A stretch of 64,000 nucleotides of DNA, taken from NCBI RefSeq assembly GCF_030815405.1, contig NZ_JAUSWX010000001.1, positions 1,178,001 to 1,242,000 on the forward strand. Direction: 5' to 3'. This DNA comes from Agromyces albus (lineage in GTDB: Bacteria > Actinomycetota > Actinomycetes > Actinomycetales > Microbacteriaceae). Made by a program: the position numbers and the translations under genes. Of the stretch, positions 1-64,000 are shown piece after piece (position 1 is the first letter of the stretch; each line of letters opens with the position of its first letter). Below the pieces are notes generated by a model, which saw only the letters and a list, made by a program, of their open reading frames with translations, did not search any database and was not told the origin of the DNA.

Positions 1-119
1 GGCTGCATCCGACACTCGAGTGCTACCACCTCGCCGTGCGGCGACGCGCCTTCGGGCGTGCGCTCCGCATGACCGGCGAAGTGGACACCAGCAATGTAGA
101 GAACAGGCTGAACGGCTAA
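1..119 (+). CDS. ylxR: YlxR family RNA-binding protein, C-terminal end only
   Basis: Partial gene whose start lies before the window. The frame ending in TAA at 117-119 reads LHPTLECYHLAVRRRAFGRA and continues to the stop. It matches the end of the YlxR/DUF448 family, small basic RNA-binding proteins usually coded between nusA and infB. The position directly upstream of infB agrees. Only about 38 residues are visible, so the family call rests on the LAVRRRAFGRALR-type helix and on context. Confidence 0.8.
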   Translation, partial: LHPTLECYHLAVRRRAFGRALRMTGEVDTSNVENRLNG

Positions 120-204
120 TGGACAACTCATGAGCGGCTCGAAATGAGACCCGTCCGTCATTGATGGTCCCCCTGTTTCGGGGCGGACCCGGAACAGGAG
201 AGAA

Positions 205-2991
<2,787 letters not shown>

Positions 2992-2999
2992 CTCGTGGA

Positions 3000-3078
3000 T
3001 GGGGTCCCTGATTCTTCACTCCGGTGAAGAGCGGGGGCCCCTACCCCGATTCACCGGAGTGAAGAATCAGGGACCCCA
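3000..3078. repeat. Perfect 29-bp inverted repeat between infB and rbfA
   Basis: The arms 3000-3028 and 3050-3078 are exact reverse complements, with a 21-nt GC-rich loop. Each arm also contains TTCACTCCGGTGAA, which can fold on itself. The element starts 8 nt after the infB stop and ends 38 nt before rbfA. No T-run follows it, so a classical terminator is unlikely. It could be a REP- or MITE-like insertion, an mRNA processing or stabilising hairpin, or an attenuator between two core genes. I saw no second copy in the window. Confidence 0.9.
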
Positions 3079-3116
3079 AGGACGCGACATCCCTGGGGCG
3101 AGGAAGGGCTAGGAAC

Positions 3117-3644
3117 ATGGCGGATCCGGCACGGGCCAGGAAAATGGCCGATCGCATCAAGGAGATCGTTGCGAAGCGACTCGACAAGGGCCTGCGCGAC
3201 CCCCGCCTCGGGTTCGTGACGATCACCGACGTTCGCGTCACGGGCGACCTGCAGCACGCGAGCATCTTCTACACGGTCTACGGCTCGGAAGCCGAGCGCA
3301 AGGACTCGGCGCGCGCACTGACGGCCGCGACCGGGATGCTGCGCAGCGAGGTTGGTCGCAACATCACGGCGCGCCTCACGCCGTCGCTCGAGTTCATCCC
3401 CGACGCGATCCCCGAGAACGCCGAGCACATCGAGTCGTTGCTCCGCGAGGCGCGCACGCGCGACGCCGAGGTCACGGTGCTCGCGAGCAATGCCGAGTTC
3501 GCAGGCGAACCCGACCCCTACGTCAAGCCGCGCGATCTCGACGATGACGACGACTTCGACGACGAGGCCCTCGAAGACCTCGAGGGTTCTGAAGACGACG
3601 GCGAAGACCTCGGCGACCACGCCGAGCTCGGCGGGCCCCGCTGA
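3117..3644 (+). CDS. rbfA: Ribosome-binding factor A
   Basis: RbfA binds the 30S subunit and helps mature the 5' end of 16S rRNA. The 175-residue product begins MADPARARKMADRIKEIVAK and has the RbfA KH-like core over about residues 5-118, including LGFVTITDVRVTGDL. A very acidic tail (about 130-175, with runs of Asp and Glu) extends it beyond the roughly 120-135 residues of many RbfA proteins; such tails are common in actinobacteria. The ATG at 3117 is preceded by AGGAA. The gene sits 125 nt after infB behind the long inverted repeat. Confidence 0.96.
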   Translation: MADPARARKMADRIKEIVAKRLDKGLRDPRLGFVTITDVRVTGDLQHASIFYTVYGSEAERKDSARALTAATGMLRSEVGRNITARLTPSLEFIPDAIPENAEHIESLLREARTRDAEVTVLASNAEFAGEPDPYVKPRDLDDDDDFDDEALEDLEGSEDDGEDLGDHAELGGPR

Positions 3645-3651
3645 CCGCGCT

Positions 3652-4590
3652 TCAGTGACGACGGCCGTTGCCGAGGAGCTCCTCGGAGACGGCGGCGATC
3701 CGCGCGTGGAGGGCACCGATGAACGCCAGCACTGTCGGCTGGCGGAGCGCCTCTGGACGGCAGACGAGCCAGTAGGGGAGCCGCTCGTCGATCTCGTCGG
3801 TGAACAGCCGCACGAGGTCGTCGTGCTGATCGGCGAGGAACGCCGGCAGGAGGCCGAATCCCGCACCCGCGCGAGTCGCGTCGACGTGCACGTAGACGTT
3901 CGTGCTCGACACCGCATCGAGCATGCCGAGAGTCGAACGTCGCGCCTCGTCGAGGGCGTCGACCTGCAGCATCGACTCGATGAAGTACACGAGCGGGGCG
4001 CCGTTCAGTTCGTCGAGCGACCGGGGGATGCCGCGGCGCTCGAGGAACTCGCGGCTCGCGTAGAGCCCGAGCGCGTAGTCCGCGAGGTGGATCGCCTCGG
4101 CGCGGTGCACGTGCGGGCGGCCCACGACGACCTCGAGATCGACGCCCACGCGCTGCTGGGCGGCTCTGCGCGTTGCCGCGACGATCTCGAGCGAGACATC
4201 CGGATGGGCGCGGCGCACCTCGACGATCGCCGGCGACGCGATGAAGCCGCTGAAGCCGTCGGTGGCGGAGAGCCGCACGACGCCGGAGAGGCTCGGCGCG
4301 TCAGGCGAGAGCGAGCCGAGCGCGCGCTCGACGCCCTCGGCCGCGGAGACCGCATGCTCGCCGAGGGGGGTGAGCACCCAGCCCGCCACGCCTCGAGCGA
4401 GCACGCGGCCGCCGAGCGCGGCCTCGAGGGCGCCGATGCGCCGTGCGATGGTCGTGTGATTGAGGCCGAGCTCGGCGCCAGCCGTCGTGAAGCGACCTGC
4501 GCGGGCGACGGCGAGCAGCACGAGCAGGTCGTCGGGACTCGCCGGGGGACCGTGTTGGGTGAGTGCTGGCACTTCTGCATACTTGCACAT
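3652..4590 (-). CDS. LysR family transcriptional regulator
   Basis: A DNA-binding regulator with the LysR layout: a winged helix near the N-terminus (LLVLLAVARAGRFTTAGAEL, then LNHTTIARRIGALEAALGG) and a substrate-binding domain over about the last 210 residues. It is divergent from the MFS symporter at 4684, the usual arrangement for a LysR protein controlling a transporter, so that gene is the likely target. In-frame starts are ATG 4611, ATG 4590 and GTG 4572; none has a Shine-Dalgarno site, and 4590 is a compromise. Its 3' end converges on rbfA with a 7-nt gap. The inducer cannot be told from the sequence. Confidence 0.88.
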   Translation of the reverse strand: MCKYAEVPALTQHGPPASPDDLLVLLAVARAGRFTTAGAELGLNHTTIARRIGALEAALGGRVLARGVAGWVLTPLGEHAVSAAEGVERALGSLSPDAPSLSGVVRLSATDGFSGFIASPAIVEVRRAHPDVSLEIVAATRRAAQQRVGVDLEVVVGRPHVHRAEAIHLADYALGLYASREFLERRGIPRSLDELNGAPLVYFIESMLQVDALDEARRSTLGMLDAVSSTNVYVHVDATRAGAGFGLLPAFLADQHDDLVRLFTDEIDERLPYWLVCRPEALRQPTVLAFIGALHARIAAVSEELLGNGRRH

Positions 4591-4610
4591 TCCACGTGCG
4601 ACTTTCGTCA

Positions 4611-4639
4611 TTGGATGTGCGGATCGATGCAGCCATACT
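4611..4639 (+). promoter_or_regulatory. Candidate promoter of the MFS symporter
   Basis: TTGGAT (4611-4616) and CATACT (4634-4639) are 17 nt apart and followed by AAGGAG and ATG at 4684. TGCATACTTGCA, a small palindrome suited to a LysR site, lies just upstream at 4576-4587. The -35 match is weak. Confidence 0.4.
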
Positions 4640-4683
4640 CAGGCGATGACGCGAATGCGTCGATCTATGCAAAGGAGCATCGG

Positions 4684-6060
4684 ATGACCCAGACCCGTGT
4701 CGGCGAGGCGCAGACGCCCGCCGCGCCGCCCTCAGGACTCAGGCGAGTCGTCACCGCCTCGATGGCGGGCACCGTCGTCGAGTGGTACGAGTTCTTCCTC
4801 TACGCCTCGGCGGCCACGCTCGTCTTCGGCACCGCGTTCTTCCCGCCGTCCGACGATCCGCTGAGCGGGATCATCGCCGCCTTCCTCACGTACGCCGTCG
4901 GTTTCATCGCACGCCCGCTCGGCGGCATCGTCTTCGGCCACTTCGGCGACAAGTACGGTCGCAAGCGCCTGCTGCAGTTCAGCATCATCCTCGTGGGTGT
5001 CGCGACGTTCCTCATGGGCTGCCTGCCGACCTACGCGCAGATCGGCGTCGCCGCGCCCGCGCTCCTCGTGTTCCTGCGGTTCCTGCAGGGCTTCGCCATC
5101 GGCGGCGAATGGGGCGGGGCGGTACTGCTCGTCGCCGAGCACAGCCCGGCGCGGTCGCGCGGATTCTGGGCGAGCTGGCCGCAGGCCGCGGTGCCCGTCG
5201 GCAACCTGCTCGCGACCCTCGTGCTCTTCGTGCTCTCGGCGACGCTCACGCAGGAGGCCTTCCTCGGCTGGGGCTGGCGCGTCGCCTTCTGGCTCTCGGC
5301 CGTCATCGTGCTGATCGGCTGGTACATCCGGACGAAGATCACGGATGCGCCCATCTTCCTCGAGATGCAAGCCGAACGTGAAGCCGCGAAGGCCGTGTCG
5401 TACGGCGTCTTCGAGGTGCTTCGCCGCTATCCGAGGGGCGTCATCACGGCGATGGGCCTGCGAGTGGGCGAGAACATCCTCTACTACGTCGTCGTGACGT
5501 TCTCGATCGTCTACCTGACGCAAGTGGTGAAGGAGGGCACGACGAACACCCTGCTGCTGCTCGTCGGCGCGCACTTCGTGCACTTCATCGTGATCCCGGT
5601 CTTCGGGCGGCTCGCCGACCGCGTCGGTCGACGGCCGGTCTATGCGGCGGGCGCAGCCCTCGGTGCGACGTGGGCGTTCTTCGCCTTCCCGCTCATGAGC
5701 ACGGCACAGCCGGTGATCATCTGGGCGGCGATCTCGATCGGCCTCGTCTTCCACGCCGCGATGTACGCGGGCCAGCCGGCGATCATGGCCGAGATGTTCC
5801 CGACCAGGATGCGCTACTCCGGCGTCTCACTCGGCTACCAGGTCACGTCGATCTTCGCCGGCTCGCTCGCGCCGATCATCGCGACGACGCTGCTGTCGCA
5901 GTTCGGTTCGAGTGTGCCCGTCGCCGTCTACGTGCTCATCGCGTGCGCCATCACCCTCGTCGCGGTCGCCGCGGCCCGGGAGACACGCGGGCTCGACCTG
6001 CGCGATGTCGACGCATCCGACCGGGAACGCATGGCCGCGCTTCAGTCGAACGCCTCCTGA
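4684..6060 (+). CDS. MFS metabolite:H+ symporter (MHS/ShiA-ProP type)
   Basis: A 458-residue inner-membrane transporter with about 12 hydrophobic segments. The start of TM1 (GTVVEWYEFFLYASAATLVF) and the loop motif GHFGDKYGRKRLL are typical of the metabolite:H+ symporter branch, whose members import organic acids, shikimate, proline/betaine or alpha-ketoglutarate. The second half-domain copy of the loop reads GRLADRVGRRPVY. ATG at 4684 has AAGGAG 6-11 nt upstream; the same frame is open much further upstream but without a start of better quality. It is divergent from a LysR gene that may sense its substrate. The substrate is not predictable from sequence alone. Confidence 0.9.
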   Translation: MTQTRVGEAQTPAAPPSGLRRVVTASMAGTVVEWYEFFLYASAATLVFGTAFFPPSDDPLSGIIAAFLTYAVGFIARPLGGIVFGHFGDKYGRKRLLQFSIILVGVATFLMGCLPTYAQIGVAAPALLVFLRFLQGFAIGGEWGGAVLLVAEHSPARSRGFWASWPQAAVPVGNLLATLVLFVLSATLTQEAFLGWGWRVAFWLSAVIVLIGWYIRTKITDAPIFLEMQAEREAAKAVSYGVFEVLRRYPRGVITAMGLRVGENILYYVVVTFSIVYLTQVVKEGTTNTLLLLVGAHFVHFIVIPVFGRLADRVGRRPVYAAGAALGATWAFFAFPLMSTAQPVIIWAAISIGLVFHAAMYAGQPAIMAEMFPTRMRYSGVSLGYQVTSIFAGSLAPIIATTLLSQFGSSVPVAVYVLIACAITLVAVAAARETRGLDLRDVDASDRERMAALQSNAS

Positions 6061-6067
6061 GGCGGCG

Positions 6068-6095
6068 GATGCCCCGGCCACACGGCCGGGGCATC
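6068..6095. terminator. Bidirectional hairpin terminator
   Basis: GATGCCCCGGCC and its exact complement around the loop ACAC lie between the convergent MFS and mutY genes. The stem is 12 bp with no T-run. Confidence 0.6.
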
Positions 6096-6117
6096 TGCGC
6101 GCGGCTCGTGCGCGAGC

Positions 6118-7008
6118 TCACGACTGGGGCAGACCGAATGCGTCGTCGCCGTCGGGGACCGCGAGCCCGTCGGCGAGGAGTCCGGCGATCGCACGATCGA
6201 GCTGCGCGGCATCCGTCCAAGTGTGCTCGAGCTCGGCGCGCGACACCGGTCGGTGCGCTGCTCGCAGCTCGCGCATCACGAGGCCACGCACCTGGCGGTC
6301 TGAGCCCTCGAACCGTGCCTGCACGGCTTTGCGGGTGCCCGTGTAGGCCGGGTATCCGGCGGCGCGCCACGCGCATTGCGCATTGATGGGGCACTCGTCG
6401 CACCGTGGCGTTCGCGCCGTGCACACGGTGGCGCCGAGTTCCATCGTCGCCGCGTTGAACACACGGGCCTCACCTGCCTCCGCCGGCAACAGCGCCCCCA
6501 TCGCCGCGAGGTCGCGCGCGATCGAAGGGGGAGCGGCCTCCGCCTGACCGGCGATGGCACGCGCGATCACCCGCCTGGTGTTGGTGTCGACGACCGGATG
6601 CCGCAGGCCGAAGGCGAACGCGGCGACGGCGCGAGCCGTGTAGGGGCCGACGCCCTGCAACGCGAGCAGTGCGTCGAGGTCGTGCGGAACCTCGCCGCCA
6701 TGCCGCTCGACGATCTCGGCGGCTGCGCGATGCAGCCACAGCGCACGCCGCGGATAGCCGAGTCGGTCCCATGCCCGCACTGCCTCGGCGGGCGGCTCGG
6801 CGGCGAGGTTCGCGGGCGTGGGCCAGCGGGCGATCCACGCCTCCCAGCGGGGGATCACCCTGGCGACCTGGGTCTGCTGCAGCATGAACTCGCTCACGAG
6901 CACCGCCCACGGCGACACGTCGGCTGCACGCCACGGCAGCGGCCGCGCGGCATCCGCGAACCAGTCGTGAAGGGTGCCGGCGATCGAGGTGGCGGTCTCG
7001 CTCGGCAT
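6118..7008 (-). CDS. mutY: A/G-specific adenine DNA glycosylase MutY
   Basis: MutY removes adenine mispaired with 8-oxoguanine. The 296 residues carry LPWR near the N-terminus, the MLQQTQVARV helix with a catalytic-type Glu just before it (SEFMLQQTQ), the helix-hairpin-helix LQGVGPYTARA followed by VDTNTRRV with the catalytic Asp, and a C-x6-C-x2-C-x5-C cluster (CTARTPRCDECPINAQC) that binds the [4Fe-4S] centre. The C-terminal MutT-like domain that reads 8-oxoG in longer MutY proteins is largely missing, as in other short actinobacterial versions. ATG 7008 has TAGGCT (complement 7016-7021) 7 nt ahead, so the mRNA is probably leaderless. Confidence 0.95.
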   Translation of the reverse strand: MPSETATSIAGTLHDWFADAARPLPWRAADVSPWAVLVSEFMLQQTQVARVIPRWEAWIARWPTPANLAAEPPAEAVRAWDRLGYPRRALWLHRAAAEIVERHGGEVPHDLDALLALQGVGPYTARAVAAFAFGLRHPVVDTNTRRVIARAIAGQAEAAPPSIARDLAAMGALLPAEAGEARVFNAATMELGATVCTARTPRCDECPINAQCAWRAAGYPAYTGTRKAVQARFEGSDRQVRGLVMRELRAAHRPVSRAELEHTWTDAAQLDRAIAGLLADGLAVPDGDDAFGLPQS

Positions 7009-7015
7009 GCTCTCC

Positions 7016-7051
7016 AGCCTATGCCGAGCGCGGATGTCGCGAGGATAGGCT
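7016..7051. promoter_or_regulatory. Divergent leaderless promoters for mutY and the P-loop kinase
   Basis: A minus-strand -10 TAGGCT (complement of 7016-7021) precedes mutY by 7 nt. A plus-strand -10 TAGGCT (7046-7051) precedes ATG 7058 by 6 nt. Both spacings put the start codon at or next to +1. Confidence 0.65.
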
Positions 7052-7057
7052 CGGCTC

Positions 7058-7660
7058 ATGCGCCTCGTCACCACGCCTCGCGTCACGTTCCTCCGGGCGC
7101 TGGCCGACGAGATCCTCCAGCACCACGGGCGCGGTCGAGTGATCGTGGCGATCGACGGCCCGCTGCACAGCGGCAAGACCGCGTTCGGCGACGACCTCGC
7201 AGCCGTGTTCGCGGAACGCGAGCACGCCGCGTTCCGCGCGAGCATGGAGGGCTTCCACCGCTCGCGCGCCGCTCAAGCCGCGTTCGGCGATGACACGCCC
7301 GCCCGGTACTACGCCCACGGCTTCGACGAGTCGGCGCTGCGCCGGGTGCTCGTCGAGCCGTTCCGCCTCGGCGGTTCAACGGCCTTCGTGACGCGCGTGC
7401 ACGATCCCGCTCGCGACGCGTGGGTGGAGCCGAAGTGGCTGACGGGCCCTCATGACGCGATCCTCGTGCTCGACGGCAGGTTCGTGCTGCGCGAGCGGTT
7501 GGCGGGGCTCTGGGACTTCCGCATCACCCTCGACGGCGAACCCGTAGACCCCGCCGATGTGCTCGCGTATGCGGAGAGCGACCCCCGACTCGTCGCGTCG
7601 GCCGTCGTCGATGTCCATGATCCCGAGCACCCGCGGCGACGCTTCCTCGACCGCCGCTGA
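7058..7660 (+). CDS. Uridine kinase-like P-loop NTPase
   Basis: A 200-residue cytosolic protein with a Walker A motif GPLHSGKT at residues 34-41 inside VIVAIDGPLHSGKTAF, and a second strand DAILVLDGRFVL that resembles the Asp-containing strand of the uridine kinase/phosphoribulokinase group. SMEGFHRSR resembles the substrate loop in which D-x-F-H binds the nucleoside. It is shorter than true Udk enzymes and often annotated only as uridine kinase or hypothetical protein, so the substrate is open. The start is fixed by the leaderless-type -10 box 6 nt ahead. It is divergent from mutY. Confidence 0.8.
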   Translation: MRLVTTPRVTFLRALADEILQHHGRGRVIVAIDGPLHSGKTAFGDDLAAVFAEREHAAFRASMEGFHRSRAAQAAFGDDTPARYYAHGFDESALRRVLVEPFRLGGSTAFVTRVHDPARDAWVEPKWLTGPHDAILVLDGRFVLRERLAGLWDFRITLDGEPVDPADVLAYAESDPRLVASAVVDVHDPEHPRRRFLDRR

Positions 7661-7699
7661 ACGTGGGGGACGGATTTTTTCCCGAAGTCCACGAAAAGG

Positions 7700-7729
7700 G
7701 GGACAGCGGGACGTTTGGCACGCCATACT
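7700..7729 (+). promoter_or_regulatory. Candidate promoter for the surface protein
   Basis: GGGACA (7700-7705) and CATACT (7724-7729) are 18 nt apart. A start near 7736 would give a 5' leader of about 220 nt before ATG 7960. No gene is seen between 7661 and 7959. Confidence 0.4.
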
Positions 7730-7789
7730 GGTGAGAACGCCAGCCTCCGGCTCGGCGAACCCGCACCATCGAGTCACCCGAGTTCTCTC

Positions 7790-7894
7790 GGTCGCGCATG
7801 CTCCACGCGCGACCACTGTCGCATCCCAGGTGCGACGCGCCCTGCGGCGCGTCGTCACGCCATGGTGCGCCGTGCCGCTGAGGCGCGTCGCACC
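7790..7894 (+). promoter_or_regulatory. Structured 5' leader: stacked hairpins before the surface protein
   Basis: Successive stems can form: 7790-7797 with 7807-7814 (8 bp), 7818-7823 with 7831-7836 (6 bp), 7834-7841 with 7846-7853 (8 bp), and 7864-7869 with 7889-7894 (6 bp) with an inner GCGCC/GGCGC. The second and third share bases 7834-7836, so they compete. Upstream, at about 7737-7757, AACGCCAGCCTCCGGC folds as a further hairpin. No known riboswitch class could be matched with confidence. Confidence 0.45.
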
Positions 7895-7959
7895 GAACGG
7901 ATGTGCTCGTGCGCTCACCAGCGGTTCGTCGACCGGATCGACCTATGGAGTACATCCGA

Positions 7960-9861
7960 ATGAGCACGCCCCGCGCCGCTTCGGCGCCCGCTGCCCCCGG
8001 TGACCTCGGTGCGCGACCGCGCCCGGGTTCCCGTTTCTTCCGCCGCTTCGCTGCGGCGCTGACCACGATCGTGCTCGGCACCGGTCTCGCCGTGGCCGGT
8101 GTGGCCGCGCCGGCCAGCGCGCACCACAACACGATCACCGCCGACGCCGTGTGCGCGACCGACGGGAAGACGGCCGACATCACGTGGTCGGTCACGAACT
8201 CCGAGAACCGCACGGAGACGATCACCGCGTCGTCGCTCGAGAAGGTGGTGCCCGAGGGCACGAAGATCAGCGAGAAGGCGACCTCGACGTTCGTCCAGAA
8301 GAACGCGAAGGTCGGCATTGCTCAGACGCTGACACTCTGGGCCGAGTGGTCGAACGGCCAGACGAAGAACGACTCCTTCTCGTACACCCCGTCTAGCGAC
8401 CTGTGCGGCGGTGGAGGCGGAGGCGACAAGGTCTGCGACCCGCTCGACACCGGGCACCTCAAGGCGGACAACGCCGTGTCGTACCCGATCACGGCGCCCG
8501 AAGGCAAGCTCATCGCCGAAGTCTGCGTCAAGGCCGGCTCGACGAAGCAGGGCAACGGCCCCGAGTACACGACGCTTCCGACGCCCTCCGCAACGACGAC
8601 CATCGCCCACTCGAGCGGTAAGCAGATCAGCCACTACTCGGTGCGATACGTCAACGCGCCCAAGGTGATCGAGGTGGTCGGTGCGCCCTCCTACTCCGAC
8701 ACCTGCGGCCCCGACAACGAGAAGGTCGAGCTTCCCGCGGAAACCGACACCGTCGACTGGGAGCAGGTCGAGGCCGACGGCAAGTGGGTCGTTACGGCGA
8801 CGGCCAAGTCGGGTTACGTCTTCCCCGACGAGGCGAAGACCTCCTGGGAGTTCCCGATCGATGACGTCCCGTGCGTGATCCTGGTCGAGGGTGCGCCCTC
8901 CTTCACGGACACCTGCGGTCCCGACAACGAGAAGGTGGAGCTTCCCGCGGACACCGACACGATCGCCTGGACCAAGGCGGAGGTCGACGGCACGTGGATC
9001 GTCACTGCGACGGCACAGGACGGCTCGGTCTTCCCCGAGGGCGCCTCGGTCTCGTGGAGCTTCACGATCAACGACGCCCCCTGCCTGATCGAGCTCGTCG
9101 GCACGCCCACCTTCGAGGACAGCTGCGGTCCCGACAACGAGAAGCTCGACCTTCCCGCGGACACCGACACGATCGCCTGGACCAAGGCGGAGGTCGACGG
9201 CACGTGGATCGTCACGGCGACGGCCGACTCGGGCTTCACGTTCCCCGAGGGCACCACGATCGAATGGGAGTACCTGCTCGACGATCAGGAGTGCGCCGAG
9301 CCGAGCCTCGCCGGCTCGACGATGACGGGCGTCTGCCGGGCGGATGCCCCGTGGATCGTCTTCGACATCGTGCTCGCCGACCCCGACGGCCAGGCCAGTA
9401 GCGGCGATGCCTCGCTCGTCTTCTCCGACGGTGAGCACATCGAGACCATCGGGCTCGGCGAGCTCGACGAGAGCGGCGCTCTCGAGGGCGAGGTGCTCTG
9501 GCCCGGCGCATCCGTCGCCGATGACGGCGTGACCCCGATCGGATGGCCCGGCTGGGAGCAGGTCGATGGCGAATGGGTCGAGACCGAGGGCAACTTCGCA
9601 TGGACGCGCGACGTCACGAGCGTGCTGCTCGTTGTGAACCCCGATCTCGAGGTCGCGATCACGTATCCCGTTGCCACACCCGATTGCGTGGCGGCACCGC
9701 CGCGCGACGTCGTCGCAAGTGGCGCGGTCAGCGCGCCGTCCGGCACGGGGCTCGCGAGCACCGGGTTCGCCGGAACGACGATCGCGATCGTGGCAGGAGT
9801 GATCGTCATGGCCGGCATCGCGCTGCTCGTGATCACGCGCGTCCGACGCGCACGTCGCTGA
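7960..9861 (+). CDS. Repeat-containing cell-wall surface protein with LAXTG sortase signal
   Basis: A secreted protein of 633 residues. A long n-region with RFFRR, a hydrophobic stretch and APASA form the signal peptide (cleavage near residue 48, before HHNTI). The middle holds three tandem 70-residue repeats (nt 8665-8874, 8875-9084, 9085-9294), each with a CGPDNEK motif and a closing Cys that probably form one disulfide. The C-terminus has LASTGF, a hydrophobic helix and RVRRARR, the layout of a class E sortase substrate (LAXTG rather than LPXTG). ATG 7960 has GGAGT about 10 nt ahead; ATG 7945 in frame is an alternative. Its role is unknown; wall display and adhesion are possible. Confidence 0.85.
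   Translation: MSTPRAASAPAAPGDLGARPRPGSRFFRRFAAALTTIVLGTGLAVAGVAAPASAHHNTITADAVCATDGKTADITWSVTNSENRTETITASSLEKVVPEGTKISEKATSTFVQKNAKVGIAQTLTLWAEWSNGQTKNDSFSYTPSSDLCGGGGGGDKVCDPLDTGHLKADNAVSYPITAPEGKLIAEVCVKAGSTKQGNGPEYTTLPTPSATTTIAHSSGKQISHYSVRYVNAPKVIEVVGAPSYSDTCGPDNEKVELPAETDTVDWEQVEADGKWVVTATAKSGYVFPDEAKTSWEFPIDDVPCVILVEGAPSFTDTCGPDNEKVELPADTDTIAWTKAEVDGTWIVTATAQDGSVFPEGASVSWSFTINDAPCLIELVGTPTFEDSCGPDNEKLDLPADTDTIAWTKAEVDGTWIVTATADSGFTFPEGTTIEWEYLLDDQECAEPSLAGSTMTGVCRADAPWIVFDIVLADPDGQASSGDASLVFSDGEHIETIGLGELDESGALEGEVLWPGASVADDGVTPIGWPGWEQVDGEWVETEGNFAWTRDVTSVLLVVNPDLEVAITYPVATPDCVAAPPRDVVASGAVSAPSGTGLASTGFAGTTIAIVAGVIVMAGIALLVITRVRRARR
8665..9294 (+). repeat. Three tandem 210-bp coding repeats
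   Basis: The units at 8665, 8875 and 9085 are exactly 210 bp and in frame. Units 2 and 3 are nearly identical over long stretches (for example the segments coding for ADTDTIAWTKAEVDGTWIV). This suggests recent duplication or gene conversion and possible copy-number variation between strains. Confidence 0.9.
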
Positions 9862-9877
9862 GCCCAGTCCGCGCACT

Positions 9878-9905
9878 GAAGGGGTCCGGTTCGCCGGGCC
9901 CCTTC
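9878..9905. terminator. Bidirectional hairpin terminator
   Basis: GAAGGGG-T-CCGG, loop TTCG, CCGG-G-CCCCTTC lies between the convergent surface-protein and panE genes. The stem is 11 bp plus one T-G pair with a stable TTCG tetraloop. Confidence 0.65.
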
Positions 9906-9928
9906 GGCGTCGGCGGGTCGCACTCGTC

Positions 9929-10921
9929 TCAGCGGGGGGCGAGCTCGAGCACCCGATTGACGGGCATCACCCCGTGTTGCTCGACCTCGTGCACGAGCGC
10001 GGTGAGCGCACGGTTCACCGGGGCATCCATGCCGGCGACGGATGCCTCGCGCACGACGGCCCCGTTCAGGAAGTCGATCTCGGTGGGCTGCCCGCGCCGA
10101 GTGCTCTGCTGCGTCGAGCCGAGATTCGGCACATCGCCCATCCGCACGCGCATGAGCCACGGCAGCACTTGCCCGATTGCGAGCGGGAGGCGGGCGAAGA
10201 GGCGCAGACGCCGGTCGCCGAGTCCCTGCACCGCACCGAATCGCACGCCGCGGGCGATTCCGACCCGCACGGTCTCGCGCATCGACGCGGTGACCACGCG
10301 GCGGAGCCGACGATCATCGACGACCTCCTGCACGCTCCGCCCGACGATCGCGGGCACCGCGTTCAGCATGTTGACGACGAGCTTCGACCACTGGGCACCG
10401 CGGAAGCCGCCGATCGCGACGACCGGTACGGCGTCGGAGAGGATCCCGGCGATGCGAGCGCACTCGGCGTCGGGCGGACCGTCGCCGCGGCCGAGGTAGC
10501 TCGTCGCTCGAGTGGTCACCCGCACCACCCCGGGCTCCGTGTAGTTCGCGGCGATGATCGAGAGCACCCCCATGCACGAGGAACGGGGGAGGAGCCGTTC
10601 GGCGATGGCGACGCCGTCGAGCCCGTTCTGCACGACCACGACGGGCGCGCCGTCGATGACGGCCGCGTTCGCCGAGATGGCGGCCTCGGCATCCTGCGCC
10701 TTCGTGCACACGAGCACGAGGTCGGGACGCGTGCCGAGCACTTCGCCGGCGTCGACTCGCGCGTGGGCGGTTCCGAATCCGCCGGTCAGCCGGATCCCGT
10801 CGGCCAGGATCGCGGTGAGGCCAGAGCCGCGAGCCGTCACCTCGACGTCGTGCCCTGCGCGGGCGAGCAGTGCCGCGAATGTCCCGCCGAGCGCACCTGC
10901 GCCGATGATGCCGATCCTCAC
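9929..10921 (-). CDS. panE: 2-dehydropantoate 2-reductase (ApbA/PanE family)
   Basis: Members reduce ketopantoate to pantoate with NADPH in pantothenate and CoA synthesis. The 330 residues start RIGIIGAGALGGTFAALLARAGHDV, a Rossmann GxGxxG for NADPH, and continue with VVVVQNGLDG, which matches the family QNG motif, and QWSKLVVNMLNAV, which carries the family Lys-Asn pair. The C-terminal helical domain is complete. GTG 10921 is chosen because TACGCT (complement 10928-10933) lies 6 nt upstream, the leaderless pattern seen elsewhere here. It is divergent from truB with a 48-nt shared region. Family members can act on other 2-oxo acids, so the pantoate role is likely but not proven. Confidence 0.88.
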   Translation of the reverse strand: MRIGIIGAGALGGTFAALLARAGHDVEVTARGSGLTAILADGIRLTGGFGTAHARVDAGEVLGTRPDLVLVCTKAQDAEAAISANAAVIDGAPVVVVQNGLDGVAIAERLLPRSSCMGVLSIIAANYTEPGVVRVTTRATSYLGRGDGPPDAECARIAGILSDAVPVVAIGGFRGAQWSKLVVNMLNAVPAIVGRSVQEVVDDRRLRRVVTASMRETVRVGIARGVRFGAVQGLGDRRLRLFARLPLAIGQVLPWLMRVRMGDVPNLGSTQQSTRRGQPTEIDFLNGAVVREASVAGMDAPVNRALTALVHEVEQHGVMPVNRVLELAPR

Positions 10922-10927
10922 CGACCC

Positions 10928-10962
10928 AGCGTAGGCCGCGCGGCGTGGCCGACTGTTAGCCT
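10928..10962. promoter_or_regulatory. Divergent leaderless promoters for panE and truB
   Basis: Minus-strand -10 TACGCT (complement 10928-10933) is 6 nt from panE GTG 10921. Plus-strand -10 TAGCCT (10957-10962) is 7 nt from truB GTG 10970. Confidence 0.65.
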
Positions 10963-10969
10963 GTACCGC

Positions 10970-11932
10970 GTGAACAGCGGCATCCTCCTCGTCGACAAGC
11001 CGCAGGGAATCACGAGCCACGACGTCGTCTCGCGCATGCGCCGCCTCGCCGGCACTCGCAAGATCGGTCACGCGGGCACGCTCGATCCGATGGCCACCGG
11101 CCTGCTCGTGCTCGGGGTGAACAGCGCGACGCGCCTCCTGCACTATCTCGTCGGGCTCGACAAGGAATACCTCGCGACGATCCGGCTCGGGTGGGACACC
11201 ACGACCGACGACGCCGAGGGCGAGCCGCTCGTCGCGGCATCCGCCGACGCGGTCGCCGCCGCCACCGATGCGGCGATCGGTCACGGCATCGAGGCGCTCA
11301 CGGGTGCGATAGACCAGGTCCCGAGCGCCGTGAGCGCGATCAAGGTTGACGGCAAGCGCGCCTACCAGCGCGTTCGCGACGGCGAGGTCGTCGAGTTGTC
11401 GCCGCGGCGAGTGACGGTCTCGGCGTTCGAGGCGGTCGGTCGGCGCGACGGTGACGGCTTCATCGACCTCGACGTGCGGGTGGAGTGCTCCTCGGGCACC
11501 TACGTGCGCGCCCTCGCTCGCGATCTCGGTGCCGCGCTCGGCACGGGCGGCCACCTCACGGGCCTCCGCCGAACGCGCGTCGGCCGGTTCGGCGTCGACG
11601 AAGCCGGCGCGCTCGAGGGCTTCGACGTCGGCCGGCACCTCATGAGCCCGGCGGATGCCGCACGGCGGGCACTGCCCGTCATCGACGTCACCGAGGCGCA
11701 GGCCGTCGACCTCCGGCACGGCAAGCGCATCGAGGCGCCGCCGATCGCCTCCTCCGGCGCGATCCCGACCGACCCCGTGTCATCCGCCGGCGATGATCAA
11801 GAAGCTGCGATCGCCGCGATCGCCGCGATCGCCGCCATCGCCCCGGGCGACCGGCTCATCGCGATCGTCGAGCGCCGCGGCACCCAGCTCAAGGTCGTCA
11901 CGGGATTCCCTCCCGAGGAGGTCGGGGAGTGA
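10970..11932 (+). CDS. truB: tRNA pseudouridine(55) synthase TruB
   Basis: TruB makes pseudouridine 55 in the T-loop of tRNAs. The 320 residues begin NSGILLVDKPQGITSHDVVS and contain GHAGTLDPMATGLL with the catalytic Asp (GTLDP), the KEY strand, and SAIKVDGKRAY. The C-terminal PUA-like region is interrupted by a run of four Ile-Ala-Ala units coded by a 9-bp repeat. GTG 10970 is supported by homologous N-termini and a -10 box 7 nt upstream. The next gene overlaps the stop by 4 nt, so truB heads an operon running through ribF. Confidence 0.96.
   Translation: MNSGILLVDKPQGITSHDVVSRMRRLAGTRKIGHAGTLDPMATGLLVLGVNSATRLLHYLVGLDKEYLATIRLGWDTTTDDAEGEPLVAASADAVAAATDAAIGHGIEALTGAIDQVPSAVSAIKVDGKRAYQRVRDGEVVELSPRRVTVSAFEAVGRRDGDGFIDLDVRVECSSGTYVRALARDLGAALGTGGHLTGLRRTRVGRFGVDEAGALEGFDVGRHLMSPADAARRALPVIDVTEAQAVDLRHGKRIEAPPIASSGAIPTDPVSSAGDDQEAAIAAIAAIAAIAPGDRLIAIVERRGTQLKVVTGFPPEEVGE
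11807..11842 (+). repeat. 9-bp tandem repeat inside truB
   Basis: GCGATCGCC occurs three times in a row followed by GCCATCGCC, coding for an Ala-Ile-Ala run in the linker before the last strands of TruB. The length can change by slippage without breaking the frame. Confidence 0.85.
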
Positions 11933-12297
11933 TCGAGTGGTTCACGTGGGGGCAGGTCGGCGTGGCGGTCGCCGCGGGCCTGCTCTGCCTCGCGCTCGGC
12001 TTCGCGGGCCGGGTGCCGAACGACCTCGCGCTCGGCGCCCTCGCGCTCGTGGAGCTGTTGCTCCTCGCACAACTGGTCGTGGCGATCGCCGCGCCCGCCT
12101 TCGGCAACCACGCGACCGGCAGCGTCCTCGAGTTCTACACCTACCTCGTCGGCGCCCTGTTGCTGCCGCCGGCTGCCGCCTTCTGGGCGCTCCTCGAGCG
12201 CAACCGCTGGAGCACGGTGGTGCTCGGCGTCGCCGCGCTCGCCGTCGCCGTGATGGTGTATCGCATGTTCCAGATCTGGACCGTGCAGCAGGCGTGA
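11929..12297 (+). CDS. Small four-helix membrane protein
   Basis: A 122-residue integral membrane protein with about four hydrophobic segments (VGVAVAAGLLCLALGFA, LALGALALVELLLLAQLVV, LEFYTYLVGALLLPPAAAFW, TVVLGVAALAVAVMVYRMF). No catalytic motif is visible. GTG 11929 overlaps the truB stop by 4 nt, implying translational coupling. I recall similar unnamed proteins next to truB in related actinobacteria, which favours a real gene. Function unknown. Confidence 0.85.
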   Translation: MIEWFTWGQVGVAVAAGLLCLALGFAGRVPNDLALGALALVELLLLAQLVVAIAAPAFGNHATGSVLEFYTYLVGALLLPPAAAFWALLERNRWSTVVLGVAALAVAVMVYRMFQIWTVQQA

Positions 12298-12322
12298 GCG
12301 CGTCTGAGAGAATCGAATCGAC

Positions 12323-12769
12323 ATGACTGACGTGCGGAATGCCCGGCCCGACTCCGATCGCGGGCGGCGGATGAGCGGCATCGGGCGCGTGCTCGTGGCC
12401 GTCTACGGTGTGCTCGCACTCGCCGCGGTCGGCCGCTCGTTCGTCCAGATCGCCTCGAAGTTCGACGAGGCGCCTCTCGCCTATTCGCTCTCCGCGCTCG
12501 CCGCGGTCGTCTACGTGCTGGCGACGATCGCGCTCGTACGTCCGCGCCTCGGCTGGTACCGGGTGGCGTGGGCCACGATCGCGTTCGAGTTCACGGGCGT
12601 GGTCGTCGTCGGCACCCTGAGCGTCGTCTTCCCCGAGCTCTTCCCGCACGACACGGTCTGGTCGTGGTTCGGGCGAGGGTACCTGTTCATCCCGCTCGTG
12701 CTCCCGCTGCTCGGCATGTGGTGGCTCGCACTGCACCGCCCAGCTCGAGGCGAGGCGGATGCCGCGTGA
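12323..12769 (+). CDS. Small integral membrane protein
   Basis: A 148-residue membrane protein. After a polar N-terminus (about 1-20), segments such as VLVAVYGVLALAAVG, AYSLSALAAVVYVLATIALV, AWATIAFEFTGVVVVGTLSV and YLFIPLVLPLLGMWWLAL give four helices. The ATG at 12323 lies 26 nt after the previous gene. The stop overlaps the ribF start (GTGA) by 4 nt, so the two are translated together. Function unknown; the conserved link to truB and ribF suggests a housekeeping envelope role, which is inference. Confidence 0.85.
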   Translation: MTDVRNARPDSDRGRRMSGIGRVLVAVYGVLALAAVGRSFVQIASKFDEAPLAYSLSALAAVVYVLATIALVRPRLGWYRVAWATIAFEFTGVVVVGTLSVVFPELFPHDTVWSWFGRGYLFIPLVLPLLGMWWLALHRPARGEADAA

Positions 12770-13698
12770 AGACGTTCAAGGGCGTCGACGGGGTCCCCGT
12801 CGGCTTCGGCCCCTCCGCGGTCACGATCGGCAAGTTCGACGGCGTGCATCAGGGCCATCGTGCGGTCATCGGCAGGCTCCGCTCGATCGCCGATGCCGAT
12901 GGCGTGAAGGCGGTCGTCGTCACGTTCGATCGCAACCCGCTCGCCCTCCTGGCACCTGAGAAGTGCCCGGAGGCGCTCGTCAGCGTGCGGCAGAAGCTCG
13001 AGCTCCTCGCGACCACGGGCGTCGACGCGACCGTGCTGCTCGCCTTCGACCGTGCGCTCGCCGCGGTGCCGGCCGAGGAGTTCGTCGAGCGCGTGCTCGT
13101 CAACGCGCTGCACGCCACGTCGGTGCTCGTCGGCAGCGACTTCCGCTATGGCGCGCGTGGCGCCGGCGACGTGCGCCTGCTCGCCGAGCTCGGCGAGCGG
13201 TTCGGGTTCACCGTCGAGGTCGTCGACGACGTGCGGCCCGAGGGGGAGCGGCGCGTCTCGTCGACCTGGATCCGAGAGCTCCTCGCCGAAGGCGACGTGC
13301 GGCATGCCGCCGAGCTGCTCGGTCACACGCCCACGGTGTCCGGAATGGTCGTGCACGGCGCGGCGCGCGGCCGCGAACTCGGATTCCCCACGGCGAACCT
13401 CACGCCCGAGTCCGAGGGGCTCATCCCCGCCGACGGCGTGTACGCCGGCTGGCTCACCGACGCTGGCACCCGCTATCCCGCAGCGATCTCGGTCGGCAAC
13501 AATCCCACGTTCGAGGGCGTCCCGAAGAAGCAGGTCGAGGCCTATGTGCTCGACCGTGAGATCGACCTCTACGACCACGTCGTCGACGTGGAGTTCGTCG
13601 ACCGCATCCGCGGCATGGTCGCGTTCACCAACATCGACGACCTCATCGACCGCATCCGTGACGACGTCGAGCGCGTCCGCGTCATCCTCGACCCCTGA
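12766..13698 (+). CDS. ribF: Bifunctional riboflavin kinase/FAD synthetase
   Basis: RibF phosphorylates riboflavin to FMN and adenylylates FMN to FAD. The 310 residues have the FAD synthetase nucleotidyltransferase half with TIGKFDGVHQGHRAVI (the G-x-F-D-G-V-H-x-G-H signature) and SSTWIRELLAEGDV, and the kinase half with GRELGFPTANL (the PTAN motif) and ADGVYAGWL. The GTG start at 12766 overlaps the previous stop and gives the standard N-terminus. It ends the truB operon, the usual place in Gram-positive genomes. A weak hairpin (CCCCTGA 13692-13698 with TCAGGGG 13719-13725) overlaps the stop. Confidence 0.96.
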   Translation: MKTFKGVDGVPVGFGPSAVTIGKFDGVHQGHRAVIGRLRSIADADGVKAVVVTFDRNPLALLAPEKCPEALVSVRQKLELLATTGVDATVLLAFDRALAAVPAEEFVERVLVNALHATSVLVGSDFRYGARGAGDVRLLAELGERFGFTVEVVDDVRPEGERRVSSTWIRELLAEGDVRHAAELLGHTPTVSGMVVHGAARGRELGFPTANLTPESEGLIPADGVYAGWLTDAGTRYPAAISVGNNPTFEGVPKKQVEAYVLDREIDLYDHVVDVEFVDRIRGMVAFTNIDDLIDRIRDDVERVRVILDP

Positions 13699-13741
13699 CT
13701 GGACGACGAGCCGTCGCCTCAGGGGGCAGGAGCCGTCGCCG

Positions 13742-14437
13742 TCAGAGGGAAGGACTGCGACCGTCAGCGGATGCCGGGAAGTCGCCGTCGTGAGGCGGGC
13801 GGGGTGCCGTGAGGCCGATGCCGGTCAGGAACCGCAGGAGCTCGTCGGCGGTGCCCACGAGCGGCGCTCCGTGGCCGATGCTCCACGCGGCATCCGTGGC
13901 ATGCAGGCTATGGCCCGAGATGACGGCGCGGATCGCGGTGGGCGCTGCGGCGGCGCGGCGGAGGGCGACGGCGCCCGATGCGAGTGGTGGGACCGGCACG
14001 GCCACCCCCAGCGCACGGCCGATGAGGAGCGCGGCGACCACGGCGTCGTCGAGCTCGACGATGCGGGTCGGCTGCGGTCGCGTGGTGATGACGGCAGCGC
14101 GAGCCTCGAGAGCCGCAGCGGCATCCGCACACCCCTTCGGAGCATCGTCGGCGATCACGGCCGCCCCGTCGTCGACGGCGAGCGCCCGTCGTGCCGTGGC
14201 GAGCGCGCGGCGCGCAGGCGACCGGTCGAATCCGGCGACGAGCTCGGCGACGACGTGCGCGACCGTACGACCCTCACGCTCGGTTGCCCGGTTCCACGCG
14301 GCGTCGTCGGCCGCGCGGAGTGCGGTCGCGAGCCCGCGGAGCACGACCGCGGTGGGTGCGCGGCGGTCGCTCGTGACGCCGCGCTCGTCAGCCCCGGAGT
14401 GCTGGCTGAGCGGCAGGTACCTGGCGAAGTCGGCCAC
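13742..14437 (-). CDS. Unassigned protein, possible maleylpyruvate-isomerase-like fold
   Basis: A 231-residue cytosolic protein I cannot name with confidence. Residues about 28-75 (VLRGLATALRAADDAAWNRA, then GRTVAHVVAEL) resemble the first helices of the DinB-like, mycothiol-dependent maleylpyruvate isomerase N-terminal domain, but the usual metal-binding His in V-x-x-H-L is Glu here (VVAEL). The rest is Ala-rich with no clear motif, ending with a polar tail. GTG 14437 is chosen because TAGGCT (complement 14444-14449) sits 6 nt ahead. It is divergent from the MFS gene at 14461 with overlapping promoters. The antisense frame is also open, but codon use fits the minus strand. Confidence 0.6.
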   Translation of the reverse strand: MADFARYLPLSQHSGADERGVTSDRRAPTAVVLRGLATALRAADDAAWNRATEREGRTVAHVVAELVAGFDRSPARRALATARRALAVDDGAAVIADDAPKGCADAAAALEARAAVITTRPQPTRIVELDDAVVAALLIGRALGVAVPVPPLASGAVALRRAAAAPTAIRAVISGHSLHATDAAWSIGHGAPLVGTADELLRFLTGIGLTAPRPPHDGDFPASADGRSPSL

Positions 14438-14443
14438 CCTTCC

Positions 14444-14453
14444 AGCCTAGACT
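14444..14453. promoter_or_regulatory. Overlapping divergent -10 boxes
   Basis: AGCCTA (14444-14449) is the complement of TAGGCT for the minus gene at 14437. TAGACT (14448-14453) serves the plus gene at 14461. The two hexamers share two bases, so only one can be melted by RNA polymerase at a time. Confidence 0.65.
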
Positions 14454-14460
14454 CGACGTG

Positions 14461-15675
14461 ATGGAAGCGACCCCGCCCCGAGCATTGTGGGCCGGTCGAA
14501 CCCTCGCGCTCGTCGGCATCGTGCTCGTCGCGTTCAACCTGCGCACGGCCGTGGCATCGCTCTCGCCGATCCTCGGCCAGGTCGAGGCGGAGATCCCGTT
14601 GAACCCGGCGATCGTCGGCTTCCTCGGCATGCTGCCGCCCATCTGCTACGCCGTGTTCGGCATCCTCACGCCGATGGTCGCGAAGCGATTCGGGCTCGAG
14701 GTCACCCTCGTCTGGTCACTCCTCGCGCTCTCCGCAGGCCTCCTCGGGCGGGGGTTCTCCGGCTCGGCGCTCACCCTCGTCGCGACGAGCACGCTGACGT
14801 TCGCGGCGATGGGCGTCGCCAACGTGCTGCTGCCGCCGCTCGTGAAGCGCTACTTCCCCGATCGCATCGGCCTGCTGACCACTGTCTACGTCACCGCGAT
14901 GTCGGTGAGCGCCTTCATCCCGCCCCTCATCGCCGTGCCGATCGCCGAGGCCGCGGGGTGGCGAGTCTCCCTCGGCGAGTGGGGCCTGATCGCCGCGATC
15001 TCGCTCGTGCCGTGGATCGCGTTGCTCGTGCATCCGCGCCGGCAGGCTCCGGCGGCGCTGCTCGAGGAGGCCGACCGCGGCATGCTGCGGCATGCGGTTC
15101 GATCGCCGCTCGCCTGGTCGCTCGCCCTCGTGTTCGCGGCCGCGGGCTTCAACGCCTATGCGGCGTTCGCGTGGCTGCCGTCGATGCTGCACGACATCGC
15201 GGGCGTGGCACCCGCCGAGGCCGGGGCGCTGCTCTCCCTCTACGCGGCCATGGGGCTGCCCGCCGGGCTCATCGTGCCCGTGCTCGCCGCGCGCTACGGC
15301 AAGGTGCAGCTGCTCATCGTGATCGCCATCGTCGCATTCGTGGCCGGCTACCTCGGCCTCCTGCTCGTGCCCGGCTGGGCGACGTGGTTGTGGGTCGCCC
15401 TCATCGGCGCGGGCCCGCTCCTCTTCCCGCTCGCGCTCGTGCTCATCAACCTGCGGACTCGCACCCATTCGGGTTCCGTGGCCCTGTCGGGGTTCGTGCA
15501 ATCGGTCGGCTACCTGATCGTCGCGGCCGGTCCCCTCGTGGTCGGCTTGCTGCACGATGCCACGGGCGGATGGTTCTGGCCGCTCGTGCTGCTCCTCGGT
15601 TCCGCGCTCCCGGCGGCGATCGCGGGCGCCGTGGTCGTGCGGCCTCGCTTCTTCGAAGACGAACGCGCGCGCTGA
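14461..15675 (+). CDS. MFS transporter, CynX/NimT family
   Basis: A 404-residue inner-membrane transporter with about 12 helices. The N-terminal region LVAFNLRTAVASLSPILGQV and the helix LPPICYAVFGILTPMVAKRF are typical of the CynX/NimT branch, whose known members handle cyanate, 2-nitroimidazole or glutathione-type substrates. Two starts are possible, GTG 14458 and ATG 14461. ATG 14461 puts the codon 7 nt after TAGACT, as in other leaderless genes here. It converges on the broken ROK kinase with an 8-nt gap. Substrate unknown. Confidence 0.88.
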   Translation: MEATPPRALWAGRTLALVGIVLVAFNLRTAVASLSPILGQVEAEIPLNPAIVGFLGMLPPICYAVFGILTPMVAKRFGLEVTLVWSLLALSAGLLGRGFSGSALTLVATSTLTFAAMGVANVLLPPLVKRYFPDRIGLLTTVYVTAMSVSAFIPPLIAVPIAEAAGWRVSLGEWGLIAAISLVPWIALLVHPRRQAPAALLEEADRGMLRHAVRSPLAWSLALVFAAAGFNAYAAFAWLPSMLHDIAGVAPAEAGALLSLYAAMGLPAGLIVPVLAARYGKVQLLIVIAIVAFVAGYLGLLLVPGWATWLWVALIGAGPLLFPLALVLINLRTRTHSGSVALSGFVQSVGYLIVAAGPLVVGLLHDATGGWFWPLVLLLGSALPAAIAGAVVVRPRFFEDERAR

Positions 15676-15687
15676 GGCCGGCCTCAG
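15672..15687. other. Palindrome holding both convergent stop codons
   Basis: CTGAGGCCGGCCTCAG is a perfect 16-bp palindrome. It contains the TGA of the plus-strand MFS gene (15673-15675) and the TGA of the minus-strand ROK gene (complement of 15684-15686). It lacks a loop, so a terminator role is doubtful. Confidence 0.6.
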
Positions 15688-16617
15688 GCGAGTAGCTCGG
15701 GGCGGTGCACGAGGGCGGCGGCGCCGATCAGCGGACCTTCGTCGGAGAGCCCCGAGGGCACGACGGCAACGCGCGAGACGAACGGGAACGCCGTGCGTTC
15801 GGTGAGCGCCTCACGTGCGTGCTCGAAGAGCGCGGGGGAGACCCGCGAGAACCCGCCGCCGATCGCGACGACATCGAGGTCGAGCAGGTTGGTGGCCGAG
15901 GCGATCGCGTGCCCTATGGCCCCACCCGCGCGGGCGACTGCGGCGATCGCGATGGGGTCTCCCGCGGCGTGCGCCTCGGCGAGTGCTTCGCCCGTCTCAA
16001 CCGGTGAATCCCTGCGTTCTGGCCCACGCGACCGTGCGGGGGCCCGACGCGACGGCTTCGAGGCATCCGCGTCCGCCGCACGCGCAGGCGTCGTCGAACC
16101 CGCCGACCTCGACGTGGCCGATGTGCCCGCCGTTGCCCGTGGGGTTGGGCGCAGCGCGTCCGCCGAGCACGAGGCCGCCGCCGACGCCCGTCGAGACGAT
16201 CATGCCGAGCAGGTTCGTCGCGCCGCGACCCGCGCCGACCCAGTGCTCCGCGAGCGCGATGCAGAGTCCGTCGATGCGAAGGGTGACGGGGTCGTCGGGC
16301 ACGAGGGCGGCGACGGATGCCGCGAGCGGGTGATCGCGCCAGGCGGGCACGTTGAGGGGCGAGACCGATCCGGTGGCCACGTCGATCGGCCCGGCGGCGC
16401 CGACGCCCACGCCGAGGAGCGGGGCGCCTGCCGGCAGGTCCGCGCGTGCGGCGAGGACGACCTCGCTCACGGCAGCGTCGAGCTCGTCGCTCGAGGCGGC
16501 GTTGCCGGTGGCGCGGCGATGCCGGGAACCGGGCAGCAGGATGCCGCGATCATCGACGAGCGCGGCCTCGACCTTGGTGCCGCCGAAGTCGACGGCGAGC
16601 GCGAGCGGGCGTGGCAT
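15684..16617 (-). pseudogene. ROK family sugar kinase, broken by a one-base insertion
   Basis: The first frame (16617 to stop at 15997, 206 residues) has the ROK ATP loop VDFGGTKVEAALV, the sugar-binding region and the zinc motif CACGGRGCLE. It then stops after TQGFTG. The rest of the family continues one frame over down to TGA at 15684 (ETGEALAEAHAAGD, then ATNLLDLDVVAIGGGFSRVS), in total 934 nt = 311 codons plus one base. An extra A in the AA at 15999-16000 (plus strand) explains it. Members phosphorylate glucose, fructose or related sugars. It may be a true pseudogene or a sequencing error; the downstream part looks undecayed. ATG 16617 has TAAGCT (complement 16624-16629) 6 nt ahead. Confidence 0.85.
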
Positions 16618-16653
16618 GGCACCAGCTTAGGCGCGCGACATCCGCTCGCCGGA

Positions 16654-16712
16654 TGCTCATGTGAGCAGGATCACCCGCGAGTGTTGCCGATGCGCGTCGC
16701 CCTGCCTACGCT
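16654..16712 (+). promoter_or_regulatory. Promoter and candidate operator of the deoxyribose operon
   Basis: TTGCCG (16684-16689) and TACGCT (16707-16712) are 17 nt apart, followed by AAGGAGG and ATG 16737. TGCTCA-TG-TGAGCA (16654-16667), a perfect inverted repeat, lies 16 nt upstream of the -35 and is a candidate site for the SorC regulator. Confidence 0.5.
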
Positions 16713-16736
16713 GGAGAGGATGCGGAAGGAGGCCTG

Positions 16737-17681
16737 ATGGACGAGATCGACGAGTTGCTCTCGATCCGCGCGGCCGAGCTCTATTACGAAGAGAACAAGA
16801 CCCAAGACGAGATCGGCCAGGCCCTGCGCCTCACCCGATGGAAGGTCGGTCGTCTCCTCGCGCAAGCGAAGCAGCGCGGGTTCATCCGCATCGAGATCCT
16901 GCATCCGCGAGCCCGCCGGTTGCCCATCGAGCGCCGTCTTCGCGACGAGCGTGGTCTGGCCGACGCGATCGTCGTCTCCTCGGCGGGTGTCGGCTCGTCC
17001 GAAGAGCTGCAGGCGCGCACCGCGCAAGCGGCGGCCGACTACCTCACGGCCATGCGGCCGGTGCCGCGCACCCTCGGCGTGAGCTGGGGCCGCACCCTCT
17101 TCGAGATCTCGCAGCAGTTGCGCAACGGCTGGGCCGTCGGCGTGAACGTCGTGCAGATCAACGGCGGGGTGAGCCTCAATCGCCGGCCCGGCACCGCGGC
17201 GGCGACCGCCGTGGGCATCGCCCAGAAGGGCGGCGGCAGTGCGACCCTGCTGCCGAGTCCCGCCATCCTCGAGCGGCTCGCCACGAAAGAGGCGATCGAG
17301 GCCGACCGTGTCGTTGCCGGGGTCATCGAGCTCGCGCGCTCCGCCGATGTCTTCCTCTTCAGCGCCGGCGCCGCCGACCGCACCTCGGTGCACGTCGAGA
17401 GCGGCTACCTCGCTGAGGCCGATGTCGACGAGCTCGTGCGCAAGGGCGCCGTCGGCGACGTCGTCGGCCGCTACATCGACTCCGACGGCAACATCGTCGA
17501 TCCGGCACTCGACGCGCGCACGGTCGGGCTCACGCTCGACGAATTGCGGCGCGCGCCGATCGGCATCGCCGTGATCTCGGGTCCCGCCAAGCACGCCGTG
17601 GCCGACGCCGTCGTGCGCAGCCGCCTCTGCTCGGTGCTCGTCACCGACGAGGCCACCGCCCTCCACCTCCTCGACGGCTGA
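16737..17681 (+). CDS. SorC/DeoR-type sugar-binding transcriptional regulator
   Basis: A 314-residue regulator with an N-terminal helix-turn-helix (YYEENKTQDEIGQALRLTRW, about residues 16-45) and a SorC-type sugar-phosphate-binding domain (TLGVSWGRTL, then VFLFSAGAAD). Its place directly before deoC, 49 nt apart on the same strand, makes it the probable regulator of deoxyribose use, like the B. subtilis DeoR which is a SorC-family protein responding to deoxyribose-5-phosphate. A strong AAGGAGG precedes ATG 16737. Confidence 0.88.
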   Translation: MDEIDELLSIRAAELYYEENKTQDEIGQALRLTRWKVGRLLAQAKQRGFIRIEILHPRARRLPIERRLRDERGLADAIVVSSAGVGSSEELQARTAQAAADYLTAMRPVPRTLGVSWGRTLFEISQQLRNGWAVGVNVVQINGGVSLNRRPGTAAATAVGIAQKGGGSATLLPSPAILERLATKEAIEADRVVAGVIELARSADVFLFSAGAADRTSVHVESGYLAEADVDELVRKGAVGDVVGRYIDSDGNIVDPALDARTVGLTLDELRRAPIGIAVISGPAKHAVADAVVRSRLCSVLVTDEATALHLLDG

Positions 17682-17730
17682 TTCCGCGGCACGTCCGCGA
17701 CCAGCACTCACTGAACGGCAGGTCATCACC

Positions 17731-18738
17731 ATGTCAGGCACTTCCATCGTCTCCGCCCGCGAGCGCGCGCTCGCCGTGCTCGGCGGCGAACCCGACGACG
17801 CCACGCTCCGTCGCTACCTGCACGGCATCCCCGGCGTCGACGCGGTCGGACTCGAGCAGCGCGCGGCCGGCCTCGGCACCCGTTCGATCAAGACGACCTC
17901 GAAGCGCTGGGCGCTCGACCGCATCATCTCGCTCATCGACCTCACGACCCTCGAAGGCGCAGACACGCCCGGCAAGGTGCGATCGCTCGTCGCGAAGGCG
18001 ATGACCCCCGACCCCGCCGACCCGACGTCGCCGCGCGTCGCCGCGGTCTGCGTCTACGGCGACATGGTGCCGTTCGCCGTCGATGCGCTCGGCGCGGCGC
18101 ACGGCGACCCCGACGACGGGCTCGTGTCGGTCGCCGCCGTCGCCACGGCGTTCCCGAGCGGCCGTGCGTCGCTCGCGATCAAGCTCGCTGACACGGCCGA
18201 CGCCGTTGCCGCCGGCGCCGACGAGATCGACATGGTGATCGATCGCGGCGCGTTCCTCGCCGGCAGGTACGGCGAGGTGTTCGACCAGATCGTGCAGGTG
18301 AAAGCGGCATGCCGCAGGCCCGACGGCAGTGCCGCGAGCCTCAAGGTCATCCTCGAGACGGGCGAGCTGAACACGTACGACAACGTGCGGCGCGCCTCGT
18401 GGCTCTCGATCCTCGCCGGCGGCGACTTCATCAAGACGTCGACGGGCAAGGTGTCGCCCGCAGCCACACTCCCGGTCACGCTGCTCATGCTCGAGGTCGT
18501 GCGCGACTGGCACCTGGCCACCGGCCAGCGCATCGGCGTGAAGCCCGCGGGCGGCATCCGCTCATCGAAAGACGCCATCAAGTACCTCGTCACCGTGGCC
18601 GAGACCGTCGGTGAGGAGTGGCTCCGGCCGCACTTGTTCCGCTTCGGCGCGTCGAGCCTCCTGAACGACGTGCTGCTGCAGCGCCAGAAGCTCGCGACCG
18701 GTCATTACTCCGGCGCAGACTACGTGACGATCGACTGA
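17731..18738 (+). CDS. deoC: Deoxyribose-phosphate aldolase
   Basis: DeoC splits 2-deoxyribose-5-phosphate into glyceraldehyde-3-phosphate and acetaldehyde. The 335 residues contain VAAVCVYGDMVPFA, ADEIDMVIDRGAFL, and GGDFIKTSTGK with the Schiff-base Lys (K235), followed by GVKPAGGIRS with the second active-site Lys (K271). It is the longer DeoC form, with about 80 extra N-terminal residues compared with E. coli-like short ones. It follows a SorC regulator and precedes two ALDH genes that could oxidise the released acetaldehyde to acetate. Confidence 0.95.
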   Translation: MSGTSIVSARERALAVLGGEPDDATLRRYLHGIPGVDAVGLEQRAAGLGTRSIKTTSKRWALDRIISLIDLTTLEGADTPGKVRSLVAKAMTPDPADPTSPRVAAVCVYGDMVPFAVDALGAAHGDPDDGLVSVAAVATAFPSGRASLAIKLADTADAVAAGADEIDMVIDRGAFLAGRYGEVFDQIVQVKAACRRPDGSAASLKVILETGELNTYDNVRRASWLSILAGGDFIKTSTGKVSPAATLPVTLLMLEVVRDWHLATGQRIGVKPAGGIRSSKDAIKYLVTVAETVGEEWLRPHLFRFGASSLLNDVLLQRQKLATGHYSGADYVTID

Positions 18739-18751
18739 GTTGGAGCACGAC

Positions 18752-20332
18752 ATGAGTTTCCTCGAGTACGCACCCGCCCCCGAGTCGCGGGCGATCCTCT
18801 CGCTCCGCGACAACTACGGCCTCTTCATCGACGGCGAGTTCGTCGACGGCCGTGGCACTCCGTTCCAGACCATCTCGCCCGCGAGTGAAGAGCGCATCGC
18901 GACCATCTCGAACGCGAACGAAGCGGATGTCGCCGACGCGGTCGCCGCCGCCCGTCGCGCCTACGACCGCGTCTGGTCGCGCATGAGCGGCCGTGACCGC
19001 GGCAAGTACCTGTTCCGCATCGCCCGTCTCGTGCAGGAGCGCGCTCGCGAGCTCGCGGTGGCCGAGTCGCTCGACAACGGCAAGCCCATCAAGGAGTCGC
19101 GTGACGTCGATGTGCCGCTCGTCGCCGCGTGGTTCTTCTACTACGCGGGGTGGGCCGACAAGCTCGACCACGCGGGGCTCGGCGCGAACCCCCGTTCGCT
19201 CGGCGTCGCCGCCCAGGTCATCCCGTGGAACTTCCCGCTGCTCATGCTCGCGTGGAAGATCGCCCCGGCACTGGCCGCCGGCAACACGGTCGTGCTGAAG
19301 CCCGCCGAGACGACGCCGCTCACGGCGCTCATCTTCGCCGAGATCCTGCAGCAGGCCGACCTCCCCGCCGGCGTCGTGAACATCATCACGGGCGCGGGCG
19401 ACACCGGAGCCACGCTCGTCGCCCACGACGGCGTCGACAAGGTGGCGTTCACGGGCTCCACCGCCGTCGGGCGCGCGATCGCGAAGCAGATCGCCGGCAC
19501 CGACAAGAAGGCGACCCTCGAGCTCGGCGGCAAGGCGGCGAACATCGTCTTCGACGACGCCCCGATCGACCAGGCGATCGAGGGCATCGTCAACGGCATC
19601 TTCTTCAACCAGGGTCACGTCTGCTGCGCCGGAAGTCGCCTGCTCGTGCAGGAGAACATCCACGACGAGGTCGTCGAGCGGCTGAAGCTGCGGCTCTCGA
19701 CGTTGCGGCTCGGCGATCCGCTCGACAAGAACACCGACGTCGGCGCGATCAACTCGAAAGAACAGCTCGAGCGCATCCGCGAGCTCTCCGACGTCGGCGT
19801 CGCCGAGGGCGCCGACCGCTGGAGCGCGCCGTGCGTGATCCCCGAGAACGGGTTCTGGTACGCGCCCACGATCTTCACGAACGTGCAGACGTCGAGCCGT
19901 ATCGCTCGTGAGGAGATCTTCGGTCCGGTGCTCTCGGTGCTCACCTTCCGCACGCCCGCCGAGGCGATCGCGAAGGCGAACAACACGCCCTACGGCCTCT
20001 CCGCCGGCATCTGGAGCGACAAGGGCAGCCGTATCCTCGCCGTCGCCGACCAGCTGCGCGCGGGCGTCATCTGGGCGAACACGTTCAACAGATTCGACCC
20101 CGCCTCGCCGTTCGGCGGATACAAGGAGTCCGGCTACGGGCGCGAGGGCGGCCGCCACGGCCTTGCGGCGTACCTCGCCCCGAGCGCCGTCGGCCGGGGA
20201 GCCGCACAGGCGAACCTCGTGGCGCCCGCCACGGCCAAGCCGATCGAGACTGCGGATGCCGAGCCCAAGCGCACGCGCCGAACCGCGCAGCGCCGACAAA
20301 CGGGCTCCGCGACGAAGGGATCGAAGCGATGA
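18752..20332 (+). CDS. Aldehyde dehydrogenase (deoC-linked, catalytic partner)
   Basis: A complete NAD(P)-dependent aldehyde dehydrogenase, 526 residues. It shows the cofactor region VIPWNFPLLMLAWKIAPALA, the catalytic Glu in ELGGKAAN (E257), the catalytic Cys in GHVCCAGSR (C291) and EEIFGPVLSV. The C-terminus has an unusual basic tail of about 50 residues (EPKRTRRTAQRRQTG). ATG 18752 has GGAG 6 nt upstream; a TTG at 18740 is in frame but weaker. It follows deoC by 13 nt and overlaps the next gene by 4 nt (ATGA), so the products are probably made together. Likely substrate is acetaldehyde from DeoC, by context. Confidence 0.93.
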   Translation: MSFLEYAPAPESRAILSLRDNYGLFIDGEFVDGRGTPFQTISPASEERIATISNANEADVADAVAAARRAYDRVWSRMSGRDRGKYLFRIARLVQERARELAVAESLDNGKPIKESRDVDVPLVAAWFFYYAGWADKLDHAGLGANPRSLGVAAQVIPWNFPLLMLAWKIAPALAAGNTVVLKPAETTPLTALIFAEILQQADLPAGVVNIITGAGDTGATLVAHDGVDKVAFTGSTAVGRAIAKQIAGTDKKATLELGGKAANIVFDDAPIDQAIEGIVNGIFFNQGHVCCAGSRLLVQENIHDEVVERLKLRLSTLRLGDPLDKNTDVGAINSKEQLERIRELSDVGVAEGADRWSAPCVIPENGFWYAPTIFTNVQTSSRIAREEIFGPVLSVLTFRTPAEAIAKANNTPYGLSAGIWSDKGSRILAVADQLRAGVIWANTFNRFDPASPFGGYKESGYGREGGRHGLAAYLAPSAVGRGAAQANLVAPATAKPIETADAEPKRTRRTAQRRQTGSATKGSKR

Positions 20333-21189
20333 CCCGCCTCGCCGTGCCGAAGACGTACAAGCTCTACATCGGCGGAGCCTTCCCGCGCAGCGAGTCGGGG
20401 CGCACCTATGAGATCGTCGCCGCCGACGGGGCGTTCCTCGCGAACGCGGCGAAGGCCTCACGCAAAGACGCACGCGACGCCATCGTCGCCGCTCGTGCAG
20501 CGGTGGCCGGCTGGTCGGGTGCCACCGCCTACAACCGCGGCCAGGTGCTCTACCGCATCGCCGAGCTGCTCGAAGGCCGCAGGGCCCAGTTCGTCGCCGA
20601 GATCGAGGAGGCCGAGGGCGTGTCGCGCGCCGTGGCATCCGCCCAGGTCGACGAGTCCATCGACCGCTGGGTCTGGTACGCGGGCTGGGCCGACAAGTTC
20701 GCGCAGGTCGCCGGCAACGCCAACCCGGTGGCGGGTCCCTACTTCAACATCTCGGTGCCCGAGGCCACGGGAGTCGTCGCGATCATCGCGCCGCAGGACT
20801 CGTCGCTCCTCGGTCTCGTCTCGGCGATAGCCCCGGCGCTCGTGGCCGGCAACTCGGTCGTCGTCGTCGCGAGCGAGCGATTCCCGCTCTCGGCGATCAG
20901 CCTCGCCGAGGTGCTCGCCACGAGCGACGTGCCGAAGGGCGTCGTCAACGTGCTGACGGGTTCTCCTGCCGAGATCGCCCCGTGGCTCGCGAGCCATTCC
21001 GACGTCAACGCGATCGACCTCGTCGGTGCAGGCGCGCTCGACTGGATCTCGCTCGAGGTCGACGCCGCCGACACGCTCAAGCGAGTGCTCCGGCCCGAGT
21101 CCGGCCCCGATGCCGCGGCACCCGCGCTCGGCCGCATCACGGCGTTCACCGAGACCAAGACGGTGTGGCACACGAAGAGCCTGCTCTAG
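20329..21189 (+). CDS. Degenerate half aldehyde dehydrogenase, ALDH16-like partner
   Basis: A 286-residue protein clearly related to the N-terminal half of aldehyde dehydrogenases (YKLYIGGAF, then TGVVAIIAPQDSSLLGLVS and GNSVVVVASERFPL) but without the catalytic Glu and Cys: the region expected to read ELGG is replaced by a short acidic stretch, and the protein ends where the Cys loop should begin. ALDH16 proteins fuse a normal ALDH to such a defective C-terminal domain; here the two parts are separate genes overlapping by 4 nt. I infer a structural or regulatory subunit for the preceding ALDH. It ends the deoC operon. Confidence 0.82.
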   Translation: MTRLAVPKTYKLYIGGAFPRSESGRTYEIVAADGAFLANAAKASRKDARDAIVAARAAVAGWSGATAYNRGQVLYRIAELLEGRRAQFVAEIEEAEGVSRAVASAQVDESIDRWVWYAGWADKFAQVAGNANPVAGPYFNISVPEATGVVAIIAPQDSSLLGLVSAIAPALVAGNSVVVVASERFPLSAISLAEVLATSDVPKGVVNVLTGSPAEIAPWLASHSDVNAIDLVGAGALDWISLEVDAADTLKRVLRPESGPDAAAPALGRITAFTETKTVWHTKSLL

Positions 21190-21259
21190 TCGCACCGCAC
21201 GGCGCGGGCATCCGAGCAGGGGGTCCTGCGCCGGTCGCGGCATGGCGTAGCCTCACGCT

Positions 21260-22423
21260 ATGGCCAACACCACCAGCCCTCGTCTCTTGCAACTCGGGGT
21301 CCTAGCGCACTCCAGGAAGCCCGACGAGAAGCGACTGCCGTTGCATCCGTCGCACCTCGAGCGGATCGATCCCGACCTTCGCGAGAACATGCTCCTCGAG
21401 CGGGGATACGGCGAGCGCTTCGGCATCGCGGATGGGCAACTCGAGCCGTTGGTCGCCGGACTCGGCTCCCGGGAGGAGATCATCGCCCGGAGCGACGTCG
21501 TCCTGCTGCCCAAGCCGCAGGCCTCCGATCTTGAAGACCTGCACGACGGCCAAGTGCTCTGGGGCTGGCCCCACTGCGTACAGGATCGCGCGATCACCCA
21601 GCTCGCGATCGACAAGGGGCTCACCCTCATCGCGTGGGAGGCCATGAACCACTGGACGGCGAGCGGCGGCTTCGGGCTCCACGTGTTCCACAAGAACAAC
21701 GAGCTCGCCGGCTACTGTTCCGTGCTGCACGCCCTGCAGCTGTGCGGGTCGACTGGAGACTACGGCCGTCGCCTGAGCGCGGTCGTCATCGGATTCGGTG
21801 CTACCGCTCGTGGTGCCGTGACCGCGCTGAACGCCCACGGCATCCACGACGTGCGCGTGCTCACCAACCGCGACACGGCTGCGGTCGGCTCGCCGATCCC
21901 CTCCGTCGACATCATCCAGTTCGAGCACAATCCCGAGGCGCCGTTCCTGAGCACCGTGAACACGGACGACGGCCCGGTGCCGCTCGCCCCGTTCCTGGCC
22001 GAACGGGACATCGTGGTCAACTGCACGCTCCAGGATCCCAACGCGCCGCTCACGTACCTGCGCACGGAGGATCTGGGTGCCTTCCGTCCGGGCAGCCTCA
22101 TCGTCGACGTGTCCGTCGACGCCGGAATGGGATTCAGCTGGGCCCGCCCCACCTCGTTCGCCGAGCCGATCTTCACGGTGGGGGAGTCGACGAACTACTA
22201 CGCCGTCGACCACAGCCCCTCCTACCTCTGGAACTCGGCGACCTGGGAGATCAGCGAAGCGCTCATGCCGTTCCTGCGCACGGTGATGGAGGGCCCAGAG
22301 GCGTGGACCGAGTCCGACACGATCGATCGCGCCACGGAGATCGCCGGCGGCCGCATCCGGAATCCCGCGATCCTGGAGTTCCAGCGTCGATCGGCCGAGT
22401 ACCCCTACCTCTCACTCGCGTGA
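21260..22423 (+). CDS. N5-(carboxyethyl)ornithine synthase-like dehydrogenase
   Basis: A 387-residue enzyme of the alanine dehydrogenase/transhydrogenase fold. The start (LGVLAHSRKPDEKRLPLHP, then LLERGYGERFG) and the nucleotide-binding strand LSAVVIGFGATARGAV match proteins named N5-(carboxyethyl)ornithine synthase, which reductively condense pyruvate with ornithine or lysine using NADPH. In other bacteria the family is close to lysine dehydrogenase, so the exact amino acid is uncertain. TAGCCT (21248-21253) is 6 nt from ATG 21260, the leaderless pattern. It is not obviously co-transcribed with its neighbours. Confidence 0.8.
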   Translation: MANTTSPRLLQLGVLAHSRKPDEKRLPLHPSHLERIDPDLRENMLLERGYGERFGIADGQLEPLVAGLGSREEIIARSDVVLLPKPQASDLEDLHDGQVLWGWPHCVQDRAITQLAIDKGLTLIAWEAMNHWTASGGFGLHVFHKNNELAGYCSVLHALQLCGSTGDYGRRLSAVVIGFGATARGAVTALNAHGIHDVRVLTNRDTAAVGSPIPSVDIIQFEHNPEAPFLSTVNTDDGPVPLAPFLAERDIVVNCTLQDPNAPLTYLRTEDLGAFRPGSLIVDVSVDAGMGFSWARPTSFAEPIFTVGESTNYYAVDHSPSYLWNSATWEISEALMPFLRTVMEGPEAWTESDTIDRATEIAGGRIRNPAILEFQRRSAEYPYLSLA

Positions 22424-22465
22424 GCGGCGCCGGGCGCCGGGCGGCGGCGTCCCGCGAACGGGGGA

Positions 22466-22496
22466 GGTAACGAAACGGTAACGAAGTTGCTAGGGT
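22466..22496 (+). promoter_or_regulatory. PHO-box-like direct repeat and -10 of the phosphodiesterase gene
   Basis: GGTAACGAAAC (22466-22476) and GGTAACGAAGT (22477-22487) are adjacent 11-bp direct repeats that cover the -35 position of a -10 TAGGGT (22491-22496). An 11-bp period is the layout of PhoP/PhoB activator sites, and the gene product releases phosphate esters. Confidence 0.45.
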
Positions 22497-22544
22497 GAAT
22501 GCACCGTCGCGCAATGGCGCGCGACCGGTGGAAAGGCCCTACCC

Positions 22545-23435
22545 GTGACCCCACTCGCGCATCCACCACGCCGCGCCGTCCGCGTCCTGCTCGCATCGAT
22601 CGCGGTCACGGCGACGGCGACCGCGCTCCTGCTCGCCGCCACGCCGACCACCGCGTCGGCAGTCGACGTGTTCGGTGCACTCCGGGTGCCCGGTGCGGCG
22701 GCGTTCATCGTCGGGCATCGGGGCGATCGAGCTGAGGCGCCGGAGAACACGATGGCCTCGCTCGAACGCGCGATGGAGGCCCTCGATTTCGTCGAGACCG
22801 ACGTGCGGTTGAGCCGCGATGGCGTGCCCGTGCTCTTCCACGACACGAGTCTCGAGCGCGTCGCCGGGTCGCGGCACAGTGTCGACGAGCTCGACTTCGA
22901 CGAGCTCCGCCGCCTCGACGTCGGTGCGTGGTACGGCGCCGAATACGCGGGGGAGCGCATCCCGACGCTCGACGAGTTCCTCGAAGCCCTCGCGAGCCGT
23001 GAGACGGCGCGTGCCCTCGTCGAGTTGAAGGCCGACTGGACTCCCGAGGAGGTTCGCACGGTCGTCGATCTCATCGAGCGGCACGGCCTTCGAGGCCGAA
23101 TCGTGTTGCAGAGCTTCAGTCTCGAGACCCTCTTCGCCGTGCAGCAGGTGTCGCCCACGACCCCTCGCATCATGCTCATCCGCGAGCTGCCCGCTGAGCC
23201 CGTGGCGCTCGCCGAGCGACTCGGGGTGATCGGCTTCGGCACGACGGCCGCATCGGTCACCGCCGTACCTGGCGCGCTCGAGGCGCTGCACGCGGCGGAG
23301 ATCGCGGTGCTCTGCTACACCCTGAACACCCACGAGAGCTGGCAGGAGGTGAGCGAGCTCGGCGTCGACGGCATCATCACCGACCAGCCGAGCGAGCTCG
23401 ACCAATGGCTGGCCACCACGGCGCCCGGCACATGA
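22545..23435 (+). CDS. Secreted glycerophosphodiester phosphodiesterase
   Basis: The enzyme splits glycerophosphodiesters to an alcohol and glycerol-3-phosphate. The first 40 residues are a signal peptide (RRAVRVLLASIAVTATATAL, ending near TASA), so it acts outside the cell. The GDPD motifs are complete: GHRGDRAEAPENT with the catalytic His, TDVRLSRDGVPVLFHD with the metal ligands and second His, and later LVELK and ITDQPSEL. GTG 22545 follows GGAAAGGCCC. It converges on the macro-domain gene with a 9-nt gap. The direct repeats upstream suggest induction by phosphate limitation. Confidence 0.93.
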   Translation: MTPLAHPPRRAVRVLLASIAVTATATALLLAATPTTASAVDVFGALRVPGAAAFIVGHRGDRAEAPENTMASLERAMEALDFVETDVRLSRDGVPVLFHDTSLERVAGSRHSVDELDFDELRRLDVGAWYGAEYAGERIPTLDEFLEALASRETARALVELKADWTPEEVRTVVDLIERHGLRGRIVLQSFSLETLFAVQQVSPTTPRIMLIRELPAEPVALAERLGVIGFGTTAASVTAVPGALEALHAAEIAVLCYTLNTHESWQEVSELGVDGIITDQPSELDQWLATTAPGT

Positions 23436-23444
23436 GGCGGCTCG

Positions 23445-23990
23445 TCAGCCGACGCTGAGCCCGAGCCGGTCGGCGGCCGCACGGAACTCGTCGTACATGC
23501 GCTCGGAGAAGAGCACGAAGCGCACGAGCGGAGGGGCGTCGGCAGCCTCGGCCGTGGTGCCGAGGGCGACGAGCGCGGCGTCATCGGCGGGCCATCCGTA
23601 GACCCCTGCGGAGATCGCCGGGAAGGCGACGGAGGCCGCTCCGAGGCCGGTCGCGACACGTAGCGAGTTACGGTACGCCGCAGCGAGCAGCTCCCGCCTC
23701 GCGTCGGCGTCGGGGCCGGGCCCCGGCCAGACGGGACCGACGGTGTGGATCACCCAGCGCGCGGGCAGGCGGCCGGCCGTCGTGGCGACGGCCTCGCCGG
23801 TGGGCAGGCCCGACCGCAGCAGCGTGGTCGCGCGCAGTGCGCGGCACTCCTCGAGGATCGATGGTCCGCCGGCGCGATGGATCGCCCCGTCGACGCCGCC
23901 GCCGCCCATGAGGCTCGAGTTGGCGGCGTTGACGATCGCGTCGACGCGTTCGGCGGTGAGATCGCCGGTGATCAGCTCGATGCGGGGCAC
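23445..23990 (-). CDS. Macro-domain protein, O-acetyl-ADP-ribose deacetylase type
   Basis: A 181-residue macro domain that binds ADP-ribose and probably hydrolyses O-acetyl-ADP-ribose or removes ADP-ribose from proteins. Motifs include [20 protein letters not shown] with the conserved NAAN-type Asn ([10 protein letters not shown]), [14 protein letters not shown] and the phosphate loop [15 protein letters not shown] 23990 follows a GGAAG-like site; longer starts add a low-complexity Arg/Ser extension. It is the last gene of a csoR-mmuM-macro operon on the minus strand, 16 nt after mmuM. Confidence 0.9.
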
Positions 23991-24006
23991 GATCGCTTCC
24001 CTTCGG

Positions 24007-24900
24007 TCACGCGAGAGCCCGGTCGATGGCCGCGATCTGGCCGGGGCCGGTGCGGCAGCAGCCGCCGATGAGTCCGGCGCCGGCCGCCCGCCACGACCGC
24101 ACCGCCTCGGTCGGGAACGCGGCGCGTCCGCTCCAGCGCCGCGCTGCGGCATCCCACGTCTCACCGCTGTTCGGATAGACGACGATCGGCTTCGTCGTGA
24201 CCTCGCGTGCCGCCTCGATGGCGCCGAGCACCTCACCGGGTGCGCAGCAGTTCACGCCCACGGCGACGACCTCGTCGACGGCGGCGGCGAGCGCGAACGC
24301 CTCGGCGAGCGGCTCGCCGCTGCGAAGCCGGCCGGCGAGTGGAGTCACCGAGATCCAGGCGGGAGTGCCGGTGCCGGCGAGCTCGGCGAGGATCGCCTCC
24401 ACCTCGACGAGCGAGGGCATGGTCTCGACCGCGATGAGGTCGGCGCCGGCGCCGGCGAGCACGTCGATGCGCTGCCGATGCCAATCGCGGAGCTCTCTGA
24501 CACCCAGCCCGAGGTCGCCGCGGTACTCGGACCCGTCGGCGAGCATGGCCCCGTATGGGCCGACGGATGCCGCCACCCAACCGTGCCCGGCCTCGTCGCG
24601 CGCGCGGCGGGCCAGCTCCACACTGCGGCGCAGGATCCCGGTCGTCGCGTCGGCGTCGAATCCGGCGCGAGCACATCCTTCGTACGTCACCTGGTACGAG
24701 GCGGTGATCGCCACGTCGGCGCCGGCGGCGAAGTAGTCGCGGTGCACGTCGAGGACCTCGTGGGGCGAATCGGCGAGCACTCGCGCGCTCCACAGCTCGG
24801 AGGAGACATCCGCTCCGCGCTCCTCGAGTCGTGTGCCGAGGCCGCCGTCGACGACGAGCGCGCGATCGGCGAGGGCATCGATCAGGCTCGGACCCGACAC
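24007..24900 (-). CDS. mmuM: Homocysteine S-methyltransferase
   Basis: This family moves a methyl group from S-methylmethionine or SAM to homocysteine, giving methionine. The 297 residues start [20 protein letters not shown], contain [11 protein letters not shown], and hold the zinc ligands GVNCC and GGCCRTGP near the C-terminus. GTG 24900 lies 2 nt after the csoR stop, so the genes are co-transcribed and probably coupled. The link of a metal- or sulfur-sensing regulator with a thiol methyltransferase is unusual. Confidence 0.93.
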
Positions 24901-24902
24901 GG

Positions 24903-25181
24903 TCAGCCGCGGTTGTTGGAGAGCTCGAAGATGCGCACGAGCTCGGAGACAGCTGCCTCGCGCTGGTCGCCGCCCGTCTCGTACATGTCGGTGACGTGCG
25001 TACGCAGGTGGTTCTCGACGAGCAGCTTGTTGAGCGAGGCGAGCGACTTCTGCACCGCGAGCGAGAGCGTGATGATGTCGACGCAGTAGTCGTCGTTCTC
25101 GATCATCTTCTCGATGCCGCGGAGCTGGCCCTCGATGATCTTGGTCCGGTGCAGGGCGCGCTTCTTGATGTCGTCGATCAC
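24903..25181 (-). CDS. csoR: CsoR/RcnR family metal-sensing repressor with Cys-His-His site
   Basis: A 92-residue all-helical repressor of the CsoR/DUF156 family, which binds DNA as tetramers and lets go on metal or sulfur binding. The first helix has KIIEGQLRGIEKMIEND. The sensor positions are C33 (DYC), H58 (VENH) and H62 (LRTH). Copper sensors have C-H-C, so the third ligand being His is a variant, closer in this respect to the RcnR nickel/cobalt type, although no N-terminal His3 is present. GTG 25181 is 6 nt from TAGGAT. A perfect palindrome TACCCCCGGGGGTA covers the -35. It leads the mmuM/macro operon. Confidence 0.92.
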   Translation of the reverse strand: MIDDIKKRALHRTKIIEGQLRGIEKMIENDDYCVDIITLSLAVQKSLASLNKLLVENHLRTHVTDMYETGGDQREAAVSELVRIFELSNNRG

Positions 25182-25187
25182 GGTCCC

Positions 25188-25247
25188 ATCCTATCGCCCG
25201 GAGGGATATACCCCCGGGGGTACATTCAGGCCGGATGGCACTAACGT
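25188..25247. promoter_or_regulatory. csoR promoter with CsoR operator, and divergent DUF2207 -10 box
   Basis: Minus strand: -10 TAGGAT (complement 25188-25193) is 6 nt from csoR GTG. Its -35 position falls inside TACCCCCGGGGGTA (25209-25222), the C/G-tract palindrome typical of CsoR operators. Plus strand: -10 TAACGT (25242-25247) is 6 nt from ATG 25254. Both divergent genes could therefore respond to the repressor. Confidence 0.7.
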
Positions 25248-25253
25248 TGGGGC

Positions 25254-27182
25254 ATGACGCGCCTCCGCCTCGCCTGCACGCTCGCAGCGTCGGTCCTCGC
25301 CCTCGCGCTCGGCCTCGCGGCGTCGCCGGCGGCCGTCGCGTTCGCGGCGGAGCAACCCGGGGAGGCGGCATCCGTCGACGCGCGTGCTCGAGCCGGCGTC
25401 GACGACTTCACGTTCGCGTCGTTCGACGCGGTCTACGAGCTCTCCCGCGACGCCGACGGCCGCTCGGTGCTCGACACGACCGAGACGCTCGTCGCCGTGT
25501 TCCCCCAGTTCGACCAGAACCGGGGCATCCGCCGGGCCATCCCGCTGCACTACGACGGCCACCCGACCGACATCCAGATCGAGTCGGTGACGGATGCCGC
25601 CGGCAGCCCGCGCGCATTCGAGGCCGAGCGCGACGAGAACGGGGAGTTCCTCCTCGTCACGATCCGGGCCGACGACTTCGTGCACGGCGAGCAGACCTAC
25701 GTCATCAGCTATCGACAGCACAACGTGACGTTCACGCCCGACGACGCCGCGATCGACGAGTTCTACTGGGACGTCAACGGCACCGGCTGGGCGCAGCCCT
25801 TCGGACGAGTGCGGGCGGAGCTGCGCCTGAGCGCCGACCTCGCCGAGGCGTTCACGGGCGACGTCGCGTGCTATCGCGGCTGGACGGGCTCCGACACGCC
25901 GTGCGAGACGATCTCCGTCGGAGACTCGCTCCCGCCGGTCGTCGTCGCCGAGGCGTCGACCCTCGGTCCCTACGAGAACCTCACGATCGCCGTCGGCTTC
26001 GCGCCCGGCACGTTCGAGCCGCGCGACGATGCGTTCATGTCCTCGCCCGCGGCGATCGCCGGCGCGCTCGCGACCATCGTGGCGATCCTCTCGATGCTCG
26101 CGGCGATCGTCACGCGCGTGGTGCGGTGGCGCAATCACCCCGGCCGCGGCACCATCATCGCCGAGTACGAGCCACCGGCCGGGGTGAGCGCCATGGTCGC
26201 CGCCGACCTCGTGGGCCGATCCGGCAAGGGCATCACGGCGACGATCCTCGAGCGCGCGGTGGCGGGCGAGCTGCGCATCGTCGAGACGGGTCGCAAACGC
26301 TACGCGGTCGAGTACGTCGGCGGCGAGGCGGGCGACGCCGACGCCCGCTCCGTGGTGTCCGCGCTCTACGGCGTTCCGACCCCGGGGGAGCGGCGCGAGC
26401 TGAGGTCCCGCGACACGGCGCTCGGCAAGCGGCTCCTTGCGGTGCGCCACGCCGTCACGAAGCGCGTCGCGAAGACGGGCCTGCGGCGCAGGCCCGACCT
26501 CGGCCGCCGCACGCTGTTCGCCGTCGTGGGCATGATCGGCTCGGTGCTGAGCGTGGTCTTCGGTGTCATCGCGCTCGACGCGCAGATGGGCGGGCCCTGG
26601 CCGGCGATCTGGTTCGTCGCGGCGATCCTCGCCGAGCTCGGGACGTTCGTCGTGGTCATGGATGTGCGCCCGCTCACCCAAGCGGGGCGAGCGGCACGCG
26701 ACCACCTCGAGGGACTCCGCCTCTACATCCGGCTCGCCGAGGCCGACCGGCTCCGCGTGCTGCAGAGTCCCCACGGGGCACTGCGGGTCGAGCGTCCGGC
26801 TGCGGCGGGTGTGCCGGCCGTGCCGGTCTCGACGGGTGGCGCGGCCCCGGCGCCTGGGCCCGCCGCCCCGCTCGCACCGCTCGACCCCGTCGTCGTGCTG
26901 AAGCTCAACGAGCGACTGCTGCCGTACGCGGTGCTGTTCGGTCTCGAACGCGAATGGAGCCGCGAGCTCGCGTCGCTCTACGAGCAGACCGGTACCGCGC
27001 CCGACTGGTACGCCGGCCGAAGCGCCTTCAATGCCGGGGTCTTCAGCGGGGCCGTGCACTCGTTCTCGTCGGCGTCGAGCGCCTCGTGGTCGGGTTCGAG
27101 CTCGAGCTCGTCGAGCAGCGGCTCGGGCGGCGGCGGCTCGTCGGGCGGCGGGGGCGGCGGAGGCGGCGGCGGCGGGGTCTGA
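25254..27182 (+). CDS. DUF2207 domain membrane protein with Gly/Ser-rich tail
   Basis: A 642-residue membrane protein. A signal peptide (LACTLAASVLALALGLAASP, cut near AFAAEQ) leads into a large extracellular domain typical of DUF2207 (DFTFASFDAVYELSRDADG, then VISYRQHNVTF). A transmembrane helix follows near residue 270 (IAGALATIVAILSMLAAIVT), and a helix pair near residues 425-465. The cytosolic end closes with Ser and Gly runs, probably flexible. Function is unknown for the family, although envelope roles are suspected. ATG 25254 is set by the -10 box 6 nt upstream. It is divergent from csoR and may share its operator. Confidence 0.88.
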   Translation: MTRLRLACTLAASVLALALGLAASPAAVAFAAEQPGEAASVDARARAGVDDFTFASFDAVYELSRDADGRSVLDTTETLVAVFPQFDQNRGIRRAIPLHYDGHPTDIQIESVTDAAGSPRAFEAERDENGEFLLVTIRADDFVHGEQTYVISYRQHNVTFTPDDAAIDEFYWDVNGTGWAQPFGRVRAELRLSADLAEAFTGDVACYRGWTGSDTPCETISVGDSLPPVVVAEASTLGPYENLTIAVGFAPGTFEPRDDAFMSSPAAIAGALATIVAILSMLAAIVTRVVRWRNHPGRGTIIAEYEPPAGVSAMVAADLVGRSGKGITATILERAVAGELRIVETGRKRYAVEYVGGEAGDADARSVVSALYGVPTPGERRELRSRDTALGKRLLAVRHAVTKRVAKTGLRRRPDLGRRTLFAVVGMIGSVLSVVFGVIALDAQMGGPWPAIWFVAAILAELGTFVVVMDVRPLTQAGRAARDHLEGLRLYIRLAEADRLRVLQSPHGALRVERPAAAGVPAVPVSTGGAAPAPGPAAPLAPLDPVVVLKLNERLLPYAVLFGLEREWSRELASLYEQTGTAPDWYAGRSAFNAGVFSGAVHSFSSASSASWSGSSSSSSSSGSGGGGSSGGGGGGGGGGGV

Positions 27183-27191
27183 TTCGCGCGG

Positions 27192-27401
27192 TCAGTCCGC
27201 GACGGCCTCGTCACTCAGGTCGACGCGACGTTCCGTGTCGAGGCCTGGCACCTCGTCGTCGAGACTGTCGTCGATCGTGCGTTCATCGCCGTCGGCGGGC
27301 TCGGCGGCCGTGTCGGGCTCGTCGAACTCCGTGTCTTGCGCCACCGTGAATTCGTCGTCATCGGGCGAGACGCCTGCACCCGCCCTCGCGAGATCGTCCA
27401 T
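27192..27401 (-). CDS. Small acidic protein of unknown function
   Basis: A 69-residue, strongly acidic soluble protein (SPDDDEFTVAQDTEFDEPD) with no membrane segment or known motif. TACTCT (complement 27408-27413) is 6 nt from ATG 27401, matching the leaderless promoters of neighbouring genes, which supports a real gene. It converges on the DUF2207 gene with a 9-nt gap. Related acidic small proteins are common in Microbacteriaceae and lack an assigned role. Confidence 0.65.
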   Translation of the reverse strand: MDDLARAGAGVSPDDDEFTVAQDTEFDEPDTAAEPADGDERTIDDSLDDEVPGLDTERRVDLSDEAVAD

Positions 27402-27500
27402 GGTCCAAGAGTAGGCCGCAGAGGAAGTTCCCGCACGGGCCTGCGGATGCGTCTCGCGACCCGCGGCATCGCTTCGTCGCATCCTGCGCCGAAATCCGGG

Positions 27501-27506
27501 TAGAAT
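27501..27506 (+). promoter_or_regulatory. -10 box of the helicase gene and its long leader
   Basis: TAGAAT at 27501-27506 would start transcription near 27513, giving a leader of about 170 nt before TTG 27686. The -35 is not clear. Between 27414 and 27685 I see no gene and no defined RNA fold. Confidence 0.4.
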
Positions 27507-27685
27507 GGCGCTGCGCCCGACGAATCCGTTCTTCGGCCGACCGCGTGAGCCCAGCTCGCGTGCTGCTCGGTTCGGGATTCGGCGTACCGCGATCGGCGAC
27601 ATCGGGTGATGTGCCGAACCGGCCTCGACCATCACGACCGATGTCGAGGGGGCATGCCGGATGCGGCCCAGAAACTGGAGGACCA

Positions 27686-29809
27686 TTGGCCCAGACGAGG
27701 CAGCGACAGCGTACGCGCTCGCGCGACGATGACGCACCCATCATCCCGATCCTCGCGCGCAAGGTGCGCGAAGTCGAGACGAAGGCGCAGAAGGGCAAGC
27801 TCGGGCCTACGAACCGCACGAAGTACCAGGTCATCGCGTTGCTCATGCGCGAAGAGCGTGCCCGTGTGAAGGCAGACCCCGAGGTGACCGATGCCGCACG
27901 TGCCGAGCTGCTCAAGCGACTCGACGGCATCGCGCAGATCCTGGCCAAGACGGCCGGGCGCGACACGAGCCTCATCGCCCTGCTCGAGCCCGACGCCTCG
28001 ATCTCCACGGTCGCGCAGCGGTTCCGCCGCGACTGGCTGCTCGAGTCCGGCGCCGAGCTCTCGCCCGACGAGCTCATCATCACGCGCGAGCCCGAGCTGA
28101 AGCCCATGCTCGCCGAGAACCAGGTGATCCCGGCATCCGTGCGCTCGAGGCAGCTCGCGAACCCCTTCCTCGCCCCCGACTTCTCGAAGGCCGCCCCGGC
28201 GCCCGTGCCGGTGCGTCGCCTCGCCAACTGGGAGCTCCTCGGCCCGTTGTTCAAGTCGTTCGAGACCGGCTCGGGCGGCCAGGCCGCCTCGATGGAGCTG
28301 CCGGAGGCGCCCAAGGTCGACCGCCTCTCGCCGCGCGGTCTCGAGCTCATGATGCACCAGATCCGATTCATCGAGAGCGTGCGCGAAGGACACCGCACTT
28401 TCCTGCTCGCCGATGAGCCGGGCCTCGGAAAGACGGCGCAATCAGTGCTCGCGGCATCCGTCGCCGACGCCTACCCGCTGCTGGCCGTCGTGCCGAACGT
28501 CGTGAAGATGAACTGGGCTCGCGAGGTTGAGCGCTGGACCCCGCATCGTCGCGCCACCGTCATCCACGGCGACGGCGAGACCCTCGACGCGTTCGCCGAT
28601 GTCGTCATCGTGAACTACGACGTGCTCGACCGGCACATGGCGTGGCTGTCGACCCTCGGCTTCAAGGGCATGGTCGTCGACGAGGCGCACTTCATCAAGA
28701 ACCTGCAGTCGCAGCGGTCGCGCAACGTGCTCACGCTCGCCGAGCAGATCCGACGAAGCGCACCGGGCGGCGACCCGCTGCTCCTCGCCCTCACGGGCAC
28801 CCCGCTCATCAACGATGTCGACGACTTCCGTGCCATCTGGAAGTTCCTCGGCTGGATCGAGGGCGACCGGCCGTCGCCCGAGTTGCTCGGCAAGCTCGAG
28901 CTGACGGGGCTCACTCCGGCCGAGCACGGCTTCTACCCCGAGGCCCGCCGCGCCGTCATCGACCTCGGCATCGTGCGTCGCCGCAAGGTCGACGTCGCCG
29001 CCGACCTGCCCGCGAAGCGCATCGCCGACCTTCCCGTCGAACTCGACGACGAGCTCGGCCGTTCGGTGCGCGCCGCCGAACGCGAGCTCGGAAACCGCCT
29101 CACCGGCCGCTTCCGTGCACTCGTCGAAGCGCGCAATCTGCGCATCGGCGATCTCGACGACGATCAGCGCGAGCAGTTCATCCGCGCGGTCGCGCATGCC
29201 GAACTCGAAGAGTCCAAGGCGTCGAAGTCGGGCGAGAACGTCTTCACGATGGTGCGCCGCATCGGCCAGGCGAAGGCCGGCCTCGCCGCCGACTACGCCG
29301 CCCAGCTGGCCCGATCGGTCGGCAAAGTCGTGTTCTTCGCAAAGCACATCGACGTCATGGACCAGGCCGAAGCGGCGTTCGCGGCGCGGGAGCTCCGCAC
29401 CGTGTCGCTCCGCGGCGACCAGACCGCCTTCCAGCGGCAAGCGGCGATCGACGCGTTCAACAACGACCCCGAGGTCGCCGTCGCGGTGTGCTCGCTCACG
29501 GCGGCGGGCGTCGGCGTGAACCTCCAGGCCGCGTCGAACGTCGTGCTCGCCGAGCTCAGCTGGACCGCAGCCGAGCAGACGCAGGCGATCGACCGCGTGC
29601 ACCGCATCGGCCAAGACGAGCCCGTCACGGCATGGCGCATCATCGCCGCGGGCACGATCGACGCGCGCATCGCGGAGCTCATCGACTCGAAGCAGGGCCT
29701 CGCGGCCCGCGCCCTCGACGGCAGCGACGTGGAGCCCGGTTCGGCCGACTCGGTGCAGCTCGATGCGCTCGTGCACCTGCTGCGACAGGCGCTCGACGGG
29801 GCACTCTGA
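27686..29809 (+). CDS. SNF2/DEAD-like helicase-related ATPase
   Basis: A 707-residue superfamily 2 protein. After a basic N-terminal segment unlike known domains (about 1-220, with KLGPTNRTKYQVIALLMREE), motif I is DEPGLGKT (about 240-250), motif II DEAH in VVDEAHFIKN (about 330), motif III ALTGTPL, and the C-terminal lobe has LTAAGVGVNLQAA and QAIDRVHRIGQ (about 638). These are SNF2-type motifs, so duplex-DNA translocation is more likely than unwinding. The TTG start is chosen because TGGAGGA lies 4-10 nt ahead and homologues start LAQTRQRQ. The cell role, perhaps repair or transcription restart, is unknown. Confidence 0.88.
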   Translation: MAQTRQRQRTRSRDDDAPIIPILARKVREVETKAQKGKLGPTNRTKYQVIALLMREERARVKADPEVTDAARAELLKRLDGIAQILAKTAGRDTSLIALLEPDASISTVAQRFRRDWLLESGAELSPDELIITREPELKPMLAENQVIPASVRSRQLANPFLAPDFSKAAPAPVPVRRLANWELLGPLFKSFETGSGGQAASMELPEAPKVDRLSPRGLELMMHQIRFIESVREGHRTFLLADEPGLGKTAQSVLAASVADAYPLLAVVPNVVKMNWAREVERWTPHRRATVIHGDGETLDAFADVVIVNYDVLDRHMAWLSTLGFKGMVVDEAHFIKNLQSQRSRNVLTLAEQIRRSAPGGDPLLLALTGTPLINDVDDFRAIWKFLGWIEGDRPSPELLGKLELTGLTPAEHGFYPEARRAVIDLGIVRRRKVDVAADLPAKRIADLPVELDDELGRSVRAAERELGNRLTGRFRALVEARNLRIGDLDDDQREQFIRAVAHAELEESKASKSGENVFTMVRRIGQAKAGLAADYAAQLARSVGKVVFFAKHIDVMDQAEAAFAARELRTVSLRGDQTAFQRQAAIDAFNNDPEVAVAVCSLTAAGVGVNLQAASNVVLAELSWTAAEQTQAIDRVHRIGQDEPVTAWRIIAAGTIDARIAELIDSKQGLAARALDGSDVEPGSADSVQLDALVHLLRQALDGAL

Positions 29810-29853
29810 CGCTCGCTCGGCAGGGCGCGCGGGATCGCCCTTCGTGGGAAGGC

Positions 29854-29861
29854 TATAGACT
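29854..29861 (+). promoter_or_regulatory. -10 region of pfkA
   Basis: TATAGACT, with a -10 hexamer TAGACT at 29856-29861, lies about 100 nt ahead of pfkA. No good -35 match is present at 17 nt. Confidence 0.4.
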
Positions 29862-29960
29862 GCGGCAGTCGAAACGCCCCGACGAAGCGGCCTCCGGCAC
29901 CATCACAGGTTCCTCTGAGATCGCGACAGGTCTCTTCACGCAACTGGAGTCACACGAGGC

Positions 29961-30989
29961 ATGAAGATCGGTATCCTCACGAGCGGCGGAGACTGCCCCG
30001 GGCTGAACGCCGTGATCCGCGGCGCCGTGCTGAAGGGTGTCATCTCGCATGATGCCGAGTTCGTCGGCTTCCGCTGGGGCTGGAAGGGCGTCGTCGAGGG
30101 CGACCTCATGCCGATCGAGCGCCACGACGTGCGCGGCCTCTCGAAGCAGGGCGGCACGATCCTCGGCTCGAGCCGCACCAACCCCTTCGAGGGCGAGGGC
30201 GGCGGCCCGGAGAACATCCAGCGCATGCTCGACGAGAACGGCATCGACGCGATCATCGCGATCGGCGGCGAGGGCACGCTCACCGCGGCGAGGCGACTCA
30301 CCGACGCCGGCCTGAAGATCGTCGGGGTTCCGAAGACGATCGACAACGATCTCGCGGCGACCGATTACTCCTTCGGCTTCGATACCGCCGTCGAGATCGC
30401 CACCGAGGCGATCGACCGGCTCCGCACGACCGCCGAGTCGCACGGGCGCTGTCTCGTCGTCGAGGTCATGGGCCGGCACGTCGGCTGGATCGCGCTGCAC
30501 TCCGGCATGGCCGGCGGCGCGCACGCCATCCTCATCCCCGAGCAGCCCAAGACCATCGACCAGATCTGCGAGTGGGTCGAGTCGGTGCGCGACCGCGGCC
30601 GGGCGCCGCTCGTCGTCGTCGCCGAGGGCTTCCACCTCGAAGACATGGAGGGTGCGCACTCCCACAAGGGCCTCGACGCGTTCAACCGCCCGCGGCTCGG
30701 CGGCATCGCCGAGCGGCTCGCACCCATGATCGAGGAGCGCACCGGCATCGAGTCGCGAGACACCGTGCTGGGCCACATCCAGCGCGGCGGCGCCCCGAGC
30801 GCGTACGACCGGGTGCTCGCGACGCGACTCGGCATGCATGCGGTCGACGCGGTCTACGAGAACGCCTGGGGTTCGATGGTGACGCTGCGCGGCACCGACA
30901 TCAAGACCGTCTCGATCGCCGAGGCCGTCGGCAGCCTCAATCGCGTGCCGCAGGCGCGCTACGACGAGGCGAAGATCCTCTTCGGCTGA
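29961..30989 (+). CDS. pfkA: ATP-dependent 6-phosphofructokinase
   Basis: Phosphorylates fructose-6-phosphate, the committed step of glycolysis. The 342 residues start MKIGILTSGGDCPGLNAVIR, with GGEGT at 102-106 and PKTIDND at 124-130, then VMGRHVGWIA and GHIQRGGAPSAYDR. Gly at 105 is the ATP-type residue, while Lys at 125 is the residue found in PPi enzymes; the same Gly/Lys mix occurs in Streptomyces ATP-dependent enzymes, so ATP is the likely donor. ATG 29961 has an AACTGGAG site about 9 nt ahead. A NUDIX gene follows 3 nt after its stop. Confidence 0.95.
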   Translation: MKIGILTSGGDCPGLNAVIRGAVLKGVISHDAEFVGFRWGWKGVVEGDLMPIERHDVRGLSKQGGTILGSSRTNPFEGEGGGPENIQRMLDENGIDAIIAIGGEGTLTAARRLTDAGLKIVGVPKTIDNDLAATDYSFGFDTAVEIATEAIDRLRTTAESHGRCLVVEVMGRHVGWIALHSGMAGGAHAILIPEQPKTIDQICEWVESVRDRGRAPLVVVAEGFHLEDMEGAHSHKGLDAFNRPRLGGIAERLAPMIEERTGIESRDTVLGHIQRGGAPSAYDRVLATRLGMHAVDAVYENAWGSMVTLRGTDIKTVSIAEAVGSLNRVPQARYDEAKILFG

Positions 30990-30992
30990 CGG

Positions 30993-31466
30993 ATGCCGCT
31001 CCCACAGGTCTGCGTCTGCTACCTCCTGCGCGAGCGGGACGGCACCACCGAGGTGCTCCTCGGCCGCAAGAAGCACGGCCTCGGCGAGGGCTACTACGTC
31101 GGCCTCGGCGGCAAGCTCGAGCCGGGCGAGTCCCCGGTCGAGGCCGCGGTGCGCGAGGTGGCTGAGGAGTCCGGCGTCATCGTCGCGGCTGCAGATCTCG
31201 AGCCGCGCGGACTGCTCAGCTATCGGTTCCCGCACCGCGAGGCGTGGAGCCAGGAGTCGAACGTGTTCGTGTGCCGTCGCTGGATCGGCGAGCCGGCGCC
31301 ATCCGACGAGCTCGATCCCGAGTGGTTCGAGATCGGGGAGCTTCCGCTCGACGAGATGTGGGACGACGCACGGTTCTGGCTGCCCGGCGTGCTCGCGGGC
31401 GGGGCCGTGCGGCGATCTTTCACGTTCGGAGCGGATCTCGCCTCCGTCGTCGATCCGGTGGTTTGA
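30993..31466 (+). CDS. NUDIX hydrolase, MutT/8-oxo-dGTPase type
   Basis: A 157-residue NUDIX protein with the full box G-x5-E-x7-R-E-x2-E-E-x-G at GGKLEPGESPVEAAVREVAE followed by ESG. Such proteins remove pyrophosphate from oxidised nucleotides, nucleotide sugars or other X-linked diphosphates. The N-terminal YLLRERDGTTEVLLGRKKHG and the Trp/Phe-rich C-terminus (MWDDARFWLPGVL) resemble MTH1-like 8-oxo-dGTP hydrolases. ATG 30993 follows the pfkA stop after 3 nt, so it is co-transcribed. Confidence 0.9.
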   Translation: MPLPQVCVCYLLRERDGTTEVLLGRKKHGLGEGYYVGLGGKLEPGESPVEAAVREVAEESGVIVAAADLEPRGLLSYRFPHREAWSQESNVFVCRRWIGEPAPSDELDPEWFEIGELPLDEMWDDARFWLPGVLAGGAVRRSFTFGADLASVVDPVV

Positions 31467-31533
31467 TTTCGGGGGCGCAGGGTGCGAGTATCGAGTCGTC
31501 GCACGGCTCTCGCCGGTTCCGCAATACACGCCC

Positions 31534-31555
31534 CCTGAACTTGTGGTGAACAACC
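31534..31555. promoter_or_regulatory. PHO-box-like repeat ahead of the Pit transporter
   Basis: CCTGAACTTGT and GGTGAACAACC are adjacent 11-nt units. On the minus strand they read GTTCACC and GTTCAGG at an 11-nt period, close to the direct repeats bound by PhoP in Streptomyces (GTTCACC). The Pit start codon is 26 nt downstream. Confidence 0.4.
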
Positions 31556-31580
31556 TCACCGATTCCAGAGAAAGTCGCCG

Positions 31581-32759
31581 GTGGATCTCACCCTCATCGT
31601 CGTGCTGGTCATCGCACTGGCGCTCTTCTTCGACTTCACGAACGGCTTCCACGACACGGCGAACGCGATGGCCACCCCCATCGCGACCGGGGCCCTGCGT
31701 CCGAAGGTGGCGGTCGGGCTCGCCGCGATCCTGAACCTGATCGGTGCGTTCCTCTCGACCGAGGTGGCCAAGACCGTTTCGGGCGGCATCATCCGCGAGG
31801 GTGACGGGGGGGTGCTCATCACCCCGGAGCTCATCTTCGCGGGGCTCATCGGCGCAATCGTGTGGAACATGGTCACGTGGCTGCTCGGCCTGCCGTCGTC
31901 ATCGAGCCATGCCCTCTTCGGCGGGCTCATCGGCGCCGCCCTCGTCGGAGCCGGCATCGGGGCGATCGACTTCGCCGTCGTGCTCTCGAAGATCATCCTC
32001 CCCGCGGTGCTCGCCCCGCTCACGGCCGGGCTCATTGCGTTCGCCGCGACGAAGCTGGCGTACGCGATCACGCGGCGCTACGACGGCAAGCCCGACGGCC
32101 GCGACGGCTTCCGCTACGCGCAGATCTTCTCGAGCTCACTCGTCGCGCTCGCCCACGGCACGAACGACGCGCAGAAGACGATGGGCGTGATCACGCTCAC
32201 CCTCATCGCCGTCGGCATGCAAGACGTGGGCACGGGTCCTGAGGGCTGGGTCGTCGTGACGTGCGCGGTCGCGATCGCGCTCGGAACCTACATGGGCGGA
32301 TGGCGCATCATCAAGACCCTCGGCACGGGACTGACCGACGTGAAGCCCGCTCAGGGATTCGCGGCAGAGACCTCCACGGCCGCGACGATCCTCGCCTCGA
32401 GCCACCTCGGCTTCGCCCTCTCGACGACGCAGGTCGCGTCGGGCTCCGTCATCGGCTCCGGCCTCGGGCGGCGCGGCTCGAAGGTGCGGTGGCGTACCGC
32501 CGGACGCATCGGCATCGGCTGGCTCATGACGCTGCCGGCGGCCGGTGGTGTCGGCGCGCTCGCGGCCGTCATCGCCGGCCTCGGCATGGTCGGCATCCTC
32601 ATCGACGCCGTCATCGGCGTCGCGGTCATCGCGGCCATCTTCCTCTGGTCGCGCCGCAACCAGATCTCGCACCACAACGTCGTCAGCGAAGTCGCCGACT
32701 CCGGTCGGGCCGTGAAGATCAAGCGCAATCCGAAGCCGAAGAAGAAGGTGAAGCTGTGA
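31581..32759 (+). CDS. Low-affinity inorganic phosphate transporter, Pit family
   Basis: A 392-residue inner-membrane protein with about ten helices that imports phosphate, often as a metal-phosphate complex, with H+. The family repeats are present twice: DFTNGFHDTANAMATPIATG near the N-terminus and ALAHGTNDAQKTMGVITLTL after the central loop. SSSHALFGGLIGA and EVADSGR-type tail are also typical. GTG 31581 is preceded by AGAGAAAG. The basic C-terminus ends KKKVKL. The next gene overlaps it by 4 nt. Confidence 0.94.
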   Translation: MDLTLIVVLVIALALFFDFTNGFHDTANAMATPIATGALRPKVAVGLAAILNLIGAFLSTEVAKTVSGGIIREGDGGVLITPELIFAGLIGAIVWNMVTWLLGLPSSSSHALFGGLIGAALVGAGIGAIDFAVVLSKIILPAVLAPLTAGLIAFAATKLAYAITRRYDGKPDGRDGFRYAQIFSSSLVALAHGTNDAQKTMGVITLTLIAVGMQDVGTGPEGWVVVTCAVAIALGTYMGGWRIIKTLGTGLTDVKPAQGFAAETSTAATILASSHLGFALSTTQVASGSVIGSGLGRRGSKVRWRTAGRIGIGWLMTLPAAGGVGALAAVIAGLGMVGILIDAVIGVAVIAAIFLWSRRNQISHHNVVSEVADSGRAVKIKRNPKPKKKVKL

Positions 32760-33094
32760 TCGACTGGATCGCGTTCCTCATCGTGCTCTTCTCGGCGCTC
32801 CTCGGCGCCGGCATCGTCGTGAGCGCCTTCTCGCTCGGCATCCGGCTGATCACCATCTCGGGCCGCACGCCCATCGTGACCCCCGCGGAGTTCACCGACG
32901 CGATCACGGTCGTCACTCCGGCCGAGGCCCGCGCGGCCGAGAAGAAGGCGGCGAAAGCCGCGAGGAAGAGTCCGCTCACCGAGGCCCAGAAGCGCGCGGC
33001 GCTCGTCGGCGCGTGGGCCTGCTTCGGCGTGAGCGGCATCGCCGTGCTCGTGGGCGTCTACCTCATCGTGCCCGCGCTCCACGGCGTCGTCTGA
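32756..33094 (+). CDS. Small membrane protein of the pit operon
   Basis: A 112-residue protein with one helix at each end (WIAFLIVLFSALLGAGIVVS and GVSGIAVLVGVYLIVPAL) and an Ala/Lys-rich middle (EARAAEKKAAKAARK), probably helical and cytosolic. GTG 32756 overlaps the Pit stop by 4 nt, so the two are translated together. I recall similar proteins after actinobacterial pit genes, which suggests an accessory subunit, but no activity is known. Confidence 0.82.
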   Translation: MIDWIAFLIVLFSALLGAGIVVSAFSLGIRLITISGRTPIVTPAEFTDAITVVTPAEARAAEKKAAKAARKSPLTEAQKRAALVGAWACFGVSGIAVLVGVYLIVPALHGVV

Positions 33095-33216
33095 GCGATC
33101 GGCGGGCCGAGCCCCGGCGCGGGCACGCCGCCCCGGGATCGGGGGGATAGCCCCATGTCACCGCGCCCGCGGCGTCCGTAGCGTGGAATCACACCCCACG
33201 AACAGGAGAGATCGAC

Positions 33217-33537
33217 ATGACCACCGTCACCCCGACCGACCAGCAGGCGCCGTTCGCCGAGCAGAACCCCTACGCCGCCCCTGGGGCGGAGACGCGTGGG
33301 TTCAGCGTCTCGAGCCTCGTGCTCGGGCTCGTCTCGATCGTCGCGAGCTACACCTTCGTCGTGCCCGCCATCGGCCTCGTGCTCGGCATCCTGGCACTGA
33401 AGCGTGAGCCCGCAGCGCGCACCATGGCCATCTGGGGCATCGTGCTGAACGCCGTGATGCTCGGCGGCGCGGTGCTCGTGAGCCTCGGCGCACTGGCCTT
33501 CGGCCTCGCGATGCTGCCGTTCGCCGTCTTCGGCTGA
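33217..33537 (+). CDS. DUF4190 small membrane protein
   Basis: A 106-residue protein: a polar N-terminus with a Pro/Asn/Tyr-rich stretch (QNPYAAPGAE), then two helices (VLGLVSIVASYTFVVPAIGL and IVLNAVMLGGAVLVSLGALA) around GILALKREPAARTMAIWGI, the DUF4190 core. The domain often occurs in actinobacterial proteins of unknown role. A good AGGAGA site lies ahead of ATG 33217, and TAGCGT at 33179-33184 is a possible -10. Confidence 0.85.
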   Translation: MTTVTPTDQQAPFAEQNPYAAPGAETRGFSVSSLVLGLVSIVASYTFVVPAIGLVLGILALKREPAARTMAIWGIVLNAVMLGGAVLVSLGALAFGLAMLPFAVFG

Positions 33538-33551
33538 ACGGCACCGGCCGA

Positions 33552-33588
33552 AACGGGCCGCGTCCCCGGCTTCGGGGCGCGGCCCGTT
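33552..33588. terminator. Strong bidirectional hairpin terminator
   Basis: AACGGGCCGCG-T-CCCC, loop GGCTTC, GGGG-CGCGGCCCGTT. The 15-bp stem has one bulged T and is followed by TCT. It separates the DUF4190 gene from the convergent GntR gene. Confidence 0.75.
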
Positions 33589-33616
33589 CTCATGCCCGGC
33601 CGCGCGCGGCATCCGC

Positions 33617-34441
33617 TCACGCGAAGAAGCCGCGCAACAGCGCCTCGGTGCCCTCGAGGTGCTCGGCCATCGCGCTCGCCGCCTCGTCGGGACTGCCTCG
33701 GAGGATCGCGCCGACGATGGCGCGGTGCTGCTCGTCGGAGTGCGCGATGTTCGGCGCGAGGAGCGGAATGCCGTCGAGCAGCTCGTTGACCCGCATCCGC
33801 ACGTCGGCGACGAGCGGGATGACGCTCGGCGCGCCGAGCACCTCGGCGATGAGCAGGTGCAGCCTCGAGTCGGCCATGCGGTACTGGGCGGAGGTCGCGA
33901 CCCGGCACTCCTCATAGGCCTGCCAGAGCCGTTCGCGGTCGGTGGCCGCGAGCTCGCTCTCGGCCGCACGACGAGCCGCACCGACCTCGATCACGGCGCG
34001 CAGCGCGAGGGTGTCCTCGAGCCGGATCGCCCGGGTCGCCGGGTCTCCGCCGGCACCAGGCGCTGAAGACGACGTGGAGGGGAGCTCGTCGGAGACGAAG
34101 GTGCCGCCGTAGCGGCCGCGACGGGAGACGATCCAGCCCGCTTCGCCGAGCGAGGCGATCGCCTCGCGAAGCGTGTCGCGGCTCACCTCGAGCATTCCCG
34201 CGAGCTCTCGCTCGGGCGGCAGCTGCTCGCCCGGCCCGATGAGTCCGAGCCGGATCGACTGCAGAAGTCGCTGCACGGTCTCCTCGAAGGCGTTCGCCGG
34301 GCGGGCCGGGGTGAGCAGGAGCCCGGGCCGCAGCACGTCGGCGACGACCTCGGGCGGCGCCGTCGGTGCCGTCGGCGGCGCGGGCTCAGGTACGCCCGCG
34401 GCCGGGTCGCCCGCGTCGTCGCCCCGCTCCCGAATGGCCAT
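33617..34441 (-). CDS. GntR family regulator, FCD type
   Basis: A 274-residue repressor-type protein. A Pro-rich N-terminus (about 1-45) leads to a winged helix (IRLGLIGPGEQLPPERELAG, then VSRDTLREAIASLGEAGWIV) and an FCD ligand-binding domain (RLEDTLALRAVIEVGAARRA, with Asp/His metal ligands further on). It is the last gene of the minus-strand amine cluster and the likely regulator of it. It also has its own leaderless-type -10 TAGGCT (complement 34448-34453), which overlaps the stop codon of the SDR gene. The inducer may be ethanolamine or a gamma-glutamyl intermediate (inference). Confidence 0.9.
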   Translation of the reverse strand: MAIRERGDDAGDPAAGVPEPAPPTAPTAPPEVVADVLRPGLLLTPARPANAFEETVQRLLQSIRLGLIGPGEQLPPERELAGMLEVSRDTLREAIASLGEAGWIVSRRGRYGGTFVSDELPSTSSSAPGAGGDPATRAIRLEDTLALRAVIEVGAARRAAESELAATDRERLWQAYEECRVATSAQYRMADSRLHLLIAEVLGAPSVIPLVADVRMRVNELLDGIPLLAPNIAHSDEQHRAIVGAILRGSPDEAASAMAEHLEGTEALLRGFFA

Positions 34442-34450
34442 GACTCGAGC

Positions 34451-35242
34451 CTAGAGCGGAGTGACGTACGCCGAGCTGATGCCGCCGTCGACCAGGAAGG
34501 TCGATCCGGTGATGAACGAGGCGTCGTCGCTCGCGAGGAACGCGACCGCCGCCGCGAGCTCCTCGGGCTCGGCGAAGCGGCCGACCGGCACGTGCACGAG
34601 CCGGCGCTGCGCGCGTTCGGGATCGCTCGCGAAGAGCTCCTGCAGCAGCGGCGTGTTCACTGGGCCGGGGCACAGGGCGTTCACGCGAATGCCCTGACGC
34701 GCGAACTGCACGCCGAGCTCGCGGCTCATCGCGAGCACGCCGCCCTTCGACGCCGTGTACGAGATCTGCGACGTGGCGGAGCCGAGCACCGCGACGAACG
34801 ACGCCGTGTTGATGATCGATCCGCGTCCCTGCGCGACCATGTGCCGCAGGGCGGCACGTGAGCAGAGGTAGACCGACTTCAGGTTGACGTCCTGCACCTT
34901 CTGCCACGCCGGCAGCTCGGTCGTCTCGATCGAGTCGTCGTCGGGCGGCGAGATCCCGGCGTTGTTGAACGCGATGTCGACCGAGCCGTATGTCTCGGCG
35001 GCGCGGTCGAAGAGCGTGTTCACCTGCGCCTCGTCGGTCACGTCGACCTGCACGAAGAGACCGCCCACGAGCTCGGCGGCAGCGGGGCCCGCCGTGGCAT
35101 CCATATCGCCGATGACCACCGTGGCACCCTCGGCGGCGAGCCGCTTCGCGGTCGCGAGGCCGATGCCCGACGCACCGCCGGTGATGACGGCGACACGGCC
35201 GGCGAGCCGCTGGGTGAGATCGATGCGCGGGATGGCGGTCAT
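34451..35242 (-). CDS. SDR family oxidoreductase of the amine cluster
   Basis: A 263-residue short-chain dehydrogenase: cofactor motif TGGASGIG, NNAG in VDIAFNNAGIS, catalytic Ser in NTASF, and Tyr-x3-Lys in YTASK. The C-terminal VDGGISSAY is typical. Its ATG overlaps the ALDH stop by 4 nt and has AGGAG ahead. In this cluster an alcohol oxidation would fit: gamma-glutamyl-ethanolamide to its aldehyde, followed by the neighbouring ALDH. That role is inference; annotators would call it 3-oxoacyl-ACP reductase-like. Confidence 0.92.
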   Translation of the reverse strand: MTAIPRIDLTQRLAGRVAVITGGASGIGLATAKRLAAEGATVVIGDMDATAGPAAAELVGGLFVQVDVTDEAQVNTLFDRAAETYGSVDIAFNNAGISPPDDDSIETTELPAWQKVQDVNLKSVYLCSRAALRHMVAQGRGSIINTASFVAVLGSATSQISYTASKGGVLAMSRELGVQFARQGIRVNALCPGPVNTPLLQELFASDPERAQRRLVHVPVGRFAEPEELAAAVAFLASDDASFITGSTFLVDGGISSAYVTPL

Positions 35243-36610
35243 GGTGCTCCTAGGGGGTCGACGGCGATGAAGACGTTCTTGGTCTCGGTGAAGGCGAGCG
35301 GGGCGTCGGGCCCGAGCTCACGGCCCAGGCCGGATTGCTTGAAGCCGCCGAACGGCGTCGAGTAGCGCACCGAGGAGTGCGAGTTCACCGAGAGGTTGCC
35401 CGACTCCACACCTCGGGCCACGCGGATGCCGCGGCTGAGGTCCCTCGTCCAGATCGAGCCCGAGAGGCCGTAGTCGCCCGCGTTCGCGAATGCCACGGCG
35501 GTCGGCCTCGTCATCGAACGGGAACACCGAGACGACGGGTCCGAAGATCTCCTCGCGGGCCGCGCGTGAGTCGCGAGCGGGGGTGAGCACCGTCGGCGGG
35601 AACCAATAGCCGGGACCGGAGGGCGCGCTGCCGCGGAACGCGACATCGGCGTCGTCGGGCACGAACGAGCGCACCTGGTCGAGATGCGCGCCGGCGACGA
35701 GGGGCCCCATCTCGGTGCGCTCGTCGGCGGGATCGCCGACGGCGACACCGGCGACGGCGGGCTCGAGCAGCTCCATGAACCGCTCGTAGACGTTGCGCTC
35801 GACGAGGATGCGGCTGCGGGCGCAGCAGTCCTGCCCGGCGTTCTCGAACACGCCGTAGGGCGCCGTGGCCGCCGCGCGCTCGAGGTCGGCGTCGGCGAAG
35901 ACGATGTTCGCGCTCTTGCCGCCGAGTTCGAGGGTGACCCGCTTCACCTGGGCGGCGCACCCGGCCATGATGTGCTTGCCGACCTCGGTCGAGCCCGTGA
36001 AGACGATCTTGCGCACCGTCTCGTTCGTGACGAGGCGCTCGCCGACCACCGATCCCTTGCCCGCCATGACCTGGAAGAGCCCGTCGGGGAGGCCGGCCTC
36101 GAGCCCGAGCTCGGCGAGCCGTAGGCTCGTGAGCGGGGTCCACTCCGCGGGCTTCAGCACGACGGCGTTGCCCGCCGCGAGTGCCGGAGCGAAGCCCCAC
36201 GCCGCGATCGTCATCGGGAAGTTCCACGGCGTGATCACGCCGACGACGCCGAGCGGCTCCTGGAACGTGACGTCGAGGCCGCCGGCGACCGGGATCTGCC
36301 GGCCGAAGAGCCGCTCGGGCGCGGCGGAGTAGTACTCGAGCACGTCGCGCACGTGCCCCGCCTCCCAGCGGGCCTGGCCGACCGGATGGCCCGAGTTGCG
36401 CACCTCGATGCGCGCGAGCTCCTCGACCGCGTCGTCGACCGCGTCGGCGAAGCGCCGGAGCAGTCGCGCACGGTCGGCCGGAGCGACGAGCGCCCAGGCG
36501 CGTTGCGCCTGCGCGGCGCGGGCGATCGCGGCATCCGTCTCCTCGATCGTCGCGGAGGCGACCGTGGTGACGACGGTCTCGTCGGCTGGGTTCACGATCG
36601 TATGGGTCAC
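35239..36610 (-). pseudogene. Aldehyde dehydrogenase of the amine cluster, with a one-base frameshift
   Basis: The first frame from GTG 36610 has all catalytic parts: TPWNFPMTIAAWGFAPALA, ELGGKSANIVFADADLE with the Glu, and NAGQDCCARSR with the Cys, then EEIFGPVVSVFPFDDEAD. There it shifts. The end of the enzyme (AVAFANAGDYGLSGSIWTRD, then NSHSSVRYSTPFGGFKQSGL) continues in the next frame to TGA at 35239. Total length is 457 codons plus one base, explained by an extra C in a CC at 35500-35501 (GG on the plus strand). Both parts look under selection, so a sequencing error is possible; otherwise the locus is broken. It overlaps puuD and the SDR by 4 nt each. Confidence 0.85.
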
Positions 36611-37380
36611 GATTGGCTCCTCGGGTGTGCTCGGGTCTCTCGGTGCGTGCGCGCGGCGTCGACGAGGCCCGCGAAGAGCCGTCGATCGGCGGCGTTCTCC
36701 TCGGGATGCCACTGCACCCCGATGCCGAACGGCACCGAGTCGAGCTCGACAGCCTCGACGACGCCGTCGGCGGTGCGCGCCGTCACCGTGAGACCCGGGG
36801 CGACCTGGTCGAGGGCCTGGTGGTGGTACACGTGCACGGGCAGCGGCGCGTCGCCCTGGCCGAGCAGCGCGCCGAGCCGGGAACCCGGCTCGATCGAGAC
36901 CTCCTGCTCGCCGAACACCGCGGGCGCGGGCTGGTACGCCTCGGTGCCGAGGACATCGGGCAGGTGCTGCACGAGCGTGCCGCCGAGTGCGACGTTCATC
37001 AGCTGCACGCCGCGGCAGATGCCGAGGAACGGCAGTTCGAGCTCGACGGCGGCCGTGAGCAGTGCGTCCTCCCAGTCGTCGCGATCGGTGCGCGGGGCGC
37101 CGGTGCGCTCGTGCGGCGACTGCCCGTAACGCGACGGGTCGACGTCGGCCCCGCCCGAGACGATGAGGCCGTCGAGCGCGCCGAGCACCGCGCGCGCGAT
37201 GTCAGGCGAGACCGGCTGGGGCGGCAGCAGCACCGCGACGCCGCCGGCATCGGTGACGGCGTCGATGTAGACCTTCGGCAGGAACGAGGCGCGCACGTTC
37301 CAGACGCCGGTCTGCGACTGCTCGAGGTAGGTGGTCACGCCGATGAGCGGCGAGGTTGGCTCAGAGCCGTTCGAAGCCAC
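36607..37380 (-). CDS. Class I glutamine amidotransferase-like gamma-glutamyl hydrolase (PuuD family)
   Basis: A 257-residue peptidase C26 enzyme, related to PuuD, which frees GABA from gamma-glutamyl-GABA. The nucleophile is in FLGICRGVQLMN, the catalytic His and Glu are in VQWHPEE, and IVSGGADVDPSRYGQ marks the oxyanion region. GTG 37380 is chosen for a GGGAG site upstream and overlaps the glutamine-synthetase-like gene by 20 nt. In this cluster it would cut the gamma-glutamyl bond at the end of the path, for example gamma-glutamyl-glycine to glutamate and glycine. Confidence 0.9.
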   Translation of the reverse strand: MASNGSEPTSPLIGVTTYLEQSQTGVWNVRASFLPKVYIDAVTDAGGVAVLLPPQPVSPDIARAVLGALDGLIVSGGADVDPSRYGQSPHERTGAPRTDRDDWEDALLTAAVELELPFLGICRGVQLMNVALGGTLVQHLPDVLGTEAYQPAPAVFGEQEVSIEPGSRLGALLGQGDAPLPVHVYHHQALDQVAPGLTVTARTADGVVEAVELDSVPFGIGVQWHPEENAADRRLFAGLVDAARTHRETRAHPRSQS

Positions 37381-38728
37381 GCACCCGCTCCCAATCCGTG
37401 ACGGCCGCGTCATAGGCGGCGAGCTCGATGCGCGCGTTGTTGAGGTAGTGCTCGACGACCTCGTGACCGAAGGCCTCCATAGCGATCGCGGAGCCGGCGA
37501 ACAGCTCTGCCGACTCCCGGAGCGTGGCTGGAACCCGCGCGATGTCGCTCTCGTAGGCGTTGCCGGCGAAGAGCTCGTCGAGCTCGAGCTCCTGGTCGAT
37601 GCCGTGCAGGCCCGCGGCGATGAGCGCGGCGACCGCGAGGTACTGGTTGACGTCGCCGCCCGGAACTCGGTTCTCGACGCGCATGCCGAGCCCGTGCCCC
37701 ACGACGCGGAGCGCGCACGTGCGGTTGTCGAGTCCCCACGCGATCGCGGTCGGTGCGAAGCTGCCCGCGACGAAACGCTTGTAGGAGTTGATGTTCGGCG
37801 CCGAGAAGAGCGTGAGCTCGCGCATCGCCGCGAGCTGGCCGGCGAGGAAGTGGGTGAAGAGCTTCGACATGCCGTGCGGGGCATCCGGGTCGCTGAAGAC
37901 CGCCTCGCCGTTCTCGCCGCGCAAGGAGATGTGGATGTGGCAGCTGTTGCCCTCGCGCTCGTTGAACTTCGCCATGAAAGTGAGCGACTTGCCGTGCTTG
38001 TCGGCGATCTCCTTCGCGCCGTTCTTGTAGATCGAGTGGTTGTCGCACGTGCCGAGCGCATCGGTGTAGCGGAACGCGATCTCCTGCTGGCCGAGGTTGC
38101 ACTCGCCCTTCACGCCCTCGCAGTACATGCCGGCGCCGTCCATGGAGTTGCGGATGTCGCGCAGCAGGGGCTCCATTCGCGTCGACGCGAGCAGCGCGTA
38201 GTCGATGTTGTAGTCGCTCGCTGGCGTGAGGCCCTGGTAGCCCTTGCGCCAGGCGTCGCGGAACGAGTCGTCGAAGACGATGAACTCGAGCTCGGTGCCC
38301 ACGAACGCGGTGAGGCCGCGTTCGGCGAGCCGCTCGAGCTGGCGCTGCAGGATGCGCCGTGGCGAGGGTTCGACGGGCGTGCCGTCGAGCCAGAGCAGGT
38401 CGGCCGTGACGAGGGCGGTCGCCTCGAGCCACGGGGCCGCGCGCAGCGTCGTGAAGTCGGGGATGAGGGCCATGTCGCCGTAGCCGCGCTCCCAGCTCGA
38501 CATCGCGTACCCGTCGACCGTGTTCATCTCGACGTCGACGGCGAGCAGGTAGTTGCAGGCCTCGACGCCGTGCGCTGCGGCGTCCTCGAGGAAGAGCCTC
38601 GCCGAAACGCGCTTGCCGATCAGTCGGCCCTGCATGTCGGTGAAGGCCACGATGACCGTGTCGACCTCGCCCTCGGCGATGGCGCTGCGCAATTGGTCGA
38701 GCGAGAGGTACCCGGTCGGTGCCGTCAT
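37361..38728 (-). CDS. Glutamine-synthetase-like gamma-glutamyl amine ligase
   Basis: A 455-residue GS-fold enzyme. It has the ATP/metal motifs (VGTELEFIVFDD, NREGNSCHIHISL-type strand EGNSCHIHISL, and NRVPGGDVNQY) but diverges from GlnA of nitrogen assimilation. Such proteins join glutamate to amines: putrescine (PuuA), ethanolamine (Streptomyces GlnA4) or isopropylamine. The neighbours (PuuD-like amidase, ALDH, SDR, ethanolamine-type permease) fit ethanolamine or a related amino alcohol. ATG 38728 has GAGGAG ahead. It is the first gene of the minus-strand cluster. Confidence 0.9.
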   Translation of the reverse strand: MTAPTGYLSLDQLRSAIAEGEVDTVIVAFTDMQGRLIGKRVSARLFLEDAAAHGVEACNYLLAVDVEMNTVDGYAMSSWERGYGDMALIPDFTTLRAAPWLEATALVTADLLWLDGTPVEPSPRRILQRQLERLAERGLTAFVGTELEFIVFDDSFRDAWRKGYQGLTPASDYNIDYALLASTRMEPLLRDIRNSMDGAGMYCEGVKGECNLGQQEIAFRYTDALGTCDNHSIYKNGAKEIADKHGKSLTFMAKFNEREGNSCHIHISLRGENGEAVFSDPDAPHGMSKLFTHFLAGQLAAMRELTLFSAPNINSYKRFVAGSFAPTAIAWGLDNRTCALRVVGHGLGMRVENRVPGGDVNQYLAVAALIAAGLHGIDQELELDELFAGNAYESDIARVPATLRESAELFAGSAIAMEAFGHEVVEHYLNNARIELAAYDAAVTDWERVRGFERL

Positions 38729-38755
38729 CCGCAACTCCTCAGAACGTGGTCGAAA

Positions 38756-38886
38756 GGTCGGTAACGCCGACCATTACATCACAGGCGGCACGGGCTGGAT
38801 AGGCGCGTGCCTGCCCGTTTCGACGAGAGGTCGTCGGATACGCCTCGAGAAAGGTCTGTACGAGCGACCATTGCGCACCCTATAGT
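38756..38886. promoter_or_regulatory. Control region between the amine ligase and the permease
   Basis: GGTCGG-TAACG-CCGACC (38756-38772) is an inverted repeat suited to a GntR dimer, 28 nt from the ligase start. On the plus strand TATAGT (38881-38886) is a good -10 for the permease, though no -35 stands out. The 220-nt region 38729-38949 holds no gene. Confidence 0.45.
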
Positions 38887-38949
38887 CGGGCCCAACGCAT
38901 CGCACCCGCGCCGCCCCCACGGCTGCGCGATGAGCACGAGGGAGCCGTC

Positions 38950-40515
38950 ATGGCCAAGGACACCCTGAACGTCTCGGGAGTGAAGTACTCGACCGCCGAG
39001 TCCGGATACTTCGACAAACGCAAGCTCACCCGTACTGCGGGCGTCTGGGGCCTCTGGGGCCTCGCGGTCGCCGCGGTCATCTCCGGCGACTTCTCGGGCT
39101 GGAACTTCGGCATCGACTTCGCGGGCTTCGGTGGCATGCTGATCGCCTTCGCGATCCTCGTCGTCATGTACTACGGCCTCATCTTCTCCATCGGTGAGAT
39201 GGCGTCGGCGATGCCGCACACGGGCGGCGCCTACTCGTTCTCGCGCGCTGCGATGGGCCCATGGGGCGGATTCGTGACGGGACTCGCCGAGACGATCGAG
39301 TACGTGGCCACGACGGCCGTCATCGTCTACTTCTCGGCCGCCTACGCCGACAGCATCACCTCCGAGCTGCTCGGGTTCTCGATGCCCGCGTGGGTGTGGT
39401 GGGTCATCCTCTACCTCCTGTTCATCGGGCTCAACACCGCCGGGGCGAGCATCTCATTCAAGTTCGCTATCGTCGTGTCGATCATCTCGATCGGGATCCT
39501 CCTCGTGTTCTCGGTCATGGCGGCCACGTCGGGCCTGTTCTCGTGGGACAACCTCTTCGACATCGCCCCCGACGCCGGCCAGACCGCATTCCTGCCGCAC
39601 GGCGTGTTCCCGATCCTCTTCGCCCTGCCGTTCGCGATGTGGTTCTTCCTCGGCATCGAGGAACTGCCGCTCGCGGCCGAGGAGTCGCACGACCCGGTGC
39701 GCGACATCCCGCGCGCCGGTCTCTGGGCCCGCGGCACGCTCATCGTGACGGGCCTGCTCGTGCTGTTCCTCAACACGGGCGTCGTCGGCGCCGAGGCGAC
39801 CGGTGTCGCCGGCGAACCGCTGCTCGACGGCTTCCGCGCGATCGTGGGCGACGGCGCGGCGGCGGTCCTGGCGCTCTTCGCCCTCATCGGGCTGCTGGCA
39901 TCGCTGCAGGGCATCATGTTCGCCTACGGACGCAACATGTACTCGCTCTCGCGGGCGGGCTACTACCCGAAGTTCCTCTCGCTGACCGGCACGCGGCAGA
40001 CGCCGTGGGTCGCGCTCGTCGCGGGCGGCATCATCGGGTTCGTGGCACTCGTCATCGTCGACGCCGCCGGTGGGTCGACGGGAGTGGCCGGTGCGATCGT
40101 GCTGAACATCGCGGTCTGGGGCGCGGTGCTCGCGTACCTCATGCAGATGGTCGCCTTCGTCATCCTGCGGCGCAGGTTCCCGAACGCGAAGCGCCCGTTC
40201 CTCAGTCCGTGGGGCGTGCCGGGTGCCGTGGTCGCGGGAGTGATCGCCGCGCTCATCTTCGTGGGCACCCTCATCAATCCGGCGTTCCTCCCGGCGATCA
40301 TCGCGATCCTCGTGGTGTACGTCGTGATGCTCGCGATCTTCGCGCTCTGGGGCCGACACCGCCTCATCCTCTCGCCCGAAGAGGAGTACGCGGTGTCGGG
40401 CGGCCTGCACGGCGACCCGCAGGCCGAGGGCTACGGCGGAGCGGTCGAGAGCGAGCTGCTCGCCTCCGACGGCGTCGACGAGCCCGACGTGATCGACGAG
40501 CCCGACCGGGTCTGA
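38950..40515 (+). CDS. APC amino acid permease, ethanolamine (EAT) type
   Basis: A 521-residue importer of the amino acid-polyamine-cation superfamily with about 12 helices. VISGDFSGWNFGIDFAGFGG and MASAMPHTGGAYSFSRAAMG are hallmarks of ethanolamine permeases. The acidic C-terminal tail (residues about 475-521) is not conserved. AGGGAG lies ahead of ATG 38950. It is divergent from the gamma-glutamyl ligase cluster, so uptake and ligation are probably co-regulated by the GntR/FCD protein at 34441. Confidence 0.9.
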   Translation: MAKDTLNVSGVKYSTAESGYFDKRKLTRTAGVWGLWGLAVAAVISGDFSGWNFGIDFAGFGGMLIAFAILVVMYYGLIFSIGEMASAMPHTGGAYSFSRAAMGPWGGFVTGLAETIEYVATTAVIVYFSAAYADSITSELLGFSMPAWVWWVILYLLFIGLNTAGASISFKFAIVVSIISIGILLVFSVMAATSGLFSWDNLFDIAPDAGQTAFLPHGVFPILFALPFAMWFFLGIEELPLAAEESHDPVRDIPRAGLWARGTLIVTGLLVLFLNTGVVGAEATGVAGEPLLDGFRAIVGDGAAAVLALFALIGLLASLQGIMFAYGRNMYSLSRAGYYPKFLSLTGTRQTPWVALVAGGIIGFVALVIVDAAGGSTGVAGAIVLNIAVWGAVLAYLMQMVAFVILRRRFPNAKRPFLSPWGVPGAVVAGVIAALIFVGTLINPAFLPAIIAILVVYVVMLAIFALWGRHRLILSPEEEYAVSGGLHGDPQAEGYGGAVESELLASDGVDEPDVIDEPDRV

Positions 40516-40522
40516 GTCACTC

Positions 40523-40562
40523 GAGCGGGAGGCGGGGCGCAGTGGCGCCCCGCCTCCCGCTC
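40523..40562. terminator. Perfect 18-bp bidirectional terminator
   Basis: GAGCGGGAGGCGGGGCGC, loop AGTG and its exact complement end in TCTGCG. It separates the convergent permease and isomerase genes and so isolates the amine and sugar loci. Confidence 0.8.
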
Positions 40563-40566
40563 TGCG

Positions 40567-42204
40567 TCAGAGCGCGACGGCGCCGCAGAGGTGCACGTCG
40601 AGCCCGAGTTCGGCGAAGAGTGCCGCCTTGGCGAGGAGCGCGCGATCGGCGGCTGCGGCATCCGGCGCATACGCCACTTGCACGTGATTCGCCTTGTGCC
40701 TGGCCATCAACTGGTCGCGGCTCACGCCGTGCAGCACCGCGTGCATGATCGGCCACTGCGGGTCGGTCGCGTCGAGGCGTCGCTGCGTCTCGGCCTCGGG
40801 CAGCTCTCGCACCGAGCCGCGGCCGAGGTCGACGTGCAGGCGGCCGTCCATCAGGAAGACGCGCGACCAGACGATCTCGCCGGGCTTCGAGACGCCCGAG
40901 AGGGTGCCGCCGCCGAGCGGGAAGAACATCGGCGGCTGGCGCATGCTGTACGACTTGTCGTAGCCGCCGTTGTGGCTCGCGGGCACCGATCCCGAGATCT
41001 CGAACACCCAGACGAACTCGCCGTCGTACTCCTCGCCCCAGCGCACGTCGTGCAGGGTCGTGGCGGGGTCGAAGCCCATGGCGTTCCAGATGCGGTTCGT
41101 GATGAGTGCGTCGACGGCGACGCCCTCGTCGACCTCGTTGAAGTGGGGGAGTGCGGCGCCGGGGTAGAGCTCCCGCTCGCCGCCGCGCGAGCGCACGGGC
41201 GGCCGCTCGACGTTGTTGAGCAGGCCCTCGGCGAGGTCGGATGCCGGAACCATGTCCTTCAGGCCCTGCTGGTACTGGATCCCGACGGCGTCGAGACCGA
41301 AGTCGTCGGAGATGCGCACGGCGGCGATGTACATCTTCAGCTGGCTCTGCACCTGGGCGCGAGTGAGCTCGGTCGCGTCATCCGTGCCGAAATGGAACGT
41401 GAGCCCTGCGTTCTCGAGCCAGGCCATCACCTCGTCGGCCTCGGCGTCGCTCACGCGCGCCATCTCGGCGAGGAGCGCGCTCTGCGAGAGGCGCTCCTTG
41501 TAGATGCCGAGCGGATTCAGCAGCTCGTCGTCGATGATCGCGTTGTACATGCCCATGCAGCCCTCGTCGAAGACGCCGATGATGGCCTTCTCGACGCGGA
41601 GCTCGTCGGCGAGTGCACGGCCGAGCGCGACCTCGGGTGCGGCGTCGTCGAGCGCGGGGAGATCGCGCACGTGGCTCAGGTCGTGCTCGATGCGCCCGGT
41701 CTCGAGCCATTCGCCGAGCTTGTCGACCGCCCAGTCGTCGGTGAAGTCCGTGCTCCAGAGCGCGGAGTGCTCGACCCCTGCCTTCGTGAGGCTCGCGGTG
41801 AGGTTCAGGAGCCCGACGAGGCCTGGGAAGTCGCCCGCCCAGTTCGCGACGACGAGGATCGGGCCGCGGTGCGTGCGAAGGCCCGCGAGCACGTGGTGGC
41901 TGTACTGCCAGACCGCTTCGACGACGACGAGCGGCGCTTCGGGCGGGAGTGTCTTGAAGACCTCGATGCCGGCGCGCTGGCTGTCGATGAAGCCGTGCCC
42001 GGTGAGCTCGTCGACGCCGTGACCGCGTTCGACCGACCAGCCGAGTCGTTCGACCGCCGCGGCGAAGTCGGCTTCGAGGTGCTCCTGCGTCGGCCAGCAC
42101 TTCGTGTTGGCACTCAGCCTGAGGTCGCCGGATGCCACGGTGTAGACGGTGCCGGGCGCGGCGGTGCGCGGATGGCGCCTGGCCGGAAGGGTGTACTGCA
42201 TCAT
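40567..42204 (-). CDS. L-fucose/D-arabinose-type isomerase family protein
   Basis: A 545-residue protein of the fucose/arabinose isomerase fold: DLRLSANTKCWPTQ near the N-terminus, VVEAVWQYSHHVLAGL, GVFDEGCMGMYNAII with the acidic metal ligand region, and VWVFEISGSVPASH. L-fucose isomerases also convert D-arabinose to D-ribulose because the sugars match at C2-C4. Starts ATG 42204 or 42201. The LacI-type operator at 42324-42335 lies about 120 nt upstream. No ribulokinase or fuculokinase gene is in the window, so the product's fate is unclear. Activity on this exact branch is not established. Confidence 0.8.
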   Translation of the reverse strand: MMQYTLPARRHPRTAAPGTVYTVASGDLRLSANTKCWPTQEHLEADFAAAVERLGWSVERGHGVDELTGHGFIDSQRAGIEVFKTLPPEAPLVVVEAVWQYSHHVLAGLRTHRGPILVVANWAGDFPGLVGLLNLTASLTKAGVEHSALWSTDFTDDWAVDKLGEWLETGRIEHDLSHVRDLPALDDAAPEVALGRALADELRVEKAIIGVFDEGCMGMYNAIIDDELLNPLGIYKERLSQSALLAEMARVSDAEADEVMAWLENAGLTFHFGTDDATELTRAQVQSQLKMYIAAVRISDDFGLDAVGIQYQQGLKDMVPASDLAEGLLNNVERPPVRSRGGERELYPGAALPHFNEVDEGVAVDALITNRIWNAMGFDPATTLHDVRWGEEYDGEFVWVFEISGSVPASHNGGYDKSYSMRQPPMFFPLGGGTLSGVSKPGEIVWSRVFLMDGRLHVDLGRGSVRELPEAETQRRLDATDPQWPIMHAVLHGVSRDQLMARHKANHVQVAYAPDAAAADRALLAKAALFAELGLDVHLCGAVAL

Positions 42205-42323
42205 GGTTCTCTTCCTACTCGTTCTCGGTCGTGTTCATGGGTCCATCTGGCGATGTCGACTCCCAGCACTGCCCGTACGGCCATTCGCGATCCTCCTCGA
42301 TCCGGATAGAGGACAGCGTTGCA

Positions 42324-42335
42324 GAAATCGATTTC
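42324..42335. promoter_or_regulatory. LacI-type operator, site 1
   Basis: GAAATCGATTTC, a perfect palindrome, lies between the isomerase gene and the lacI stop. On the minus strand it falls between TTGCGC and a weak AACGCT, 17 nt apart, so it could block the isomerase promoter. Confidence 0.7.
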
Positions 42336-42377
42336 ACGCGCAAGCAGGTTGCCTGATCGCGTTCCGCGTGCGCGGCG

Positions 42378-43376
42378 TCACCGCACGTGCGCGAGGGCGT
42401 TCTCGGGATTGGTCGACACCTCGTTGCGCAGCACGACCGTGCGCGGCGGCCGGTCGTCGCCGTTGATGCGGTCGAGCAGCATCGTTGCGGCGGTTCTGCC
42501 CATGGCGCGCGCGGGCACGTGCACGACGGTCATGCCCGCGGGAGCGAGGGCGGCGAACGGAAGGTCGCCGAACGCGGCGAAGCCGAACGTCTCGGGCGAG
42601 CTCCCGGCGCCGTAGAGCACCTGGAGGGCGCCAACGCTCATGAGGTTGTTCGCAACGAAGACGGCGTCGGGCGGCTCGGGCAGCGCCAGGAGTCGCTGCA
42701 TCGCCGCGCGCCCGCCGTCGACGCGGTAGTTCGCGTGCTCGAGGAGCGCCTCGTCGGGCGTGAGGCCGGCCGAGCGCACGGCGTCGCGCCATCCGTCGGC
42801 TCGGTGCTGCGCCGTCTCGACGTCACTCGGGCCTGTGATGCAGCCGATCCGCTTGAAGCCGTGCGTGACGAGGGCGCTCGTGGCGGCCATGCCGCCGGCA
42901 CGGTTGTCGACCATGACCGCATCGATGTCGAGTCCGTGCGGGCCGCGGTCGACGGCGACGACGGGTCGGGACCGGGAGAGCAGCGGATGCAGGTCGCTGT
43001 CGTCGCTCGCCGCCGCGATGATGATGCCGGCCATATTCTCGAGCACCGCGATGTCGATGTACTGCGCTTCCTTCGCGACGTCCTCGTCGGAGTTGCAGAG
43101 CACGACGGAGAACCCGGCTGAGCGGGCGGCATCCTCGACGCCCCGGGCGAGCGAGGTGAAGAACGGGTTCTCGATGTCGGGGATGATGAGTGCGATGATC
43201 TCGCTGTGCCGACGCCGGAGGGTGCGCGCCGTGCGGTTCGGCGTGTAGGCGAGCTGGGCCGCGGCCGCGCGCACGAGGACGGCCTTCTCCTCCGACACGT
43301 TGTTGCTGTTGAAGACGCGCGAGACCGTCGCGGGCGAAACGCCGGCGAGCTTTGCGACCTCGTAGATGGTGGCCAC
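42378..43376 (-). CDS. LacI family transcriptional regulator
   Basis: A 332-residue repressor with the LacI helix-turn-helix (IYEVAKLAGVSPATVSRVFN, residues 4-23), hinge (TARTLRRRHSE) and periplasmic-binding-type sugar domain (IALIIPDIENPFF, VFVANNLMSVGALQ). GTG 43376 has GGAGGA ahead. Members bind sites of the form TGAAANCGNTTNCA, so the GAAATCGATTTC sites at 42324, 43452, 49121 and 56933 are its likely targets. It lies between the isomerase and the GH172 gene, which supports control of this sugar regulon. The effector, perhaps D-arabinose or L-fucose, is inferred. Confidence 0.92.
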   Translation of the reverse strand: MATIYEVAKLAGVSPATVSRVFNSNNVSEEKAVLVRAAAAQLAYTPNRTARTLRRRHSEIIALIIPDIENPFFTSLARGVEDAARSAGFSVVLCNSDEDVAKEAQYIDIAVLENMAGIIIAAASDDSDLHPLLSRSRPVVAVDRGPHGLDIDAVMVDNRAGGMAATSALVTHGFKRIGCITGPSDVETAQHRADGWRDAVRSAGLTPDEALLEHANYRVDGGRAAMQRLLALPEPPDAVFVANNLMSVGALQVLYGAGSSPETFGFAAFGDLPFAALAPAGMTVVHVPARAMGRTAATMLLDRINGDDRPPRTVVLRNEVSTNPENALAHVR

Positions 43377-43407
43377 AACTCCTCCAATCGAACGGGACGC
43401 CGGTCTG

Positions 43408-43463
43408 TTGACAGTCTCGGACGCGATCCCTACAGTGAACACTACTTGCCTGAAATCGATTCC
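43408..43463 (+). promoter_or_regulatory. GH172 promoter and LacI-type operator, site 2
   Basis: TTGACA (43408-43413), 17 nt, TACAGT (43431-43436) is a near-consensus promoter. GAAATCGATTCC (43452-43463), one base from the perfect palindrome, lies just after the expected start site (about 43443), where a repressor would block elongation. GTG of GH172 is at 43527. Confidence 0.75.
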
Positions 43464-43526
43464 AACAGTGCAGCAGGACGGTGTCGTCGAAAGCTCCTCC
43501 CTCCGCTGCGCGGAGAGAGACCCACT

Positions 43527-44645
43527 GTGCACCACTCCAACATCGCCGGCCTCCGCCGGGCGCAGACCCGCTCGATCAGCCCTGAGAACTTCGACGGCGC
43601 GATCGGCGGTGGCGGCCGCGCCGTCGACGGAACCGGCGCCGCTGCCTCGCGCGACCTCGGCGTCGGCTGGAAGGTCTCGCCGAGTGTCGTCGTGAAGGCG
43701 GGCCAGACCTTCGACCTCGCGCGCATCGGGGGCGCCGGCAGGATCACGCACATCTGGATCACCACCCACAAGGACAACTGGCGCACGCTCGTGCTGCGGG
43801 CCTACTGGGACGGCGCAGAGGAACCGGCCGTCGAAGTGCCCTATGGCGACTTCTTCTGCCATGGCTGGGGCGAGTTCGCGCAGGTCTCCTCGCAGGTGAT
43901 CGCCGCCAACCCCTTCGGCGGCTTCAACTCCTACTGGCCGATGCCGTTTCGCACCGGCGCACGACTCACGATCGAGAACACCTCGGTCGTCGACGTCGTC
44001 GTGTACTACCAGGTGACGTACGAGCAGGGCGGCGACGTCGCCGACGATGGCTACTTCCACGCGCAGTGGCGCCGCAGCAACGTGCTCGCGCACGCGGCGA
44101 CCCACACGATCCTCGAGGGCATCGAAGGGCGCGGCCACTACGTCGGCACCTATCTCGCCTGGGGTGTGAACAGCAACGGCTGGTGGGGCGAGGGCGAGCT
44201 CAAGTTCTACCTCGACGCCGACGAAGAGTACCCGACCATCTGCGGCACCGGCACTGAGGACTACTTCGGCGGCGCCTGGAACTTCGACGTACCGGGCCGC
44301 GGGTACACCGAATTCACCACGCCCTACCTCGGCATGCCGCAGGTGATCAGACCCGACGGACTCTACGTGAGCCAGCAGCGCTTCGGGATGTACCGCTGGC
44401 ACCTGCCCGACCCCATCGTCTTCCACGAGCGGATGTCGAAGGTCGATGTGCAGGCGCTCGGCTGGCGCAGCGGCTGGCGCTACCTGCCCCTCCAGGACGA
44501 CATCGCCTCGACCGCCGTCTTCTACCTCGACCGGCCGGTCGCGAACCGTCCGCCCGCGCCCGACGCCGATGCGATGGAGATCCACCTCGGCAGCGCGCCC
44601 GTTCCCGACCTCGGCTCCGAGCCGCCGCGGGCCCCGCAGGGCTGA
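43527..44645 (+). CDS. GH172 (DUF2961) glycoside hydrolase
   Basis: A 372-residue cytosolic-looking protein (no signal peptide) of DUF2961, now GH172. Motifs include ITHIWITTHKDNWRTLVLRA, the jelly-roll strand WPMPFRTGARLTIEN and CGTGTEDYFGGAWNF with conserved acidic residues. Characterised GH172 enzymes form trimers or hexamers and act on difructose anhydrides or as exo-alpha-D-arabinofuranosidases on mycobacterial arabinan. With a DUF4185 gene under the same operator, arabinofuranoside cleavage is the better guess. GTG 43527 has GGAGAG ahead. Confidence 0.88.
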   Translation: MHHSNIAGLRRAQTRSISPENFDGAIGGGGRAVDGTGAAASRDLGVGWKVSPSVVVKAGQTFDLARIGGAGRITHIWITTHKDNWRTLVLRAYWDGAEEPAVEVPYGDFFCHGWGEFAQVSSQVIAANPFGGFNSYWPMPFRTGARLTIENTSVVDVVVYYQVTYEQGGDVADDGYFHAQWRRSNVLAHAATHTILEGIEGRGHYVGTYLAWGVNSNGWWGEGELKFYLDADEEYPTICGTGTEDYFGGAWNFDVPGRGYTEFTTPYLGMPQVIRPDGLYVSQQRFGMYRWHLPDPIVFHERMSKVDVQALGWRSGWRYLPLQDDIASTAVFYLDRPVANRPPAPDADAMEIHLGSAPVPDLGSEPPRAPQG

Positions 44646-44658
44646 GCACGACGACGAC

Positions 44659-44690
44659 GGATGCCCCGGGGCGCCCGCCCCGGGGCATCC
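44659..44690. terminator. Bidirectional hairpin terminator
   Basis: GGATGCCCCGGGGC, loop GCCC and GCCCCGGGGCATCC sit between the convergent GH172 and ABC permease genes. The loop may shrink by one pair. Confidence 0.7.
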
Positions 44691-44702
44691 GCATTACCAC
44701 TC

Positions 44703-45524
44703 CTACTTCATGCCAGCGAGGCGCACGCCGTTCACGATGTAGCGCTGGAACACGAGCAGGAGCGCGATCGTCGGCAGTGCGGCGAGGGTCGAGCCGGCCA
44801 TGAGCAGTCCCCACTCGTTGCCTCGGTCGGAGCGGAAGTTGCCGAGGTACTGCATGATCTGGAACAGGTTCGGGTCCTGGATCGTGAGGATCGGCCAGAC
44901 ATAGGCGTTCCAGTACGCGAGGTACGACGCGACGCCGACGACCACGAACGGCCCCTGCGACTGCGGCAGGAAGATCGTCGTGAAGATCTTCCAGCGGCTC
45001 GCACCGTCGATGAGCGCGGCCTCCTCGATCGCGACGGGCATGTTCAGGTAGAACTGCCGGATGAAGAACATCTGGGCGGCCGCGGCGACTCCGGGGATGA
45101 TGAGCACGGCGAGCGTGTTCAGCATGCCGAGGTTCGAGACCACGACGAACGACGTGAGCAGGATCGCCATCGCCGGGATGAACATCGGCGTGATGCAGTA
45201 CAGCCACCAGAAGCGCTTGCCACGGAAGTCGAGGCGCGCGAACGCGTAGGCCGCGAACGAGTTCACGGTGAGGCTCAGCACTGTGAAGATGACGGCGCCG
45301 AGGAACGTGACGCCCATCGCCATCAGGAACTGCGGGTCCTGCAGGATGCTCGCGTAGTTGTCGACGATCCAGATCTCGGGGAAGAACTGGAAGGGCGAGC
45401 GGAGCACCTCGTTCTTGCCCTTGAAGCCGGCGATGAGCATCCAGGCCAGCGGGAGGAGGGCGGAGATCGCGATGAGCGCGACGAGCGCGAGCCGCGCGGC
45501 GCGGAAGAGGGGAGTGGAGGTCAT
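44703..45524 (-). CDS. ABC sugar permease, MalG type
   Basis: A 273-residue inner-membrane subunit with six helices. The cytosolic EAA loop reads VAIEEAALIDGASRWKIFTT followed by IFLPQSQGP, the contact for the ATPase. It follows the MalF-type permease by 9 nt and is the last gene of the operon starting with the DUF4185 gene. It belongs to the CUT1 (carbohydrate uptake 1) group, which imports oligosaccharides. No ATPase is coded in the operon. Confidence 0.93.
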   Translation of the reverse strand: MTSTPLFRAARLALVALIAISALLPLAWMLIAGFKGKNEVLRSPFQFFPEIWIVDNYASILQDPQFLMAMGVTFLGAVIFTVLSLTVNSFAAYAFARLDFRGKRFWWLYCITPMFIPAMAILLTSFVVVSNLGMLNTLAVLIIPGVAAAAQMFFIRQFYLNMPVAIEEAALIDGASRWKIFTTIFLPQSQGPFVVVGVASYLAYWNAYVWPILTIQDPNLFQIMQYLGNFRSDRGNEWGLLMAGSTLAALPTIALLLVFQRYIVNGVRLAGMK

Positions 45525-45533
45525 GGCGGTTCC

Positions 45534-46499
45534 TTATCCGTCGATCGCCTTGTCGGACTTCACGAGCCGGAAGATGAGCGCGCTGATCGTGCCGAGCACG
45601 ACGAACAGCAGGAGCGCGGCGGTGATCGAGAAGCTCGTTGCGTACGGGGTCGGGTCTTTGAACTGGTTGAAGATGAAGAGGTTCGGCGTCATCGTCGCGT
45701 TCACGGGGCCGCCCTGGGTCATGACGAGCGGCAGCTCGAACTGCTGGAGCGCGCCGACGAATCCCGTGACGAGCAGGAAGAGCAGCACGTTCTTCATGAG
45801 CGGGATCGTGATGTAGAAGGTCTTCTGGAGGAATCGAGCACCTTCGAGTTCTGCCGCCTCGTAGTAGCTCTCGGGGATGTCGAGCATGCCGGCGAGCATG
45901 ATGAGTGCCGTGATACCCGTGACGAGCCAGATCGCCGGCACCGCGATCGCGGGCAGGGCGAGGAGCGGATCCGAGATGAAGGCGAACGGCCCCGTGCCGA
46001 CGAGGCTGAGCAGCCAGTTGATGAGGCCGCCGTCGGCGCGGTACATGAAGACGAAGACGATCGATGCGATGACCGCCGACACCACGGTCGGCACGTACAC
46101 GGTCGTCTTCATGAATCCGGCGAGCCGCCGGCCGAGGCCCTTGATGACGCTCGCGATGACGAAGCCGAAGATCATCTGCAGTGGAACGACGATGAGCGCG
46201 AACCGGAGGCCGACGCCGATCGCGTTCCAGAACCCCGGGCTCTCGAGCACGTACTGGTAGAACTGCATGCCGACGAACACCGGCTCCTCGTAGAAGCTGA
46301 CCTCGAAGGCGCTGAGGTAGATCGAGTACACGAGCGGCCAGAAGACGAAGATGGCGAGCAGCACCACCATCGGCGCGAGCATCAGGTAGGCGGTGCGGTT
46401 GTCACGGAGGTGGGAACCGCGTCGGCGCCGCGTCAGGTTGACGACGGCGCTCGCCTCGGCGGTCACGACGGTGTCGCGAAGGGTCTGCAGGGAGGTCAT
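45534..46499 (-). CDS. ABC sugar permease, MalF type
   Basis: A 321-residue partner of the MalG-type permease. A long cytosolic N-terminus precedes the first helix (YLMLAPMVVLLAIFVFWPLV). The EAA loop is PESYYEAAELEGARFLQKTF. ATG 46499 is chosen for its GGAG site; earlier in-frame ATG 46532 adds a Pro/Arg stretch. The 72-nt gap to the binding-protein gene holds a stable hairpin that may lower permease expression relative to the binding protein. Confidence 0.92.
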   Translation of the reverse strand: MTSLQTLRDTVVTAEASAVVNLTRRRRGSHLRDNRTAYLMLAPMVVLLAIFVFWPLVYSIYLSAFEVSFYEEPVFVGMQFYQYVLESPGFWNAIGVGLRFALIVVPLQMIFGFVIASVIKGLGRRLAGFMKTTVYVPTVVSAVIASIVFVFMYRADGGLINWLLSLVGTGPFAFISDPLLALPAIAVPAIWLVTGITALIMLAGMLDIPESYYEAAELEGARFLQKTFYITIPLMKNVLLFLLVTGFVGALQQFELPLVMTQGGPVNATMTPNLFIFNQFKDPTPYATSFSITAALLLFVVLGTISALIFRLVKSDKAIDG

Positions 46500-46524
46500 A
46501 TCGGTGCTCCGTTCGGGCCGGGGC

Positions 46525-46555
46525 GGCGGCATCCGTCTCGTGAACGGATGCCGCC
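46525..46555 (-). promoter_or_regulatory. Intercistronic hairpin between binding-protein and permease genes
   Basis: GGCGGCATCCGT and its exact complement around the loop CTCGTGA give a 12-bp stem. Such hairpins after binding-protein genes often cause partial termination or protect the upstream mRNA. Confidence 0.6.
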
Positions 46556-46571
46556 GGCCGGACTGCGAGGA

Positions 46572-47909
46572 CTACTGGGGGTTGGTGCCGGCGAGCTTCT
46601 GCTTCTCGATCACGCCGTCGATGGCGACCTGCGCCTCCTCGAACGCGGCGGCCGCATCACCGCCCTTCATGGCCTTCTCGAGCGCGGTGCCGAAGGCGAC
46701 GCTGATGTCCCACGGGTAGGCGGGCTCCGCCTTGGCATACGGGAGGATCGTCTCCGAGACGACGGTCAGGAACGGGTTGCCGGATGCCTCGGGGTCGGCG
46801 GCAAGCGCCTCGCCCACGCTGATGCGGGCGGGGTACTTCGAGTACCCGCTCGCCTTGAAGAAGTCGACCATGCGCTCCGGCTCTCCAGCGACGAGCCACG
46901 AGATGAAGTCGGCGGCCCCCTCCTTCGCCTTCGACTTGGCGTCGACCGTGAGGGTCCAGCCGCCGAGCGTCGAGGTGGGCGTCGTCTGGTCGCCGTCGGC
47001 CGAGGGGAAGGCGGCGACCGCGGTGTTCGCGAGCACCTCCTTCCAGTCGGGGTTGCCGGAGAGCTGTCCGATCGCCCATGAACCGCACGCGCTCATCGCG
47101 ACCGTGCCCTCGCCGTAGAACGAGCAATCCGCGTACGGATACGTCGCCTCCTGCGGCATGAGCTTCTCCTGGTAGAGCGTGCCGTAGAAGTCGGCGAGCT
47201 CGAGGTAGGCGGGGTCGGTGGCGTTCGCCTCCGACCAGTCCTCGGCGATCGGCAGGTCGCCGGCGGCGTTGTACTGGAGGCCCCAGCTCGACCAGGCGAG
47301 GTCGAGCGCGACCTGGCCGATGTTCATGCCGTAGACGCCGTCCTTGGTGAGCGCGCGCGACGCCTCGACGAGCTCGGCCCACGAGGTCGGGGGAGTGTCC
47401 GGGTCGAGCCCGGCCGCCTCGAAGAGGTCGGTGCGGTAGAACAGCACCGTCGACGGCTCCACGAGCAGCGGGTAGGCGTAGTAGCCGCCCTCCGAGGTGA
47501 CGAAGTCCTGCACGTTCGGCTGGATGTCGTCGAACGCCTCGGCGTCCATGAGCTCACCGAGCTCGGCGAAGTGGCCGTTCGCGACGCCCGGCTTGATGTT
47601 GCCGTAGCTCGTCGTGCGTACGTCGGGTTGCTTTCCCGCGGCTTGCGCGGCCTTGAGCTTCTGGTCCCACGTGTCGGCGGGCACGACCTGGAGCTTGACG
47701 ACCACGTCGTCTTGCGAGGCGTTGTACTCCTCGACCTGCTCCTTGAACCAGGCCTGCTGGTAGTCCTCGAACTTCTGCTGCCAGAAGGTGACGACGGACT
47801 TGCCGTCCTCCGTCGCCGGCGCGCTGTTCGCACCGCACCCGGTGAGGGCGAGTACAGCGGCGGTGAGCACGGCGGCCGGTGCTGCCCAGCGCTTTCGACT
47901 CTTGTGCAT
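46572..47909 (-). CDS. ABC sugar-binding lipoprotein (CUT1 type)
   Basis: A 445-residue solute-binding lipoprotein. KSRKRWAAPAAVLTAAVLAL leads to the lipobox LTGC, so the mature protein is lipid-anchored outside the membrane. VTFWQQKFEDYQQAWFKEQV and the Trp/Tyr-rich region later are typical of carbohydrate-binding proteins of family 1. AAGGAGGAAC lies ahead of ATG 47909. It follows the DUF4185 gene by 44 nt and precedes two permeases. The ligand would be an arabinan-derived oligosaccharide if the neighbouring enzymes are arabinanases (inference). Confidence 0.92.
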   Translation of the reverse strand: MHKSRKRWAAPAAVLTAAVLALTGCGANSAPATEDGKSVVTFWQQKFEDYQQAWFKEQVEEYNASQDDVVVKLQVVPADTWDQKLKAAQAAGKQPDVRTTSYGNIKPGVANGHFAELGELMDAEAFDDIQPNVQDFVTSEGGYYAYPLLVEPSTVLFYRTDLFEAAGLDPDTPPTSWAELVEASRALTKDGVYGMNIGQVALDLAWSSWGLQYNAAGDLPIAEDWSEANATDPAYLELADFYGTLYQEKLMPQEATYPYADCSFYGEGTVAMSACGSWAIGQLSGNPDWKEVLANTAVAAFPSADGDQTTPTSTLGGWTLTVDAKSKAKEGAADFISWLVAGEPERMVDFFKASGYSKYPARISVGEALAADPEASGNPFLTVVSETILPYAKAEPAYPWDISVAFGTALEKAMKGGDAAAAFEEAQVAIDGVIEKQKLAGTNPQ

Positions 47910-47953
47910 GTGTTCCTCCTTGAACGGAGACCCTGTCGGGCCTCGTGGGTGAC

Positions 47954-49075
47954 CTAGCCGGCTGTGGCGAGGTCGAGCTTGTACCAGAAGACGTTGTAGG
48001 GGCCCCACTGCGAGAGCGTGAAGTACATCGTGCGGCCGTCGTCGGAGATGAACCGGGGGGAGAGGAAGGGCGCGTAGAGTCCGGGCAGCTCCGATTGCGT
48101 GATGAGCGTCGTGGGTTCGCTCCATGGGCCCCATGGGGTGATGCCCTCGTAGAGCGCGGCGTCGGAGTTGTCGATCATCGTCGTCATCACCCACCGCTCG
48201 AGGCCCGGGTTCCACTGCACCGACAGCTCGCCGGTGGCGCGGTCGATGACGGTGGCGGCGTCTTCCGCGGCATCCGACCAGAAAGGTCGACCTGCGGCGT
48301 CGGTGCCCGAGAAGTACCGGTAGGCGCTCGCCGTCTCGACCTCGCGCTCGGCCACCTTCATGAGTTGCACGCTGCCGAGCCGCCCGGCTGGGATGCCCCA
48401 GAAGTAGAGATCGTCACCGACGTGCGCGACGCTCACCTGCTGGAATCCTCCGCCACCGGGCCACACCATGTCGTCGAGCGACCGCCAGGTCGTGCCGTCG
48501 TCGTCGGAGCGCGCGAGCCCAGCGTGATTCGTCTCCCACTCGCCGGGCTCACCCCAGCGGCGCACCGACATCGAGTGCAGGTAGAGGTCGCCGTTCGCCT
48601 CGAAGCCATACGTCGGGATGACGGTCATCTCGTCGCCGTCGACCTTCTTCGACGGCAACGCCTCGGTCGCCCAGCCGAGGTCGTCGGTGACGAACCCGTC
48701 GAGCGAGATGCCGTCGCTCGGATCGTCGTCGGTCGAGTGGGCCAGCACGTTCGAACGCCAGATTCCGCCGGTGCCGCCGAAGGCATCGCCGGGTCGTTCG
48801 CCGAACGTGTCGCCGAAGACGAACCAGGTGCGGCCGTCGGCCTCGAACATCGATCCGAGGTCGGTGCCGGCGACCATGGCGCTCCCCGTGTCGTTCGCGG
48901 AGTCGGGGCCGGTGAGCTGGCTGATCCGCTCGACGCCGGCGACGCCAGTGATCACGAACTCGGCATCCGCCGCGCCGCCCGTCATCGCTCCGACATCGTT
49001 CGCGCAGGCGACGAGGAATGCGGCGCTCGCCATGAGCACCGCTGTCGCAACCATCCGCTTTCGCACATCAGGCAC
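47954..49075 (-). CDS. DUF4185 lipoprotein, candidate endo-D-arabinanase (GH183-like)
   Basis: A 373-residue lipoprotein: VATAVLMASAAFLVAC gives a lipobox LVAC, so it is anchored outside. The mature part is a beta-propeller-type DUF4185 domain with WFVFGDTFGERPGD, WRSNVLAHSTDDDPSDGISL, MTVIPTYGF, MSVRRWGEPGEWETNHAG and YAPFLSPRF. Some DUF4185 proteins were shown to be endo-D-arabinofuranases (GH183) acting on mycobacterial arabinogalactan. GTG 49075 has GGGAG ahead. It heads the operon with the ABC importer. Activity here is inferred from family and context, since the family is not uniform. Confidence 0.82.
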   Translation of the reverse strand: MPDVRKRMVATAVLMASAAFLVACANDVGAMTGGAADAEFVITGVAGVERISQLTGPDSANDTGSAMVAGTDLGSMFEADGRTWFVFGDTFGERPGDAFGGTGGIWRSNVLAHSTDDDPSDGISLDGFVTDDLGWATEALPSKKVDGDEMTVIPTYGFEANGDLYLHSMSVRRWGEPGEWETNHAGLARSDDDGTTWRSLDDMVWPGGGGFQQVSVAHVGDDLYFWGIPAGRLGSVQLMKVAEREVETASAYRYFSGTDAAGRPFWSDAAEDAATVIDRATGELSVQWNPGLERWVMTTMIDNSDAALYEGITPWGPWSEPTTLITQSELPGLYAPFLSPRFISDDGRTMYFTLSQWGPYNVFWYKLDLATAG

Positions 49076-49103
49076 GTGCTCCCTCTCGTCGGCGAGTGAA
49101 TAG

Positions 49104-49137
49104 CGACCAGTAAAGGGCATGAAATCGATTTCGTCAA
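49104..49137 (-). promoter_or_regulatory. Promoter-operator of the DUF4185/ABC operon, site 3
   Basis: On the minus strand TTGACG (complement 49132-49137), 17 nt and TTTACT (complement 49109-49114) form a promoter. GAAATCGATTTC (49121-49132) fills the first part of the spacer and touches the -35. The 34-bp module matches the one at 56928-56961 at 30 of 34 positions. Confidence 0.75.
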
Positions 49138-49425
49138 GCGTGTGGGCAATTGTGTGCCGAGACCGTTGCTTTGGCGGCTGGAGAGCACGAAACCGATTAC
49201 GCGTTCCCAGCGCCCGCGTCATCCGTGGCACAAATCGTGCGCCGAGCGAGAGCGTGGCGCAGGAAGGCTGCGGCCGGCGATCGAACGTCGCGTGCGCCCG
49301 GGCGATAGGCTCGATGTCAGAAGTGACCGAGCGCAATGAAGCGCAACGAGAGGCAATGGAGCCCTGTGTCGACACCGACCGCACACCCGTCCACCCCGGA
49401 GAACGTCGAGGCCATGGAGGCGAGC
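49138..49425. other. Gene-free region ahead of aspA
   Basis: About 290 nt without a supported gene. TAGGCT at 49306-49311 is a likely -10 for aspA. Several in-frame alternative aspA starts (49336 ATG, 49366 GTG, 49414 ATG) fall in its last 90 nt. Confidence 0.5.
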
Positions 49426-50889
49426 ATGCACCTTCCCGATCGAGACGTGCCGACGCGAACCGAGACCGATTCGCTCGGGAGCGTCGAGGTGCCGGCCGAT
49501 GCCTACTGGGGCGTGCACACGATGCGCGCCCTCGAGAACTTCCCGATCACGAAGCGGCCGATCTCCGTCTATCCCGAGCTCGTCGTCGCGCTCGCGTCGG
49601 TGAAGCAGGCAGCCGCCCGCGCGAACCGCGAGGTCGGCGTGCTCACCGCGCAGAAGGCCGCCTGGATCGACGAGGCGTGCCAGCGCATCATCGACGGCGA
49701 GCACCACGACCAGTTCGTGGTCGGGGTGATCCAGGGCGGCGCCGGCACGTCGACCAACATGAACGCGAACGAGGTCATCGTGAACCTCGCCCTCGAGATC
49801 GCGGGATACCCGAAGGGTCGCTACGACATCCTGCACCCCATCGACGACGTGAACCGCAGCCAGTCCACGAACGACACGTACCCCACGGCGGTCAAGCTGG
49901 CCATGACCTTCTCGCTCACGACGATGCTCACGGAACTCGACAAGCTGCGGATCGCATTCGGGCGCAAGGGCCGCGAGTTCCACGAGATCTTGAAGGTCGG
50001 CCGCACGCAGCTGCAGGATGCGGTGCCGATGACGCTCGGCCAGGAGTTCCATGGGTTCGCGACGACGCTCGGCGAGGACATCGAGCGTCTCCGCGAGACG
50101 ATCAAGCTGCTGCTGGAGGTGAACCTCGGCGCGACCGCCATCGGCACCGGCATCACCGCCGACCCGGGCTATGCCGAAGCGGTCGTTCGCCATCTCCGCG
50201 CGATCACCGGGCTCCACCTCGAGCCCGCGCCCGACCTCATCGAGGCGACCAGTGACACCGGCGTGTTCATGACGTTCTCGAGCGCGCTCAAGCGCAGTGC
50301 GATCAAGCTCTCGAAGATCTGCAACGATCTGCGACTGCTCTCGTCGGGCCCGCAGGCAGGCTTCGGCGAGATCAACCTTCCTCCGAAGCAGGCGGGGTCG
50401 AGCATCATGCCGGGAAAGGTGAACCCGGTCATCCCCGAGGCGGTCAGCCAGGTCGCCTACGCCGTCGCGGGGGCGGATGTCACGGTCACCATGGCGGCCG
50501 AGAGCGGCCAGCTGCAGCTCAATGCGTTCGAGCCTGTCATCGCGCACTCCCTGCTGCAGTCGATCACCTGGATGCGCCAGGCCTGCTGGACGCTTCGCGT
50601 CAATTGCGTCGACGGCATCACGGCGAACGTCGAGCGCCTCGACGCGATGGTGGCCTCGAGCGTGGGCGTCATCACCGCACTCATCCCGTTCATCGGCTAC
50701 TCGGCAGCGTCGTCGATCGCCAAAGAGGCGCTGCGATCGGGCCGGCCGGTCGCCGATCTCGTCGTCGAATCCGGACTCATGACTCGGCCCGACGTCGAAC
50801 GGCAGCTCGCGCCGTCGCGGCTCTCGGGCATGCACACGATCACGCAGGCGATCCCCGTGGTGGACGTGCAGGGCGAGCCGTCGGAGTAG
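49426..50889 (+). CDS. aspA: Aspartate ammonia-lyase
   Basis: AspA deaminates L-aspartate to fumarate. The 487 residues begin with the family start DSLGSVEVPADAYWGVHTMR and contain GGAGTSTNMNANEVI, VNRSQSTNDTYPTAVK, TSDTGVFMTF and the superfamily signature GSSIMPGKVNPVIPE. The Thr-rich substrate loop and the catalytic Ser loop (GSSIMP) are intact. ATG 49426 is chosen because GGAGG lies 6-10 nt ahead and it gives the N-terminus closest to characterised enzymes. Fumarase is the main alternative; the GVHTMRALENFPI start is of the aspartase kind. Confidence 0.9.
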   Translation: MHLPDRDVPTRTETDSLGSVEVPADAYWGVHTMRALENFPITKRPISVYPELVVALASVKQAAARANREVGVLTAQKAAWIDEACQRIIDGEHHDQFVVGVIQGGAGTSTNMNANEVIVNLALEIAGYPKGRYDILHPIDDVNRSQSTNDTYPTAVKLAMTFSLTTMLTELDKLRIAFGRKGREFHEILKVGRTQLQDAVPMTLGQEFHGFATTLGEDIERLRETIKLLLEVNLGATAIGTGITADPGYAEAVVRHLRAITGLHLEPAPDLIEATSDTGVFMTFSSALKRSAIKLSKICNDLRLLSSGPQAGFGEINLPPKQAGSSIMPGKVNPVIPEAVSQVAYAVAGADVTVTMAAESGQLQLNAFEPVIAHSLLQSITWMRQACWTLRVNCVDGITANVERLDAMVASSVGVITALIPFIGYSAASSIAKEALRSGRPVADLVVESGLMTRPDVERQLAPSRLSGMHTITQAIPVVDVQGEPSE

Positions 50890-50895
50890 CCGACC

Positions 50896-50925
50896 GGCGG
50901 GTGGTGGCATCGCGCGCCACCCGCC
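50896..50925. terminator. Bidirectional hairpin
   Basis: GGCGGGTGG (50896-50904) pairs with CCACCCGCC (50917-50925) between the convergent aspA and FAH genes. Confidence 0.6.
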
Positions 50926-50928
50926 CGG

Positions 50929-51810
50929 CTACACCACGCGGCAGTGGGTGGTCAGTGAACCGATGCCGCCGATGGAGACGGTGACCGTCGCGCCGTCGTG
51001 GAGGAAGACCTGCGGGTTGCGCGAATAGCCGGCGCCGCCGGGGCTGCCCGTGGAGATGAGCGTGCCGGGCGGAATGGTCGCCGACCGCGAGAGGTAAGCG
51101 ATGATGTCGGCGACGCTGCGCACCATCTCGCTCGTCGAGGCGTCTTGCAGCATCCGGCCGTCGACGTTCGTGGTGAGCCAGAGGTCTTGCGGGTCGGCGA
51201 TCTCGTCGGCGGTCACGACGACGGGCCCCGTCGGCGTGAACCCGTCGAACGACTTGCACCGCGACCATTGCGCCTCGCTGAACTGCAGGTCGCGAGCCGT
51301 GATGTCGTTCACGACGGTGTAGCCCCACACGTAGTCGAGGGCGTCGTGCACGTGGACGTTGCGGGCCGGCCTGCCCATGATGACGCCGAGCTCCGCCTCG
51401 TAGTCGACCTGGGTCGTGAGGTCTTCGGGCCAGGAGGTGGTGGCGCCGTGGCCGCTGAGCGAGTTCGGCCAGAGCGAGAAGATCGTCATGGCGGTTTCGG
51501 AGCGGAGCTTCAGTTCCGAGGCATGCGCCGCGTAGTTCGCTCCGATCGCGACGACCTGCGCGGGCCGAAGCACCGCCGACGAGTGACGCAGGTCGGCGAC
51601 GGGCACGAGGCCGGCTTCGGCGTCGGCGGCCAGTGCGATGTCGACGACCTCGCGTACCTCGGCGAGGCCATCGTGGCCGCGTTCGATGAGGTCTTGGAGG
51701 TCGCGCGGCGGCGTGCTCATGACCTCATCGAGGAAGAGTGCCGCGTCGTTCACCACCACCGCGAGCCGAGGGGTCGTCTGGCCTTCGACTCTGAGGTGTG
51801 CGAATCTCAC
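50929..51810 (-). CDS. Fumarylacetoacetate hydrolase family protein, copy 2
   Basis: A 293-residue enzyme of the FAH fold, which cleaves or hydrolyses beta-diketo acids with a divalent metal. Ligands are in QVDYEAELGVIMG, and GYTVVNDITARDLQF and GTLISTGSPGGAGYS are typical. GTG 51810 is 6 nt from TAGCCT (complement 51817-51822), so it probably has its own leaderless transcript. It lies after the fucose-pathway SDR. A second FAH gene is at 52710. One may act on the fucose product and the other on the five-carbon product from D-arabinose (inference). Confidence 0.88.
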   Translation of the reverse strand: MRFAHLRVEGQTTPRLAVVVNDAALFLDEVMSTPPRDLQDLIERGHDGLAEVREVVDIALAADAEAGLVPVADLRHSSAVLRPAQVVAIGANYAAHASELKLRSETAMTIFSLWPNSLSGHGATTSWPEDLTTQVDYEAELGVIMGRPARNVHVHDALDYVWGYTVVNDITARDLQFSEAQWSRCKSFDGFTPTGPVVVTADEIADPQDLWLTTNVDGRMLQDASTSEMVRSVADIIAYLSRSATIPPGTLISTGSPGGAGYSRNPQVFLHDGATVTVSIGGIGSLTTHCRVV

Positions 51811-51914
51811 TCGTCTAGGCTATCGGCCGCCCTCGGCGCTCGGTTGTGCGAGACGCACAATGAACGGGCCTCGAGGCGCCCTGGCTTCGACAATCGCAGG
51901 GGATCCGCGACGAT

Positions 51915-52673
51915 TCAGCGTGCCGCGGGCCGGAGACGCAGCTCCTGCATGCCGCCGTCGACGGCGAGCGCGATGCCGGTCGTCGAACCCGCGCCGGGCC
52001 CGGCGAGGTACGCGACCGCCTCGGCGACCTCGTCGGCCGAGACCAGGCGGCCGTGCGGCTGCCTCGCCTCGAGCGCCGCTCGTTCGGCGGCCGGATCGGC
52101 CGCGGAGGCGAGCAGGCGCCCGATCCATGGAGTGTCGGCGGTGCCCGGGTTCACGGCATTCACCCGGATTCCCTCGCGCAGGTGGTCGGCGGCCATGGCG
52201 CGGGTGAGCGCCGCGACCGCACCCTTGCTCGCGCTGTAGAGCGCCCGTTCCGGCAGGCCCGCCGTGGCCGCGATCGACGAGGTGTTCACGATCGCCGCGG
52301 CGGGCGAACGGCGCAGGTACGGCAGCGCGGCGCGCGCGACGCGCACCATGCCGAGCACGTTGATGTCGAGCACGCGGTGCCACTCGTCGTCGGCGTTCGC
52401 CTCGATCGTGCCCTGTGCGCCGATGCCCGCGTTGTTCACGACGATGTCGATGCGCCCGAGCGAGGCCGCGACCTGTTCGATGCCCGCGCGAACGCTCGCG
52501 TCGTCGGCGACGTCGACCGCGACGGCGAGGTCGGCGTGCTCAGCATCGTCGGGGCGCAGGTCGAAGACGGCGACGCGAGCGCCGCCGTCGCGCAGGCGCC
52601 GCGCGATCGCCGCGCCGATGCCCGACGCCCCGCCCGTGACGACGGCGACGAGGCCGGAGAATTCGGTTCCCAT
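51915..52673 (-). CDS. SDR oxidoreductase, probable 2-keto-3-deoxy-L-fuconate dehydrogenase
   Basis: A 252-residue SDR with TGGASGIGAA, VVNNAG, the catalytic Ser in NTSSIAA and YSASK. Context places it in oxidative fucose breakdown, where the SDR converts 2-keto-3-deoxy-L-fuconate to the 2,4-diketo acid that the FAH-family enzyme then splits. ATG 52673 follows GGGACC. It is the second gene of a minus-strand operon, 36 nt after the FAH gene, and divergent from the fuconate dehydratase operon. Confidence 0.88.
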   Translation of the reverse strand: MGTEFSGLVAVVTGGASGIGAAIARRLRDGGARVAVFDLRPDDAEHADLAVAVDVADDASVRAGIEQVAASLGRIDIVVNNAGIGAQGTIEANADDEWHRVLDINVLGMVRVARAALPYLRRSPAAAIVNTSSIAATAGLPERALYSASKGAVAALTRAMAADHLREGIRVNAVNPGTADTPWIGRLLASAADPAAERAALEARQPHGRLVSADEVAEAVAYLAGPGAGSTTGIALAVDGGMQELRLRPAAR

Positions 52674-52709
52674 TGGTGGTCCCTTCAGATGAGGAGGATG
52701 CCGGCCGGT

Positions 52710-53558
52710 TCAGGCTGCGACGTAGCGCTGGCGTTGGCGGCCGAGGCTCTCGATCTCGAGCTCGACGACGTCGTCGACGGCGAGATAGCGGAATCGTCCT
52801 GAGAGCGCGACGCCCTCGGGCGTCCCGGTGAGCACGAGGTCGCCCGGTTCGAGTGCCAGGAACTGGCTGAGCTGCCAGACGATCGTGTCGATTCCGAAGA
52901 TGAGATCGCTCGTTCGCGAGTCCTGTCGCGGTTCTCCATTGACGAAGCTCTGGAGTCGCACGTCGGATGCGTCGACCTCATCGCCCGTGACGAGCCAGGG
53001 GCCCGTGGGGCAGAATCCGGGGGCGCTCTTCCCCTTGCTCCACTGCCCGCCCGACTGGGTGAGCTGCCAGTCGCGCTCGGAGAGATCGTTCGCGATGACG
53101 TACCCGGCGATGTGCGCTGCAGCCTCGGCGGGAGCGGCGAGGTAGCTCGCCCGCCGGCCGATGACGACGCCGAGTTCGACCTCCCAATCGGTCTTCTCGC
53201 TTCCGCGGGGGATCGGCACGTCGTCGAACGGACCGACGACGGTGTTCGGCGACTTCATGAACATCACGAGCTGCTCGGGCGGTGCCGAACCCGATTCCGC
53301 AGCGTGCGCCGCGTAGTTCATGCCGATGCAGTACACGGCCGACGGGCGCGTGATCGGGGCGCCGATGCGCAGGGAGGCGGCCTCCGCGAGTTCGGGGAGG
53401 GCGCCTGTGGCGAGTGCCGAGCGCGTGCGCTCGATGCCGCCGCCGGAGAGGAAGGGGCCGTCGAGGTCGAGCGTGATCGGGCGCAGGTCGAGCGCGCGAT
53501 CACCATCGAACACGACGGGGATCTCGATGCCGACGGGTCCGAGCCGGGCGAATCTCAT
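52710..53558 (-). CDS. FAH family hydrolase, probable 2,4-diketo-3-deoxy-L-fuconate hydrolase
   Basis: A 282-residue enzyme. CIGMNYAAHAAESG, TDWEVELGVVIGRRASYLAA (metal ligands), GYVIANDLSERDWQ and LTGTPEGVALS are FAH motifs, close to the enzymes that split 2,4-diketo-3-deoxy-L-fuconate or -rhamnonate into pyruvate and lactate. ATG 53558 (AGAGGA ahead) is preferred over 53594. It is the first gene of the minus operon that faces the fuconate dehydratase gene. The operator at 53664-53678 lies between them and may control both. Confidence 0.88.
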   Translation of the reverse strand: MRFARLGPVGIEIPVVFDGDRALDLRPITLDLDGPFLSGGGIERTRSALATGALPELAEAASLRIGAPITRPSAVYCIGMNYAAHAAESGSAPPEQLVMFMKSPNTVVGPFDDVPIPRGSEKTDWEVELGVVIGRRASYLAAPAEAAAHIAGYVIANDLSERDWQLTQSGGQWSKGKSAPGFCPTGPWLVTGDEVDASDVRLQSFVNGEPRQDSRTSDLIFGIDTIVWQLSQFLALEPGDLVLTGTPEGVALSGRFRYLAVDDVVELEIESLGRQRQRYVAA

Positions 53559-53654
53559 ACTGGTCCTCTCGATTGGGGGCCGCCACACGAACATCGGAAG
53601 TCTCGACGCAGGGCGGGGTGGTAGTCAGGGGTATTCTGCCACATTTCCGCCCAG

Positions 53655-53683
53655 TTGACATTTAGACATCGGATGTTTATGCT
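53655..53683 (+). promoter_or_regulatory. Fuconate dehydratase promoter with GntR-type operator in its spacer
   Basis: TTGACA (53655-53660), 17 nt, TATGCT (53678-53683) is nearly ideal. AGACATCGGATGTTT (53664-53678) occupies the spacer. Similar palindromes lie at 56872-56886 and 61784-61798, all next to genes of this block and its GntR/FCD regulator. Confidence 0.8.
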
Positions 53684-53706
53684 CGGGTGCGCCACGAAAG
53701 GACGCC

Positions 53707-55008
53707 ATGAACACAATCGTCAGCGTTGACACCCGAGACATCCGCTTCCCGACTTCCCTCGAGCTCGACGGCTCCGATGCGATGAACCCCGATCCCGACT
53801 ACTCGGCCGCGTACGTCACCATTCGAACGGATGCCGCAGACGGGCATGAGGGCCACGCGTTCGTGTTCACAATCGGCCGGGGCAACGACGTGCAGGTCGC
53901 CGCCATCGAGGCGTTGCGCGAACACGTGCGCGGACTCGACGTCGAAGCCGCCCTCGCCGACATGGGCGCGACCTGGCGCCTGCTCACCCACGACTCGCAG
54001 TTGCGCTGGCTCGGGCCCGAGAAGGGCGTCATGCACATGGCGATCGGCGCGGTCGTCAACGCGCTCTGGGACCTGAAGGCGAAGCGCGCGGGGCTGCCGC
54101 TCTGGCAGCTGCTCGCGAGCCTCACGTCCGAAGAGCTCGTGAGCCTCGTCGACTTCCGCTACCTCAGCGACGCGATCACGCCCGATGAGGCGCTCGAGCT
54201 GTTTCGCGCCTCCGAGCCCGGGCGCGCCGAGCGCGCCGCCGAACTCCTCGCGACGGGGTATCCGGCGTACACCACCACGCCCGGTTGGCTCGGGTACTCC
54301 GACGAGAAGCTCGACCGGCTCTGTCGCGAGGCCGTGGCCGACGGATTCCCGCAGATCAAGCTCAAGGTCGGCGCGAACCTCGCCGACGACGTGCGCCGGC
54401 TCGGCATCGCCCGCGCCGCCGTCGGTCCGGACTACCCGATCGCGATCGACGCCAACCAGCGCTGGGACGTGGGCCCGGCGATCGAGTGGATCCGCGCCCT
54501 CGCCGAGTTCGACCCCGCCTGGGTCGAGGAGCCGACGAGTCCCGACGACGTCCTCGGACACGCCGCGATCGCCCGCGGCATCGCCCCGATCCGGGTCGCG
54601 ACCGGCGAGCACGTGCAGAACCGCATCGTCTTCAAGCAACTGCTGCAAGCGGGCGGCATGGACGTCATGCAGATCGACGCCACTCGCGTCGGAGGCGTCA
54701 ACGAGAACATCGCCAACCTGCTGCTCGCGGCGAAGTTCGGCGTGCCGGTGTGCCCGCACGCGGGCGGCGTCGGCCTCTGCGAAGCCGTGCAGCACCTGTC
54801 GATGTTCGACTACGTCGCGCTTTCGGGCACGATGGAGGGCCGCATGATCGAGTTCGTCGACCACCTCCACGAGCACTTCGTCACGCCCGTCGTGATCGAG
54901 CGAGGCCGTTACCTCGCGCCGACCGCTCCGGGCGCCGGCACCGAGATGCTCGCGGCATCCGTCGACGACTACACCTGGCGCGGTCGTCACCGCGCAGTGC
55001 CCGTATGA
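53707..55008 (+). CDS. L-fuconate dehydratase, enolase superfamily
   Basis: A 433-residue enzyme that dehydrates L-fuconate to 2-keto-3-deoxy-L-fuconate. [20 protein letters not shown] and [17 protein letters not shown] are diagnostic for FucD. Catalytic Lys-x-Lys is QIKLKVG (K218, K220). Metal ligands are in [21 protein letters not shown] and ATGEHVQNR, and the His base is near [20 protein letters not shown]. Such enzymes also accept D-arabinonate. AAAGGA precedes ATG 53707. It heads the plus-strand operon FucD-AKR-lactonase, with 4-nt overlaps between all three. Confidence 0.95.
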
Positions 55009-55973
55009 ACGCGGGCGTGGTGACCGCCGAGCGCCTCGGTCCGCTCGGCTACGGCGCCGCGTCGATCGGCAACCTCTACCGCGAAGTGACCGATGAGCAG
55101 TCGGATGCCGCGCTCGAAGCGGCGTGGCACGGCGGCATCCGGTACTTCGACACCGCGCCCCACTACGGCCTCGGCCTCTCCGAGCACCGCCTCGGCACCT
55201 TCCTCCGCTCGCGCCCGCGTGAGGAGTACGTGATCTCCACGAAGGTCGGCCGCATGCTCGACCCGAATCCCGACTTCAACGGCGGCGACGACCTCGCGTT
55301 CGACTTCGCCGTGCCGAACACCACCGTGCGCCGCTTCGACCCGAGCGAATCGGGTGTTCGCCGCAGTATCGAGGAATCGCTCGAGCGGCTCGGCCTCGAC
55401 CGCATCGACATCGCCTACCTCCACGACCCCGACGTCTACGACCTCGATCGCGGCATCGCCGAGGGGCTGCCGGCGCTCGTGAGGCTCCGCGACGAGGGCG
55501 TCGTCGGCGCCATAGGCATCGGCACGAACGACGCGGATGCCGCGGCGCGGGCCGTGCGCGAGGGCGACGTCGACCTCGTGATGATCGCCGGCCGCTACAC
55601 GCTCCTCGAGCAGCCCGCGCTCGACGAGCTCCTCCCACTCTGCGAGCGGCGCGGCGTCGGCGTGGTCGTCGCCGCGGTGTTCAATTCGGGGCTCCTCGCC
55701 ACCGATACCCCCGACGAGAACGCGCGCTACAACTACGGCCCGGTTCCCGACGACGTGCTGGGCCATGCCCGGCGACTCGCCGACGCGTGTCGCGCGGCCG
55801 GCGTCTCGCTGCCCGAGGCCGCGATGCAGTATCCGCTGCAGCACCCCGCGGTGCGCTCGGTCGTCGCCGGTTCCGCGCGAGCGGCCGACATCCGCCAGAA
55901 CATCGCACGCGTGCACGCCGCCCTCCCAGCCGGCTTCTGGGACGGCTTGAGGTCTGCGGGGCTGATCCCGTGA
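55005..55973 (+). CDS. Aldo/keto reductase, probable L-fucose (D-threo-aldose) dehydrogenase
   Basis: A 322-residue AKR barrel with the catalytic tetrad in [14 protein letters not shown] (Asp, Tyr), [10 protein letters not shown] (Lys) and [10 protein letters not shown] (His). [18 protein letters not shown] is typical of the fucose/galactose dehydrogenase branch, which oxidises L-fucose, and often D-arabinose, to the lactone with NAD(P). ATG 55005 overlaps the FucD stop by 4 nt. It is the first enzymatic step of the oxidative path coded here. Confidence 0.9.
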
Positions 55974-56884
55974 GCGGGGCGACGCGCACGATCGACGCGC
56001 ACGTGCACCTCTGGAGCCGTGCCGCCGGCCGATACGAGTGGATTCCGCGCGGCGGCCCGCTCGATCGCGACTTCAGCGCCGCTGAGGCGCGCCTCGAGCT
56101 CGACGTCGCCGGCATCGACGCGGCCATCCTCGTGCAAGCCGAGGACTCGCTCGCCGACACGTGGTTCCTGCTCGGGGTGGCCCGCGAACACGACTGGATC
56201 GCCGGAGTCGTCGGATGGATTCCGCTCGACCACCCCGAAGCGGCGCGCGCGGCGCTCGACGCGCTCGTGGGAGAGCCGGCCCTCCGCGGCATCCGTCACC
56301 TCGTGCACGATGACCCCCGTGACGACTTCCTCGACCTCCCCGAGGTCCGGGCATCGCTGCGCGAAGTGGCGTCGAGAGGGCTCGCGCTCGACGTTCCCGA
56401 TGCGTGGCCACGGCATCTCGATGCCGCTGCGCGCGTCGCCCGGGCCATTCCCGAGCTGACCGTCGTGATCGACCATCTCGCCAAGCCGCCGGTGGGCAGA
56501 CCAGACTTCGACGCGTGGCGTCGGGCATTGGGGCGGGCAGCGGCCGTTCCCAACACGATCGCCAAGTTCTCGGGACTGCACCTTCCCGGTGCGCCGTTCG
56601 GCCCCGAGACCGTGCGCCCGCTGTGGGAGATCGGGCTCGACGCCTTCGGAGCCGACCGTCTGATGTACGGCGGTGATTGGCCGATGACCGTGCCGCACGG
56701 CGGGTACCAGACGACGTGGGAGGTGATGCGCGATTGTTTGTCTGAACTGGGCGAAACCGAGCGAGCTGCCGTGCTCGGCGGCACGGCGGACTCGGTCTAT
56801 CGCTCGCAAATAGTCCGACCTCTGTGGCCGCAAAGACACGAAACAGACTCAATTGCCGTTGACTATCCACTAAACATCCGATGA
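55970..56884 (+). CDS. Amidohydrolase 2 family, probable L-fuconolactonase
   Basis: A 304-residue TIM-barrel hydrolase: TIDAHVHLWS (metal His pair), LVQAEDSLADTWFLLG, VIDHLAKPP and MYGGDWPMTVPHGGY with the terminal Asp. It would open L-fucono-lactone to L-fuconate, the substrate of FucD. GTG 55970 overlaps the AKR stop by 4 nt. The stop codon lies inside a GntR-type palindrome (56872-56886), so the end of this gene doubles as control DNA for the next operon. Confidence 0.9.
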   Translation: MSGATRTIDAHVHLWSRAAGRYEWIPRGGPLDRDFSAAEARLELDVAGIDAAILVQAEDSLADTWFLLGVAREHDWIAGVVGWIPLDHPEAARAALDALVGEPALRGIRHLVHDDPRDDFLDLPEVRASLREVASRGLALDVPDAWPRHLDAAARVARAIPELTVVIDHLAKPPVGRPDFDAWRRALGRAAAVPNTIAKFSGLHLPGAPFGPETVRPLWEIGLDAFGADRLMYGGDWPMTVPHGGYQTTWEVMRDCLSELGETERAAVLGGTADSVYRSQIVRPLWPQRHETDSIAVDYPLNIR

Positions 56885-56956
56885 GTAGTACACTCGCAAT
56901 TGCTCCACAGCTTGATTGATCCACGGCTTGACGAAATCGATTTCAGGTCGTTGACT
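56872..56956 (+). promoter_or_regulatory. Dual-operator control region of the fucU-ABC operon, site 4
   Basis: AAACATCCGATGAGT (56872-56886) matches the GntR-type palindrome. GAAATCGATTTC (56933-56944) is the LacI-type operator, inside TTGACG (56928-56933), 17 nt, TTGACT (56951-56956). The 34-bp module repeats that at 49104-49137. The operon appears to answer to two regulators. Confidence 0.7.
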
Positions 56957-56990
56957 GGTCGTATCTGAATCTCAATGAAGAGAGGCACAC

Positions 56991-57431
56991 GTGTTGAGTG
57001 GAATCCACCCGATCCTCCACGGCGAGCTGCTCGCCGCGCTCGATCGACTCGGCCACGGCGATGAACTCGTCGTCGCCGACGCGAACTTCCCGGCGCACCG
57101 GGTCGGCGAGGTCGTCGTCGAAACGCCGGCACTCGCGGCCGCTGAGGTCGTCGCGGCCATCCGCACGGTCGTGCCGCTCGACGGCTACGAAGGCGCGTCC
57201 GTGCTGCTGATGGAGGCAGAGGGCGGCGAGATACTGCCGGTGCAGCACGAGCTCGTGACCGCTGCGGATGCCACGCCCGACCGCGTCGACGAGCTCGAGC
57301 GCTTCGAGTTCTACGAACGGGCCATCGGCGCACAGCTCGTCGTGCGCACAGGGGAGTTGCGGCCCTACGGCAACCTCATCCTCCGCAAGGGCGTCGTGAA
57401 CGCCTACGAGTCCCGAGGAGCGGCGCGATGA
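56991..57431 (+). CDS. fucU: RbsD/FucU family mutarotase
   Basis: A 146-residue protein that interconverts sugar anomers so the right form reaches kinases, isomerases or dehydrogenases. GIHPILHGELLAALDRLGHG, VVADANFPAHRVG and the C-terminal RPYGNLILRKGVV are FucU traits (NLILRKG fits FucU better than RbsD). GTG 56991 has AGAGG ahead. It starts the operon with the ribose-type ABC genes, and the dual operators upstream tie it to both sugar blocks. Confidence 0.88.
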   Translation: MLSGIHPILHGELLAALDRLGHGDELVVADANFPAHRVGEVVVETPALAAAEVVAAIRTVVPLDGYEGASVLLMEAEGGEILPVQHELVTAADATPDRVDELERFEFYERAIGAQLVVRTGELRPYGNLILRKGVVNAYESRGAAR

Positions 57432-58960
57432 TCCCGGCAACCACCACGACGACGGCGCTGCTCGACCTCTCGGGCGTCAGCAAGGGCTTCCCGGGAGTGC
57501 AGGCCCTCGACGATGTGCGACTCGAGCTGCGGCGCGGCGAGGTGCTCGCTCTCGTCGGCGAGAACGGTGCGGGCAAGTCGACCCTCATGAAGCTGCTCGC
57601 GGGCATCTACACGCCCGACGCCGGCACGTTCCGCCTGAACGGCGAGGAGTTCTCGATCGAAGGCCCCCGCCATGCGCAGGAGCTCGGCATCGCGATCATC
57701 CACCAGGAGTTCAACCTCATGCCCGACCTCACGGTAGCGCAGAACATCTTCATCGGGCGTGAACCGCGCTCGGGCGGCGTGTTCCTCGACGACCGGGCGC
57801 TCAATCGCAGCGCACAGGAGCTGTTCGACCGGCTCGGGCTCACGATCGATCCGGCCGAGCGCGTCGAGCACCTCACGGTGGCGCGCCAGCAGATGGTCGA
57901 GATCGCCAAGGCCCTGTCGTTCAACGCGAAGGTGCTCATCATGGATGAGCCGACGGCGGCCCTCAACGACGCCGAGGTCGAAGTGCTCTTCGAGCTCATT
58001 CAGCGATTCCGCACGCCCGACACCGGCGTGATCTACATCTCGCACCGCATGGACGAGCTCGCCCGCATCTCCGACCGCATCACCGTGCTGCGAGACGGCC
58101 GCTACATCGACACCCTCGAGACGGCGACCTCGACCGTCGGCGAGGTCATCTCCCTCATGGTCGGCCGCACGATCACGGGTGAGCAGCGCCCGGGGCAGGT
58201 GCAGCGCTCGCCCGACGTCGTGCTCAGCGTCGCGGGGCTCTCCACGAAGAAGCTGTTGAAGAACGTCGGATTCGAGTTGCACCGCGGCGAGATCCTCGGT
58301 TTCGCGGGACTCATGGGCGCCGGCCGCACCGAGCTCGCGAGGGCCATCGTCGGCGCCGATCCCATCGAGTCCGGGCGCATCACGGTCGACGGTCGCGAAG
58401 TGCAGATCGGAAATCCGGCGGAGGCCGCCCGGCTCGGCATCGGCTATCTCTCCGAAGACCGCAAGCGACTCGGCGTCGTGCTCGAACAGGATGTCGCCAC
58501 GAACATCGTGCTGAGCACCCTGCCGGCGTTCACCTCGAAGGCCGGGTTCATGCGAGACGGCGCGATCATCCGCACTGCACGCGAATTCATCGGGCGGCTC
58601 CGCATCAAGACGCCCTCGGCGAACCAGCTCGTGAAGAACCTCTCGGGCGGCAACCAGCAGAAGGTCGTCATCGCCAAGTGGCTCGCGAAGGACTGCGACA
58701 TCCTCATCTTCGATGAGCCCACTCGCGGCATCGACGTCGGCGCGAAAGACGAGATCTACGCGCTCCTCGAGGAGCTCGCGAGACAGGGCAAGTCGATCAT
58801 CATGATCTCCTCCGAGCTTCCCGAGGTGCTTCGGATGAGCCACCGCATCGCGGTCATGTGCGAAGGGCGGCTCAACGCGGTGCTCGACAACGCCGAGGCG
58901 ACCCAGGAGATCGTCATGGACTACGCAACGCGCTTCAGCGCTGAAGGAACGGTGAGTTGA
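57428..58960 (+). CDS. Sugar ABC transporter ATPase, RbsA type
   Basis: A 510-residue protein with two ATPase halves. The first has GENGAGKSTLMKLLAGIY and signature LTVARQQMVEIAKAL with MDEPTAAL; the second has a degenerate Walker A (GLMGAGRTELARAI) but a good signature LSGGNQQKVVIAKWL and FDEPTRGIDVG. This is the CUT2 group, which imports monosaccharides such as ribose, xylose or fucose. ATG 57428 overlaps the fucU stop by 4 nt. Confidence 0.94.
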   Translation: MIPATTTTTALLDLSGVSKGFPGVQALDDVRLELRRGEVLALVGENGAGKSTLMKLLAGIYTPDAGTFRLNGEEFSIEGPRHAQELGIAIIHQEFNLMPDLTVAQNIFIGREPRSGGVFLDDRALNRSAQELFDRLGLTIDPAERVEHLTVARQQMVEIAKALSFNAKVLIMDEPTAALNDAEVEVLFELIQRFRTPDTGVIYISHRMDELARISDRITVLRDGRYIDTLETATSTVGEVISLMVGRTITGEQRPGQVQRSPDVVLSVAGLSTKKLLKNVGFELHRGEILGFAGLMGAGRTELARAIVGADPIESGRITVDGREVQIGNPAEAARLGIGYLSEDRKRLGVVLEQDVATNIVLSTLPAFTSKAGFMRDGAIIRTAREFIGRLRIKTPSANQLVKNLSGGNQQKVVIAKWLAKDCDILIFDEPTRGIDVGAKDEIYALLEELARQGKSIIMISSELPEVLRMSHRIAVMCEGRLNAVLDNAEATQEIVMDYATRFSAEGTVS

Positions 58961-58961
58961 A

Positions 58962-59969
58962 TTGACCACGACGGCCCCACAACAACCAGCAACCAAGGAT
59001 GCTGCGACGAGCGCCGTGCGCGCTCGGCTCCGCGGCCAGATCCAGCAGCTCCTCGCCTTCGCGAGCCTCATCGCGATCGTCGTGTTCTTCTCGATCGCCA
59101 ACGACCGATTCCTCACGTGGGCGAATGTGACCGGCATCCTGCTCGCCGCGACCGTGGTCGGCCTGCTGGCCCTCGGCACGACGTTCGTCATCATCACCGG
59201 CGGCATCGACCTGTCGATCGGCACCGGCATGACGCTGTCCGCGGTGATGACGGGCGTGTTCCTCACCTACCTGGGAATGCCGCTGTGGCTCGGCGTCATC
59301 CTCGCGATCCTGTTCGGCGGCCTGCTCGGCTTGATCAACGGCGTCAACGTCGCGGTGCTCAAGATCCCACCGTTCATCGCGACACTCGCGATGATGCTCG
59401 TCGCCGCTGGGCTCTCGCTCGTCATCTCGGGCACGGCGCCGATCTACTTCAAGGAGACGCCCGACTTCGTGCGGCTCGCGACGGGGTCGCTCATTCCCGG
59501 CATCCGGTTCCCGAACGGCGTGCTCATCTTCATCATCGTCGCGATCGTCGCGGGCGTCATCTTGAAGAAGACGCTCCTCGGGCGCTACACGTTCTCCATC
59601 GGATCGAACGAGGAGGCCACGGAGCTCTCTGGCGTGAACGTGACGAAGTGGAAGATCGCGATCTACACCTTCGCTGGCCTCTTCACCGGACTCGCCGGCG
59701 TGCTGCTCGCCTCCCGTCTGTCGTCGGCTCAGCCCGCACTGGGCATGGGCTACGAGCTCGAGGCGATCGCCGCGGTCGTGATCGGCGGCACCTCGTTGCA
59801 GGGCGGCAAGGGCTCGATCGTCGGCACCGTCATCGGCGCGCTCATCATGGCGGTGCTCACGAACGGCCTGCGCATCATGTCGATCCCGCAGGAGTGGCAG
59901 TCGGTCGCGGTCGGCGCCGTCATCCTCATCGCCGTCTACCTCGACATCCTCCGGCGGAAGAACGCCTAG
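58962..59969 (+). CDS. Sugar ABC transporter permease, RbsC type
   Basis: A 335-residue permease with about ten helices. LALGTTFVIITGGIDLSIGT and SIGSNEEATELSGVNV are typical of CUT2 permeases. The TTG at 58962 directly follows the ATPase stop; no other start gives the N-terminal TTTAPQQPA segment, and a GGAACGG lies ahead. It forms the membrane channel with the RbsA-type ATPase. Confidence 0.92.
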   Translation: MTTTAPQQPATKDAATSAVRARLRGQIQQLLAFASLIAIVVFFSIANDRFLTWANVTGILLAATVVGLLALGTTFVIITGGIDLSIGTGMTLSAVMTGVFLTYLGMPLWLGVILAILFGGLLGLINGVNVAVLKIPPFIATLAMMLVAAGLSLVISGTAPIYFKETPDFVRLATGSLIPGIRFPNGVLIFIIVAIVAGVILKKTLLGRYTFSIGSNEEATELSGVNVTKWKIAIYTFAGLFTGLAGVLLASRLSSAQPALGMGYELEAIAAVVIGGTSLQGGKGSIVGTVIGALIMAVLTNGLRIMSIPQEWQSVAVGAVILIAVYLDILRRKNA

Positions 59970-59972
59970 ACG

Positions 59973-59992
59973 TCCGGCCCTCGCGGGCCGGA
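59973..59992 (+). promoter_or_regulatory. Intercistronic hairpin before the binding-protein gene
   Basis: TCCGGCCC, loop TCGC, GGGCCGGA is a short stable stem 35 nt ahead of ATG 60028. It may mark an mRNA processing site that lets the binding-protein message accumulate. Confidence 0.55.
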
Positions 59993-60027
59993 ACGATTGC
60001 ACCAACACACAACAAAGGAGTTCGATC

Positions 60028-61011
60028 ATGCGAAAGCGTTCATTCGGCGTCGCGGCGGGGCTCGTCACCGCTGCGCTCGTTCTCAGCGGCTGCGCCGGTG
60101 GCGGCGACGGCGGCGACGGTGCCGGCGGCGGCGACGGCGACAAGCCGTACATCGCCCTCGTCTCGAAGGGCTTCCAGCACCAGTTCTGGCAGGCCGTCAA
60201 GGAAGGCGCCGAGCAGGCTGCCGAGGAGTTCGACGTCGAGATCACCTTTGAGGGCCCTGACACCGAGGCCGACGTCGACCAGCAGTTGCAGCAGCTGCAG
60301 ACGGCACTCGACAAGGGTCCCGACGCGATCGGCTTCGCCGCGCTCGACAGCCAGGCGGCCGGTCCCTACCTGCAGCAGGCACAGGATGCCGGCATCCCCG
60401 TCATCGCGTTCGACTCGGGTGTGGACAGCGACATCCCCGTGACGACCGCCGCGACCGACAACAAGGCCGCTGCGGCAGAGGCCGCCAAGCACATGGTCGA
60501 GCTCGTCGGAGGCACGGGCAAGATCGCGCTCGTCGTGCACGACCAGACCTCGGTCACGGGCGTCGATCGTCGTGACGGTTTCGTCGAGTACATCGAGGAG
60601 AACGCACCCGACATCGAGATCGTCGACATCCAGTACGGCGGCGGCGACCAGCTGAAGTCCACCGACCTCGCCAAGGCGATCCTGCAGGCGAACCCCGACC
60701 TGAAGGGCATCTACGGCTCCAACGAGGGTTCGGCGATCGGCGTCGTCAACGCCGTCACCGAGCTCGGTCTCGAGGGCCAGCTCACCGTCATCGGCTTCGA
60801 CTCGGGCCAGGCGCAGATCGATGCGATCACCAGCGGCCTGATGGCCGGCGCGATCACGCAGAACCCGGTCGGCATCGGCTACGAGACCGTGAAGGCCGCG
60901 GTCGAGGCGCTCGACGGCAAGGAACTGCCGAAGAGCATCGACACGGGCTTCTTCTGGTACGACGAGACCAACATCGAAGACCCTGAAATCCAGGCCGTGC
61001 TCTACGAGTAG
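60028..61011 (+). CDS. Sugar-binding lipoprotein, RbsB type
   Basis: A 327-residue solute-binding protein. RKRSFGVAAGLVTAALV ends in lipobox LSGC, followed by a Gly/Asp linker. PYIALVSKGFQHQFWQAVKE and GIPVIAFDSGVDSDIPVTTA are hallmarks of the ribose/galactose-binding family. AAAGGAG lies ahead of ATG 60028. With the CUT2 ATPase and permease it imports a monosaccharide, by context L-fucose or D-arabinose. Confidence 0.94.
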   Translation: MRKRSFGVAAGLVTAALVLSGCAGGGDGGDGAGGGDGDKPYIALVSKGFQHQFWQAVKEGAEQAAEEFDVEITFEGPDTEADVDQQLQQLQTALDKGPDAIGFAALDSQAAGPYLQQAQDAGIPVIAFDSGVDSDIPVTTAATDNKAAAAEAAKHMVELVGGTGKIALVVHDQTSVTGVDRRDGFVEYIEENAPDIEIVDIQYGGGDQLKSTDLAKAILQANPDLKGIYGSNEGSAIGVVNAVTELGLEGQLTVIGFDSGQAQIDAITSGLMAGAITQNPVGIGYETVKAAVEALDGKELPKSIDTGFFWYDETNIEDPEIQAVLYE

Positions 61012-61025
61012 GACCGGATGTCGCG

Positions 61026-61056
61026 GAGGGGGTGACGCTCAGGCCGGCACCCCCTC
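61026..61056. terminator. Hairpin terminator of the ABC operon
   Basis: GAGGGGGTG (61026-61034) pairs with CACCCCCTC (61048-61056) and is followed by TGTC. It lies between the convergent binding-protein and gntR genes. Confidence 0.65.
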
Positions 61057-61085
61057 TGTCATGCCGGTACCCTCCGTGCGGATGC

Positions 61086-61757
61086 TCAGAGCGCCGAGCG
61101 GAGCCACTGCTCCACACCGCTCACGTGGGCGACCGTGAGCGCCGAGGCGAGCTCGCCGTCGCCCGTGGTGATCGCCTCGAGGATGGCGTGGTGCTCTGCG
61201 AGAGTGCGGCCGACCGCGTCCTCCTGTGTGATGCCGCGCCAGATGCGCGCTCGCACGGTGTGGCTCGACAGGGAGTCGATGAGACCCGCGAGGTAACTGT
61301 TGCCGGTGGCATCCGCGATGCCGCGGTGGAACTCGAGGTCGTGGGCGACGAGACCTTCGACGTCGGTCGCGTGGTCGACGCTCTCGATCACCTCGCGAAG
61401 GCGAGCGAGGTCGTCTTCGTCGGCGTTGCGAGCGGCCAGGGCGGATGCCGCGGGCTCGAGGATGCGACGCACGGCGAAGATCTCGAGCACCGATTGGTCG
61501 TCGTGCAGGTCGACGACGAACGACATGGCCTCGAGCAGCAGTCGCGGCTCGAGGCTCGTGACATAGGTGCCGTCGCCGCGCCGCACGTCGAGCACGCGGA
61601 TGACCTCGAGTGCCTTGACGGCTTCGCGGAGCGACGAGCGCGACAGGCCGAGGCGCTCGCTCAGCTCCTTCTCGGGAGGGAGCCGGTCGCCGGGAGCGAG
61701 CTCGCCGGCGAGGATCATCTCTTTGATGCGCAGGATCGCTTCGTCGGTGACCGCCAT
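61086..61757 (-). CDS. GntR family regulator, FCD type, of the fucose block
   Basis: A 223-residue regulator: winged helix LAPGDRLPPEKELSERLGLS, then SSLREAVKALEVIRVLDVRR, and an FCD domain with the metal-binding Asp/His pattern (VAHDLEFHRGIADATGN, ITTGD). ATG 61757 is 6 nt from TACTAT (complement 61764-61769), so the mRNA is leaderless. AGACATCAGATCTTT (61784-61798) covers its -35, pointing to self-repression and to control of the matching sites at 53664 and 56872. Confidence 0.92.
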   Translation of the reverse strand: MAVTDEAILRIKEMILAGELAPGDRLPPEKELSERLGLSRSSLREAVKALEVIRVLDVRRGDGTYVTSLEPRLLLEAMSFVVDLHDDQSVLEIFAVRRILEPAASALAARNADEDDLARLREVIESVDHATDVEGLVAHDLEFHRGIADATGNSYLAGLIDSLSSHTVRARIWRGITQEDAVGRTLAEHHAILEAITTGDGELASALTVAHVSGVEQWLRSAL

Positions 61758-61763
61758 GCGGGC

Positions 61764-61798
61764 ATAGTACCTCGCATCAGGCCAGACATCAGATCTTT
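61764..61798 (-). promoter_or_regulatory. gntR promoter and operator
   Basis: -10 TACTAT (complement 61764-61769) is 6 nt from ATG 61757. The palindrome AGACATCAGATCTTT (61784-61798) lies over the -35 region (expected near 61787-61792) and overlaps the stop codon of the Ada-AlkA gene. Confidence 0.7.
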
Positions 61799-63408
61799 GC
61801 GCCGGCGGCGCGCCAGAGATGCATGCTCGCATAGCTGCGCCACGGGGCCCAGGGCGCGCCGATCGCCTCGAGAGCGGAGGGTGTCGACGGGAGCCCGAGC
61901 CGGGCGGCGCCGTTGCGCAGCGCGAGGTCGCCGGTGAGCAGCACGTCGGGCGCTCGAGTGACCCGCATCGCGAGGTAGCCGGCCGTCCATGGGCCGATGC
62001 CCGGCACCGCCAGGAGGTCGGCCTGCAACTCGTCGCGCTCGCGCTCGGGCGCCACGACGAGCTCGCCCGAGTCGAGCCGGCGGGCGACGTCGAGAATCGT
62101 GCGCACGCGCGTGGCCGGCCCGCGGAGCACCTCTGCACCGCTTTCGGCGATCGCCGCCGCCGTCGGGAAGAGCACGCCCGCTGCGGTCGAGGCGACGCGC
62201 TCGCCGAGCTCGGCGGCCACTCGCGAGAGGGTGGTGCGGGCGGACTTCACCGAGACCTGCTGCCCGATGAGGGCACGGAAGACCAGCTCGTGCGGGTCGA
62301 GGCATCCGGGCACTCGCATGCCGGGAGTCGCGGCGACCGATGCGGCGAGCGCCGGGTCGGCCGCGAGGGCGGCGTCGATCGCGACCGCATCGGCATCGAG
62401 ATCGAACAAGCGGCGCACTCGCGCGACGAGCGGCGGCAGGTCGGCGAGGCTCGAGAGCTTCGCCTCGACGTCGATCGCGGGCACGGCGTCGCCCCCGGTC
62501 GCGGCGAAGCGCACGAGCGCAGGCCCGCCGGGCAGGCGCAGCGTGCGTTCGAACCGATCGGGGCCCGCCACCTCGACGCCATCGACGGCGCGAGCGGCGA
62601 GCCACTCGAAGACGCCCGCGGCGTCGAACGGCGGCCGGGCCGGCAGCCGCAGGTGCACGACTCCCGCCTCGGTGTCGAGCTGCTCGATGTCGAGCCGCTC
62701 GGTGTCGAGCTGCTGCCGCTCGGAGCCGCGGTCGCGCTCGCGCTGGCGCTGGCGCACGCGTGCTGCGAGCCGCAGCTCGAGCGGGCTGCGCTCGTACACC
62801 GCTCGAATCGTGTCGTTGAACTGGCGAATGCTGCCGAAACCCGAGGCGAACGCGACATCGGCAGCGGGCAGTGCGGTGGAGGTGAGCAGGGCTCGAGCGG
62901 TCTGCGCGCGGTGTGCGCGGGCGAGGGCCAGCGGGCCGGCGCCGAGCTCTGCGGTGAGCACGCGGGTGAGGTGACGACTCGTATAGCCGAGCCGGGCGGC
63001 CAAGCCGGGCACGCCCTCGCGCTCGACGACGCCGTCGGCGATGAGGCGCATCGCCCGGGCGGCGAGGTCGTCGCGCAGGTCCCACTGGGGGGAGCCGGGG
63101 ACCGCGTCGGGCAGGCAGCGCTTGCACGCCCGCAGGCCCGCCTCGTGGGCTGCCGCCGCCGTGAGGTAGAAGCTCACGTTCGTGGCCTTCGGCAGCACGG
63201 CGGGGCAGCTCGGCCGGCAGTAGATGCCGGTCGAGTGCACGCCCGTGATGAACTGCCCGTCGAAGCGCGCATCGCGCGCCTGCATCGCGCGGTACCGCTC
63301 GGCGAACACCGGGTCGGCGAGCGGGTCGACGCGCCTCCGGCCGGCTTGCGTGGCGCTCGAGGCCGCTTCAGTCGAGGGCCGCTCGGGTGCGCTGATCGTC
63401 GAGGTCAT
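61789..63408 (-). CDS. Ada-AlkA fusion: methyl-DNA sensor and 3-methyladenine glycosylase
   Basis: A 539-residue repair protein. Residues about 28-105 are the Ada metal-binding domain with four Cys (C64, C68, C95, C98; GIYCRPSC and ACKRC), where methylphosphotriesters are transferred. An AraC-type double helix-turn-helix follows ([40 protein letters not shown]). The C-terminal half is AlkA with [14 protein letters not shown] and the catalytic Asp in [11 protein letters not shown]. The joining segment has a 5-residue repeat ([10 protein letters not shown]). GAGGCT is 6 nt from ATG 63408, a weak leaderless -10. It probably regulates and repairs in the alkylation response. Confidence 0.92.
62668..62712 (-). 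repeat. 15-bp tandem repeat inside the Ada-AlkA gene
   Basis: CTCGGTGTCGAGCTG, CTCGATGTCGAGCCG and CTCGGTGTCGAGCTG follow one another (plus strand). They code for the 5-residue repeats in the linker between the regulator and glycosylase parts. Confidence 0.85.
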
Positions 63409-63482
63409 GACCCCAGCCTCGCACGACCCGACGACATCGACCGGCGGAAATCGGACATCGGCGCCGCCGCTAGTGTGGAGGG

Positions 63483-64000
63483 ATGCCGCATGCCGTCATC
63501 TCCCTGCTGCACGACGCCCTCGGGGCATCCGTCTCCACCGACGCCGCAGCGCTCGAGGCGACGCGCGAGGATCGCTCCGGCTGGCGCAGCGCCACGCCGC
63601 CGATCGCCGTCGTGCACGCGGCATCCCTCTCCGAGGTGCAGGCCGTGATGCGCATCGCCCACTCGACCGGAACGCCCGTCGTGCCGCGCGGCGCCGGAAC
63701 GGGCCTCGCGGGCGGCGCGATCGCGAGCCCGGGTGCGATCGTGCTCGACCTGTCGCGCATGAATCGCATCCTCGAGGTCTCCCAGGCCGACGAGCTCGCC
63801 GTCGTCGAGCCGGGTGTGCTCAACGGCGACCTCAACGACGTGCTCGCCCCGCTCGGCCTCTGGTTCGCGCCAGATCCTGCGAGCCGCGCGATCTCCTCGA
63901 TCGGCGGCAACATCGCCACGAACGCCGGCGGGCTGCTGTGCGCGAAGTACGGCGTCACGCGCGAGGCGGTGCTCGGCCTCGCCGTGGTGCTCGCCGACGG
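63483..64000 (+). CDS. FAD-binding oxidase, GlcD type, N-terminal part
   Basis: Partial gene cut by the window end; 172 residues are visible and no stop is seen. The PCMH-type FAD fold is clear: [32 protein letters not shown] (the pyrophosphate loop), [19 protein letters not shown] and [14 protein letters not shown]. Such enzymes oxidise glycolate, D-lactate or related 2-hydroxy acids. TAGTGT (63471-63476) is 6 nt from ATG 63483, and the GGAGGG between touches the ATG, too close for ribosome binding, so the transcript is probably leaderless. It could oxidise lactate or glycolate from the sugar paths, but that is speculation. Confidence 0.9.

Follow-up and report, generated by a model that had tools for sequence, protein, structure and literature searches.

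A predicted D-arabinan utilisation locus linked to a fucose-type oxidative module in Agromyces albus

Microbacterium and Agromyces both belong to the Microbacteriaceae. The available part of the report on Microbacterium arabinogalactanolyticum (PMC10509167) describes a D-arabinan utilisation locus with a GH172 enzyme, four GH183 enzymes, a GH116 enzyme, an ABC importer with a sugar-binding protein (SBP), and an isomerase plus kinase. D-Arabinose was found there to induce the four GH183, GH116, GH172 and SBP genes. The Bacteroidota locus PUL42 of Dysgonomonas gadei, as far as the accessible text of PMC10115798 goes, combines GH172 and DUF4185/GH183 enzymes with a predicted fucose isomerase, and an oxidative module is unmentioned in that text. 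Non-phosphorylative Route III of Herbaspirillum and Paraburkholderia proceeds through an aldose dehydrogenase, a sugar-acid dehydratase, an SDR 4-dehydrogenase and an FAH hydrolase to pyruvate and glycolate or lactate; the available sections of PMC6336799 mention neither arabinan enzymes nor a shared LacI operator. Beyond PMC10509167 and PMC10115798, the open-access collection searched yielded nothing on an Agromyces arabinan locus or on a LacI/D-arabinose operator in the Microbacteriaceae.

The Agromyces albus locus shares GH172, GH183 and an isomerase with both arabinan loci, and the ABC importer with SBP with that of M. arabinogalactanolyticum. It differs from the latter in having one GH183, no GH116 and no kinase, and in its fusion to an oxidative fucose-type module through what appears to be a copied promoter. 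In named Microbacterium loci the operator and the isomerase order are the same and the LacI is related (58-63%). The sequence-only reading had stated that no arabinan utilisation locus was described in this family, which is wrong given the Microbacterium locus; a wholly new kind of locus is likewise ruled out by the available text of PMC10509167. We consider it probable that these genes form a D-arabinan utilisation locus of the M. arabinogalactanolyticum type, fused beside aspA to the older fucose-type oxidative module of the genus, and that oxidation to pyruvate and glycolate is the main exit for its D-arabinose.

Predicted arabinan-degrading half

The gene content of the island was matched by Pfam and NCBIfam profiles and PDB sequence matches within the window (the whole 64-kb stretch of DNA analysed). 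The isomerase, LacI regulator, GH172, DUF4185 protein, importers, oxidative fucose genes and mutarotase claimed from the sequence alone were all present. The arabinan half comprises the following features.

40567..42204, minus strand: L-fucose/D-arabinose isomerase-like protein (Iso, 545 aa); Fucose_iso_C 27.9 bits, below the gathering threshold of 29.3
42251..42284, minus strand: FGGY kinase start remnant (MAVRAVLGVDI), apparent deletion scar between operator and Iso; agrees with start and leader of the kinase in Agromyces subbeticus
42323..42336, unstranded: LacI-type operator copy 1, before Iso; matches the A. subbeticus kinase promoter (motif search)
42378..43376, minus strand: LacI-family regulator; PF00356, PF00532, PF13377
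43451..43464, unstranded: LacI-type operator copy 2, in the LacI-GH172 interval; one of its arms is imperfect (motif search)
43506..44645, plus strand: GH172, predicted exo-alpha-D-arabinofuranosidase (ExoMA1 type); 709 bits to 8ic8 ExoMA1, PF11175
44703..45524, minus strand: ABC permease (MalG/UgpE type); PF00528, NCBIfam below cut-offs
45534..46532, minus strand: ABC permease (MalF/UgpA type); PF00528, NCBIfam below cut-offs
46572..47909, minus strand: extracellular sugar-binding protein SBP_bac_1 (lipoprotein by eye); PF01547
47954..49075, minus strand: GH183 (DUF4185), predicted endo-D-arabinanase; PF13810 291 bits, 191 bits to EndoMA1 8hhv
49073..49142, minus strand: GH183 promoter segment resembled by the FucU promoter segment; local score 59, 0/2000 flank shuffles, repeat I2
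49120..49133, unstranded: LacI-type operator copy 3, before GH183-SBP-malF-malG (motif search)

GH172, GH183 and an ABC importer, the combination that marks a Microbacterium-type D-arabinan PUL, lie together here. The closest solved relative of GH172 was ExoMA1 (709 bits, query 11-376, near full-length), compared to 124 bits for the difructose-anhydride enzyme alphaFFase1 (7v1v) and only 120 bits for the solved D. gadei protein 8ah3. In the GGAWNF motif, Asn is kept at ExoMA1 chain position 253 (counted by hand); this Asn253 excludes fructose, and its equivalent in alphaFFase1 is Gly299 (available part of PMC10509167). The D-arabinan specificity proposed earlier was to be abandoned if the enzyme clustered with difructose-anhydride enzymes; by score it did not, and the prediction of a D-arabinan-type exo-enzyme is well supported. 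Action on fructans or difructose anhydrides, which membership of alphaFFase1 in the family and a second, diverged GH172 in the genome might suggest, is hardly credible against the ExoMA1 score, the Asn at the specificity position and GH183 in the same locus. Fructan specificity was discarded on the ExoMA1 and alphaFFase1 scores.

The DUF4185 protein proved to be a GH183 member, with a PF13810 match and D, D and E aligned (counted by hand) to D33, D51 and E243, the essential acids of EndoMA1 according to the accessible text of PMC10509167. In pairwise comparison, which did not include EndoMA2, it was closer to the importer-side type of Microbacterium loci than to the EndoMA1 type: identity was 55% to the importer-adjacent type of locus L008 and 38% to the EndoMA1-like gene of that locus, which themselves scored 157 and 386 bits to EndoMA1, respectively. 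The type matching it by position, MIAR_33320, was insoluble and uncharacterised in the available part of PMC10509167. No GH116 exo-beta-D-arabinofuranosidase was matched in the A. albus genome at E <= 1e-10, and GH116 was present in 10 of the 60 genus genomes; since it is absent, beta-capped arabinan would be digested only partly. A lipoprotein signal was seen by eye in GH183 and no signal peptide in GH172. GH183 would cut D-arabinan outside the cell, MalFG-SBP would take in the oligosaccharides, and cytoplasmic GH172, as orthology suggests, would free D-arabinose. The D-arabinan reading of the locus is well supported by these matches.

LacI-type operators and loss of the kinase

Four copies of one operator had been claimed, and GAAATCGATTYC indeed has exactly four sites in the 4.27-Mb genome, all in the window and within the island, with 0 for the reversed-pattern control. 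The pattern TGAAATCGATTTCA matched four times in the window with <=3 mismatches, a number reached by 0 of 100 shuffles. When two mismatches to the operator 14-mer were allowed, two sites were added elsewhere in the genome. Chance operators were ruled out by the shuffles and the genome-wide search. Among the 80 named locus stretches compared, the operator was found in 36 of 37 GH172 loci with a LacI of at least 45% identity versus 11 of 43 without one. In G001, G046 and G053 the same core is also found close to LacI genes that share only 31-38% identity, and, like those 11 loci, this would fit operators that are not tied to the island LacI, with the FucU site belonging to another LacI-family regulator. 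That is very improbable, however, because all four A. albus sites surround one LacI and the FucU site accompanies a near-copy of the GH183 promoter. As a repressor, LacI would presumably hold four promoters, those of the isomerase, GH172/LacI, the GH183-importer and the FucU-monosaccharide importer; we infer both the pairing of regulators with sites and their effectors. The operator core GAAATCGATTTC can help to find D-arabinan regulons in Actinomycetota.

Iso had no match among PDB sequences at E <= 0.1; its close homologues were labelled fucose isomerase, and several carried PF02952/PF07881 (best 120 of 8000). It was found in 16 of 60 genus genomes, 11 of which had a kinase orthologue (>=61%). 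No such orthologue was present in A. albus, where the first 11 kinase codons remain ahead of Iso; the two best FGGY matches (of four) were GlpK (779 bits) and an XylB-like protein below its cut-off. The comparison indicates that GH116 and the kinase, which neighbours the isomerase in relatives, were deleted in the A. albus lineage. Iso differed from its G048 and G002 counterparts by 52:17 and 46:15 synonymous to nonsynonymous codons, respectively, and LacI by 33:3 and 44:6, so that Iso is apparently kept under purifying selection without the kinase. This retention counts against a purely oxidative route, which does not explain Iso.

Four of the five kinase-less Iso genomes of the genus had an exact-core LacI site near FucD, three of them close relatives. 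A rule that lack of the kinase means an oxidative module nevertheless failed: besides that kinship, the neighbourhood in G014 includes a PfkB kinase and a transaldolase-type gene, G004 combines Iso and GH172 while orthologues of the kinase and of FucD are both absent, and six of the 31 named loci with Iso >=60% (L012, L013, L024, L029, L031 and L041; within the locus stretch only, some short) showed no kinase, FucD being found in 0 of the 80 stretches. The hypergeometric value of 0.0027 for that association ignores kinship and was discarded as evidence.

Oxidative module and the promoter before FucU

The fucose-type oxidative gene set claimed as complete (aldose dehydrogenase, lactonase, dehydratase, SDR and FAH) was present, and the Route III genes lie together in the island. 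The roles of SDR, AKR and lactonase are predicted from family and context.

49426..50889, plus strand: aspartate ammonia-lyase (aspA); NF008909 709.5 bits
50929..51810, minus strand: FAH-family hydrolase 1; PF01557
51915..52673, minus strand: SDR dehydrogenase, predicted 2-keto-3-deoxy-fuconate/pentonate 4-dehydrogenase; PF13561, assignment by context
52710..53594, minus strand: FAH-family hydrolase 2, diketo-deoxy sugar acid hydrolase type; 191.5 bits to L-2,4-diketo-3-deoxyrhamnonate hydrolase 8gsr
53589..53603, unstranded: GntR-type operator, FAH2 side, 3 mismatches (motif search)
53664..53678, unstranded: GntR-type operator at the FucD promoter, the genome's sole exact ACATCSGATGT (motif search)
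53707..55008, plus strand: L-fuconate dehydratase (FucD), enolase superfamily; 672.6 bits to L-fuconate dehydratase 2hne
55005..55973, plus strand: aldo/keto reductase (AKR), predicted L-fucose/D-arabinose 1-dehydrogenase; PF00248, 141 bits to L-galactose dehydrogenase 9w6y
55973..56884, plus strand: amidohydrolase, predicted fucono/arabinono-lactonase; NF052480 L-fucono-1,5-lactonase 152.4 bits, below cut-off 400
56872..56886, unstranded: GntR-type operator, FucU promoter, 2 mismatches (motif search)
56922..56993, plus strand: FucU promoter segment resembling the GH183 promoter (putative captured copy); promoter alignment, repeat
56932..56945, unstranded: LacI-type operator copy 4, before the FucU-importer operon (motif search)
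56991..57431, plus strand: FucU/RbsD-type sugar mutarotase; PF05025 113 bits, L-fucose mutarotase model 89 bits, below cut-off 141
57428..58960, plus strand: monosaccharide ABC ATPase (RbsA type); profile matches
58962..59969, plus strand: monosaccharide ABC permease (RbsC type); profile matches
60028..61011, plus strand: monosaccharide-binding protein (RbsB type); profile matches
61086..61766, minus strand: GntR/FCD regulator, presumed to control the oxidative module; PF00392, PF07729, role by context
61784..61798, unstranded: GntR-type operator before GntR, 3 mismatches (motif search)

The gene aspA, absent from the earlier description, sits between the two halves, and the GntR/FCD regulator closes the island. 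That description likewise lacked the loss of kinase and GH116 with its scar, the GntR-type operator, the apparently copied promoter and the spread of the oxidative half across the genus. The SDR scored 144.6 bits to the NCBIfam L-fucose dehydrogenase, below the cut-off of 300, and its PDB matches were unspecific oxidoreductases; an alternative role as sugar 1-dehydrogenase is conceivable. FucD of at least 76% identity was found in 34 of the 60 genus genomes. The modules of 20 of these were examined; five (G000, G002, G048, G057 and G014) were viewed separately, and G037, G039, G059, G007, G018, G020, G016, G033 and G051 were left out. In the 20 loci, aspA lay beside the module in 18, and a GntR-type site with <=2 mismatches preceded FucD in 19. 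The second operator, AAACATCSGATGTTT, had four window sites with <=3 mismatches (0/100 shuffles). At the oxidative enzyme promoters (FucD and FAH2 sides) the shared LacI operator was absent and the GntR-type operator was found instead, and these genes would answer to GntR through it. By these comparisons the oxidative half is a fucose-type module that many members of the genus carry, accompanied by aspA and by a GntR that has its own predicted operator.

The FucU promoter contains a near-copy of about 36-70 bp of the GH183 promoter, LacI operator included. The alignment score was 59, compared to a maximum of 41 in 2000 flank shuffles and of 26 over 903 other window pieces. An operator abutting TTGAC occurred in only one of 124 site orientations in the 80 named loci (L025), and the likeness is therefore probably no generic layout. 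No such segment and no exact-core LacI site were found in the A. subbeticus FucU promoter, and none of the 20 other genus modules examined had an exact-core site. This lineage probably acquired the FucU promoter itself, as a close copy of the one before GH183, and we infer that copying ran from GH183 to FucU. In the close relatives G048 and G002 the arabinan block is missing at the locus and LacI, Iso and the FucU operator are kept, with a 43-bp GH183 remnant in G048.

Fate of D-arabinose

With the kinase deleted, D-arabinose would most likely be oxidised by AKR, lactonase, FucD, SDR and FAH to pyruvate and glycolate, and the same enzymes would turn L-fucose into pyruvate and lactate; these substrates and this flux are presumed from the predicted roles. 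In the available part of PMC6336799, oxidation of D-arabinose-derived KDP to pyruvate and glycolate is established chemistry, D-arabinonate is cited as a substrate of L-fuconate dehydratases, and the D-arabinose dehydrogenase of Paraburkholderia mimosarum is an AKR, as predicted here. In contrast, the D-arabinonate dehydratase of Herbaspirillum and Paraburkholderia belongs to the UxaA/GarD superfamily, whereas A. albus has the enolase-type FucD. Against the oxidative reading, an enolase-type fuconate dehydratase acting on D-arabinonate also epimerises an intermediate to D-ribonate (same part of PMC6336799). The lack of a LacI site at the oxidative enzyme genes is a further point against it, as is the absence of the kinase from loci beyond those with the captured operator.

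Alternatively, a shrinking D-arabinan locus, using the isomerase and some other kinase, may stand beside an L-fucose-only module, the FucU operator giving D-arabinose access to a broad importer and mutarotase and not to the enzymes. This arrangement is rather unlikely, yet it agrees with a module that is found across much of the genus, in most cases without linkage to GH172, with enzyme promoters that carry the GntR-type site only, with the apparent selection on Iso, with the six named Iso stretches that lack both kinase and FucD, and with the separate D-arabinose and L-fucose clusters, without cross-use, of P. mimosarum, which also speak against the oxidative reading (accessible text of PMC6336799). 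It is opposed by the deleted dedicated kinase, of which the genome holds no close copy, by the two best FGGY matches, which were GlpK and a sub-threshold XylB-like protein, and by the importer's LacI-type site being kept in the two relatives that lack arabinan enzymes at the locus. With oxidation as the preferred exit, the locus predicts a way from mycobacterial D-arabinan into central metabolism that needs no kinase. It also offers a natural example of pathway rewiring, since the probable donor promoter, its captured copy and the scar of the kinase can all be read, together with relatives in which loss has gone further.

How this exit arose can be proposed only tentatively, and the following account is doubtful as a whole. 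By cis-regulatory capture, a segment closely copied from the GH183 promoter and carrying the LacI operator may have come to lie upstream of the FucU importer operon, opening the oxidative exit and making the isomerase-kinase branch dispensable; the kinase would then have been lost by separate or stepwise deletions. Iso would survive because it makes D-ribulose, the LacI inducer, rather than a catabolic intermediate. Under the same account, kinase remnants in three related species amount to 11 codons, about 35-40 codons and none.

A predicted D-arabinan locus of known type beside a fucose-type module

All reading frames of the sequence-only reading were present and their families were confirmed. 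The window genome is a single contig of 4.27 Mb, in which the island runs from left to right as isomerase (Iso), LacI, GH172, two permeases and a binding protein, GH183 and aspA. To the right of aspA lie FAH1-SDR-FAH2 (minus strand), FucD-AKR-lactonase, FucU and an ATPase-permease-binding protein set (plus strand), and a GntR/FCD regulator. An aspA of 69% was also found near the isomerase in a Cryobacterium locus (L021).

49426-50889: aspA; in the genus, 18 of 20 further fucose-type modules have this gene as a neighbour

The island GH172 gave 709 bits to ExoMA1 (8ic8), the exo-alpha-D-arabinofuranosidase of Microbacterium arabinogalactanolyticum, compared to 124 bits to a difructose-anhydride enzyme and 120 bits to the Dysgonomonas protein 8ah3. 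In the alignment to ExoMA1 it conserves Asn253, the residue that, according to PMC10509167 (section 9), excludes fructose. D-arabinan, the substrate first proposed from the sequence, was thereby upheld. The DUF4185 protein gave 191 bits to the GH183 enzyme EndoMA1, with acids aligned at Asp33, Asp51 and Glu243, whose role is taken from PMC10509167. Its closer kin are the other GH183 type, encoded next to the importer genes in loci of Microbacterium (55% to L008:18496-19518); that L008 gene gave 157 bits to EndoMA1, and the EndoMA1-like gene in L008 gave 386 bits. Judged by position, this importer-adjacent type corresponds to MIAR_33320, and because soluble expression of MIAR_33320 was not achieved in PMC10509167, the island GH183 can only be predicted to have endo-activity. 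No second DUF4185 was found in a genome-wide search of the window genome. A further GH172, 40% identical to that of the island, is present in L124 (G000:C1:3020000-3036000) with LacI- and permease-like genes alongside; the ORF next to it carries a WINDPHG motif and is presumably GH32-like, and L124 is perhaps a fructan locus.

The D-arabinan locus in PMC10509167 comprises GH172, GH116, four GH183, an importer, an isomerase and a kinase, and both D-arabinose and an extract of mycobacterial walls are described there as inducing its GH183, GH116, GH172 and SBP genes. Since this locus is from Microbacterium, which like Agromyces belongs to the Microbacteriaceae, the earlier statement that no arabinan locus had been described in the family was wrong. 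Of 585 confirmed GH172 loci, the best 80 were compared; 31 of them carry an isomerase (≥60% identity), of which 25 hold a kinase (≥45%) and 6 have none within the examined stretch; isomerase, kinase, GH116 and LacI occur all together in 17 of the 80, and FucD (>50%) in none of the 80 stretches. A common gene order in this set is isomerase, GH116, kinase, operator, LacI, operator, GH172, with L021 among the rearranged loci. The loci of Microbacterium psychrotolerans (L012), M. yannicii (L013) and M. timonense (L041) hold isomerase, GH116 and LacI, but a kinase of at least 45% was not found in their stretches. The island is a variant of a known locus type whose history is unusually readable; the initial interpretation stood as to substrate, failed as to precedent and was incomplete as to structure.

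Losses of kinase, GH116 and arabinan genes

In Agromyces subbeticus, the kinase and GH116 sit between LacI and the isomerase. At window positions 42251-42284, the leader of the kinase gene and its initial 11 codons are joined to the isomerase leader. The island proteins of the close relatives G048 and G002 are 88-100% identical to those of the window; approximately 35-40 kinase codons are left in G048 and none in G002, where that operator is also lost. In the window genome there was no GH116 match (E ≤ 1e-10) and no close kinase; of its four FGGY matches, the top two are a glycerol kinase and a XylB-like protein that scores under its cut-off. Beta-capped D-arabinan would be only partially digested in the absence of GH116. 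Among the 60 genus genomes, kinase orthologues (61-100%), GH116 and the isomerase were found in 11, 10 and 16, respectively.

The GH172, GH183 and oligosaccharide importer genes are missing from the locus in G048 and G002, and GH172 was not found anywhere in G048 (92% complete) or G002 (approximately 110 contigs); a 43-bp GH183 piece of 97.7% identity remains in G048. Judged from these sequences, the losses are separate or stepwise because their breakpoints differ between species. The isomerase and LacI reading frames are still open in G048 and G002, with synonymous to nonsynonymous codon differences of 52:17 and 46:15 for the isomerase and 33:3 and 44:6 for LacI, respectively.

Two putative operators and a probably copied promoter

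The LacI-type operator GAAATCGATTYC occurs four times genome-wide, every time within the island. When one position of one arm was left free, its core was found in 36 of the 37 loci that have a LacI (≥45% identity), compared to 11 of the 43 that lack one, and upstream of LacI in 30 of those 37 (best 80 of 585 GH172 loci). Where LacI and GH172 diverge, the intervening site was imperfect at one position in 25 of 33 of the named loci (L008-L087), fully matched in 4 and missing from 4, perhaps reflecting tuned autoregulation. The same core lies near LacI genes of merely 31-38% identity, together with other enolase-family genes, in L111, L112 and L113, and therefore more than one LacI may use it.

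A second palindrome, AAACATCSGATGTTT, was found with up to 3 mismatches at two sites in the FAH2/FucD divergent promoter, once before FucU and once before GntR; its exact core, ACATCSGATGT, has a single genome occurrence, at FucD. For comparison, 20 other genus fucose modules were used, from 20 of the 34 genomes with FucD of at least 76% identity. The GntR-type site (≤2 mismatches) precedes FucD in 19 of these 20 modules; FucU was matched in 14 of them, and 9 of these 14 have the site there. We infer that GntR binds these putative sites. The exact-core LacI site was found in none of the 20; among the 34 genomes it lies within 5 kb of FucD in G000 (the window genome), G002, G048 and G014. Two more FucD-like paralogues of the window genome (L122 and L123; 61% and 59%, respectively) each adjoin a GntR of 45%, L123 having GH2 and melibiase-type genes as neighbours.

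The FucU and GH183 promoters of the island have 36 nt at 89% in common, within a longer alignment of approximately 70 bp. The local score of 59 was reached by none of 2000 flank shuffles (maximum 41), and 903 other window pieces gave a maximum of 26. Aligned with this GH183 promoter, the FucU promoters of G048 and G002 scored 77 and 56, respectively. The remaining promoter pairs scored 21-37, except for FucU orthologues with each other and for the window Iso promoter with the A. subbeticus kinase promoter, which scored 140 and are the same promoter. The segment is not present upstream of FucU in A. subbeticus. Across the three species that carry it, TTGAC and the operator are identical, with variation at 5 of the 6 bases that follow. 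These alignments are most simply read as a copying of the GH183 promoter to a position upstream of FucU within this lineage; the direction would be from GH183 to FucU because other FucU regions have no LacI sites.

The likely exit of D-arabinose and linkage in the genus

In the proposed route, GH183 would act outside the cell, the products would be imported, and GH172 would release D-arabinose inside. The oxidative module encodes the L-fucose pathway enzymes, with FucD giving 672.6 bits to the solved L-fuconate dehydratase 2hne. In PMC6336799, Xanthomonas and human L-fuconate dehydratases are cited as accepting D-arabinonate, an AKR of P. mimosarum is described as a D-arabinose dehydrogenase, and D-KDP is shown to be able to yield pyruvate and glycolate. 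Because the kinase is gone, oxidation appears the likeliest main exit for D-arabinose in the window strain. However, the oxidative enzyme genes themselves have no LacI site, and PMC6336799 reports that an enolase-type dehydratase also epimerises a D-arabinonate-derived intermediate and that one studied Paraburkholderia separates D-arabinose and L-fucose. Moreover, G014 has operator, isomerase and FucD together with a PfkB kinase, G004 has neither a kinase nor a FucD orthologue, and six named isomerase loci (best 80 of 585) lack both kinase and FucD within the examined stretch. The isomerase may be served by another kinase or may make the LacI effector.

ExoMA1-type GH172 (E < 1e-150) was found in 12 of the 60 genus genomes, a thirteenth having a distant match only. 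The arabinan locus adjoins a fucose-type module in two of the 12, G000 and G057; in 8 the best FucD is distant or on another contig, and a FucD orthologue is lacking in G004 and G025. A separate layout is found in L108 (G014:C1:1084000-1103900), where GH172 is absent and operator, LacI, isomerase, FucD, FucU, importer, PfkB kinase and transaldolase-type genes are present. Three ExoMA1-type GH172 matches (G012, G022 and G023) hold one in-frame stop each, as does the Iso match of G025, possibly through locus decay or as an effect of the matched extent.
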